From positions 1-38,336 of the forward strand of contig JAPLTV010000058.1 in assembly GCA_026397955.1 (NCBI GenBank): DNA of 38,336 nt, written 5' to 3'. The notes beneath the pieces were generated by a model. That model was given only the letters and a program-made list of their open reading frames with translations. It was not told the origin of the DNA and did not search any database. The position numbers were made by a program, and so were the translations under genes. Position 1 is the stretch's first letter; each line of letters begins with the position of its first letter. Below, in pieces: positions 1 through 38,336 of this stretch. The DNA comes from Verrucomicrobiota bacterium. Lineage in GTDB: Bacteria > Verrucomicrobiota > Verrucomicrobiia > Opitutales > UBA953.

Positions 1-981
1 CCAACGGCCATGGCGTTCGGAGGTCAGCCTTGTCATCGCATAGGCAAATGGACTCGAGAGAAGCAAGATGGCCGCAGATTTGATCAAGAAGTTGATCAAG
101 ATCAGAATATTTCTAGTCTGTTTAAGGGGGTTGTCGTTCCCTGGTATCAGCGTTTGCGGATCCAGGGGCGGAATGGTGAATGCTTCTAGGTTTAAATCCG
201 AGCAAAGCCAGATTGTGATAGGACCAATAAATGCGAGCCAGAGAATGGCCCGTATCCACTGATTTGAGTCAGATAAAATACGATTGATACCAGGGTAAAT
301 CATCCCGCGGAAGGCGAGTTCTTCCATGATGGGGGCACCAATCGTCACCGCCAAAGCAATCGTCAGGAATCGCCAAGTATCGACATCGGTCTTGAGTACC
401 GCATCCACGATCTCTTGGGGTTCGTCGGCGGGCGGCTGGCCGGCCCAACCGCTAAGGAAGAGCTGCTCCCAGGCGACGTGGAAGCCTTTCCAGACGAGCG
501 TGGTGGCGAGGCCCAGGGCGAAGATCGAGAGCAATCCGAGGAGTACGCGAGGAACGCTGAAGCCGAGGAGAGCCTGACGGAAAGGAGAGCCAGTGTTCTT
601 GGGCTCGTCTGTTTCAACAGACGGTGCCCAGTCGAGTGTCCTCGGGGCGAGTGCTCCCATGCCGAGCATCGCTAAGGCCGCGGCGATCTGCCCACAGAAC
701 GCAGAGGTGAAAAGGTGCGCTTGCGCGATGCCGAAGTAAGTGCCGAAGCTTTGCATGACGAGTTGCGTCACCAAGCCGAAGAGGATGCCGAAGCAGAGCA
801 CACCGGTGCAAAGGCCCATGATCGCGTCGCTAGCGGAGATCGTCGGCGCGGCGACCTTGCCCGGAAGGCCTCGCCAGCACTTTAGCGCATAGAAGCCAAT
901 GAACGCCGCCAACAGACTGACGATGACGCACGCCCAATCCCAAGGCCCGAAAGCGTCGAGGGATTGCGTGAGCTCGCCCAT
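1..981 (-). CDS. CPBP-family intramembrane protease-like protein (partial, C-terminus off window)
   Basis: An open frame of 327 codons runs without a stop from an ATG at 981 to the window edge, so the C-terminus is missing. The protein is strongly hydrophobic, with several membrane segments (about residues 14-34, 52-78, 92-112, 140-164, 205-225, 243-262, 290-318). Residues 220-225 (E-E-L-A-F-R) match motif 1 of the CPBP (Abi/CAAX-protease-like) family, which in active members carries the catalytic glutamates. The stretch where family motif 2 (FxxxH) should fall reads F251-I-G-P-I255, so the histidine appears to be missing. The last visible residues resemble the helix just before motif 3, which would lie off the window. 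The start is 6 bases after the stop of the dihydroorotase-like gene, suggesting co-transcription. Whether it is an active protease is uncertain; the substrate is unknown. Confidence 0.75.
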   Translation of the reverse strand, partial: MGELTQSLDAFGPWDWACVIVSLLAAFIGFYALKCWRGLPGKVAAPTISASDAIMGLCTGVLCFGILFGLVTQLVMQSFGTYFGIAQAHLFTSAFCGQIAAALAMLGMGALAPRTLDWAPSVETDEPKNTGSPFRQALLGFSVPRVLLGLLSIFALGLATTLVWKGFHVAWEQLFLSGWAGQPPADEPQEIVDAVLKTDVDTWRFLTIALAVTIGAPIMEELAFRGMIYPGINRILSDSNQWIRAILWLAFIGPITIWLCSDLNLEAFTIPPLDPQTLIPGNDNPLKQTRNILILINFLIKSAAILLLSSPFAYAMTRLTSERHGRW

Positions 982-987
982 CTTTGC

Positions 988-2283
988 TTAGGCGCCGAAG
1001 ACCTGACGACCACCGACGAAGGTCGCGCGGACGCGACCCGTGAGCGCGCGACCGATGAGCGGGTTGTTGCCGGACTTCGAGAGGAGATCGGCGGCCGTGG
1101 GCGTCCAGGCGGCCTTGGGGTCGAAGATGACCAGGTCGGCGAGGGCGCCAACCTTAAGTGTTCCTGCTTCGATGCCGAGGGCCTTGGCCGGACCGTGCGT
1201 CAGGCGGGCGATCAGCAGGGGAAGATCGGCGTGTCCGCCGGTAACGAGCGCCGTGTGGGCGGCCGCGAAGGCCGTCTCGAGCGTCGCGGCACCGAAGGGA
1301 GCCAGGTCGAATTCGCAATCCTTCTCGGTGGCCGTGCAGGGTGAGTGGTCGGAGCAGATCGCGTCGATGGTGCCGTCGATGAGCGCGGCGATGAGCGCGA
1401 GGCGATCGGCTTCTTCGCGGAGCGGCGGATTCGTCTTTAGGCTGGTGCCGTAGTGGGCGAGAGCGGCGTCGGTGAGGAGCAGGTGGAGTGCCGAGACTTC
1501 GGCCGTGACCGCGAGCTGCTTCGCCTTGGCGCGGCGAATGATGTCGGCGGAGCCGCCGGAGGAAAGGTGCTGCAGGTGGATGCGGGCCTTCGTGAGTTCG
1601 GCGAGTAGGCAGTCGCTCGAGACCACGATTTCTTCGGCGGCGCGGGGCAGGCCGCGGAGGCCGAGGCGGAGGGACCAGGCTCCTTCGTGCATCTGGCCGC
1701 CTTCGGTCATGCTGCTATCCTGACAGTGGTCGAGGACGACGAGGTCGAACATTGCGGCGTATTCCAGCGCGCGACGCATGATCTCGTTGTTCTGGACGCC
1801 CGAGGTCGTGTCGGTGACGGCGACCACGCCGGCCTTCTTCATCGTGCCGAGAGGCGCGAGGGCCTTGCCTTCATGGCCTTTGGTGAGTGTGCCCGTCGGG
1901 AGCACGCGTACCGCGGCATCGCGCGAGCAGATTTCGCGGAGGAGTTGGATTGTGCCGACGTTGTCCGCCGCGGGCAGCGAGTCGGGCATGGTGACCACGG
2001 TCGTGAAACCGCCGGCGGCGGCCGCGCGGGTGCCGGTGCGAATTGTCTCGCGGGGCGTGAGGCCTGGTTCGCCGAGGCGGCAGTTCAGGTCGACGAAGCC
2101 CGGGGCGACCACCAGACCCGTGCCGTCGATGACGCGGGCCTTGGCCTGGTCGGCGGCGGAGAGCTGGTCGACGAACTTGCCATCGAGGGCGAAGACGTCG
2201 CCTTTGGCTTCGTCGCGCTTAGCGGAGGGATCGATCACGCGGGCGCCGCGGATCCAAAGGGGGGAGTTGTCGGCGGGGTTCAT
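988..2283 (-). CDS. pyrC': Dihydroorotase-like protein, probably the inactive PyrC' partner of PyrB
   Basis: This 431-residue protein has the amidohydrolase fold and overall length of a type I dihydroorotase, the enzyme that closes carbamoyl-aspartate to dihydroorotate. Recognisable parts are the N-terminal composite-sheet region, GFVDL at 62-66, an EPG at 72-74 followed by RET, an IHLQHLS stretch, a CSDHSP stretch near the C-terminal third, and a C-terminal ADLVIFD. The metal-binding HxH that normally follows GFVDL is replaced by N67-C68-R69, confirmed at the DNA level, and the arginine that normally precedes EPG is glycine. Loss of both histidines is the hallmark of the non-catalytic PyrC' chains known from Pseudomonas-type aspartate transcarbamoylase, which hold PyrB in a dodecamer. 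The 4-base overlap with pyrB supports that role. A catalytic dihydroorotase should then lie elsewhere in the genome. Confidence 0.85.
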   Translation of the reverse strand: MNPADNSPLWIRGARVIDPSAKRDEAKGDVFALDGKFVDQLSAADQAKARVIDGTGLVVAPGFVDLNCRLGEPGLTPRETIRTGTRAAAAGGFTTVVTMPDSLPAADNVGTIQLLREICSRDAAVRVLPTGTLTKGHEGKALAPLGTMKKAGVVAVTDTTSGVQNNEIMRRALEYAAMFDLVVLDHCQDSSMTEGGQMHEGAWSLRLGLRGLPRAAEEIVVSSDCLLAELTKARIHLQHLSSGGSADIIRRAKAKQLAVTAEVSALHLLLTDAALAHYGTSLKTNPPLREEADRLALIAALIDGTIDAICSDHSPCTATEKDCEFDLAPFGAATLETAFAAAHTALVTGGHADLPLLIARLTHGPAKALGIEAGTLKVGALADLVIFDPKAAWTPTAADLLSKSGNNPLIGRALTGRVRATFVGGRQVFGA

Positions 2284-3221
2284 CGGCTGATGGCTCCGGT
2301 GCAGAGGTGAAGGACGGCCATGCGGACGGCGACACCGTTACGGACTTGTTCGAGGATGACCGAGCGGGGGCCGTCGGCGACTTCGCTTTCGACTTCGACG
2401 CCGCGGTTGATGGGGCCCGGGTGCATGACGATCGCCTCGGGCTTGAGCCAGGCGGCGCGTTCGGCGTTGAGGCCGAACTGCGAGGTGTATTCGCCGAGCG
2501 AAGGGAAGTGGGTCGTCGTCTGGCGCTCGTGCTGGATGCGCAGGAGCATGACCGCGTCGCAGTCCTTCAGCGCTTCCTTGAGGTCATGGACGATGCGGAC
2601 CTGCGGGAAGGCTTCCTTCAGCGAGGCCGGGACGAGCGTCGCGGGGCCCGCGAGGGTGACCTGCGCGCCGAGCTTCGAGAGGCAGAGGATGTTGGAGCGG
2701 GCGACGCGGCTGAAGAGGATGTCGCCGAGGATCGTGACCTTGAGGCCTTCGACCTTGCCGAAGCGCTGGCGGAGCGTGAAGGCGTCGAGCAGGGCCTGCG
2801 TCGGGTGTTCGTGGGCGCCGTCGCCGGCGTTGATCACCGAGATGTCGAGCACCGAGCCCAGGTAGCGGGCGGAACCGGCAGTGGAGTGGCGCATGACGAT
2901 GGCGTCGACGCCCATGGCGCGGATGTTCATCGCCGTGTCGCGGAGCGTCTCGCCCTTCACCAGGGAGGAGGCCGTCGTATTGATCGAGACCACCTCGGCG
3001 CCGAGCTTCTTGGCTGAGATCTCGAAGGCCGTGCGGGTGCGGGTGCTCGGCTCGAGGAAGAGGTTCACCACCGTGCGTCCCTTCATCAGGTCGAGGCCCT
3101 TGCCCGGCGCGAGCGCGGGCAGGAACTGGTCGGCTTGGCGGAAGAGCAGTTCGATCTCGGCTCGGGAAAGCTCCTCGATGCCGGTCAGGTCTTTTTTCGT
3201 CCAGGTATCTTGTAGGGCCAT
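2280..3221 (-). CDS. pyrB: Aspartate carbamoyltransferase catalytic chain
   Basis: The product condenses carbamoyl phosphate with aspartate, the committed step of pyrimidine synthesis in the cytoplasm. Family signatures are clear: the carbamoyl-phosphate loop STRTR (residues 59-63, within FLEPSTRTRTAFE), the flexible-loop segment KGETLRDT (89-96), HPTQALLD (from H139), and MHPGPINRG near the C-terminus. I place the start at the ATG at 3221, giving 313 residues, the usual size. An in-frame ATG 39 bases upstream (3260) would add 13 residues unlike the family and would run through a small hairpin at 3241-3255. Neither start has a good Shine-Dalgarno sequence. The gene overlaps the downstream dihydroorotase-like gene by ATGA, so the two are translationally coupled. 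No regulatory PyrI-like chain is visible. Confidence 0.95.
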   Translation of the reverse strand: MALQDTWTKKDLTGIEELSRAEIELLFRQADQFLPALAPGKGLDLMKGRTVVNLFLEPSTRTRTAFEISAKKLGAEVVSINTTASSLVKGETLRDTAMNIRAMGVDAIVMRHSTAGSARYLGSVLDISVINAGDGAHEHPTQALLDAFTLRQRFGKVEGLKVTILGDILFSRVARSNILCLSKLGAQVTLAGPATLVPASLKEAFPQVRIVHDLKEALKDCDAVMLLRIQHERQTTTHFPSLGEYTSQFGLNAERAAWLKPEAIVMHPGPINRGVEVESEVADGPRSVILEQVRNGVAVRMAVLHLCTGAISR

Positions 3222-3240
3222 GCGGTGAGGTTCCGGTGGC

Positions 3241-3255
3241 CCTAACGAGGTTAGG
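3241..3255. promoter_or_regulatory. Short perfect hairpin in the pyrB leader
   Basis: CCTAAC and GTTAGG form a 6-bp perfect inverted repeat around a 3-base loop, centred about 27 bases before the chosen pyrB ATG. A second small palindrome, CCCTTG-gt-CAAGGG, lies at 3282-3295. The first would fold in the pyrB mRNA leader. A role in pyrimidine-responsive control is possible, but no terminator or leader peptide is visible. Confidence 0.4.
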
Positions 3256-3311
3256 ACCATTGGGAAAGTGCGGAGGCACGGCCCTTGGTCAAGGGATTAG
3301 AGGATAGCGAA

Positions 3312-3411
3312 GGGGTAGGGGTGGGGGCAGGGGTCGGGGTAGGAGAGAACAAAAGGCAGAGAGCCCCTTGTTTTGTTTAACTACCCCAACCCCGACCCCT
3401 ATCCCTCCCCC
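3312..3411. repeat. Inverted GGGGNN hexamer arrays between pyrB and trpA
   Basis: The left arm (3312-3343) is five GGGG-plus-two-base units (TA, TG, CA, TC, TA in the variable positions). The right arm (3381-3411) is the inverted C-rich counterpart, with units reading as GGGGTA, GGGGTT and GGGGTC on the other strand. Between them, AACAAAA at 3348-3354 pairs with TTTTGTT at 3371-3377. The right arm ends 5 bases before the trpA stop codon. Each G-rich arm has four or more runs of G and could form a G-quadruplex; alternatively the two arms could pair with each other. Confidence 0.85.
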
Positions 3412-3416
3412 GTGAA

Positions 3417-4208
3417 TTATTTAGCGAGAAGTTCCCGCACCTTCGCACCGATGGCGGCGGCGGCCTGGGACTTGTTGTCCTTATGGGCGGCGACGACGTT
3501 CACGAGCGCGCTGCCGACGACCACGCCGTCGGCGACCTTGGCGATGGCCTGGACGTGCGCGGCGGTAGAGACACCGAAGCCGACGCAGATGGGCAGGGAA
3601 GTGTGCTTACGGATCTCGGCGACCGCGGAGGAAAGATTGGCGGCCAGTTCGGAGCGCTCGCCGGTCACACCTTCGCGCGAGACGTAGTAGATGAAGCCCG
3701 AGGCGTGTTTGGCGATGAGGCCGATGCGCGCGGGCGGCGTGGTCGGAGCCACGATGAAGATGTTGGCGAGGCCGTGCTTCTTCGAGGCCGCGATTAGTTC
3801 CTCGGCTTCTTCGGGCGGGCAGTCGAGGACGAGCAGGCCGTCGGCGCCGGCTTCGCGGACCTTAGCGCAGTAGCTGTCGAGGCCGAACGAGAATAGCAGG
3901 TTATAATAGCAATAGAGCACGATTGGCTTGTCCGTGCCGGCGCGCACGGCGCGAAGCACGTCGAGCAGGCCGTCGTAGGTCATGCCGCCTTCGAGGGCGC
4001 GCTGGGAGGCGAGCTGGTTCGTCAGGCCGTCGGCGAGCGGGTCGGAGAAAGGCACGCCCACTTCGAGGACGTCGGCGCCGTTCTGAGCCAGGGAAAGGAG
4101 GATGGCCTTGGACGTCTCGACGTCGGGGTCGCCGGCGCAGACGTAGCTAACGAAGGCCGGGCGGCCTTCGGCTTTACAGCGGGCGAACGTCTGGGCTAAG
4201 CGATCCAT
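3417..4208 (-). CDS. trpA: Tryptophan synthase alpha chain
   Basis: The product cleaves indole-3-glycerol phosphate to indole and glyceraldehyde 3-phosphate and channels indole to TrpB. The 263-residue TIM-barrel protein shows FVSYVCAGDPD near the N-terminus, the catalytic pair E49 and D60 in EVGVPFSDPLADG, CYYNLLFSFG, a DCPPEE stretch corresponding to the family's DLPPEE, FIYYVSREGVTG, and the phosphate-binding GFGVST and VVGSALV. The reading frame stays open upstream through the tRNA-Leu on the other strand, but homology begins at the ATG at 4208, so that start is used. No trpB or other trp gene is next to it, so trpA sits apart from the classical trp operon here. Confidence 0.95.
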   Translation of the reverse strand: MDRLAQTFARCKAEGRPAFVSYVCAGDPDVETSKAILLSLAQNGADVLEVGVPFSDPLADGLTNQLASQRALEGGMTYDGLLDVLRAVRAGTDKPIVLYCYYNLLFSFGLDSYCAKVREAGADGLLVLDCPPEEAEELIAASKKHGLANIFIVAPTTPPARIGLIAKHASGFIYYVSREGVTGERSELAANLSSAVAEIRKHTSLPICVGFGVSTAAHVQAIAKVADGVVVGSALVNVVAAHKDNKSQAAAAIGAKVRELLAK

Positions 4209-4312
4209 AGGCGGAAGGAAGCCGGGTTTGGTCCGGAGGGCAAGGCGAAGGCGAATCAGCCCCGCTTTCCCGGGTTGCCAATCCGAGGCGCGTCCGCACT
4301 TTGGGGACGTCG

Positions 4313-4393
4313 GCCCAAGTGGTGGAACGGTATACACATCAGACTTAAAATCTGCCGCCGAAAGGCTTACCGGTTCGAGTCCGGTCTTGGGCA
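4313..4393 (+). tRNA. tRNA-Leu (anticodon UAA)
   Basis: The acceptor stem is GCCCAAG with CTTGGGC, followed by discriminator A. The anticodon loop is CTTAAAA, closed by CAGA/TCTG, giving anticodon TAA (UAA). A variable arm of the class II type lies between the anticodon stem and the T arm (CCGG-TTCGAGT-CCGG). No CCA is encoded at the 3' end. A terminator hairpin follows 11 bases later. Confidence 0.95.
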
Positions 4394-4404
4394 CGGCAAT
4401 ACGA

Positions 4405-4440
4405 AACAGGCCGCACGAGTGGTGCGGCCTGTTTTCCCGT
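4405..4440 (+). terminator. Terminator of tRNA-Leu
   Basis: A perfect 12-bp stem (AACAGGCCGCAC at 4405-4416 with its complement at 4422-4433) with a 5-base loop ends in GTTTT, followed by a looser T-containing tail. Confidence 0.85.
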
Positions 4441-4695
4441 TTCCGGGACAAATAAGTCCAGAGTCCTAGCTACGGGACTCTGGGGTCGGGTACGGAGAGT
4501 TTGAATTCTGATTCCGTTAGTCGCCCTCGCGACTGATGCGTCCTTTATAAGGGAGGCTCTTACCTGAGTGAAATTGACTGAGCGTTTTGTGCTCATCCCT
4601 CGAGGTGTTGTCAACGGATTCGTCGAAAAACCCCGAAAATAGGATTAAAAGTCGATTGGAGGCCATTAAAGCCCTCTGAAACGGGGTGTCGCCGG
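4441..4695. other. Intergenic spacer without a gene; small hairpins only
   Basis: Between the tRNA-Leu terminator and the end of the transporter gene I see no credible coding frame. It holds a 9-bp inverted repeat CCAGAGTCC...GGACTCTGG (4458-4466 with 4475-4483), a 6-bp one AGTCGC-cctc-GCGACT (4519-4534), and a lower GC content than the genes. On the minus strand the first hairpin is followed by a T-rich stretch and could terminate transcripts coming from the transporter gene. A small RNA cannot be excluded. Confidence 0.4.
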
Positions 4696-5400
4696 TCAGC
4701 GCTTGAGGCTGAAGGGGGTGAAATCGGTGTCGGTATCGAACGCGTCGACGCCTTCGGCCTCCTTCAGCTTGGCGCAGACGACGGTCGTCACGGGCGTCAT
4801 GATCACCTCGACGAGCACCTTGAAGACCCAATTGGCGAACATCACGGCGAGGAGTGTCTGCGGACTCCAGATGCCGATGAAGGCGAGCGGGTAGAAGATC
4901 AGACTGTCGACGCCCTGGCCAACGACGGTCGAGCCGATGAAGCGGGCCCACGGATGCTTGCCGCCCATGCGCACCTTCATCTTCGCGAGCACGTAGGAGT
5001 TGAGGAAGTCGCCGACGCAGAACGCGATGATCGAGCCGAGGGCGATGCGCCAGCCGCCGCCGAAGCACGTCACGAGCGCGGGCTGCAGTTGGGCGCTGAA
5101 CGGTTCGTTAGGGCTGGCCGGCATTGCGAGCACGACCCAGGTCATCACTGTCGCAAAGAGCATCGCGCCAAAGCCGGCCCAGATGACACGACGCGCAAGG
5201 GCGTAGCCGTATACCTCGGTGAGGATGTCGCCGAAGATATACGACAGGGGAAAAAACAGGTTGCCCGCTCCGAAGTCGGTCTTGCCGAAGAAGGGTAGGT
5301 CGAGTTGCACGACCTTCGCTGGGCCGATGAGGTTCGAGCAGAGTAATACCGCGACGAACGCGCCGAGGATGAGGTCGTAGTAGCGGAAGCTGCGGGTCAT
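4696..5400 (-). CDS. Queuosine precursor transporter (YhhQ/QPTR family)
   Basis: This 234-residue integral membrane protein has about six hydrophobic segments and the family hallmarks FPLSYIFGDILTEVYGY (about residues 51-67), GQGVDSLIFYPLAF and NWVFKVLVEVIMTPV. The family (vitamin-uptake-transporter-like, E. coli YhhQ) imports queuine precursors such as preQ0 and preQ1, used to make queuosine in the tRNA wobble position. No queuosine biosynthesis gene is nearby. I looked for a preQ1 riboswitch in the 53-base gap before the start and found none convincing. The following gap holds only a 6-bp hairpin TTCGCC...GGCGAA (5430-5450). Confidence 0.9.
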   Translation of the reverse strand: MTRSFRYYDLILGAFVAVLLCSNLIGPAKVVQLDLPFFGKTDFGAGNLFFPLSYIFGDILTEVYGYALARRVIWAGFGAMLFATVMTWVVLAMPASPNEPFSAQLQPALVTCFGGGWRIALGSIIAFCVGDFLNSYVLAKMKVRMGGKHPWARFIGSTVVGQGVDSLIFYPLAFIGIWSPQTLLAVMFANWVFKVLVEVIMTPVTTVVCAKLKEAEGVDAFDTDTDFTPFSLKR

Positions 5401-5453
5401 CGTCGCTTAGGGTGAAAGGATTGTTCCCGTTCGCCAGCGGGGCGGGCGAAAAA

Positions 5454-6608
5454 TCAGCGGCCGAGGGCGGCTTTGATGAAGGGCTCGAAGATATCGCCCT
5501 GGCGGTGGAAGCCGAGGTCGCTGGCGTGCGAGCCGTCCGTGGCGCCATCGGCGTCATCGCCGTACAGGTGGTCTCCGGGCACGTAGGACAGGCCTTTGAC
5601 GCCTTCCTTCACGAGCTGGTCGTAGGCGGCCTTGAGGGCGGCGTGGTTGTCGTCGTGGTGCTGTCGGAGGGAGGCCTTGAGCCAGGAGTCGGTGTTACGT
5701 CGGTCTTCAACGAGGATGATCGGGGTGCTGGGGCGGGCGGCGCGCAGCTGCTTGACGAGCGGCCCGCATTTCTCGGTGACGTCCTTCGGTCCCATGTTCG
5801 GAAGGCAGTCGATCACGTAGGCGGCGGCGTCGATGCGCGTGAGGAATTCGCCGACGGCTTGGTCCATGCGGCCGTTGCCGGAGAAGCCGAGGTTCACGAC
5901 CGGCACATCGAAGTGGCGGCCCAGGATGGCCGTATGCACCATGCCCGGACGGCTGGCGCAGGCGCCATGCGTGATCGAGGTGCCGTAGAAGACGACCGGC
6001 TTCGCGCGCGGTTTGAGGCCGACGAACTTTTTGCCTTCGGTTACGCCGACGTTGAGGAATTCCACGCCGTTATAGAGCGGGAGGTAGATTGCGTATTCGC
6101 GTTCGCCCGGGTCGAGGCCTTCAGCGATACGGACCTTCATCTCTTGCGTGGTAGGGCGGACGACCTGCACCCAGCGCCATTTGCCGTCTTGGTCGCGGGC
6201 GTAGAGGTCGAGGCCGCTGACGCCGGTGGCCGGCATGTGCGGCTGTTCAAGCTTCGCCTTCGTCAGCTTGTAGTGGGCGTAGATTGTCGTGGCGTCGGTG
6301 CGGAAGCGGAACATCTGGCCGGCGCTATCGCGGCTCAGGCCCCAGACGGCGGGCGTGACCTTGCCGTCGGCTTCGGCGGGCAGGCGGTCGAAGTAGCTCT
6401 TACGCTCCGCGTCGGGAAAGGCGCGGCCTTCGAGGTCGGTCTCACGGACGTCATGCCAGGAGATCTTTTCGTCGGGTCGCACGGCGTAGCGGTCGACGGC
6501 TTTAGGCGCGGCCTTCGCGGCCGGGGCTTGGGCGGCGGGCTTGGCCTGCTGGGCGAAGCCGCTGGAGCCGGTGCAGAGTAGGGCGAGGAGGAGGGCGGCG
6601 GTCTTCAT
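5454..6608 (-). CDS. Secreted SGNH/GDSL esterase with GxDLY domain
   Basis: The protein has 384 residues. It starts with a signal peptide (about residues 1-19, ending F-A-Q) and an Ala/Pro-rich linker, then an N-terminal beta domain with the GLDLYARD motif (132-139) of the GxDLY family, then an SGNH hydrolase domain. The catalytic serine is S211 in YGTSITHG; GFSGNG (241-246) supplies oxyanion-hole residues; D358 and H361 in TDGSHASD complete the triad. Such two-domain esterases act on acylated carbohydrates or similar esters outside the cytoplasm; the substrate here is unknown. The gene starts 12 bases after the stop of the coiled-coil protein gene, so the two are likely co-transcribed. Confidence 0.88.
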   Translation of the reverse strand: MKTAALLLALLCTGSSGFAQQAKPAAQAPAAKAAPKAVDRYAVRPDEKISWHDVRETDLEGRAFPDAERKSYFDRLPAEADGKVTPAVWGLSRDSAGQMFRFRTDATTIYAHYKLTKAKLEQPHMPATGVSGLDLYARDQDGKWRWVQVVRPTTQEMKVRIAEGLDPGEREYAIYLPLYNGVEFLNVGVTEGKKFVGLKPRAKPVVFYGTSITHGACASRPGMVHTAILGRHFDVPVVNLGFSGNGRMDQAVGEFLTRIDAAAYVIDCLPNMGPKDVTEKCGPLVKQLRAARPSTPIILVEDRRNTDSWLKASLRQHHDDNHAALKAAYDQLVKEGVKGLSYVPGDHLYGDDADGATDGSHASDLGFHRQGDIFEPFIKAALGR

Positions 6609-6620
6609 GGTCTTAGAAAA

Positions 6621-7247
6621 TCAGAGGGCGCTGCCGTGCGTGAGCGCGATCGTGCGGATCGCAGCCAGCGGCTTTTCGTATTCGTCGAGGGCGGCGACGT
6701 AGTCTTCGCGGGCCTTGTCGGCGCGTTGGAAGGCCGACTCCGTGGAGGACTTGGTCTTGTCGAGGTTCGACTGGGCTTTCGCTTCCATGTCTTCGGCGGA
6801 GGCGAGCGACGCGGAGGTGTTGCGGATCTGTTCCTGCAGGAACTGCAGTTCACGGACGTCGATGTTCGGCTGGGAGCGGAGCAGGGCGAGCTGGGAGCGC
6901 AGCGCTTCGAGGCTGCGGCGGAGTCGCGTCACGCGGTCCGACTCGCGGGTAACGTTCTGCTGCGCGCGATGCACGAGTGCCTCGGCTTTGGCCTTATCCT
7001 CGAGCGAGCGCTTATACTCGTCGAAGCGCAGCTTAGTGCGCGGATAGTTGGCGGCGGACATCAGGCTGACCACACCTTCCTTCGTCACGTAAGGGAGCTG
7101 GTAGCGGCGGTTGTCGATACGCAGGATGTATTTCTCGCCCGGCTGGTCGTAGAGGATCGGCAATGTCTGGGGCGCGTCCGGGTCGGCGGCCCATGCGGTG
7201 GCCATCCCGAGCAGGATCAGGAAGAGCAGGGCGGGGAAGGCCTTCAT
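6621..7247 (-). CDS. Secreted coiled-coil protein of unknown function
   Basis: The 208-residue product has a clear signal peptide (about residues 1-20, cleavage after A-W-A-A likely). A short beta-rich segment (about 28-65, containing LRIDNRRYQLPYV) is followed by a long charged helical region (about 70-195) rich in E, K, R, Q and A with heptad-like leucine spacing, typical of a coiled coil. I recognise no named family. It sits between the TetR regulator and the SGNH esterase, on the same strand and 12 bases before the latter. It could be a periplasmic scaffold or cell-envelope protein; that is inference from composition only. Confidence 0.7.
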   Translation of the reverse strand: MKAFPALLFLILLGMATAWAADPDAPQTLPILYDQPGEKYILRIDNRRYQLPYVTKEGVVSLMSAANYPRTKLRFDEYKRSLEDKAKAEALVHRAQQNVTRESDRVTRLRRSLEALRSQLALLRSQPNIDVRELQFLQEQIRNTSASLASAEDMEAKAQSNLDKTKSSTESAFQRADKAREDYVAALDEYEKPLAAIRTIALTHGSAL

Positions 7248-7278
7248 GAGTCTTTATTATGGGCGGTGGCGAAGGCAG

Positions 7279-7905
7279 TCAAACCGCCTTCTGGCGGGCG
7301 GGTCGGCGGAGCCGGCGGCTATCGATATGCTGGGTGATGATCTTCAGGATATCTTCGCGGACCGCCTGGCCGCTTTCATCGGCCAGCCAGAGCTTGAGCA
7401 TGCCGGCGTAGAAGCAGAACGTCTCGCGGGCGGCGAGCCGCGGGTCGAGTGCGGGGGCGATTAATTTCTCCCGTGCCGCCTCCTCGTAGAGTTCGGTCGC
7501 CTCGGTCAGGAAGAGCGTGCCCGCCGACATCAGGTCTTTGCGCACGCCGGCGAATTCGCCGACGTATTCGCATTTCCAGAGCATGACCTCGTAGGTCTCG
7601 CGGGCTTGTTTGTCCTCGGCGAGACGTCGCAGCGCCTCGTGCAGGCCGCATTCGAGACGTCGGAGAGCGTCGCCCGACTTAAAATCAGCGAAGCGCAGCA
7701 GGATGCCCGTCTCTTGGCGGACGGCCATGAAGAGGTCGGCCTTATTCCGGAAGTGCCAGTAGACCGCCCCGCGGGTCACGCCGGCTTCCTTCGCCACGTG
7801 ATCCAGCGAGGTATTCGTGACCCCTTCGCGACTAAAGACCTGCCGGGCACATTCGACGATTCGGTGACGAGTCAGGGCGGCCTCTGCTTTGGTCTTGCGA
7901 GCCAT
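7279..7905 (-). CDS. TetR/AcrR-family repressor of the divergent efflux operon
   Basis: This is a 208-residue regulator with the TetR N-terminal helix-turn-helix: residues 13-60 include RHRIVECARQVFSREG, TSLDHVAKEAGVTRGAVYWHF and RNKADLF. The C-terminal half is the all-helical ligand-binding domain of the AcrR/TtgR type. The gene is divergent from a complete RND efflux operon and separated from it by only 24 bases, which contain most of a 28-bp palindrome. By analogy with AcrR and TtgR, it probably represses the pump genes, and perhaps itself, until a pump substrate binds. No Shine-Dalgarno sequence is visible before its ATG. Confidence 0.92.
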   Translation of the reverse strand: MARKTKAEAALTRHRIVECARQVFSREGVTNTSLDHVAKEAGVTRGAVYWHFRNKADLFMAVRQETGILLRFADFKSGDALRRLECGLHEALRRLAEDKQARETYEVMLWKCEYVGEFAGVRKDLMSAGTLFLTEATELYEEAAREKLIAPALDPRLAARETFCFYAGMLKLWLADESGQAVREDILKIITQHIDSRRLRRPARQKAV

Positions 7906-7922
7906 GGTGGGTCAAATAGATT
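7895..7922 (+). promoter_or_regulatory. Putative sigma-70-like promoter of the efflux operon
   Basis: TTGCGA at 7895-7900 and TAGATT at 7917-7922 are 16 bases apart and resemble -35 and -10 boxes. Transcription would start about 7 bases further on, at or next to the ATG at 7930, implying a leaderless message. The -10 box overlaps the left edge of the operator. Assigned by eye. Confidence 0.4.
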
Positions 7923-7946
7923 TACATACATGTCTGTATGTAAATC
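7919..7946. promoter_or_regulatory. TetR/AcrR-type operator palindrome
   Basis: A perfect 12-bp inverted repeat (GATTTACATACA and its complement) flanks a 4-base centre TGTC. The inner TACATACA...TGTATGTA matches the half-site pattern I recall for E. coli AcrR. It lies between the divergent TetR and efflux genes. Its centre contains the ATG assigned to the membrane fusion protein, so bound repressor would cover both the -10 region and the start codon. Confidence 0.88.
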
Positions 7947-9060
7947 CAGGGCTGTCGAGGTCCTTCTCTCTTTCTCCCTCCTGACTATCCTGTCGGGGTG
8001 CAAGCCGGCCGAGGCGCCGGTGATGCCTCCTCCCGTGGTGAATCTCCAGGTCGTGAACCCGGCTCCCGTGCCCCAGGTCGTCGAGCTGACGGCCCAGGTC
8101 GAGGGTAGCCGCGAGGTCGAGGTCCGCGCCCGCGTCACGGGTATTCTCCTTGCCCAGTCTTATCAGGAAGGTGCCGCCGTGAAGGCGGGCGACCTGCTCT
8201 TCAAGATCGACCCGGCTCCCTATGAGGTAGCGCTGTCGCTCGCCAAGGCCCAGCTACTCCAGGAGAAGGCCCGCTTCGAGCAGGCTTCGGCCGAGGCTGT
8301 CCGTCAGGCCGCCTTGCTCAAGGCGAACGCCGCGAGCGCCAAGGAGGCCGCCGACAGCAAGTCGACCGCCGCCGCCGCGGAAGCTGCCCGCGATGTCGCC
8401 GCCGCCAAGGTGCGCGCCGCTGAGCTGGACCTTTCCTACTGCGAAGTGCGCGCGCCGATTGCCGGCTTCACGGGTCGCCTGAATCGCTCTGAAGGTTCGC
8501 TCGTGTCGCCTGGTACCGAGAGCCTGCTCACTACCGTCGTGCAGCGCGACCAGGTCTGGGTGCGCTTCGGCCTTTCCGAGCAGCAGTTCGCGCGCCTCTT
8601 CCAGGGCGACGCCGCCGCCGCCACGCAGGCCGCCGTCGAGGTGCTGCTTCCGGACGGGTCCGCTTATCCCGCCGCCGGCAAGGTGAACTTCGTCGCCGCC
8701 CAAGTCGAATCCCGCCTCGGCACCGTGCAGATGCGCGCCGAGTTCGCGAACCCGAAGGCCGTACTCCTGCCTGGTCAGTACGTGCGCGTCCGCGTCCGCG
8801 GTCGCATCTTGCCCGCCGCGTTCGTCATTCCCTCCGCCACGCTGATGCAGTCGACGCAGGGACGTTTCGTCTGGCTTGCCGACGACAAGAACCTCGCCGT
8901 CATGGCCCCCGTGGTCGTCGATGAGATTACCGGACCGACCGCCGTGATCCTGAGCGGCCTCAAGGCCGGCGACCGCCTGGTCACCGACAACCTTCAGAAA
9001 GTCCGACCCGGCGCACCCGTCGTGCCGCGTCCCGCTGTTGTCACTCCTTCCGCCAAGTAA
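7930..9060 (+). CDS. RND efflux membrane fusion lipoprotein (AcrA/MexA type)
   Basis: This is the periplasmic adaptor of a tripartite drug-efflux pump, linking the inner-membrane pump to the outer-membrane channel. The chosen start at 7930 gives 376 residues with a lipoprotein signal: basic N-terminus (K5, R7), hydrophobic core, and lipobox L-S-G-C with C24. Next come the lipoyl/barrel-sandwich half (VEVRARVTGILLAQSYQEGAAVKAG), an alanine-rich alpha-hairpin, the second lipoyl half (YCEVRAPIAGFTGR) and beta-barrel and membrane-proximal domains. The frame is open far upstream into the opposing TetR gene, but the signal peptide fixes the start. That ATG lies inside the operator palindrome and has no Shine-Dalgarno sequence, suggesting a leaderless mRNA. 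The pump gene follows after 9 bases. Confidence 0.93.
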   Translation: MSVCKSRAVEVLLSFSLLTILSGCKPAEAPVMPPPVVNLQVVNPAPVPQVVELTAQVEGSREVEVRARVTGILLAQSYQEGAAVKAGDLLFKIDPAPYEVALSLAKAQLLQEKARFEQASAEAVRQAALLKANAASAKEAADSKSTAAAAEAARDVAAAKVRAAELDLSYCEVRAPIAGFTGRLNRSEGSLVSPGTESLLTTVVQRDQVWVRFGLSEQQFARLFQGDAAAATQAAVEVLLPDGSAYPAAGKVNFVAAQVESRLGTVQMRAEFANPKAVLLPGQYVRVRVRGRILPAAFVIPSATLMQSTQGRFVWLADDKNLAVMAPVVVDEITGPTAVILSGLKAGDRLVTDNLQKVRPGAPVVPRPAVVTPSAK

Positions 9061-9069
9061 AGCACCCCG

Positions 9070-12000
9070 ATGTCCTGGGAATTCTTCGTCCGTCGGCCCA
9101 TCTTCGCGTCCGTCCTCTCGCTGATCATCGTGTTGGCGGGCCTGCTCGCGTTCAAGGTGCTGCCCGTCGCGCAGTATCCCCAGATCGCTCCGCCCGTCGC
9201 CACCATCACCGTCTCGTACCTCGGCGCCTCGGCCGAGACCTTGATCAAGACCGTCGCCGCGCCGATCGAGGAGGAGATTAACGGCACCGACAACCTGCTG
9301 TATTATTCCTCCAACGCGTCGTCGACCGGCCTGCTGACGATCAACGTCACCTTCGAGCCCGGCTCGGACCCGGATCTCTGCATCATCAACCTCACGAACC
9401 GCGTGAAGATTGCGGAGTCGCGCCTGCCGGACGACGCCCGCCGCCTGGGCGTCATCGTGAAGAAGCGCTCCAACGACATCCTCATGGCGATGTCGGTCAT
9501 CTCACGCGACGGCACGCGTGATTCGATCTACCTCAGCAACTACGCCTCCATTAATCTCGTCGACGAGATCAAGCGCGTCCCTGGGGTCGGTGACGCCGGC
9601 GTGTTCGGCGCCCGCGACTACTCGATGCGCGTCTGGCTGCAGCCGGACAAGATGTCGCGCCTTGGCGTGACCACGGGCGACGTCACGAAGGCCATCCGCG
9701 CGACGAATAACCAGTACGCCGCCGGCCGCCTCGGTCAGGAGCCCACGCCCGATGGCCAGGCCTTCTCCGTGCCGATCATCACCGCCGGCCGTCTCTCGAC
9801 GCCGGAAGAGTTCGGCGAGATCATCATTCGCTCCGCCGGCGCCGCCGGCACGCTGCGTCTGCGCGACGTGGCCCGCCTCGAGCTCGGCGCCCAGAGCTAC
9901 GAGCAGCAGGCGACGCTCGACGGCAAGACCGCCGTCGGCATCCGCATCTTCCTCGCCCCCGGCGCCAACGCGTTGGACGTCGCCGACGCCGTGAAGGCCA
10001 AGGTCGCCACGCTGTCCAAGCGCTTCCCGGCCGGCGTCGACTACGAAATCCCCTTTGACACCACGCGTTTCGTGAAGGCCTCCATTACCGAGGTCGAGCA
10101 CACGCTCTTCGAGGCCGGCATCCTCGTCGTCCTGGTCGTCTTCCTCTTCCTCGGCAGCTGGCGCGCGACGCTCATCCCGATGCTGGCCGTACCAGTCTCG
10201 CTCATCGGCACCTTCGCGGGCCTGTGGCTTTTCGGCTTCGGTATTAACACCCTGACGCTCTTCGCGATGGTCATCGCCATCGGCATCGTCGTGGACGACG
10301 CGATCGTGATGCTCGAGAACGTCGAGCGCCTGATGCATGAGAAGGGCATGTCGCCGTTCGACGCCGCCATCGCCTCCGTGCGCGAAGTCAGCGGTGCGAT
10401 TGTCGCGATCGTGCTCGTGCTCGTCTCGGTCTTCCTGCCGGTGGCCTTCCTCGGCGGCATCGCCGGCGCCCTCTACCGTCAGTTCGCCATCACCGTGGCC
10501 GTCGCGGTCGTCATCTCGGGCTTCGTCGCCCTGACCCTCACGCCCGCGCTGTGCGCCCTGATCCTGCGTCCGCGCGACGCCGAAGCGCCGCACGGCAACG
10601 CTTTCCTCCGCTGGTTTGAGGCCCGCTTTAATTCTGTCGCCGCCTGGCATGGTCGCACCGTGCGCTGGCTGCTCGGTCACCCCAAGGCCGCCCTGGGTAT
10701 CTTCCTCGCGATCCTCGTCGCCAACGTCGTGCTCATCCGCCTGATTCCGCGGGGTTTCATCCCTTCGGAAGACCAAGGCTACGTCCTCGGTGTGGTCTCC
10801 CTGCCCGACGGTGCGAGCGTCTCGCGCACCCGTACCTACATGGCGGAGATCGTGCCTGAGATCATGGCCACGCCCGCCCCGAAGAGCGAGGTGTTCCATG
10901 CCTTCGCCATTAGCGGCTTCGACCTCATCGGCGGCGGCGAGAAGACCAACGCCGGCACGATCTTCATTCCGCTGATTCCGTGGGACCAGCGCAAATACAG
11001 TTCGGAACAACTCAGCGGCATGCTCACCGGCGCGGCCGCCAAGTCCAGCAAGGGTATGTGCTTCGTCGTGAACCCTCCGCCGATCCGCGGCATCGGCTCC
11101 GCCGGCGGCTTCGAGTTCTATCTCCAGGCGCGCGATGACGACGATCCGGCCAAGCTCGGCAAGGTGCTCGACGGCCTACTGGCCGCCCTGCGCAAACGTC
11201 CCGAACTCTCTGGTATCAACACCTTCTACCGCACGACCGTCCCGCAATACGCCGCGGACGTCGATCAGGTGCGCGCGGCCGCCCTCGGTATCCCGTTGCC
11301 TGATATCTACGACGCGCTCCAGACCACGATTGGTTCGGTCTACGTCAACGACTTCACCCGTGCCGGCCGAACCTATCGCGTGCTCATGCAGTCGGAGCCC
11401 TCCGACCGTATGGCTTTGAAGGACATCGGTCGCGTGCATGTGCGCGCTAATGACGGCGCCATGGTACCGCTGACCTCGCTCGTGACCGTGCGCGAAAGTT
11501 ACGGCCCCGACCAGATCGAGCGTTACCAGGGCTTTGTGGCTGCGCGCGTCATCGGCGGTAGCGTCCCGGGCGTGAGCTCGAGCGACGCGTTACGCATCGT
11601 CGAGGAGACCGCGGCGGAGAACCTGCCGCCCGGCTATGAGCTCGATTGGACCGCGCAGGCCCTGCAGGAGAAACGGTCGGCCTCCTCGGCCGTGCCCGCC
11701 TTCTCGATGGCGCTGCTGATGGTGTTCCTGATCCTCGCCGCCCTTTATGAGAAGTGGTCGCTCCCCGTGGGCGTCATCCTGACTGTGCCGTTCGCGCTCC
11801 TCGGCGCGCTCGTCGCGATCTTCGTCCGCGGCAGCGCCAACGACATCTACTTCCAGATTGGCCTCGTGACGCTCATCGGCCTTGCGGCCAAGAACGCCAT
11901 CCTGATCGTCGAGTTCGCCGTCAAGGCGCGCGACGAGGGTAAGAACGCCGCCGAAGCGGCGATCGAGGCGGCCCGCATCCGTTTCCGTCCGCTTGTCATG

Positions 12001-12186
12001 ACCTCCATGGCTTTCGTACTCGGGGTCGTCCCGCTCGTCATCGCCGCCGGCGCTGGGGCCGGCGCCCGCCGCTCGATGGGTACGGGCGTCTTCGGTGGCA
12101 TGCTCTTCGACACCTTTGTGGCCACGCTCTTCATCCCATTGTTCTTCAAAGTCCTCACCGGCGACCGCAAGGAGCCCCGCGCATGA
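9070..12186 (+). CDS. RND multidrug efflux pump, inner-membrane transporter (AcrB/MexB, HAE1 type)
   Basis: The 1038-residue proton-driven pump has the standard length and layout: TM1 after FFVRRPIFA, a large periplasmic porter/docking domain, TM2-TM6, a second periplasmic domain, and TM8-TM12. The proton-relay residues are present: D409-D410 in TM4 (GIVVDDAIVMLENVER) and K941 in TM10 (AAKNAILIVEF). It takes up hydrophobic or amphiphilic compounds from the periplasm and inner membrane and passes them to the outer-membrane channel. It is the second gene of the operon and overlaps the outer-membrane factor gene by 4 bases (ATGA). A long antisense open frame within it is a composition artefact. 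Confidence 0.97.
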   Translation: MSWEFFVRRPIFASVLSLIIVLAGLLAFKVLPVAQYPQIAPPVATITVSYLGASAETLIKTVAAPIEEEINGTDNLLYYSSNASSTGLLTINVTFEPGSDPDLCIINLTNRVKIAESRLPDDARRLGVIVKKRSNDILMAMSVISRDGTRDSIYLSNYASINLVDEIKRVPGVGDAGVFGARDYSMRVWLQPDKMSRLGVTTGDVTKAIRATNNQYAAGRLGQEPTPDGQAFSVPIITAGRLSTPEEFGEIIIRSAGAAGTLRLRDVARLELGAQSYEQQATLDGKTAVGIRIFLAPGANALDVADAVKAKVATLSKRFPAGVDYEIPFDTTRFVKASITEVEHTLFEAGILVVLVVFLFLGSWRATLIPMLAVPVSLIGTFAGLWLFGFGINTLTLFAMVIAIGIVVDDAIVMLENVERLMHEKGMSPFDAAIASVREVSGAIVAIVLVLVSVFLPVAFLGGIAGALYRQFAITVAVAVVISGFVALTLTPALCALILRPRDAEAPHGNAFLRWFEARFNSVAAWHGRTVRWLLGHPKAALGIFLAILVANVVLIRLIPRGFIPSEDQGYVLGVVSLPDGASVSRTRTYMAEIVPEIMATPAPKSEVFHAFAISGFDLIGGGEKTNAGTIFIPLIPWDQRKYSSEQLSGMLTGAAAKSSKGMCFVVNPPPIRGIGSAGGFEFYLQARDDDDPAKLGKVLDGLLAALRKRPELSGINTFYRTTVPQYAADVDQVRAAALGIPLPDIYDALQTTIGSVYVNDFTRAGRTYRVLMQSEPSDRMALKDIGRVHVRANDGAMVPLTSLVTVRESYGPDQIERYQGFVAARVIGGSVPGVSSSDALRIVEETAAENLPPGYELDWTAQALQEKRSASSAVPAFSMALLMVFLILAALYEKWSLPVGVILTVPFALLGALVAIFVRGSANDIYFQIGLVTLIGLAAKNAILIVEFAVKARDEGKNAAEAAIEAARIRFRPLVMTSMAFVLGVVPLVIAAGAGAGARRSMGTGVFGGMLFDTFVATLFIPLFFKVLTGDRKEPRA

Positions 12187-13580
12187 GCAAGACCTTATCC
12201 CTGGCGCTGGTTGCCTGCCTGCTCACCGGCTGTGCGGTGGGTCCGGATTATCAGCGACCCTCGCTGCCGTCCGCCGCGTCCTTTCCAGAAGGGAAGGGCG
12301 GCCGCACGACCATCGCTTCCGATTGGTGGGCTGGACTTGGCGACGCTCGCCTGATCCCGCTCGTCGAGCAGGCACTTAAGAATAACACCGATGTCCGTAT
12401 CGCCGCTGGTCGCGTCGAGGAGGCTGCGGCCGGCCTCGCCGATGTTGCGGGCGCGCAGTTGCCGGCAATCACCGGCGGCGGCAGCGCCACGCGTAACGTG
12501 GTCAGCAATGACGCCTATACCTCAATCTCGTCGTTTGGCCGGACCCGTAACGATTTCACCGCCGGCCTCTCCACTACCTTCGAGCTCGATTTCTGGGGCA
12601 AGCTGCGTCGCGCGAGCGAAGCCGCCCGCGCCCAACTGCTGAGCGCCGACGAAGCCCGCCATCAGGTCGAACTCGGCGTCGTCTCCTCTGTCGTGAAGGC
12701 TTACGCCTTGGTTCGTTCGGCCGATATCCAGCAGGCTTCCGCGCAGGAACTGCTCGCTGTCCGCGACGAAGAACTTCGCATCATCCAGCAGCGCACCCAG
12801 GTCGGCGCCGCCGGTGCCAACGAGATTGCGCAGGCTGAAGTGGCCCGCTCCGCCGCGGTCTCAGCGCTTTCAGACGCGCGTCGTTCGCGTGCGCAGGCCG
12901 AGCATCTCCTTGGTTTCCTCGTCGGCACCCCTGACCTCGTGCTGAAGACCCAGCTCGCCGCCCAGGGCACCACGCCGCCGCCGCCGGCCACGGGCCTACC
13001 CGCTGACCTGTTGCGTCGTCGCCCTGACGTCGTCGCCGCCGAGCAGGCGCTGATCGCCGCCAACGCCCGTATCGGCTACGCCAAGGCCGCCTACTTCCCG
13101 ACCTTCTCGCTCACCGGCGCCGTCGGGGCCGAGAGCAAGGAGTTCACCTCGGTCTTTGGCCAGGGTAACGGGACTTCGTTGCTGGGACTGAACATGAGCG
13201 TGCCGATCTTTGATTTCGGTCGCACGACCGCCAAGGTGGACGCCGCCATCGCGGCCCAGCATCTGGCCGCCGCCGCTTATGAGAAGGCCGTCCTGAATGC
13301 TTTCCGTGAGGTGCGCGATGCGTTGACCGACGTCCGTGAGACCATGGCGTCGGCGCAGGCCGCCGCCCGTCGCGAGCAGGCCGCCCGCGAGGCTTTCCGC
13401 ATCGCCCAGGAGCGCCGCAAGCAGGGGCAGCTCGACCCCTTGGAGTTTCTGGCCGCCCGCCGTCTGCTGGCCGAATCACAGGTCGCCGTCGCGCGGGTCC
13501 GCTTGGATCGCCTCGGCGCCCAGGTCGATCTCGTCAAGGCGCTCGGTGGTGCCCGCCCCGACGTCGTACCGGCCAAGTAG
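12183..13580 (+). CDS. RND efflux outer-membrane factor lipoprotein (OprM/NodT type)
   Basis: The 465-residue product starts with a lipoprotein signal (lipobox L-L-T-G-C, C17) followed by AVGPDYQRP, the typical mature start of OprM/NodT proteins. It contains two OEP repeats with long helices, including FWGKLRRASEAARAQLL and RRRPDVVAAEQALIAANARIGYAKAAYFPT. It would trimerise into the TolC-like channel that completes the pump encoded by the two preceding genes. Start and pump stop overlap in ATGA, which points to translational coupling. The gap to the next gene is 48 bases and I see no strong terminator in it. Confidence 0.95.
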   Translation: MSKTLSLALVACLLTGCAVGPDYQRPSLPSAASFPEGKGGRTTIASDWWAGLGDARLIPLVEQALKNNTDVRIAAGRVEEAAAGLADVAGAQLPAITGGGSATRNVVSNDAYTSISSFGRTRNDFTAGLSTTFELDFWGKLRRASEAARAQLLSADEARHQVELGVVSSVVKAYALVRSADIQQASAQELLAVRDEELRIIQQRTQVGAAGANEIAQAEVARSAAVSALSDARRSRAQAEHLLGFLVGTPDLVLKTQLAAQGTTPPPPATGLPADLLRRRPDVVAAEQALIAANARIGYAKAAYFPTFSLTGAVGAESKEFTSVFGQGNGTSLLGLNMSVPIFDFGRTTAKVDAAIAAQHLAAAAYEKAVLNAFREVRDALTDVRETMASAQAAARREQAAREAFRIAQERRKQGQLDPLEFLAARRLLAESQVAVARVRLDRLGAQVDLVKALGGARPDVVPAK

Positions 13581-13628
13581 GCCTTCGGCTAGGATTGCCA
13601 ACGCCGCCGGGTTGCGGTGAGGTGAGGC

Positions 13629-15005
13629 ATGCCCGCCCAGCCTGAGCTCTGGTCTGAACTCGCCGCTGCGATGTCGGCGGACCGTTTCCTGCTGGTCGGC
13701 ACCTTGATCTTCTTCGCCGCGGTCGCGCATGCGTTCCTGTGTCCGTCCATCGCGCGGGCCGCGCACACCGCGGAGAAGCAGGGAGGACTCAAGGGTGCGA
13801 CGCTGCACCTGCTCGGCGAAGTCGAGGCCGTGTTTGGTCTCTGGGCGATCGTGCTTTTCCTCCTGATGGTCTGCTGGCCGGGCAAGGGATGGGTTTTCGC
13901 GACGCGTTACGTCGAAAGCGGCGAATACGTGGCCACCGCCGCGGACGGCCCTTCCAAGTTCGTCGAACCTCTTTTCGTCTTCGTCATCATGGTCATGGCC
14001 GCATCGAAGCCCGTGATGGCCTTGGCGGCGGGACTGCTCGGAGGCATCGGCCGGATCTTCGGCGGTTCCGCGACCGCGCATTGGTTCGTGGTGCTCACCC
14101 TCGCGCCGCTGATGGGCTCGCTGATCACCGAACCCGCTGCGATGACGATCGGCGCGATGCTACTTTCGGCCCAGTTCTACAGGCTGAAACCTTCCGAGCC
14201 CTTGCGTTACGCTACCTTGGCCCTGCTGTTCGTCAACGTCTCCGTCGGCGGCGCGCTGACGCATTTCGCCGCGCCGCCCGTCGTGATGGTCGCCGCGAAA
14301 TGGGGTTGGGGTCTGAAGGACGTTTTTGCGCATTTCGGCGTCGCCGCGCTCGTCTCAATCCTGCTTTCGAACCTCACTTACCTAATCTGGTTCCGGCGCG
14401 AGCTCGCCGCGCTCAAGGGGACGGTGGAGAAGGGCGAGACTGAGCCGTCGATGCCGGCTTGGGTCGTCGTCTTCCATCTCGCCTGTATGGTCTGGACGGT
14501 CCTGATGCTCACCGAGCATCGTCCGGTCCTGATGTTGGGAGGGTTCTTGGTTTTCCTGGCGTTCACCACGGCGACTTCCCGCTGGCAGCCCGCTCCTGGG
14601 CTACGCGGACCAGCGCTCGTCGGTTTCTTCCTGGCCGGACTCGTCGTGCTTGGGGGAGTCCAGGGGTGGTGGATCTCGCCGGTCCTTGGGCGGATGGGGG
14701 AGGGCGCTTTACTCGCCGTGTCGACTTTCCTGACCGCCTTCAACGACAACGCCGCGGTCACTTATCTGGCCTCGCAGGTTCCGGCTTTCTCGGTGGCCGG
14801 CCCGGAGGCGGAGGCCTTGCGGCATGCCGTCTTGGCCGGGGCCTTGGCGGGGGGTGGATTGACCGTCATCGCCAACGCGCCCAACCCGGCCGGCCAGTCG
14901 ATCCTTTCTCCGTGGTTCCCCGAGGGGGTTTCGGCCTGGCGGCTATTTGTTTGGGCATTGGCTCCTACCGGTCTGGCTCTCGGGTGCTTTATTTGGCTCA
15001 AGTGA
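13629..15005 (+). CDS. Putative Na+/H+ antiporter (PF07399-like integral membrane protein)
   Basis: The 458-residue protein has about 11-12 hydrophobic segments. Conserved-looking polar motifs in membrane regions include GSLITEPAAMTIGAMLLS (about 159-176), VGGALTHFAAPPVVMVA and FNDNAAVTYLASQVP, where acidic and amide residues could bind and move cations. It resembles the bacterial family annotated as putative Na+/H+ antiporter (Na_H_antiport_2), which belongs to the ion-transporter superfamily. It follows the efflux operon on the same strand by 48 bases and could be read through from it, but a link to drug efflux is unproven. An alternative is an arsenite- or anion-type transporter of the same superfamily. 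Confidence 0.75.
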   Translation: MPAQPELWSELAAAMSADRFLLVGTLIFFAAVAHAFLCPSIARAAHTAEKQGGLKGATLHLLGEVEAVFGLWAIVLFLLMVCWPGKGWVFATRYVESGEYVATAADGPSKFVEPLFVFVIMVMAASKPVMALAAGLLGGIGRIFGGSATAHWFVVLTLAPLMGSLITEPAAMTIGAMLLSAQFYRLKPSEPLRYATLALLFVNVSVGGALTHFAAPPVVMVAAKWGWGLKDVFAHFGVAALVSILLSNLTYLIWFRRELAALKGTVEKGETEPSMPAWVVVFHLACMVWTVLMLTEHRPVLMLGGFLVFLAFTTATSRWQPAPGLRGPALVGFFLAGLVVLGGVQGWWISPVLGRMGEGALLAVSTFLTAFNDNAAVTYLASQVPAFSVAGPEAEALRHAVLAGALAGGGLTVIANAPNPAGQSILSPWFPEGVSAWRLFVWALAPTGLALGCFIWLK

Positions 15006-15043
15006 AGGGGGGTTGGGTGGCGAAAGAGGGCGGTTTTTGACTG

Positions 15044-15071
15044 TTCAACCGGGCCAAGGGACGCGTAGAAT
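15044..15071 (+). promoter_or_regulatory. Possible promoter of the pseudopilin cassette
   Basis: TTCAAC (15044-15049) and TAGAAT (15066-15071) are 16 bases apart, 31 bases before the first pseudopilin ATG. The -10 is good and the -35 weak. The leader that follows is C/T-rich with no Shine-Dalgarno sequence. Confidence 0.35.
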
Positions 15072-15101
15072 GGTCTCTCCCCAATCCCACCCCGATTTTC
15101 C

Positions 15102-15764
15102 ATGACTCCTCGTCGTCGCGCCGGTTTCACCCTGATCGAACTCCTCACGGTCATTGCCATCATCGGTATCCTGTCGGCCGCCTTGTTCCCGGCGATCCGC
15201 GGGGTCCGTAAGAAGGCCCAGCAGTCGTCCGCCACGACCGCCTTTACCCAGTGGGCCGGCGGCATCACCCGCTATAAGCAGGTCTACGGTTTCTATCCTA
15301 ATATCGGCGCCGCCTACGACTCGTCCAAGGACAGCATCCATCTCCTCGAAGACCCCGCGACCAACCTCAAGTTCGTCAAGACCATGTCCGGCCGACTGCC
15401 GACCGGCACCGCCCTGTCGACCGTCGACCGCAAGTCGCTCAACAAGACCGGCGAGGAGTTCTGTTCCTTCGGCAAGGATGATTTCGAAGACCCGGCGAAC
15501 CTGACCGACGCCAGCCTGCTCGTGGATCGTTTCGGCAACCGCAATATCCGCGTTATCTTCGACACGGACAATAACACCAACATCCGCAATATCGTCGCCC
15601 CCAAGGGCGCTGATTCCATGCCGGAAGATATCCGCGCCATCGCGGGCACCAGCGGTATCCCGGCACGCGTCATCATCTTCACCACGGACCTCCAGAGCGA
15701 CTTTTCCAATCTCGAAGGCAGTCCGGATCCCGGTGATTACGCCCAGGTTCTCGCCATCCAATAA
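15102..15764 (+). CDS. Type IV pilin-like / T2SS pseudopilin (GspG-like), cassette gene 1
   Basis: The 220-residue product starts with a class III (prepilin) signal: basic leader M-T-P-R-R-R-A, then G8 and F-T-L-I-E-L-L, with the conserved glutamate at E13 (position 5 of the mature form) and a hydrophobic helix to about residue 30. A prepilin peptidase would cut after G8. The C-terminal domain has the LVDRFGNRNIRVIF stretch reminiscent of the D-x-(W/F)-G-N segment of GspG-like pseudopilins. It is first of four such genes in a row, with the next start overlapping its stop (TAATG). No secretin, ATPase or platform gene is in the window, so the cassette must use machinery encoded elsewhere. Confidence 0.88.
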   Translation: MTPRRRAGFTLIELLTVIAIIGILSAALFPAIRGVRKKAQQSSATTAFTQWAGGITRYKQVYGFYPNIGAAYDSSKDSIHLLEDPATNLKFVKTMSGRLPTGTALSTVDRKSLNKTGEEFCSFGKDDFEDPANLTDASLLVDRFGNRNIRVIFDTDNNTNIRNIVAPKGADSMPEDIRAIAGTSGIPARVIIFTTDLQSDFSNLEGSPDPGDYAQVLAIQ

Positions 15765-16594
15765 TGACCGTCCGTTCCATTGCCCGCAAGGGCTTCACGC
15801 TGGTCGAGCTGCTGGTCGTCATTACGATCATCCTGCTCATCTCCTCGCTGTTCCTCGGCCTCTCGGCTGGTGACGGTGGCGGCCTGCCCGCCGGTCAGCG
15901 CTTCATCGCTTCGTCCATTCGCACCGTGCGGGCGATGGCGCTCATGAACCGTGGACCTGGCACAACTGGCGTCACCTACGCCAACCGCTATCGCCTGCTC
16001 ATCCTGAACGATCCGGACGACGAGGTGAATCACCTCCGCCAGTTCGTCATCGCCGTCGGCGGCGTCAGTTCGGCGGACCTCGGCGGCGTCGATCCGTCCA
16101 CGATCACCAATACCTCGGTCGCTCCCTATAAGTGGTTCTCCCCTGAGCCCGCGCAGCTGCTGCCGACTGGCGTGGTCTTCATTCCTCCCGCCAACGACAC
16201 GCAGACCACCCTATCCATCACCCTCGCGGCCAACACGCGTCGCAGCATCATCGGTCCGCTCGCCGACAACGCCACCACCAACGCGACGGATTCCCCGACG
16301 AGCACGCCGCCGTGGATGATCTACACCCCAACGAACCAGCCCATGGCCCTCAACACCATGACCGCGGACTACAATCCTAAGAAGTGGTTCTACGTCGAGC
16401 TGCAGGGAACTGGGTCTTCCAATCACCTCGGTCGCGTGCTGCTCGTCCTGGCTAAGGGCGTCGTGCGTAACACCGGCTCCGCCAAGGCCATGATTGATAT
16501 CACGTCCGAAAACCAGTTCGCGGCCCTTTCCCTCCGCCCCAACGGCGACGTCTCGATGACCCTTGACGCTGACGAGATGGAGAAGGCCAAGTAA
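15764..16594 (+). CDS. Pseudopilin-like protein, cassette gene 2 (Verru_Chthon protein D-like)
   Basis: The 276-residue product carries a prepilin leader (basic M-T-V-R-S-I-A-R-K, cleavage after G10, then F-T-L-V-E-L-L with E15) and a hydrophobic helix to about residue 33. The rest is soluble and beta-rich, with Pro/Thr-rich segments, and has no motif I can name. From memory of the family, leader type, size and position fit protein D of the cassettes described from Verrucomicrobium and Chthoniobacter; that assignment is tentative. Its start shares a base with the previous stop, so translation is coupled. Confidence 0.82.
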   Translation: MTVRSIARKGFTLVELLVVITIILLISSLFLGLSAGDGGGLPAGQRFIASSIRTVRAMALMNRGPGTTGVTYANRYRLLILNDPDDEVNHLRQFVIAVGGVSSADLGGVDPSTITNTSVAPYKWFSPEPAQLLPTGVVFIPPANDTQTTLSITLAANTRRSIIGPLADNATTNATDSPTSTPPWMIYTPTNQPMALNTMTADYNPKKWFYVELQGTGSSNHLGRVLLVLAKGVVRNTGSAKAMIDITSENQFAALSLRPNGDVSMTLDADEMEKAK

Positions 16595-16604
16595 TTTTCA
16601 ACCG

Positions 16605-17414
16605 ATGAATCCCTCCCGCAATCCCTCGTCCGTCCGTCCAGGCTTCTCCCTGGTCGAGGTGACGCTCGCCATCGGCATCGTCGGCGTCGCGATCCTCTCG
16701 TTGGTCGGCATCCTCGGTTCCACCTTCCAGCAGGTCGACGAGATCATGCAGACCAATCGCGCCCTTTCCGGCGTGACGCGTCTCATCGGCGCCTTGGATA
16801 ATCCCCGTTCGATTGTCTTCGTCGACAGCACGAGCGAGCAGAGCCCGCAGAACAGTAAGTACCTCCTGGAGGCTCCCGTGGCCGATACTTCCGGCGTGGA
16901 TCTGACGGCTGGCAATCCGGCGGCGTCGAACTTCGACATCATCTACCGCCTGCTTCAGAAGGCCCGCGACAACGGCGACAATGCCGTCTGGCTGTATGTC
17001 TACGAACGCAAGATCGTCGCCCCGGATAGCGACAAGACCGGCGACACCACCTTCGCGTTGTTCTCCAATCCTTCGATGATGGAAGTCGCCCTCTGCTCCG
17101 GCAAGGACCTCACCATTAACGCCGCCTTCGGCCGCAATATCATCGGTACCCCGATGCGCGTCCGCCTTTCCCTCTCCAAGCTCCTGGTCGGTCAGCGCAC
17201 GGAGATCGACTCGACCACCTTCGAGCCCAAGACCACCAAGGTCGCCGCCGCCCCCTGGGCCAGCTCGCCGATCCCGGTGCAGCCTTCCGGCTACGCGCTC
17301 GCCTACTTGCCGGTCGTCGCGGAATTCTTCCCGCACGACTACAGCCCGTACGCTTCGTATAAGACGAAGACCGAGGCTCCCTTGCTCGTCCAGAATATCG
17401 TCCTCAGCCGATGA
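16605..17414 (+). CDS. Pseudopilin-like protein, cassette gene 3 (Verru_Chthon protein B-like)
   Basis: I use the ATG at 16605, ten bases after the previous stop, giving 269 residues. An in-frame ATG at 16563 would lie inside the previous gene and only lengthen the leader. The N-terminus is a prepilin signal with R5 and R11, cleavage after G13, then F-S-L-V-E-V-T-L-A with E18, and a hydrophobic helix to about residue 38. The FSLVEV form is typical of GspI/PilV-like minor pseudopilins. The remaining domain is soluble and unrecognised. Its stop overlaps the next start by 4 bases (ATGA). Confidence 0.82.
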   Translation: MNPSRNPSSVRPGFSLVEVTLAIGIVGVAILSLVGILGSTFQQVDEIMQTNRALSGVTRLIGALDNPRSIVFVDSTSEQSPQNSKYLLEAPVADTSGVDLTAGNPAASNFDIIYRLLQKARDNGDNAVWLYVYERKIVAPDSDKTGDTTFALFSNPSMMEVALCSGKDLTINAAFGRNIIGTPMRVRLSLSKLLVGQRTEIDSTTFEPKTTKVAAAPWASSPIPVQPSGYALAYLPVVAEFFPHDYSPYASYKTKTEAPLLVQNIVLSR

Positions 17415-18694
17415 ACACCCTCTTCCGCCGAGTTCGCGCCGGCTTCACCTTACTCGAGGTGATGGTCTCCACGGCCATCATGGTCATCATCGTCCTGACG
17501 GTCGTCACAATCGCCTCCCAGACTTTAACCGTCTATGACCGTGCGGTCGCCGACCTTTCGACGCAGTCCGAATCTCGCGGCGTGCTCGACGCCATGGAGA
17601 ACGATTTCTCGACGGCCATGCTCCGTTCCGACGGACGATGCTGGATGGAAGTCGTCGTGCCTGGCTCGACCGACGCCACCGGCGTCCCCGGACCGGTCGG
17701 CAATCTGCAGGCCGTCGATCATCCCATCGTCATGCTCTTCGGCGCGCCGGCCGACCGCCCGCGCTGGACGCCCGGCGCCGGTCGCACCGCCCTGCGCGGC
17801 GATGTCTGCGCCATCTCCTACCGCATTGGCCAGCGTTCGCCCTTCGATTCGCCCGGCGACAAGATCCAGCAGGTCTACGGCGTGTACCGCACGATCATCG
17901 ACTCCGAGAACACGTTCGTCGACGCGCTTCCGCTGATCTTGAATTCCAACATCGACGCGCCGAAGTCGCCTTGGGATTACTGGTCCGGCTCCCGTCGCTT
18001 CGCCAACTACTCCAAGACGCCGACCCCGGATTACGAGACGCGCGCGCTCATCAATACCAGTAACATCAGCGCCACCCCTTGCTGGACCATGGACGAGAAC
18101 AACTTCATCGCCTCGAACGTCGTGGCCATGAACATCGTCTTCTGGGGTACGTCGCCGCTGCCCGCGATGGCCGCCGTCGGCGCCCTTCGCGATCCTTGCG
18201 CGCGTCAGCCGCAGGTGCTGCGTCCAGTCGTGCTGGCGTCGAAGTCCGACGACAAATCCGGCCTGCCGGCTTCCAAGGGCGGCTACCTCGCGATCTTCAG
18301 CTCCAAGGACGGCAACACCGACCAGCAGACGGCTCCGTTGCGTTATGCACCCAATGCCATTGCTGAACCGAACCCGACCCCCAACGGCACCTGGCCCAAG
18401 GTCCAGCCGTATGACTATTATACGTCCCGCCTGCGCGTCTACTCCGACCGCATGTATCCGGACAGCCTCCCGCTTAAGCCCACCTCCGCGACCTGGCTGC
18501 CTTACCTGCCTTACTCGCTGAAGGCCGTCGAGGTCTCGATCACCGTCCTGACGCCCGAAGGCTCCAAGGAGCTCCGTGGCCTCCAGATGATGGCGGATAA
18601 TCCGAAGGTCGCCGAAGCCACCTACAAGCGCATCGTCTACATGTACGGGCGCAACTACACGCGCTACATCCGCGTGCTGTCGAACGGCGGCTGA
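17411..18694 (+). CDS. Pseudopilin-like protein, cassette gene 4 (Verru_Chthon protein C-like)
   Basis: The 427-residue product starts with a basic leader (R6, R7, R9), cleavage site after G11, then F-T-L-L-E-V-M-V with E16 and a hydrophobic helix to about residue 38, as in GspJ/PilW-like pseudopilins. The soluble part is unusually long for a minor pseudopilin and Tyr/Pro-rich toward the C-terminus; I recognise no further domain. It closes the cassette: a strong two-way terminator follows 21 bases after the stop. The very large protein A described with such cassettes in other Verrucomicrobia is not found here. Confidence 0.82.
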   Translation: MNTLFRRVRAGFTLLEVMVSTAIMVIIVLTVVTIASQTLTVYDRAVADLSTQSESRGVLDAMENDFSTAMLRSDGRCWMEVVVPGSTDATGVPGPVGNLQAVDHPIVMLFGAPADRPRWTPGAGRTALRGDVCAISYRIGQRSPFDSPGDKIQQVYGVYRTIIDSENTFVDALPLILNSNIDAPKSPWDYWSGSRRFANYSKTPTPDYETRALINTSNISATPCWTMDENNFIASNVVAMNIVFWGTSPLPAMAAVGALRDPCARQPQVLRPVVLASKSDDKSGLPASKGGYLAIFSSKDGNTDQQTAPLRYAPNAIAEPNPTPNGTWPKVQPYDYYTSRLRVYSDRMYPDSLPLKPTSATWLPYLPYSLKAVEVSITVLTPEGSKELRGLQMMADNPKVAEATYKRIVYMYGRNYTRYIRVLSNGG

Positions 18695-18715
18695 GGAGTC
18701 GGAGTGTTGACCACG

Positions 18716-18744
18716 AAAAAGGGGCGCCGTTCGGCGCCCCTTTT
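18716..18744. terminator. Bidirectional terminator between pseudopilin cassette and accA
   Basis: GGGGCGCC and GGCGCCCC form an 8-bp perfect stem (18721-18728 with 18733-18740) around GTTC, flanked by AAAAA on the left and TTTT on the right. It can end transcription from both convergent sides. Confidence 0.93.
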
Positions 18745-18763
18745 CATTTCCTGATCGGCTGAA

Positions 18764-19732
18764 TTACTCCGAGTAGACGCCCATCGCGCGGAACTTCGCG
18801 TAGCGCATCGCGATGAGCTTCTCGGGCGAGGCCTTCGAGAGGTCGGCGAGGGAGTCGCGCAGGGTCTTGCGGATGGCGGAGCCGGTGGCGGCTGGGTCTT
18901 CCTGGGCACCGCCGAGCGGTTCCTTTACGACGCCGTCGACGACGCCGAGCTTGAGGAGATTGGGGGCGTCGAGGCGCAGCGCTTCGGCGGCCTTCGGGGC
19001 GTGGGCGCGGTCCTTGAAGAGAATCGCTGCGCAGCCTTCGGGCGAGATGACGGAGTAGTAAGCGTTCTCGAGGATGTAGACCTTGTTCGAGACGGCGATG
19101 CCGAGCGCGCCGCCGGAACCGCCTTCGCCGATGACGAAGGTGATGATCGGTACGCCGAACTGGCTCATCTCGCGGAGGTTGACGGCGATGGCTTCGGCGA
19201 CGTGACGTTCTTCGGAGCCGATGCCGGGGAAGGCTCCGGGGGTGTCGACGAGGGTGATGATCGGAAGGCCGAAGGTGTGGGCCATCTTCATCAGGCGAAG
19301 GGCTTTGCGGTAGCCTTCGGGATTAGGGCAGCCGAAGTTGCGGCGGAGGTTTTCTTTGGTGTCGCGGCCTTTCTGCTGGCCGAGGACCATGACCGGACGG
19401 CCTTCGAAGAAAGCGGTGCCGCCGACGATGGACTCGTCGTCCATGTAGAGGCGGTCGCCATGCAGCTCCTGGAAGTCGTCGAAGAGCATGCCGATGTAGT
19501 CCAGGGAGTAGGGGCGACGGGGGTGGCGGGCCAGCTGGACGCGCTGCCAGGGGTTCAGGTTGCCGTAGACCTCGCGGCGGGTCTGCTCCATCTTGACCTC
19601 GAGGGACTTGACCTCCTTGGAGACGTCCATCCCGGCGGACTCGGAAGAGGCCCGGAGGGAGTTGATCTTGTCCTCGAGCTCCCGGAGGGGCTTTTCGAAT
19701 TCGAGGGTGAAGCGGGCCTTGGGCGCGGACAT
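18764..19732 (-). CDS. accA: Acetyl-CoA carboxylase carboxyltransferase subunit alpha
   Basis: With AccD, the product transfers the carboxyl group from carboxybiotin to acetyl-CoA, giving malonyl-CoA for fatty-acid synthesis. The 322 residues match the E. coli protein in length. An N-terminal coiled-coil region (FEKPLRELEDKINSLR) is followed by ARHPRRPYSLDYI, FQELHGDR, GQQKGRDTKEN, the TLVDTPGAFPGI loop, GEGGSGGALGIA and YYSVISPEGCAAILF. I chose the ATG at 19732; one 36 bases upstream (19768) would add residues translated from a G-rich repeat region. fabD, also a fatty-acid gene, lies about 9 kb away. The gene converges on the pseudopilin cassette and shares its terminator. Confidence 0.96.
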   Translation of the reverse strand: MSAPKARFTLEFEKPLRELEDKINSLRASSESAGMDVSKEVKSLEVKMEQTRREVYGNLNPWQRVQLARHPRRPYSLDYIGMLFDDFQELHGDRLYMDDESIVGGTAFFEGRPVMVLGQQKGRDTKENLRRNFGCPNPEGYRKALRLMKMAHTFGLPIITLVDTPGAFPGIGSEERHVAEAIAVNLREMSQFGVPIITFVIGEGGSGGALGIAVSNKVYILENAYYSVISPEGCAAILFKDRAHAPKAAEALRLDAPNLLKLGVVDGVVKEPLGGAQEDPAATGSAIRKTLRDSLADLSKASPEKLIAMRYAKFRAMGVYSE

Positions 19733-19784
19733 GGGCCGTAAGTTGGAGAAACGGGAGGGGGAGGGCAATGGAATTGGGCCGAAG

Positions 19785-20000
19785 AAGGGGGAGGGCCAGG
19801 GCTAGGGATAGGCCTAGAATGAAGTAAAATGCCCCTAAATTGGGGTTGGGATAGGGGTAGGGGTGGGTGTAGGGCTGAGCGCCCTTGGTCAGCCGCTCGG
19901 TTGAGCGAGGGCGCTCAACCTCACCAGGTATCTGGGTGGCTGGATCGACTGGCCCCAGCCCTAGTCCTGGTCCTAGCCCTAATTACCCTTTTCCTCGAAC
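19785..20000. repeat. Degenerate inverted period-6 arrays in the accA / DUF1080 spacer
   Basis: This 303-base divergent spacer (19733-20035) contains no gene. From 19785 to 19817 it carries GGGCTA-type hexamers, from 19840 to 19876 GGGGTT/GGGATA/GGGGTA units, and from 19952 to 20000 the inverted C-rich form (CCCTAG, TCCTGG, TCCTAG, CCCTAA). Inside lies a two-hairpin element (19869-19925). The arrays are more decayed than those elsewhere in the window. Promoters of both flanking genes must overlap or lie next to these repeats; I cannot assign them. Confidence 0.75.
19869..19925. repeat. Two-hairpin intergenic element, copy 1 (GTAGGG...CTCACC)
   Basis: The element begins GTAGGGCTGA and ends CTCAACCTCACC. 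It has two stems: GGCTGA with TCAGCC (19873-19878 with 19889-19894) and GGTTGAGC with GCTCAACC (19899-19906 with 19913-19920). It shares the first ten bases, CCCTTGGTCAGCCG and the whole second hairpin with the element at 37162-37243, so the two are copies of one family. Confidence 0.8.
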
Positions 20001-20035
20001 CAAGGGCCCGCCAGCCTGTCTGCACCCTCACCCCC

Positions 20036-20833
20036 ATGCGCCTCGCTCACCTCCTGACCCTCCTTGCCGCCGCCGGCCTCGTCGCCGCCGAAGGCTACAC
20101 CGACACACCCCTAATCCCGGGCACCACCTGGCACGTCCATGATTCTGCCCGCCCGCAGCCGCCCCGCGCCGATGCCGCCAAGCTCAAGTGCAACGAGGCT
20201 GCCGCCCCCGCCGGTGCCGTCGTGCTCGTCGGTGGTGCCGACTCCGCCAATGAATGGGAGGCCGACGCCGTCGCGAACGCCAAGCTCAAGACCCCGGTCA
20301 CCTGGGAAATCAAGGACGGTGCGATGATCGCCCGTAGCAACGGCATCCGCACCAAGCGCACCTTCGGCGATATCACCCTGCACGTCGAATGGCGCTCCGC
20401 CGCCGGTTACGACACCGACCCCAAGAAGAAGAGCCAGGGCAACTCCAACAGCGGTATCTTCTTCATGAAGACCTATGAACTTCAGGTCCTCGACTGCTCC
20501 AAGACCGAGACCTACGCCGACGGCATGACCGCCGCGATCTACGGCCAGCAGCCTCCGGCCTTCAATGCCTGCCTGCCTTCCCGTACCTGGAATAGCTACG
20601 ACATCGAATGGACCGCTCCGCGCTTCAACGCCGACGGCTCCGTCGCCAGCAAGGCCCGCATCACCGTCGTCATGAACGGCGTCAAGGTCCAGGACGGCAC
20701 CGAGTACATCGGCCCGAGCAGCCATAAGAAGAACCCCCCTTACGTGAAGCACGACGCCAAGCTCCCGCTCGCCCTGCAGTGGCACGGCGACGCCGTCGAA
20801 TACCGCAACATGTGGGTGGTCGAGAAGAAGTAA
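20036..20833 (+). CDS. Secreted DUF1080 (3-keto-disaccharide hydrolase-like) protein
   Basis: The ATG at 20036 gives 265 residues with a signal peptide (M-R-L then a hydrophobic run, cleavage after V-A-A about residue 19). The body matches the DUF1080 concanavalin-like fold: ITLHVEWRSA, NSNSGIFFMKTYELQVLD, WNSYDIEWTAPRFN, ARITVVMNGVKVQDG and the C-terminal LALQWHGDAVEYRNMWV. DUF1080 proteins are abundant in Planctomycetes and Verrucomicrobia, and some hydrolyse 3-keto-glycosides; the substrate here is unknown. The frame is open upstream into the repeat region, but the signal peptide fixes the start. The next gene begins 6 bases after its stop, suggesting one transcript. Confidence 0.88.
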   Translation: MRLAHLLTLLAAAGLVAAEGYTDTPLIPGTTWHVHDSARPQPPRADAAKLKCNEAAAPAGAVVLVGGADSANEWEADAVANAKLKTPVTWEIKDGAMIARSNGIRTKRTFGDITLHVEWRSAAGYDTDPKKKSQGNSNSGIFFMKTYELQVLDCSKTETYADGMTAAIYGQQPPAFNACLPSRTWNSYDIEWTAPRFNADGSVASKARITVVMNGVKVQDGTEYIGPSSHKKNPPYVKHDAKLPLALQWHGDAVEYRNMWVVEKK

Positions 20834-20839
20834 GCCCCG

Positions 20840-21667
20840 ATGGGGATCCAGGCTCACACGGTGAAGCACCTGCTGGGGCTGCTGTTGCTGGGCCTGGTCT
20901 TCTATTTCATCGAGCGGGTCATGGGCGCACGTCGGCGGCCGGGTTTCTTCCGGCCCGGCATGCTCACCGACGCCGCCTATTTCTTCACCGTCGAGCTGTT
21001 CAAGCAGGCTTCCCGGTTCCTGCTGATCGCGCCGTTCATCGTGCTCGTCATCGCCGGAGCCACGACGGGTGAGGCCGCGAAGGCCGGGCTTTACCGCGGC
21101 TTCGGGCCGGCGGCCGCCCAGCCGGTCTGGTTGCAGGCGATCGAGATCTACCTGCTGGCGGACTTCCTCGGCTACTGGATCCACCGGCTTTTCCATACCG
21201 GCGCCTGGTGGCCCTTCCATGCGGTTCACCATAGTTCCGAAGAACTCGATTGGCTCTCCAGCGTACGGGTGCATCCCGTCAACGAAGCGGTCGACAAGCT
21301 CGCGCCGGCGGTGGTCATCCTCTTCCTCGGGTTCGATCCGACCGTGACGGCAGGCGTCGCCGGTTTCCTGACCTTCTACGCGATCTTCCTGCATGCCGAC
21401 GTCGACTGGGATTTCGGTCCGCTGCGTTCCGTCATCGCCACGCCGGTCTTCCACCGCTGGCACCATTCGAAGGACCCGGCGGCCATCGATAAGAACTTCG
21501 CCGGGCTCCTGCCGCTCTGGGACATCCTCTTCGGGACATACTATATGCCGCGCGACCGGATGCCGCAGGACTTCGGCGCGACCGAGCCGGTGCCTGCGGG
21601 CTATTTCGGCCAGTTGTGGCATCCGTTCGCGGCTTGGTTCAAGCGCAAGGGCCCGCCTTCGGCCTGA
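20840..21667 (+). CDS. Fatty acid hydroxylase / sterol desaturase superfamily protein
   Basis: This 275-residue membrane protein carries the di-iron histidine clusters of the superfamily: HRLFH (115-119), HAVHH (127-131) and HRWHH (205-209), with extra candidate ligands H145 and H185. Hydrophobic segments lie at about 10-27, 45-75, 100-115 and 155-185. Members use O2 to hydroxylate or desaturate lipids, carotenoids or sterols in the membrane. The substrate cannot be told from sequence; hopanoid or fatty-acid modification are possibilities. It is 6 bases downstream of the DUF1080 gene, but a functional link is not obvious. Confidence 0.88.
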   Translation: MGIQAHTVKHLLGLLLLGLVFYFIERVMGARRRPGFFRPGMLTDAAYFFTVELFKQASRFLLIAPFIVLVIAGATTGEAAKAGLYRGFGPAAAQPVWLQAIEIYLLADFLGYWIHRLFHTGAWWPFHAVHHSSEELDWLSSVRVHPVNEAVDKLAPAVVILFLGFDPTVTAGVAGFLTFYAIFLHADVDWDFGPLRSVIATPVFHRWHHSKDPAAIDKNFAGLLPLWDILFGTYYMPRDRMPQDFGATEPVPAGYFGQLWHPFAAWFKRKGPPSA

Positions 21668-21728
21668 GCCCAAGATGCTTACCCGTTTGCATTGGAAGCT
21701 CCGCCCGCTAAGGTGGAGTGCTTAGCCG

Positions 21729-22886
21729 ATGTATCCTCAGGACCTTCGCGAAAACTGGCATGCCGGCCAAGGCCGATGGAAAGACGTGCCCGCCGCGGAG
21801 TGGAACGACTGGCATTGGCAGATGCGCAACCGCATCACGACGCTCGCCCAGCTCGAAGAGATGCTCGAACTGACCAAGGAAGAGCGAGAAGGGTGCCTCT
21901 TCGCTCCGCACAAGCTCTCGCTCTCGATCACGCCCCATTTCTTCAACCTCATCGACCCGAAGGATCCGAACTGCCCGGTCCGCCGCCAGGTTATCCCGCG
22001 CATCGAGGAATCCTACGTCGCCGCCGGTGAATCCGAGGACCCCGTCGGCGAAGAGGGCACCATGCCCGTTCCCGGTATCGTCCACCGCTATCCGGACCGC
22101 GTACTCTTCCTGGTGACCGATCGCTGCGCTTCGTATTGCCGCTACTGTACGCGCAGCCGCCTCGTCTCCAATGCCCAGGCCTATGACTTCCATCCCGAGC
22201 TCGAAGCCGGCCTGAAGTATATCGAAGAGCATACCGAGATCCGCGACGTGCTGCTCTCCGGCGGTGATCCGTTGCTGCTTTCCGACGCCAAGCTGGACGC
22301 CCTCCTCGGGCGCCTCCGCGCAATCAAGCACGTCGAGTTCATTCGCATCGGCTCGCGCATTCCGGTCTTCCTGCCGCAGCGTATCACGCCGGAGCTCGCC
22401 GAAGTCTTCCGCAAGCACGGTCCCATCTGGTTGAGCATCCATACCAACCATCCGAAAGAGGTCACGCGCGAGCTCGCCACGGCCTGCGAACGTCTGTCGT
22501 TCGCTGGCGTGCCGCTCGGCAATCAGTCCGTGCTCCTCGCCGGCATCAACGATGACGCCGAGGTGATGAAGTCGCTGGTCCATCGCCTCTTGATGATGCG
22601 CGTGCGTCCGTATTACCTCTACGCCTGCGACCTGATCGAAGGCTCGACCCATTTCCGTGCGCCCATCCAGAAGGGTATCGATATCATCCGCGCGCTTCGC
22701 GGTCACACGACGGGTTACGCCGTCCCTCAGCTCATCATCGACACCCCGGGCGGCGGCGGGAAGGTCCCGATCAACCCGGAATATGTCCAGGCTATCCATG
22801 ACGGCATCGTCGAGCTGCGTAATTTCGAGGACCGGGCGTACGTCTATCCGTCCGGGACGAAGATGCCGGATGTATACAAGGTGTAG
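21729..22886 (+). CDS. kamA: Lysine 2,3-aminomutase (radical SAM, KamA family)
   Basis: The product would convert L-lysine to L-beta-lysine using SAM, a 4Fe-4S cluster and PLP. The radical-SAM cysteines are C133, C137 and C140 (CASYCRYC). SGGDP follows at 177-181, and PLP lysine K345 lies in PGGGGKVP. The two aspartates that bind the lysine side chain in the clostridial enzyme align with D301 (YACDLIEG) and D338 (IIDTPGGGG), which favours lysine as substrate over EpmB-type or glutamate mutases. Length is 385 residues. No beta-lysine acetyltransferase or lysine-fermentation gene is adjacent, so the role (osmolyte, beta-lysine transfer or catabolism) is open. A GGTGGAG lies 13 bases before the ATG. 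A heptamer array begins at the base after the stop codon. Confidence 0.92.
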   Translation: MYPQDLRENWHAGQGRWKDVPAAEWNDWHWQMRNRITTLAQLEEMLELTKEEREGCLFAPHKLSLSITPHFFNLIDPKDPNCPVRRQVIPRIEESYVAAGESEDPVGEEGTMPVPGIVHRYPDRVLFLVTDRCASYCRYCTRSRLVSNAQAYDFHPELEAGLKYIEEHTEIRDVLLSGGDPLLLSDAKLDALLGRLRAIKHVEFIRIGSRIPVFLPQRITPELAEVFRKHGPIWLSIHTNHPKEVTRELATACERLSFAGVPLGNQSVLLAGINDDAEVMKSLVHRLLMMRVRPYYLYACDLIEGSTHFRAPIQKGIDIIRALRGHTTGYAVPQLIIDTPGGGGKVPINPEYVQAIHDGIVELRNFEDRAYVYPSGTKMPDVYKV

Positions 22887-23106
22887 GCGGATAGCGGTAA
22901 GCGGTTAGCGGTTGGGGCTGCCATTCGCTCAAAGGGAAACCGGAGACAGGATGTTTGGTATGGGCCGCCGGAGGGCGGCCGAGGGTAGGGGCGTGGCTAC
23001 GCCGCGCCCTCCCCGGAGGAGTGCACGATGAATCGTGCCCCTACCTTGTTTCGCCCTGCGGCGAAAAATAGGGGGTCCTAACCGCTAACCGCCAACCGCT
23101 TACCGC
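22887..23106. repeat. Inverted GCGGTTA heptamer arrays downstream of kamA
   Basis: Four heptamers (GCGGATA, GCGGTAA, GCGGTTA, GCGGTTG) at 22887-22914 start directly after the kamA stop codon. The inverted set (TAACCGC twice, CAACCGC, TTACCGC) is at 23079-23106. The 164 bases between hold hairpins: GGCCGCC with GGCGGCC near 22965-22982, the GGTAGGGGC-bounded element at 22984-23045, and TTCGCC-ctgc-GGCGAA near 23050-23066. No gene is seen in the 274-base spacer before tRNA-Arg. Confidence 0.88.
22984..23045. repeat. Multi-hairpin intergenic element, copy 2 (GGTAGGGGC...GCCCCTACC)
   Basis: Perfect 9-bp outer arms enclose GCGT-ggct-ACGC and GCACGAT-ga-ATCGTGC (23023-23029 with 23032-23038). Its end sequences (GGTAGGG / CCCTACC) and two-hairpin layout match the elements near 19869, 33100 and 37162, although the inner stems differ in sequence. 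Confidence 0.75.
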
Positions 23107-23126
23107 TGGTTATCTTGTAAACACAA

Positions 23127-23151
23127 CTAACCGGGGTTTTAATCCGGTTAG
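23127..23151 (-). terminator. Terminator of tRNA-Arg
   Basis: Read on the minus strand, CTAACCGG and CCGGTTAG form an 8-bp stem with an A/T-rich 9-base loop, followed by TTGTGTTT, 10 bases after the tRNA 3' end. The CTAACCGG stem resembles the heptamer repeats next door. Confidence 0.6.
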
Positions 23152-23160
23152 CGCTCAAAG

Positions 23161-23235
23161 TGGTGGGCTCGTAGGGATTCGAACCCCAAACGTCTGATCC
23201 GTAGTCAGAAATGATATCCATTTCACCACGAGCCC
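23161..23235 (-). tRNA. tRNA-Arg (anticodon ACG)
   Basis: On the minus strand the acceptor stem GGGCTCG pairs with CGAGCCC, followed by discriminator A and an encoded CCA. The anticodon stem TCTGA/TCAGA closes a CTACGGA loop, giving anticodon ACG (read as ICG after A-to-I editing). The T arm is GGGG-TTCGAAT-CCCT. The encoded CCA contrasts with the tRNA-Leu in this window, which lacks it. Confidence 0.95.
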
Positions 23236-23286
23236 GTAGTGAGGGGTTTGAGCAAACGACCCCCGGCCCCTAAGGCAAGGAATTTT

Positions 23287-23976
23287 TCAGGCCTGTGCCT
23301 GATGGAGGGCCACGGTACCGAAAAGCATCCTTTTATGGCTCACCTGAGCGAATCCAGCGGCCTTGAGCTCCGCGTCGAGGCCTGCGGCGTCGGGAAAGCC
23401 GGCGATGCTGGTGCCGAGATATTTATAAGCACCGAAGTCTCCGGTGAGGATTCCTGCCAGCACCGGAAGTACACAACGCACGTGGATGAAGTGGAACGGC
23501 AGGAACCATGCGCTCGGTTGGGAGAACTCCAGGATTAGGAGCGTACCGTCGGCGCACAGAATGCGGCGCAGTTCGCCGAGGCCCTTGGCACGGTCTTCGA
23601 AGTTGCGCACGCCGTAGGCGATCGTGACCACATCCTGCGAGGCAGTCGCAATCGGGAGAGCCATACAGTCGCCGGCTTTGAATTCCAGCGACACGTTTTC
23701 CTGCTTCGCGCGGATGCGGCCGAGTTCGAGCATCGGTTCGCAGAAGTCGTAGCCGATGATGGAGCAGTCGCCAGGAAGGTCGCGGCGTAGTGCGAAGGCG
23801 ACGTCGCCGCTGCCGGTGGCGAGGTCGGCGATGGTCTTTGGCTGGGCGGCCTTGGCGGCGGCCACGAGCTGTTCGCGCCAGCCGACACAGAGGCCGAGGC
23901 TGAGTACGCGGTTCGCGAAGTCGTAACGGGAGGCAATCCCGGAGAACATACGTTGGACTGCGGAGCCTTCGGGCAT
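23287..23976 (-). CDS. menG (ubiE): Demethylmenaquinone/ubiquinone methyltransferase
   Basis: This 229-residue class I SAM-dependent methyltransferase performs the last step of menaquinone synthesis, C-methylation of demethylmenaquinone. Family features are FSGIASRYDFANRVLSLG at the N-terminus, the SAM-binding DLATGSGDVAFAL, DFCEPML (acidic residue after strand 2), GDCMALPI, and YGVRNFEDRAKGLGELRRIL, a UbiE/MenG signature. menD in the same window supports a menaquinone role over ubiquinone. It is one of the few genes here with a good Shine-Dalgarno sequence (GGAGGG 8 bases before the ATG). A G-rich hexamer array lies about 55 bases upstream of its start. Confidence 0.92.
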   Translation of the reverse strand: MPEGSAVQRMFSGIASRYDFANRVLSLGLCVGWREQLVAAAKAAQPKTIADLATGSGDVAFALRRDLPGDCSIIGYDFCEPMLELGRIRAKQENVSLEFKAGDCMALPIATASQDVVTIAYGVRNFEDRAKGLGELRRILCADGTLLILEFSQPSAWFLPFHFIHVRCVLPVLAGILTGDFGAYKYLGTSIAGFPDAAGLDAELKAAGFAQVSHKRMLFGTVALHQAQA

Positions 23977-24031
23977 GGGGTTACCCTCCGCACATTGCGG
24001 AGAAGGTCAAGAGGAGGGCGGCAAACAAAGA

Positions 24032-24143
24032 GGGGTAGGGGCAGGGGTCGGGGTAGGGGTAGGAAATAAAACTCTACCCTCAGGAGTTTTCTGAACACCT
24101 CGCCATCATGTCTTCAGCCTGATGCATCTCCTGCCCCTACCCC
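24032..24143. repeat. Inverted GGGGNN hexamer arrays between ubiE/menG and mnmA
   Basis: The left arm (24032-24063) is GGGGTA, GGGGCA, GGGGTC, GGGGTA, GGGGTA. The right arm (about 24130-24143) is the inverse of GGGGTAGGGGCAG and abuts the mnmA stop codon. Between them sits the mnmA terminator. Confidence 0.85.
24067..24090 (-). terminator. Terminator of mnmA
   Basis: On the minus strand, AAAACTC and GAGTTTT form a 7-bp stem around a 9-base loop and run into TTTTATTT. It lies between the two hexamer arms. Confidence 0.75.
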
Positions 24144-25220
24144 TTAGACGAACACTCCCCCGCCCATGAGGACGCGGTCGTGGTAGACGGCGAGGACTTG
24201 GCCGGGCGCGAGGCCGCGCTGGGTCTCGGCGAAGTGGAGGCGCACGCTGCCGTCAGGTTGCGGGGTGAAGCGGGCCGCTGTGGCCTTATCGCGATAACGC
24301 ACGCGGGCGAGGATGTCCTGTTCGCCGACCACAGGCTGATTGATCCAGGTGAAGTCGCGGGCGATGGCTTCGCCGGTATAGAGCCAAGGCGCATCCGGCT
24401 TGTCGAAGGCGACGTGCAGGGTGTTGGTCGCGAAATCTTTCTTCACGACGACGAAGTATTCGTTATCGGTGTTGGAGGGCAGGCCGATGCCCTTGCGCTG
24501 ACCGATGGTGTAGCGATGCAGGCCGCGGTGCTTGCCAATCTCCTTGCCGGCGGCGTTGACCACCGGGCCGGGTGAATCCGGGATGTGCCGCTCGAGGAAA
24601 TCCTGCACGGGAATCTGTCCGAGGAAGCAGATGCCTTGGCTGTCCTTGCGTTCGGCGTTCGGCAGTTTCGCATCGGCGGCGAGCTTACGGACTTCCGGCT
24701 TCAGCAGTTCGCCAATCGGGAAGATTGCCTTCGCGAGCTGTTCTTGGCGCAGCAGCGCGAGGAAGTAGGACTGGTCTTTGTTCGGGTCGAGGCCTTCGAG
24801 CAGGTCGAACGTCCCGTCAGCGTTTTCTCGTCGGCGCGCGTAGTGGCCCGTCGCGATGACATCATAACCGTCCTTGATCGCCTTGCGCAGGAAGACACCG
24901 AACTTCATCTCGCGGTTGCAGATGATGTCGGGGTTCGGGGTCAGGCCCTGGCGGTAGCCGTCGACGAGGTATTGAACGACCGTGTCGCGGTAGTCCTGGA
25001 CGAGGTCGATGATCCGGAAGGGCAGGCCGAGGTGGTCGGCGACGGCCTGGGCGTTACGGACGTCGTCCTCCCAAGGGCATTCGCCGGGGAAGGGTAGGCC
25101 CTCCTCGTTCATCCAGGTCCGGAAGTAGGCGGCATGCACCTCATGCCCTTGCTGCTTGAGCAGAAGGGCCGCCACGGCGCTATCAACGCCGCCGGAGAGG
25201 GCTACCAGGACCTTGGACAT
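24144..25220 (-). CDS. mnmA: tRNA-specific 2-thiouridylase
   Basis: The product installs sulfur at position 2 of the wobble uridine in tRNAs for Lys, Glu and Gln. The 358-residue protein shows the PP-loop SGGVDS (9-14), the catalytic cysteine C101 in NPDIICNREMKFG, the second cysteine C198 in DSQGICFLG, GHYAR and DQSYFL, and a C-terminal beta-barrel ending GQVLAVYHDRVLMGGG. Start is the ATG at 25220 directly before SKVLVALSGG. There is no Shine-Dalgarno sequence; the preceding bases are C-rich. It is divergent from the LysM gene across a spacer bracketed by hexamer arrays. Confidence 0.96.
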   Translation of the reverse strand: MSKVLVALSGGVDSAVAALLLKQQGHEVHAAYFRTWMNEEGLPFPGECPWEDDVRNAQAVADHLGLPFRIIDLVQDYRDTVVQYLVDGYRQGLTPNPDIICNREMKFGVFLRKAIKDGYDVIATGHYARRRENADGTFDLLEGLDPNKDQSYFLALLRQEQLAKAIFPIGELLKPEVRKLAADAKLPNAERKDSQGICFLGQIPVQDFLERHIPDSPGPVVNAAGKEIGKHRGLHRYTIGQRKGIGLPSNTDNEYFVVVKKDFATNTLHVAFDKPDAPWLYTGEAIARDFTWINQPVVGEQDILARVRYRDKATAARFTPQPDGSVRLHFAETQRGLAPGQVLAVYHDRVLMGGGVFV

Positions 25221-25269
25221 CGGAGGGCAAGGTAGGGCCGGGAAGGGCGGGGATACAGATTATTTAGAA

Positions 25270-25366
25270 GGGGTAGGGGTAGGGGCAGGGGTAGGGATGG
25301 TTAGGACAAACTTACTGAAGCCCTTGGTCGCCTGCATTTCCTGCCCCAACCCCTACCCCTATCCCT
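25270..25366. repeat. Inverted GGGGNN hexamer arrays in the mnmA / LysM-gene spacer
   Basis: The left arm (25270-25297) is GGGGTA, GGGGTA, GGGGCA, GGGGTA, GGGATG. The right arm (25341-25366) is the inverse of GGGATA, GGGGTA, GGGGTT, GGGGCAG. The 43-base centre contains GCCCTTGGTCG, sharing CCCTTGGTC with other spacers of this window. The divergent promoters should lie here. Confidence 0.85.
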
Positions 25367-25419
25367 TTGTGGTCTCATATCGCTTTGCTCTCCCGCCTTG
25401 GGCATGTTTTCCTCGTTCC

Positions 25420-26013
25420 ATGCGTCTCGGCATCCTCTTTCTTTTCCTCGGCCTCATTCCGCTGGCGGCCCAGAACGCCCAGATCGCCGGCATGCAGCAG
25501 GATCTCGCCGAGCTCCGTAACGAGGTCGAAAAGCTGAAGCTCGAGAACGCCGACCTGCGCACCGCGCTCAATCGCCAGAAAGCTGGACAGTCTCCGGCCG
25601 CTTCGCAGGGCGAAGCATTGTCCAAGGCCCGCGCCGAAACTTTGGTTGAAGTGGATCGCCGTCTCAAGCAGCAGACCGACGAAGTGAACGCGGCCCTCGC
25701 CGAGCTTACCCGCCAGGTGAACGCCGCCCTCGGCAAGTCCGGTCCTGCACCGGCCACGAAGGCAGGTAAGTCGGCCAAGCCTGCCGCCGCTCAGACCGAG
25801 ACTCCGGCCACGACCGAAGCGGGCGCGCCTTCCGACGTCCCCCAGACCGGCATCAAATATCACGTTAAATCCGGCGATACGGTCACGAAGATCGCCCTGC
25901 GTAACGGCTCCAAGGCCGAATGGATCCTGAAAGCGAATAACCTTTCCTCGCCTGCCGCCCTGAAAGCGGATGTCGATATCTTCGTCCCGCAGCCCGAAGC
26001 CGCCGGACGCTAA
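25420..26013 (+). CDS. Secreted coiled-coil LysM-domain protein
   Basis: From the ATG at 25420 the product has 197 residues: a signal peptide (M-R-L then hydrophobic to L-A-A-Q, about residue 18), a coiled-coil region (about 22-50, LAELRNEVEKLKLENADLR, and about 65-100), an Ala/Pro/Lys-rich linker, and one C-terminal LysM domain (about 145-190, YHVKSGDTVTKIALRNG...ILKANNL...VDIFVP). LysM binds N-acetylglucosamine polymers, so the protein is probably attached to peptidoglycan in the periplasm. The longer upstream frame runs into the opposing mnmA gene and is not used. parB starts 19 bases after its stop. Confidence 0.85.
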   Translation: MRLGILFLFLGLIPLAAQNAQIAGMQQDLAELRNEVEKLKLENADLRTALNRQKAGQSPAASQGEALSKARAETLVEVDRRLKQQTDEVNAALAELTRQVNAALGKSGPAPATKAGKSAKPAAAQTETPATTEAGAPSDVPQTGIKYHVKSGDTVTKIALRNGSKAEWILKANNLSSPAALKADVDIFVPQPEAAGR

Positions 26014-26032
26014 CCCGTCTTTCAAAAGCCCC

Positions 26033-26935
26033 ATGGCCACTCCTCCCAAGAAATCCCTCGGTCGCGGTCTCGGTTCCCTCATCGGTGGTGGCGTGACCAA
26101 GCCCGTCGCTCCCGCCGCTCAGGCTGCCCCTGTCGCCGCCACCGCGGTCGCCCCGGGACTGTTGCTGCAGGAACTGCCGCTGACTGCAATCGTCCCTAAT
26201 CCCCGCCAGCCGCGCCGCGACTTCGACGACGCCCAGGTGAAGGAACTCGCCGACTCCATCCGCTCCGAAGGCCTCATGCAGCCGATCGTCGTCCGCAAGG
26301 TGAAGGACGGCTACGAACTCATCGCCGGCGAACGCCGTTTCCGCGCTTTCAAGCTGATCGGTCAGAAGACCATCACTGCGCGTATCCTTGAGGCCAGCGA
26401 CGCTTCCAGCGCCGTGCTCGCGCTCATCGAGAACCTGCAGCGCGCCGACCTTAACGCCATCGACGAAGCCCTGGGCTTCGCCTCGCTCATGCGCGACTTC
26501 AGCCTAACTCAGGACGCTGTCGCGGAACGCCTCGGCAAGCCGCGTGCGACGATCGCAAACAGTGTGCGTCTCCTTGGTCTCGACAACGAGCTCCAGGGTT
26601 ACGTGCGTAAGGGTCAGCTTTCCGCCGGCCACGCCAAGGCCTTGCTCGGTATCGAGAGCGTCGCCCATCGCGTGCAGGTCGCCCGTCTCGTGATCGAGAA
26701 GGGTCTTTCCGTCCGTGCCACCGAAGCCGAGGTCAAGAAGCTCGCTTCGACCAAGAAGACCGATCGCAAGCAGACCGTCCAAACGGTCGTCGCCGACGTC
26801 CAAAAGCGCCTCGCGTCCCACTTCGCCTCGCCCGTGTCTGTCGTCCGCAAAGGAACGAAGGGCAGCATCTCGATTCCTTTCAGCAGCGACGACGAACTCG
26901 CCCGCCTGCTGGAGAAGATCGGGATCAAGCTCTGA
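26033..26935 (+). CDS. parB: Chromosome-partitioning protein ParB
   Basis: This CTPase/clamp binds parS sites near the origin and loads SMC complexes. The 300 residues begin with the family's basic signature KKSLGRGLGSLIGGG. The ParB/Srx core has P-N-P-R-Q-P-R (55-61), GERRFRAF (99-106) and ENLQRADLN (133-141). A helix-turn-helix follows at about 158-182 (LTQDAVAERLGKPRATIANSVRLL), then a C-terminal dimerisation region. Homology begins at the ATG at 26033, not at an upstream in-frame one inside the LysM gene. ParA and gidB, usual neighbours, are absent here. I did not find a convincing parS palindrome in the window. Confidence 0.95.
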   Translation: MATPPKKSLGRGLGSLIGGGVTKPVAPAAQAAPVAATAVAPGLLLQELPLTAIVPNPRQPRRDFDDAQVKELADSIRSEGLMQPIVVRKVKDGYELIAGERRFRAFKLIGQKTITARILEASDASSAVLALIENLQRADLNAIDEALGFASLMRDFSLTQDAVAERLGKPRATIANSVRLLGLDNELQGYVRKGQLSAGHAKALLGIESVAHRVQVARLVIEKGLSVRATEAEVKKLASTKKTDRKQTVQTVVADVQKRLASHFASPVSVVRKGTKGSISIPFSSDDELARLLEKIGIKL

Positions 26936-26951
26936 TAAGAACAAGGTGAGG

Positions 26952-27072
26952 GCGGTTGGCGGTTAGCGGTTGGCGGATAGGTAAATGCCAAGAAACAGAA
27001 AGCCCGGGTCAGGTGACTCCGGGCTTTGTTTTGGCTGTGCTCTGGTTTTCCCAACCGCTAACCGCCAACCGC
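26952..27072. repeat. Inverted GCGGTTG/GCGGTTA heptamer arrays between parB and purH
   Basis: The left arm is GCGGTTG, GCGGTTA, GCGGTTG, GCGGATA (26952-26979). The right arm (27052-27072) is CAACCGC, TAACCGC, CAACCGC, a perfect 21-bp inverse of the first three left units. A bidirectional terminator lies in the middle. Both genes converge on this spacer. Confidence 0.92.
26999..27031. terminator. Bidirectional terminator between parB and purH
   Basis: AAAGCCCGG (26999-27007) pairs with CCGGGCTTT (27019-27027) over an 11-base loop, followed by GTTTT on the plus strand, ending both convergent transcripts. Confidence 0.88.
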
Positions 27073-27097
27073 TATCACCTCGGCGGCCTCCGGCCGC

Positions 27098-28639
27098 TCA
27101 GTGCTTAAAGTGGCGCATGCCGGTGAAGACCATCGCCATGCCGCGTGCGTCGGCGGCGGCGATGACGTCGGCATCCTTCACGGAGCCTCCCGGCTGGATG
27201 GCGCAGGTCGCGCCGGCGTCGGCGGCGGCGAGGAGGCCGTCCGGGAAGGGGAAGAAGGCGTCGGACGCGATGGCCGAGCCGGTGAGCGAGAGCTTGGCTT
27301 CGCCGGCCTTCCAGACCGCGATACGGGAGGAGTCGATACGAGACATCTGGCCGGCACCGACGCTGAGCGTGCGTTCCTTGCCGGCGTAGACGATGGCGTT
27401 GGACTTCACATGGCGGACGACGCGCCAGCCGAAGAGCAGGGCGGTCATCTCGTCGGCGGTAGGCTGACGCTTCGTCACGACCTTGAAGTCGCGCGGGTTG
27501 GCGGGCTTCTGGTCGCGGTCCTGGACGAGCACGCCACCGATGACGGCGCGGACTTCGCGGAGGGTGTCGGCGCGCAGGCCGACCTTGGCGCGCATGAGGC
27601 GGAGGTTCTTCTTCTTGCCGAAGATCGCGAGGGCGTCGGCGTCGAATTCCGGAGCGATGATGACTTCGGAGAAGATCTCGGCGATGGCTTCGGCGAGGCC
27701 CTTGTCGACCGTGCGGTTGGCGACGATGATGCCGCCGAACGGGGCCTGCTTGTCGGTCTCGAAGGCCTTGTGCCAGGCTTCGAGGAGGGTGTCGGCCGAA
27801 GCCACGCCGCACGGGTTGGTGTGCTTCAGGATGCAGATCGTCGGGCGCTCGAACTCGCCGATGAGGTAGGTCGCGGCGGTGATATCGAGGATGTTGTTAT
27901 AGCTGAGTTCCTTGCCCTGCAGCTGTTCGAAGGCCTCGTGGAATGAACCGTAGAGCGCGGCCTGTTGGTGGGGGTTTTCGCCGTAGCGGAGGCGCTGGGC
28001 GATGGGCAGGGTCGAGGTGAAGCGGGAGGGCAGGCCGAGGACGTTGCCGAGGCCGGGTTGGGCCTGGGACTCGAGGTAGTTGGCGATCGCGGCGTCGTAG
28101 GCGGAGGTGCGCTGGAAAACCTTGAGCGCGAGTTCGCGGCGGAGTTCGCCGAGGGTCTCCGGGGCCTTCATCGCGGCGAGCACGCGCTCGTAGTCGGCGG
28201 GATCGGTGACGACGGAGACAGAGGCGTGGTTCTTGGCCGCGCTGCGCAGCATGGAAGGGCCGCCGATATCGATGTTCTCGATGGCGTCCTCAAAGGAGCA
28301 GTTGGGCTTGGCGACGGTGGCCTCGAACGGGTAGAGGTTCACGACGACGAGGTCGATGAGGTCGATGCCGTGCTTCTTGGCTTCGTCGAGGTGCTCCTGC
28401 GAATCGCGACGGCAGAGGAGGCCGCCGTGGACCTTCGGGTGCAGGGTCTTCACGCGGCCTTCCATGATCTCGGGGAAGCCCGTGTGTTCGCTGACATCGG
28501 TCACCGGCAGGCCGGCATCGCGCAGCATCTTCGAGGTGCCGCCGGTGGAGAGGAGCTTATAGCCGTGTTCCTTGACGAGGGCCTGGGCGAAGGGCAGGAG
28601 GCCGGTCTTGTCGCTGACGGAGAGTAGGGCGATGGGCAT
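27098..28639 (-). CDS. purH: Bifunctional AICAR formyltransferase / IMP cyclohydrolase
   Basis: The product catalyses the last two steps of IMP synthesis. The 513-residue protein has the N-terminal MGS-like cyclohydrolase domain ([63 protein letters not shown]) and the C-terminal formyltransferase domain ([23 protein letters not shown] with the catalytic Lys-His, [20 protein letters not shown], and the C-terminal [11 protein letters not shown]). I use the ATG at 28639; an in-frame ATG 45 bases upstream adds a Pro/Thr stretch encoded by a G-rich repeat. Bases before the ATG on the coding strand are C/T-rich and lack a Shine-Dalgarno sequence. Confidence 0.97.
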
Positions 28640-28655
28640 GGTGAAAGAAAGGGAA

Positions 28656-28680
28656 GGGGTAGGGGGAGGGGGTGGGGTGG
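28656..28680. repeat. Single GGGGNN hexamer array just upstream of purH
   Basis: GGGGTA, GGGGGA, GGGGGT and GGGGTGG lie 17-41 bases before the purH ATG. There is no C-rich partner nearby. In the purH leader RNA it would read as a C-rich tract. Confidence 0.75.
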
Positions 28681-28704
28681 TCAAGGAAGCAGGAGGTGCT
28701 GACA

Positions 28705-28826
28705 GCGGTTAGCGGTTGGCGGTTAGCGGATAGGGTGGGGTATAGGGGAGGGCATTCTGAGCCCTGGTTTCTCTGGTTCTTCTGCTTTTTGCGTTTCCCA
28801 ACCGCTAACCGCTAACCGCCAACCGC
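28705..28826. repeat. Inverted heptamer arrays in the purH / fabD spacer
   Basis: The left arm is GCGGTTA, GCGGTTG, GCGGTTA, GCGGATA (28705-28732). The right arm is CAACCGC, TAACCGC, TAACCGC, CAACCGC (28799-28826). The 66-base centre is unremarkable (T-rich on the right half). Both genes diverge from this spacer, so promoters are expected here. Confidence 0.9.
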
Positions 28827-28884
28827 TTGGGCGTTCCGCCTCTCCATCATTGACCCTTCCGCCCTTTTTCCCTCCCTCCTACCA

Positions 28885-29793
28885 ATGTCCACTGCTCTCC
28901 TGTTCTCCGGTCAAGGCGCCCAAGTCGTCGGTATGGGCAAGTCCCTGTACGAAGGTTCGGCCTCCGCCAAGGACCTCTACGACCGCGCCGCCAAGGTGCT
29001 GCCGTTCGACCTCCGTCAGGCCTGCTTCGAAGGCCCGGCCGAGCTCCTGACCGAGACCCGTGTCTGCCAGCCCGCCCTCTATGTCCAGGGCTACGCTATC
29101 GCCCAAATCCTCAAGGAGCGCGGCAAGCTCAACGACCTCAAGGCCTGCCTGGGTCTGTCCCTCGGCGAACTGACCGCCTACGCTTTCGCCGGCGTCTGGG
29201 ATTTTGAGACCGGCCTCAAGGTCGTCGCCGAGCGCGGCCGTCTGATGCAGCTCGCCTGCGATCAGACCAAGGGCGGCATGGCCGCGGTCATCGGCGGAAC
29301 CCGCGACGAAATCTTCAAGCTCTGCGCCGCGTTCGATATCGACGCCGCGAACTTCAACTGCCCCGGACAGGTTGTGATCTCCGGTGATGCCGAAAAGGTC
29401 GCCCAGGCCGTCGCCCGCGCCAAAGAGTTCGGCGCCTTCAAACTCGTGAAGCCCCTCGTCGTCGCGGGCGCCTACCACAGCCGTCTGATGGAGCCGGCCC
29501 GCCAGGCTTTCGAAGCCTTCCTGCAGGGCATCGAGTTCAAGCGCCCCCAGGTCACCGTCTACTCGAACACCACCGGCGGCACGCTCGCCGAGCCCGCCGA
29601 TCTGCGCGCCGCGCTGGTCAAGCAGGTGGTCTCCTCCGTACTCTGGGAAGACGATTGCAAGGCCGCGGCCGACACCGGCATCGCCCAGTTCTACGAATGC
29701 GGACCTGGCGGCGTCCTGGCCGGGATGATGAAGCGCTCCGCGCCCGCGGCCCCGGTGGCGTCGTTGCACGAGTTCGCCGATATTCCCGCCTAA
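28885..29793 (+). CDS. fabD: Malonyl-CoA:ACP transacylase
   Basis: The product transfers malonyl from CoA to acyl carrier protein to feed fatty-acid elongation. In the 302 residues I see LFSGQGAQ (6-13), the nucleophile S92 in G-L-S-L-G-E (90-95), R117 for the malonate carboxylate (AERGRLMQ), N-C-P-G-Q-V-V-I-S-G, the catalytic histidine H198 in AGAYHSRLM, and a C-terminal ECGPGGVLAGMMKR. The elbow reads GLSLGE where the E. coli enzyme has GHSLGE, a leucine for histidine next to the nucleophile. No fabH/fabG/acpP cluster is adjacent. The leader before the ATG is a pyrimidine tract with no Shine-Dalgarno sequence. Confidence 0.93.
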   Translation: MSTALLFSGQGAQVVGMGKSLYEGSASAKDLYDRAAKVLPFDLRQACFEGPAELLTETRVCQPALYVQGYAIAQILKERGKLNDLKACLGLSLGELTAYAFAGVWDFETGLKVVAERGRLMQLACDQTKGGMAAVIGGTRDEIFKLCAAFDIDAANFNCPGQVVISGDAEKVAQAVARAKEFGAFKLVKPLVVAGAYHSRLMEPARQAFEAFLQGIEFKRPQVTVYSNTTGGTLAEPADLRAALVKQVVSSVLWEDDCKAAADTGIAQFYECGPGGVLAGMMKRSAPAAPVASLHEFADIPA

Positions 29794-29867
29794 AACCCCT
29801 TCGGGCGGGGGCTAACGCTGGACAAGCGCCCCGTCCGCAGTCCTATTAAGCCCTTTCCCTCTTTACC

Positions 29868-31665
<1,798 letters not shown>

Positions 31666-31667
<2 letters not shown>

Positions 31668-31686
31668 GCCCGAATTCGGGCTTTCC
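31666..31686 (+). terminator. Short hairpin overlapping the lepA stop codon
   Basis: The perfect 18-base palindrome AAGCCCGAATTCGGGCTT starts on the last two bases of the lepA stop codon and is followed by only a short T tract (CTTTCCC). It is a weak terminator or processing site; lepB downstream may still be partly co-transcribed. Confidence 0.5.
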
Positions 31687-31724
31687 CTCGGTGGGCCGTA
31701 CGTTAGTTTGTCGGGGTCCTCCCC

Positions 31725-33068
31725 ATGTCCTTCTATTACCGACGCAAGCTCCGCAAGATTGGCAAGGCCTTGCTCGAGTCGTCGGAGAAGATCGAACTCT
31801 ATCGCGGCGACGTCCTGACGAAGGACGCCCTCAATGAACAGATCGAGCTAGCCGACAAGGTCCGCGCCGCGTCCAAGGACCGCACGATGGAGCTCACGCA
31901 GGTCGAGGTGCTCCTCAATCAGCTCCACGAGGTGCTCGTCCGCAATGGCGGCAAGATCTACCCGCTCAACACCGGCACCGACTACACCGAGATGGTGGTC
32001 ATGGCGGCCATCGTGGCCGGCTCGATCCGCAGCTTCTTCCTGCAGCCGTTCAAAATCCCGACGAACTCCATGTGGCCCACCTACAACGGCATGACCGCCG
32101 AGGTGCGTTCGGCCGATGAGCCCGTCCCGAGCCTGCCGGTCCGCCTGCTCGAGAAAATCCAGTGGACATGGACTTACGTCATTCCCGCGGAAGCCACCGG
32201 CGAGATCGGCATCCCGATTTCCATGCAGCGCTACGGGAACAATCAGGTCGAATACGGCCTGCGTTCCCGCCAGCGGACGCTCGACGACGGACTTTTCGGC
32301 ACGGGCATCTGGAAGGGAGCCGCCGACAAGCATGAGATCCAGGTCGGCAGCTCGTTGCAGTCCGTGATGATGCCGGCCGATTTTGGTTTCGAGTCCGTGT
32401 TGCTGAAGACTTTCTTCCCTGAAGAGGCCAAGCTGAAGCTGCCTCGCCAGGATGCCGATCGCTGGCGCGTGGTCTTCGCCAAGGCGGCTCGCGACGGTCG
32501 CATCAAGAATGGTCCGTTCGGCCCGGTGCTCATGACCGGCAAACAGGCGACCGCCGGGCAGAATCTGCTCAACTTCGATATTCTCACGGGCGACATGCTC
32601 TTCGTGGATCGCATGTCCTACAACTTCGTCGATCCCTCCCGCGGCGACACGTTCGTCTTCCGCACGAACAATATCCCCGGCCTTAACGACCAATACGGCC
32701 AGCCTTCGCAGAACTATTACGTCAAGCGTCTCGCCGGCGTCCCGGGACAGAAGCTCCGCGTGGGCGAGCAGGGCGAACTTTTCGTCGACGGCAAGGTCGT
32801 GACCTCGCCCGAGCCGATGGTGCTCAACAGCCAGCGCGCGATGGACAAGGGCTACTTCGGTTACCTACCAGAGGCCGGTGGCGATCGCTACGCGATCCCG
32901 TTGCAGCAGGAATACACCGTGACGCCCGGACATTACTTCGCGATGGGCGACAACTCCGCCAACAGCTACGACTCGCGCGGCTGGGGCGAGGTGCCTGCCC
33001 AGGACGTCGTCGGCAAGCCGCTCTTCATCCTTCATCCCTTCACGTCCCACTGGGGTCCGGCGAAGTAG
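31725..33068 (+). CDS. lepB: Signal peptidase I with large insertion
   Basis: The product cleaves signal peptides of exported proteins at the outer face of the inner membrane. The 447-residue protein has a charged helical N-terminal extension (1-80), one membrane segment (about 88-104), the catalytic serine S115 in KIPTNSMWPT, GDMLFVDRMSYNF (289-301), RGDTFVF, the general-base lysine K334 in YYVKRLAGVPG, and the C-terminal GDNSANSYDSRGWG box. Between the serine box and GDMLFVDR, which are normally close together, lie about 165 extra residues (about 122-287) with no motif I recognise. The bases before the ATG read GGGGTCCTCCCC, with no Shine-Dalgarno match. The stop is followed after 4 bases by a hexamer array. 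Confidence 0.93.
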   Translation: MSFYYRRKLRKIGKALLESSEKIELYRGDVLTKDALNEQIELADKVRAASKDRTMELTQVEVLLNQLHEVLVRNGGKIYPLNTGTDYTEMVVMAAIVAGSIRSFFLQPFKIPTNSMWPTYNGMTAEVRSADEPVPSLPVRLLEKIQWTWTYVIPAEATGEIGIPISMQRYGNNQVEYGLRSRQRTLDDGLFGTGIWKGAADKHEIQVGSSLQSVMMPADFGFESVLLKTFFPEEAKLKLPRQDADRWRVVFAKAARDGRIKNGPFGPVLMTGKQATAGQNLLNFDILTGDMLFVDRMSYNFVDPSRGDTFVFRTNNIPGLNDQYGQPSQNYYVKRLAGVPGQKLRVGEQGELFVDGKVVTSPEPMVLNSQRAMDKGYFGYLPEAGGDRYAIPLQQEYTVTPGHYFAMGDNSANSYDSRGWGEVPAQDVVGKPLFILHPFTSHWGPAK

Positions 33069-33072
33069 TTTA

Positions 33073-33284
33073 GGGGTAGGGGCAGGGGTTGGGGTTGGGG
33101 TAGGGACGTGATTGCCATCACGTCCGATTGCCATCACGTCCGTGGGCGGACGGACATCATAGGGTCTTTGACCTTACCCGGCTCATGCCACGTCGCTCTG
33201 CGAACGGCGGCCATGGCAATGGCCGCCCTACCTTAGGGAACCCATGCCTTGCCTATCCCTACCCCTATCCCTACCCCTACCCCT
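33073..33284. repeat. Inverted GGGGNN hexamer arrays in the lepB / GNAT-gene spacer
   Basis: The left arm (33073-33106) reads GGGGTA, GGGGCA, GGGGTT, GGGGTT, GGGGTA, GGGACG and begins 5 bases after the lepB stop. The right arm (33253-33284) is TATCCC, TACCCC, TATCCC, TACCCC, TACCCC and ends 11 bases before the next ATG. The 146-base centre is filled by a multi-hairpin element. Confidence 0.88.
33100..33232. repeat. Multi-hairpin intergenic element, copy 3, with tandem 16-mer
   Basis: It begins GGTAGGGACG and ends GCCGCCCTACC. Hairpins are GGACGTGAT with ATCACGTCC (33104-33112 with 33117-33125), CGTCCG-tggg-CGGACG (33137-33152) and GGCGGCCAT with ATGGCCGCC (33206-33214 with 33219-33227). ATTGCCATCACGTCCG occurs twice in tandem (33111-33126 and 33127-33142), indicating a local duplication of one hairpin half. 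Confidence 0.8.
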
Positions 33285-33295
33285 GCTTCGCAACG

Positions 33296-33967
33296 ATGTC
33301 CTGGACCCTCTATCGCCACTACAAAGGTAACCACTACCTCCGCCTCGGGGTCGCCGCCCATTCCGAGGACCTGTCGCCGCAGGTGGTCTACCGTTGTCTG
33401 TATGATAATCCCGAAGCACGCACGTGGGTCCGACCGCAACCGATGTTCGAAGGCGTGATCGAGGACGGCCGCCAGCGCTTCACTCCCTTGGGTCGTCTCC
33501 GTCTCGTGCAGCCGGAAGACATGCGGACCGTTCTGGCCTTCGGCTACGACGCGTGGAAGCACGATAAGACTTTCGATCAATACTGTGCCGACAAGCACAG
33601 CGACCCGAACCACCTGCGTGGCACGCGTTACCTGCTTGAGGACGCCGCGGGAAGGCCCGTGTCCGCACTGAATGTCCTGCGTTTCCGCGAAAGCCTCATC
33701 GGGTTCGCTTCCGTCGCGACCTCCCCGGAGTATCGTGGTAAGGGTTACGGTTCGCTACTGCTGCGCGCCGTCATGGAGCTGCATCGCTTCGCCCAGCCGG
33801 ACCTTCGATTCGTGCTCTTCTCCGAGATCAAACCGGCGATCTACGAGCGCCTCGGCTTCTTCGTCCTACCGCCCGAGCACCAGCACTTCCTGCCGACTCC
33901 GGCCATGGCCACCGGCGACACGCCCCTGTCCGCGACCGAAGGCGAATTCCTGAAGACCTATTTCTAG
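33296..33967 (+). CDS. DUF1653-GNAT acetyltransferase fusion
   Basis: From the ATG at 33296 the product has 223 residues. Residues 4-65 (LYRHYKGNHYLRLGVAAHSE, VVYRCLYDNPEARTWVRPQPMFEG, RFTPL) match DUF1653, a small domain normally found as a stand-alone protein. Residues about 68-223 form a GNAT N-acetyltransferase with the acetyl-CoA loop R147-G-K-G-Y-G152 (SPEYRGKGYGSLLLRAVMEL) and the following YERLGFFVLP strand typical of motif B. The substrate is unknown; the DUF1653 part may bind ligand or partner. The frame extends upstream through the C-rich hexamer array, but both homology and the ATG support 33296. The next gene converges on it 9 bases after the stop. Confidence 0.85.
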   Translation: MSWTLYRHYKGNHYLRLGVAAHSEDLSPQVVYRCLYDNPEARTWVRPQPMFEGVIEDGRQRFTPLGRLRLVQPEDMRTVLAFGYDAWKHDKTFDQYCADKHSDPNHLRGTRYLLEDAAGRPVSALNVLRFRESLIGFASVATSPEYRGKGYGSLLLRAVMELHRFAQPDLRFVLFSEIKPAIYERLGFFVLPPEHQHFLPTPAMATGDTPLSATEGEFLKTYF

Positions 33968-33976
33968 GCCTGGGGC

Positions 33977-34852
33977 TTACTTCTTCGCCGCGGTAGCCAA
34001 GGCGACCTTCGCTAGCCACTCGGCGACCTTGGGGTGTTCGGTTTCGGCGAACGCGTGACCGACGCCGGTCATCTCGCTACCGAGGACCGTCGCGCCCTTA
34101 GTTTTGAGGGCCTTGGGGAGCAGGCTGGTGGCGGCCTTATTCGAGCCTTTTTCTCCACCCCAGCAGGCGTAGGCAAACTTACCCTTGAGGTCGGGCAGGC
34201 TGCCTTTCGAGGTATAGGTGCTGCCGCCGCCATCAGCGAAGACGAAGATACCGAAGTAGTCGGTGAGCTTCGGGCCGCTGCTCAGGCGGAGCATGCCATC
34301 GATGGAGTGAGCTCCGTTGCTGAAGCCGGCGATGATTGAGTGCGCCTTGTCGATGTTGGGGATGACCTTCGCAATCTCATCCAGCATGAAGCGTTGGTAG
34401 GTCCAGATCTTGGCGAAATCTCCGACCATGTTCGCCTGGACAGGGTTATTCGCTCCCTTGGGGTAGGGAAGACCGACGAGGATGAAATCGCCCGCGGGCA
34501 GGAATGAGCCGCTCGGGTTGTTGCCGCCTTCTCCTCCGCCGAGCCAAGCCACCAGCGGGTATTTCTTCGCCGCGTCGTAATTCGCTGGGAGGGTGAGATT
34601 GCAGGCCGCCATCGCGCCGTGACGATCCACGGTCAGTTCTGGGAAATCGAAGCGCAGCGTGGCTCCCGGCGCGACCTTCGCCTTGAGTTCCGTCCGCGGG
34701 ATGGCCTTTTCAACTGGCGCCACGGCCTTCTCTTCGGTCTTCGCAGCCGTCTTCTCGTCGCCCTTAGCCGAGGTTTTCTTAGAGGCAGGCTTATCGGCCG
34801 CAATGAGTGCACCGCTGATCGCGAGCAGAAGAAACAGTCGGGCGAGGTTCAT
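33977..34852 (-). CDS. Secreted alpha/beta-hydrolase-fold protein
   Basis: The ATG at 34852 gives 291 residues with a signal peptide (M-N-L-A-R then a hydrophobic run, cleavage near A-A about residue 19), a Lys/Ala/Glu-rich low-complexity linker (20-55), and an alpha/beta-hydrolase domain. This resembles dienelactone-hydrolase or esterase/PHB-depolymerase-like proteins. The nucleophile elbow is G176-F-S178-N-G180, the candidate catalytic histidine is H266 in GVGHAF, and GGGEGG near 105-110 may form the oxyanion hole. The substrate is unknown. An upstream in-frame ATG would add 18 residues before the signal peptide and is not used. The gene is convergent with the GNAT gene. Confidence 0.8.
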   Translation of the reverse strand: MNLARLFLLLAISGALIAADKPASKKTSAKGDEKTAAKTEEKAVAPVEKAIPRTELKAKVAPGATLRFDFPELTVDRHGAMAACNLTLPANYDAAKKYPLVAWLGGGEGGNNPSGSFLPAGDFILVGLPYPKGANNPVQANMVGDFAKIWTYQRFMLDEIAKVIPNIDKAHSIIAGFSNGAHSIDGMLRLSSGPKLTDYFGIFVFADGGGSTYTSKGSLPDLKGKFAYACWGGEKGSNKAATSLLPKALKTKGATVLGSEMTGVGHAFAETEHPKVAEWLAKVALATAAKK

Positions 34853-34952
34853 CAAGATCGGCGGGGATTTTATGGACAGTATTCTCCGGCATCCATGGTC
34901 TGGCAACGTAGATGCAGGCCCATGGCTTTCCTCTTGTTTTCCGCATCTTAAG

Positions 34953-35006
34953 TATGGGGTCAGACCGCTTCTGACTGATATCGCTCAGAAGCGGCCTGAC
35001 CCCATA
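34953..35006. repeat. Near-perfect 22-bp inverted repeat between hydrolase gene and menD
   Basis: TATGGGGTCAGACCGCTTCT plus GA (34953-34974) and its inverse (34985-35006) match at 21 of 22 positions around a 10-base loop; the single difference still allows a G-U pair in one strand's RNA. It ends 16 bases after the menD stop and could serve as its terminator, though no T tract follows. TATGGGGTCAG ends resemble termini seen with REP/MITE-like elements, so a small non-autonomous element is an alternative. Confidence 0.85.
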
Positions 35007-35022
35007 CAAATTCTCGGCTGAA

Positions 35023-36729
35023 TTAGCGGAAGGACTTCTGGCGCCAGGCAGCGTCGGCTTCCCGGTCGGTGCGGAATTCGATGACGCGGACGCCCTTGCC
35101 ACGGATCTCGAGGAGGCGACGTAGGTCGTTCCAGTCGTCGGCGAGATCATGGCGTACCTTGTGGGCGGCACAGAGCTTGCCGAGGTCGGCCGCCTGCGGC
35201 GTACCCCAGAGCTGTTCAAAGCGCGCGCTCTTCGCCACGGCGAGGTGGTTGAAGATGCCGCCGCCCTGGTTGTTGATCACGAGTACGGTGAGGTCGCCAC
35301 GGTGACCGTAGGCGGAGAGCAGCGCGTTGCTGTCGTGGAGGAAAGTCAGGTCACCGCAGAGGAGCACGGTTCGCTTGCCGTCGAGCGACGCGCCCAGCGC
35401 GGTCGAGACGGTGCCATCGATGCCGTTGGCGCCGCGGTTGGTCAGGATCTCAGGGCCAGGGCCAGGCGGGTGGTAGAACCATTCGATGTCGCGGATCGGC
35501 ATGCTGCTGCCAACGAAGAGGCGGTCGTCTGGGCCGAGGGCTTCGTCGAGCAGCGACACGACGCGGCCTTCGAAAGGCCAATCGACGTTCACGATGCGCA
35601 TGAGTTTCTTGGCCGCGGCTTTCTGGGCGGTCTGCCAAGCTTTGCCGTAAGCGGAGGCTTTCGACGAAACCTTATCGCCCGAAGGCACGAGCTGTCCGTC
35701 GAGTCGGCTCCAGCGCGAATGCGTCGGGTCGGTGTTCTCGCCGGCGCGGCCAATCTGGATCGCGTTAATGTCGCCGTCTTTGATCCAAGCGCGCAGGACT
35801 TTGCTGGTTGGGAGCGGGCCGACGAAGATCGCGGCTTGCGAGCGCAGGGTGCGAGCGGCTTTGGCGTCGCGCAGGATGAGGTCGTAGCCCGAGATCAGTG
35901 AAGCATCGCCGGCGAGGTCGCCGCGCAGCGTGCCCGCGCCATCGGCGAGGATTGGCCAGCCAGTCAGATGGGAAAGCTCGCGCAAGGCTGAGGCGCTTTC
36001 GTCGCGATCTTCAAAGGCATGCGGCCCGACCACGATGACGCCGCGATCGGTCTTCGCGAGCAGGCTGGCGACCGTGGCGGGCGTGAGAGTCGGGCGGACG
36101 ATGCCGCACGGAGGCACGGACGTGAAGGTCTCGAGGTTGAGGCCGGCGGGCGCCTTGAAGCCCTTTTCGGCATCCGAAGGGGCGAGAGGGTCGCGGAAGG
36201 GGAGATTGAGGTGCACCGGGCCAGCCAGAGGGCCTTGGGAGCGCTGCCAGGCGTCGACCAGCAGCTGGCGCCAGTGGCGGAGGAGGGAGAGGTCGTTGCC
36301 GGGCACGGCCGCCTCGGTAGCCCAGACCGGGTATGAGCCGTAGATTCCGTTCTGGGTGATTGTCTGGCCGGAGTGGCATTCGCGCAGTTCGGGCGGACGA
36401 TCGGCGGTCAGGATGAGCAGGGGCGTGGCTGCGAGACGTGCCTCGACGATGGCGGGCAGGTAGTTCGCGGCGGCGGTGCCGGAGGTGCAGAGCAGGGCGG
36501 CGGGGCGACCCGTGGCCTTGGCGAGGCCGAGGGCAATGAAGCCGGCCGAACGTTCGTCGAGCGCGACCGTCACATGGAGGCCGGCGCTTTCGGCGAAGGC
36601 ATGGGCCAGTGGCGTCGAGCGCGAGCCGGGCGAGATCACCACGTGGGTCAGGCCGAGGCGGCGGAGCGTGCGCACGCCGACGTCAGCCCAGAGGGCGTTC
36701 GTGTTCAGGTGCTTCGTCGCGCGAGCCAT
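35023..36729 (-). CDS. menD: Menaquinone biosynthesis SEPHCHC synthase
   Basis: This ThDP-dependent enzyme joins 2-oxoglutarate and isochorismate, the first committed step of the classical menaquinone pathway. The 568-residue protein shows VVISPGSRSTPLAHAF (31-46), the ThDP-activating glutamate E59 in LDERSAGFIALGLAK, CTSGTAAANYLPA, LTADRPPELRECHSGQTI, SSMPIRDIEWF, NRGANGIDGTVSTALG, and the ThDP/Mg site GDLTFLHDSNAL...NNQGGGIF. I use the ATG at 36729; a TTG four codons upstream is possible but less likely. ubiE/menG, the last gene of the same pathway, lies 11 kb away, so the men genes are scattered. No Shine-Dalgarno sequence is visible. Confidence 0.95.
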   Translation of the reverse strand: MARATKHLNTNALWADVGVRTLRRLGLTHVVISPGSRSTPLAHAFAESAGLHVTVALDERSAGFIALGLAKATGRPAALLCTSGTAAANYLPAIVEARLAATPLLILTADRPPELRECHSGQTITQNGIYGSYPVWATEAAVPGNDLSLLRHWRQLLVDAWQRSQGPLAGPVHLNLPFRDPLAPSDAEKGFKAPAGLNLETFTSVPPCGIVRPTLTPATVASLLAKTDRGVIVVGPHAFEDRDESASALRELSHLTGWPILADGAGTLRGDLAGDASLISGYDLILRDAKAARTLRSQAAIFVGPLPTSKVLRAWIKDGDINAIQIGRAGENTDPTHSRWSRLDGQLVPSGDKVSSKASAYGKAWQTAQKAAAKKLMRIVNVDWPFEGRVVSLLDEALGPDDRLFVGSSMPIRDIEWFYHPPGPGPEILTNRGANGIDGTVSTALGASLDGKRTVLLCGDLTFLHDSNALLSAYGHRGDLTVLVINNQGGGIFNHLAVAKSARFEQLWGTPQAADLGKLCAAHKVRHDLADDWNDLRRLLEIRGKGVRVIEFRTDREADAAWRQKSFR

Positions 36730-36821
36730 AGGCACAGGCAATCCGTCAAGGGCGGGACTGTCCAGCGTGGGCTTGGTTTTGGGTTTAAGCCCGGCTTATT
36801 AACCCTATCTTATCCCTTCAA

Positions 36822-37160
36822 ATGGAGGTCTTCCTGTATCTGCTGCCCCTGGTCGGGTCCTTGGTCTTTCCGGTCGTCCTGATCCACGCGATCTTCTGGG
36901 GCATGACCTTCACCGTCGACGAAGCCTACATGCGGGTGCGTATCTACGGCTTCACCGTGCGCAAGGTCGCCGTGAGCGATATCGAATACGCCGCGCAGGA
37001 TTGGGTCTTCTGGAACGAGCATTGGACTAATTCCATAAGTCCCAAGCGATTGGTACTGTTACGTCGTCGGACGGGCATGGTCAGGAATTTTCTCATTAGT
37101 CCACCTTCGCCGCAGGAGTTTTTGAAAGAGCTGGCGGCTAAGGGTGTGACGTTGCGCTGA
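36822..37160 (+). CDS. Small membrane protein, PH-domain-like, unknown function
   Basis: The 112-residue product starts with one hydrophobic segment (residues 4-28) followed by a short beta-rich soluble domain (TFTVDEAYMRVRIYGFTVRKVAVSDI, then LVLLRRR, quoted in part) and a C-terminal helix (SPQEFLKELAAKG). This strand-rich pattern with a final ISPPSPQEFL-helix is what one sees in small bacterial PH (bPH2-like) membrane proteins, but I cannot name a family with certainty. Codon use fits a real gene. It is divergent from menD with about 90 bases between the starts, which should contain both promoters. Confidence 0.65.
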   Translation: MEVFLYLLPLVGSLVFPVVLIHAIFWGMTFTVDEAYMRVRIYGFTVRKVAVSDIEYAAQDWVFWNEHWTNSISPKRLVLLRRRTGMVRNFLISPPSPQEFLKELAAKGVTLR

Positions 37161-37161
37161 A

Positions 37162-37243
37162 CCTTAGGTAGGGCTGACCACCCTTGGTCAGCCGTGGTTG
37201 AGTCAGGCCGCGGTTGAGCGAGGGCGCTCAACTCTACCCAAGG
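37162..37243. repeat. Two-hairpin intergenic element, copy 4
   Basis: The outer ends CCTTAGGTAGGG and CTCTACCCAAGG are imperfect inverses. Internal stems are GGCTGACC with GGTCAGCC (37172-37179 with 37186-37193) and GTTGAGC with GCTCAAC (37213-37219 with 37226-37232). The second hairpin and CCCTTGGTCAGCCG are identical to copy 1 at 19869-19925. Together with the next two repeats it fills the 310-base spacer 37161-37470, which holds no gene. Confidence 0.82.
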
Positions 37244-37252
37244 TAAAGAGAC

Positions 37253-37330
37253 TTTTCGGGTCCCGGGTCCCGATCCCGAACCTGCTCACCCGTACCCGGC
37301 TCTCGATTACCGAGACCCGAGACCTGAAAA
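37253..37330. repeat. Inverted GGTCCCG/GGTCTCG heptamer pair
   Basis: The left arm (37253-37272, TTTTCGGGTCCCGGGTCCCG) and the inverse of the right arm (37311-37330) agree at 17 of 20 positions; the right arm reads GGTCTCG where the left has GGTCCCG. A period of 7 is clear in both, and further CGATCC and GTAATCG units follow inward. This is a third sequence family with the same inverted-array design. Confidence 0.75.
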
Positions 37331-37381
37331 CGTGTACCCCAGCCAATCAACCGGTCTCCGGTTCCCCTTTGCTGTTTGTCC

Positions 37382-37402
37382 TTACCGCTTACCGCCAACC
37401 GT
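37382..37402. repeat. Unpaired right-hand heptamer array (TTACCGC / CAACCGT)
   Basis: TTACCGC, TTACCGC and CAACCGT match the C-rich arm of the GCGGTTA family found near 23079, 27052 and 28799. No left arm is present in this spacer, suggesting a remnant. Confidence 0.7.
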
Positions 37403-37425
37403 TAGCCGGTTATCTCTGAAAATAA

Positions 37426-37449
37426 AAAACCCCGGTCGCCCGGGGTTTT
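37426..37449. terminator. Bidirectional terminator
   Basis: AAAACCCCGG (37426-37435) and CCGGGGTTTT (37440-37449) form a perfect 10-bp stem with a TCGC loop and A/T tails on both sides. It ends the DUF3500 transcript, and any transcript from the small membrane protein gene. Confidence 0.92.
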
Positions 37450-37470
37450 ATTTAAGATTCTAAGCGACGC

Positions 37471-38336
37471 TTATTTGCCGTGCGCTTCCTTGAGGTGCTT
37501 GGCGAGCGGATCGTAGCCGAAGTCTTTCTTGAGGTCGCGCCAGGTGGCGTGCACGTGGTTGGCGCCGTTCTGGGTGTTGTCTAATTCGAAAATGAACTCG
37601 GGTCCGACGATGCTGTAGTAGTGTCCTTGACCGACTTCGAGGCCGCCGGACCAGGCGAAGAAGATCTGATTTTCATCCACTTGACTGATGGCCGCCATTT
37701 CTTGGAGGGAGAAGTCGCTGCGCGCGCGGCCGACGTATTCGCGAATGATACCGCCGAGGATTTTCTTCTGGTCAGAAGTCAGGGCCGAAACCGCGATGCC
37801 TTTGTGCTTAATGATACCATCGGCTTTAGGTTTGTTGCTCGTAATCACGTCCTTGGGGACGTCGCCGGCGAGGAAGCCACTTTTACGTTGTTCATCCGTA
37901 AGGCTTTTGGCCAAGGCGCGTCCGAGGTTGTCTTCTTGGTCGAGAATTTCGAAGCCGACGAGTCCAGGATTATTATCTCCGACGTGAAGGGTGTCGGCCT
38001 TGATTTGACCAGGGTTCGTACCCATGAAAGAAGGGGTCGCACCGACGAGTTCGCCGTCCACGACGGTGAAGTTTTGCGAAAGGTGATGGCCTTCCCAGCG
38101 CCATCCCCAAGTACCGTTGGCATCAGGCTTGCCGAAGACGGAGACGAAATAGTTTTCGGCGTCACGCTTATTGGCGCCTTTGCCTTCTTCGATAATCGAG
38201 AGGAGGTGTTCGCTGGCCATGATCGATTCGGCCTTCATGTGTCCGCGTTGGCTGAGGGTGACGGAAAGCAGGGCTTGCGCGAAATGGCGTTGGCCGGGAT
38301 TCATTTCCTTGAGCGGCAGACCCTTGCGCACGGCAG
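37471..38336 (-). CDS. DUF3500 family protein (partial, N-terminus off window)
   Basis: At least 288 codons are open from the right window edge to the stop at 37471. The residues ahead of the family core (A-V-R-K-G-L-P-L-K-E-M-N-P-G-Q-R) read as internal sequence, so the true start lies beyond 38336; a GTG at 38331 is an internal valine. DUF3500 features include RKGLPLKEM, a WGWRWEGHHLSQNFTVVDG core, PSFMGTNPG, and a C-terminal FAWSGG...GHYYSIVGPEFIFELDNTQNGANHVHATWRD region (quoted in part). Members are usually secreted proteins of unknown function, common in Planctomycetes, Verrucomicrobia and Bacteroidetes. GC is lower than in neighbouring genes. A strong terminator follows its stop. Confidence 0.85.
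   Translation of the reverse strand, partial: AVRKGLPLKEMNPGQRHFAQALLSVTLSQRGHMKAESIMASEHLLSIIEEGKGANKRDAENYFVSVFGKPDANGTWGWRWEGHHLSQNFTVVDGELVGATPSFMGTNPGQIKADTLHVGDNNPGLVGFEILDQEDNLGRALAKSLTDEQRKSGFLAGDVPKDVITSNKPKADGIIKHKGIAVSALTSDQKKILGGIIREYVGRARSDFSLQEMAAISQVDENQIFFAWSGGLEVGQGHYYSIVGPEFIFELDNTQNGANHVHATWRDLKKDFGYDPLAKHLKEAHGK

What the first reader, a model, noticed from the sequence alone, without database searches (positions are those of the whole stretch)
3312..37402. Nested, bracketed intergenic spacers: inverted short-tandem-repeat arms around hairpin elements
At least seven spacers (3312-3411, 19785-20000, 22887-23106, 24032-24143, 25270-25366, 26952-27072, 28705-28826) plus 33073-33284 and 37253-37330 share one design. 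A G-rich tandem array of 6- or 7-base units comes first, a centre follows, then the inverted C-rich array. Unit sequence differs between families (GGGGNN, GCGGTTR, GGTCYCG) but the design and the G-first order are constant whatever the gene orientation. Arms hug gene ends: the array starts directly after the kamA stop, abuts the mnmA stop, begins 5 bases after the lepB stop and ends 5 bases from the trpA stop. Three brackets enclose a second element type with GGTAGGG/CCCTACC-like ends and hairpins. Conserved architecture with variable sequence suggests a process that builds or maintains these brackets, such as a mobile element, a repeat-copying enzyme, or RNA/DNA structure used in transcription or chromosome organisation. 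I know of no described system like this.
Basis: partly seen in the sequence, partly recalled or inferred. Interest (0 to 1): 0.78.

Follow-up and report, generated by a model that had tools for sequence, protein, structure and literature searches.

The report
Nested inverted short-repeat brackets between genes
The gaps between many genes of this bacterium are filled with mirrored arrays of 6-8-letter repeats, a kind already known from Xanthomonas and cyanobacteria, but here in several interchangeable and nested versions whose origin and job are unknown.

Summary
Eight of the nine listed spacers carry a G-rich 6- or 7-base array followed by its inverted C-rich counterpart; the ninth (37253-37330) is weak. 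Arrays are far above chance and concentrated between genes. All 64 bracket rows (63 distinct places) from one Verrucomicrobiota genus are G-first. Across 33 species the parB-purH slot holds different unit families, or none; where both arms could be assigned, they agree in 20 of 24. The inner hairpins (GGTAGGG...CCCTACC) look like GTAG-type REPINs: the same kind flanks a Y1 transposase gene in this genome.

It is not an undescribed system. A 2015 paper on Xanthomonas and Anabaena reports G-rich heptamer arrays, convergent inverted pairs (few in Anabaena), closeness to gene ends and the same strand rule; cyanobacterial STRR hairpins are related. New here: at least eight unit families of period 6-8 in one genome, block-wise exchange at fixed slots, and nesting with REPINs. 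No reverse transcriptase (this genome) and no excess of target-site duplications were found, and arms are not in-register copies overall. Most likely these are slippage-made arrays spread by copying and recombination of spacer DNA. Function is undemonstrated.

The parts
3312..3411 (.). hexamer (GGGNYA) bracket between the trpA stop and the start of the aspartate carbamoyltransferase gene
   Evidence: fold z -6.8
19785..19988 (.). degenerate hexamer bracket in the divergent spacer by accA, with GTAG-type hairpins inside (about 19862-19930; ends degenerate, no exact GGTAGGG)
   Evidence: arms 80% complementary
22887..23107 (.). GCGGTTR heptamer bracket starting directly at the kamA-family stop; encloses an ACCGG layer and REPIN-like hairpins (GGTAGGGGC...GCCCCTACC)
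24031..24144 (.). hexamer bracket abutting the mnmA stop
   Evidence: fold z -5.1; octamer brackets in G011, G002, G034 (L041) and G004 at the same slot
25269..25367 (.). hexamer bracket in the divergent spacer between mnmA and the next gene (25420-26013, no NCBIfam match)
   Evidence: fold z -5.1; centre inverted in G011 and G027
26944..27080 (.). GCGGTTR bracket around a terminator-like hairpin in the convergent parB-purH spacer
   Evidence: fold z -9.95
28647..28677 (+). G-rich stretch by the purH start, present in many congeners; no inverted array partner within 500 bases
28704..28827 (.). GCGGTTR bracket in the divergent purH-fabD spacer
   Evidence: fold z -6.9
33072..33284 (.). hexamer bracket downstream of the signal peptidase I gene; encloses REPIN-like GGTAGGGACGTGATTGCCATCACGTCC...GGCCGCCCTACC
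37167..37240 (.). REPIN-like element GGTAGGGCTGACC...GCTCAACTCTACC
37253..37330 (.). weak GGTCYCG-like heptamer arms
   Evidence: regular-expression match only; not found by the repeat search
34953..35007 (.). GGGGTCAGACC...GGCCTGACCCC palindrome, another dispersed family

Best explanation
The brackets are the Verrucomicrobiota version of the G-rich heptamer repeats and repeat hairpins known from Xanthomonas and cyanobacteria: intergenic arrays of a 6-8 base unit, oriented so that the strand running from the nearer gene into the spacer is the G-rich one, and often present as a facing (inverted) pair. Proposed working: (1) arrays grow and shrink by slippage (shown: unit number differs between close species; slippage itself inferred). 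(2) Spacer blocks carrying arrays are copied to other spacers of the genome and exchanged between species by recombination through flanking genes or shared repeats, so whole spacer alleles are replaced (outcome shown; route inferred). (3) Gene ends tolerate mainly arrays in the G-inward orientation, leaving G-first palindromes (orientation shown; selection inferred). (4) GTAG-type REP/REPIN elements linked to a Y1 transposase, and other palindromes, land inside, giving concentric nests (nesting shown; order of insertion inferred). In RNA each bracket could form a long stem that might end or protect transcripts (folding computed; function not shown).
For: Enrichment in spacers. Inverted partners within 500 bases: 22 of 58 intergenic arrays in this genome's sample, 10 of 18 in G016, 7 of 16 in G034, 5 of 21 in G019; direct partners 9, 1, 0, 2; reversed-not-complemented control 1, 0, 0, 1. 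G-first 64 of 64 rows; 62 unpaired arrays: G-rich left/right 33:7, C-rich left/right 6:16, Fisher p 2.7e-5. Arrays lie nearer the gene 5' of the G strand in 86 of 103, medians 52 and 193 bases, as reported for Xanthomonas (PMC4692102). Unit number: at purH-fabD G070 has 4 left/2 right units and G002 2 left/4 right, genes 98% identical. Copying within the genome: 19 spacer-spacer matches of at least 90% over at least 50 bases, one of 108 bases at 95% spanning octamer arrays (by eye several of the 19 are REPIN or GGGGTCAG copies). Exchange between species: G010 and G035 spacers 91.5% identical with genes 83.5%, while G010 and its clade-mate G029 have genes 94% and spacer 69%. Nested pairs 16 (crossing 6) against means 2.1 (3.9) when order is shuffled within spacers, maximum nested 9 of 500 shuffles.
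Against: Family agreement of the two arms is not explained by slippage alone; it needs block replacement or pairing selection. Some pair covariation exists: double-change pairs 6, 5 and 6 against shuffled means 2.3, 1.75 and 1.9 in three alignments of 9, 7 and 5 sequences, no excess in two octamer alignments of 8 (structures were derived from the same alignments, and RNAalifold's own covariation term was not favourable, 0.23, for the first). In the parB-purH slot the arms flank a terminator resembling the one that bracket-free basal species have, which simple block insertion does not explain. No transcript data.
Confidence: 0.5

Rival explanations
1. Foldback-like miniature mobile elements: each bracket family is a non-autonomous element whose terminal inverted repeats are tandem arrays, moved by an unidentified transposase, inserting in spacers and inside earlier copies.
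For: Same unit at dozens of places (30 matches of one pattern; 59 of an overlapping pattern, 0 in the reversed control); arms agree in family; nesting; GCGGTTR count varies from 0 to 67 within the genus; one weak whole-bracket match between the window's 3312 and 25269 brackets, 74.5% over 102 bases, and a 99-base match at 79% of a GCGGTTR arm plus its inner layer between two other spacers.
Against: No excess of direct repeats outside the arms; apart from the matches named, no centre shared between same-family brackets was noticed (60 best pairs read); at parB-purH the centre is apparently the old terminator; no clean filled/empty pair among 15 spacers inspected; Y1 transposase presence does not obviously track array count: G012 and G030 have 39 and 28 hits but no PF01797 hit; those genomes are incomplete and I made no formal test.
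Confidence: 0.2
2. Selected RNA or DNA structure: G-first facing arms of any unit are kept because the stem or G-quadruplex acts as a two-way transcription barrier or 3'-end protector.
For: Strong stems (z -5.1 to -9.95 in five window spacers); arrays in 13 of 51 convergent, 44 of 341 tandem and 9 of 116 divergent spacers; covariation in three of five alignments.
Against: Also present between divergent genes (25269, 28704 in the window); orthologous parB-purH slots without any bracket in G005, G018, G071 and G074; arms differ in unit number; no covariation excess in two octamer alignments.
Confidence: 0.25
3. Template-switch palindrome formation: one array is copied inverted onto the other side of a hairpin during replication.
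For: Some perfect arms (27 of 27 bases in L121 9268 and in L164 55); unit change GTTAG to GTGAG (G016) or GTCAG (G011) in both arms at parB-purH; an 18-bp inverted repeat that includes about the last 12 coding bases of purH in octamer species.
Against: Own partner is no better than another bracket's arm: shared rare units in 4 of 27 heptamer brackets against 3.0 permuted; common runs 26 against 24.1 in 23 hexamer brackets. An earlier score test gave 3 of 5000 permutations for 23 hexamer but 1875 of 5000 for 28 heptamer brackets; its pairs had been selected on pairing score.
Confidence: 0.1
4. Reverse-transcriptase copying of repeats.
For: None found.
Against: PF00078 in 1 of 55 genomes of the genus (G014), not in this one, which is 94% complete.
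Confidence: 0.01

Closest known systems
G-rich heptamer repeats GGGAATC (Xanthomonas) and GGGGA(C/T)T (Anabaena), PMC4692102
   Same: G-rich 7-mers, mostly intergenic, convergent inverted pairs (70 in Xcc, 75 in Xac), nearer the ORF 5' of the repeat, some overlapping stop codons, under-represented between divergent genes, same gene context in a relative with length and sequence variation; function unknown.
   Different: One unit type per genome is described there; here at least eight units of period 6, 7 and 8, exchanged at one slot and nested with each other and with REPINs. Inverted pairs were few in Anabaena. There repeat regions had fewer insertions and deletions than controls; here array spacers change length more: 13 of 86 comparisons within 3 bases, against 24 of 29 for spacers with neither arrays nor REPIN/GGGGTCAG motifs and 4 of 14 with such motifs only.
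Cyanobacterial STRR sequences and the tRNA-Leu(UAA) intron heptanucleotide hairpin (PMC2670836, PMC3488679; passages)
   Same: Usually 7-base repeats that can form a hairpin; copy number varies; extra sequence that does not follow the motif can be inserted (intron case).
   Different: Units and hosts differ; nesting of many families is not described in the passages seen.
REP / REPIN with RAYT (PMC3116915, PMC3733652; passages)
   Same: Inner GGTAGGG-hairpin pairs: GTAG-tagged palindromes in facing pairs, beside a Y1 transposase gene; O. terrae (Verrucomicrobia) is reported highly enriched in GTAG repeats.
   Different: The tandem arrays themselves are not REPs: no fixed palindrome body.
Small dispersed repeats within heptamer arrays in Nostoc (Elhai 2008)
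   Same: Recalled: small mobile repeats embedded in heptamer arrays, nested insertions.
   Different: Paper not held; the comparison is from memory, only its reference entry was seen.

Membership tests
G-rich heptamer repeat type (PMC4692102) | tandem G-rich units enriched in intergenic DNA | tested here: met
G-rich heptamer repeat type (PMC4692102) | convergent inverted pairs | tested here: met
G-rich heptamer repeat type (PMC4692102) | closer to the ORF 5' of the G strand | tested here: met
   86 of 103
G-rich heptamer repeat type (PMC4692102) | period of seven | tested here: inconclusive
   34 of 64 bracket rows period 7; 23 period 6; 7 period 8
G-rich heptamer repeat type (PMC4692102) | forms G-quadruplex | not testable with these tools
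   needs spectroscopy
STRR hairpin | repeats can pair into a hairpin | tested here: met
   z -5.1 to -9.95, five spacers
RAYT-REPIN (inner elements) | GTAG tag plus palindrome in facing pairs | tested here: met
   (degenerate at 19862)
RAYT-REPIN (inner elements) | Y1 transposase gene flanked by the element | tested here: met
   G000:C72, PF01797 30.2 bits, elements of the same kind on both sides; hairpin bodies differ from those in the window
RAYT-REPIN (inner elements) | mobilised by that transposase | not testable with these tools
   needs experiment
RAYT-REPIN (arrays) | fixed palindromic body | tested here: not met
MITE / DDE foldback element (arrays) | target-site duplication | tested here: not met
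   direct repeats of 5 or more in 1 of 64 against 0.77 permuted
MITE / DDE foldback element (arrays) | precise empty sites in relatives | tested here: inconclusive
   no clean pair among 15 spacers inspected; the nearest relative compared has genes 95% identical

The most novel reading that the evidence does not exclude
Spacers act as fixed slots in which complete hairpin cassettes of unrelated unit families are exchanged while one architecture (G-first facing arms touching gene ends) is kept, meaning that the architecture rather than the sequence is what is maintained: a modular, sequence-blind insulator or transcript-end system spread over a chromosome.
Probability: 0.25. Interest if true: 0.75.

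Novelty: new variant of a known kind. Interest (0 to 1): 0.52.

Why it matters
Heptamer repeat arrays in bacteria have long been noted with neither origin nor function known. This genus gives a natural experiment: some 33 species with the same genes in the same order and different repeat families, paired or unpaired, in the same slot. That makes it possible to ask whether architecture or sequence is kept, and how arrays spread. It also puts tandem-array brackets and RAYT-linked REPINs into one nested spacer ecology.

Tried and rejected
Rejected: chance or composition; plain intrinsic terminators as the whole story (brackets also occur between divergent genes); reverse-transcriptase copying; insertion with target duplication; general in-register arm copying (against the score-selected hexamer result). 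The GCGGTTR unit as a phylum-wide repeat: 7 of 387 genomes match, 2 of them in this genus; of the other 5, three match the reversed control about as often (simple repeats), leaving G296 (11 hits, the ten listed within one 81-base stretch) and G252 (1 hit). Inverted arrays do occur elsewhere with other units, where the G-first rule fails (5 of 9 arms).

Led nowhere: literature searches on Verrucomicrobia heptamers and on bacterial foldback elements (0 papers); plasmid records I expected to be Nostoc (not held); attempts at clean empty sites. Caveats: genes were called by my own codon-score script, trained on window genes; family labels come from regular expressions, and for from reading sequences by eye; the Markov controls are single resamplings; related species make permutation counts not probabilities. 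Dropped rows: L041 (same contig as G034 by length and identical spacers), identical spacers, and species lacking a family label on either arm (9 of 33 and 9 of 31; G016 fell out at parB-purH because its tblastn end was cut short). Fewest changes on the tree: 15 at parB-purH over 33 species, 10 at purH-fabD over 31, not compared with shuffled labels. In G019, 26 arrays lie in predicted genes and 19 outside.
Full report
WHAT IS THERE. The window is contig 53 of a 2.45 Mb, 126-contig genome assembly. Flanking genes were checked by NCBIfam: trpA, aspartate carbamoyltransferase, accA, kamA family, ubiE/menG, mnmA, parB, purH, fabD, lepA, signal peptidase I, menD. Eight of nine listed spacers hold the described arms; the ninth is weak.

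CHANCE. Arrays of period 5-9 were scored by a simple self-match scan. In 413,462 bases of this genome 45 lie outside predicted genes and 20 inside; Markov resampling gives 4 for the whole sample and 1 for the spacers. A congener with a low GCGGTTR count (G019, 400,000 bases) still has 19 outside genes (26 inside) against 1 in resampled spacers and 6 in the whole resampling. The pattern GCGGTTRGCGGTTRGCGG has 59 hits in this genome and none reversed; 30 of the 57 genomes searched match, this one included; these are 30 of 37 in the genus and 0 of 20 outside it.

ARCHITECTURE. Inverted partners outnumber direct ones (22 against 9 of 58 here). All 64 bracket rows are G-first (63 distinct places); centre median 90.5 bases, range 28-441. 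Unpaired arrays lean to the same side rule with exceptions (33:7 and 6:16), and 86 of 103 arrays sit nearer the gene 5' of their G strand. Spacers with two or more family tokens read like nested parentheses: the first token is G-strand in 80 of 92 and the last is C-strand in 82 of 92; 16 nested and 6 crossing pairs, against 2.1 and 3.9 when order is shuffled. RNA stems are much stronger than shuffles in five spacers.

SECOND ELEMENT TYPE. In this genome a Y1 transposase gene (G000:C72, 30.2 bits to PF01797) has GGTAGGGATGACCGG...GCCCCTACC elements on both sides. GGTAGGG occurs 55 times on one strand and 83 on the other in the sample, followed by recurrent hairpin bodies, although some are array units. 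Three window brackets enclose such elements, two with exact tags (22887, 33072) and one degenerate (19785). They fit GTAG-tagged REP/REPINs (PMC3733652 and PMC3116915, passages seen).

EVOLUTION AT FIXED SLOTS. At parB-purH 33 species carry GCGGTTR, octamer, GAGTAN, GGGGATR, mixed, REPIN-nested or no brackets. Sister species differ: the window has GCGGTTR and its sister G027 (genes 94.7% identical) has octamers. Arms agree in family in 20 of 24 and 18 of 22 species with both arms assigned, of 33 and 31 labelled; by eye three of the eight disagreements are GAGTAN nested inside GGGGATR, and the third slot is uninformative (8 of 8, all hexamer). Very similar spacer alleles occur in distant species (G010/G035), so alleles seem to move between lineages. 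The centre of the window's mnmA bracket is inverted in G011 and G027 and not in G002, G034 and G035. Lengths: 13 of 86 array-spacer comparisons stay within 3 bases of the window genome's length, 4 of 14 with only REPIN or GGGGTCAG motifs, 24 of 29 with neither. Basal species have only a terminator-like hairpin in the parB-purH slot; GCGGTTR brackets have a similar one in their centre.

TESTS OF MECHANISM. Arms are not in-register copies overall, although a few are perfect, a score test on selected pairs favoured hexamers, and three of five small alignments show excess double changes. No excess of direct repeats outside the arms. No reverse transcriptase match in 54 of 55 genomes. Recent intragenomic copies exist: 19 matches of at least 90% over at least 50 bases, several of them REPINs or palindromes by eye.

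COMPARISON. PMC4692102 (sections 13, 14 and 16 read, passages of 3, 7, 10 and 11) already describes the core design in Xanthomonas and, with few inverted pairs, Anabaena. PMC2670836 and PMC3488679 (passages) describe STRR and intron heptamer hairpins; PMC4679880 (passages) describes TAACTGA heptamers as direct repeats in Beggiatoaceae, Cyanobacteria and Bacteroidetes. In 1.24 Mb of loci from other genomes, most of them Verrucomicrobiota, 9 of 42 intergenic arrays have an inverted partner, 5 of them G-first (gene calls there use this genome's codon model). I did not find the multi-family, block-exchanged, nested form in the listings of searches, which cover open-licence papers only.

VERDICT. 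Real, orderly and puzzling, but a new variant of a known kind. The best-supported account is slippage arrays spread and exchanged as spacer blocks, with REPINs nested inside; selection on the stem is possible and unproven.

Noticed in passing
L182 1310-2062 (G000:C72; PF01797 match at L182 1501-1767): Y1 transposase (RAYT-like) gene directly flanked by GGTAGGG hairpin elements of the kind seen in the window.
   Followed up: partly
L177, L178, L179, L180, L181, L183: Other Y1 transposases in congeners (open frames of 175-325 codons) lie beside or near GGGGTCAG...CTGACCCC palindromes like that at window 34953-35007: possibly a second transposase/palindrome pair.
   Followed up: no
parB-purH slot, octamer species: An 18-bp inverted repeat beside purH includes about the last 12 coding bases of the gene, making a hairpin partly from coding sequence.
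   Followed up: no
L048 from 3323, L105 from 3201, L086 about 3759, L091 about 6128: GTAGTGR-type arrays in four other Opitutae/Opitutia MAGs; L048, L105 and L086 have similar flanks, L091 differs; inverted partners scored in L048 and L105.
   Followed up: partly
L056 9902-9991: Bracket GAACATC...GATGTTC just before mnmA in a MAG titled Akkermansia muciniphila: inverted arms without the G-first rule.
   Followed up: no
L137 19273-19432 against L188 (G016): Two different REPINs occupy one site with identical tags and near-identical flanks in two species, like a cassette exchange.
   Followed up: no
L124 mnmA spacer (G011): A run of N inside the bracket: an assembly gap, so repeat lengths in draft genomes are uncertain.
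   Followed up: no
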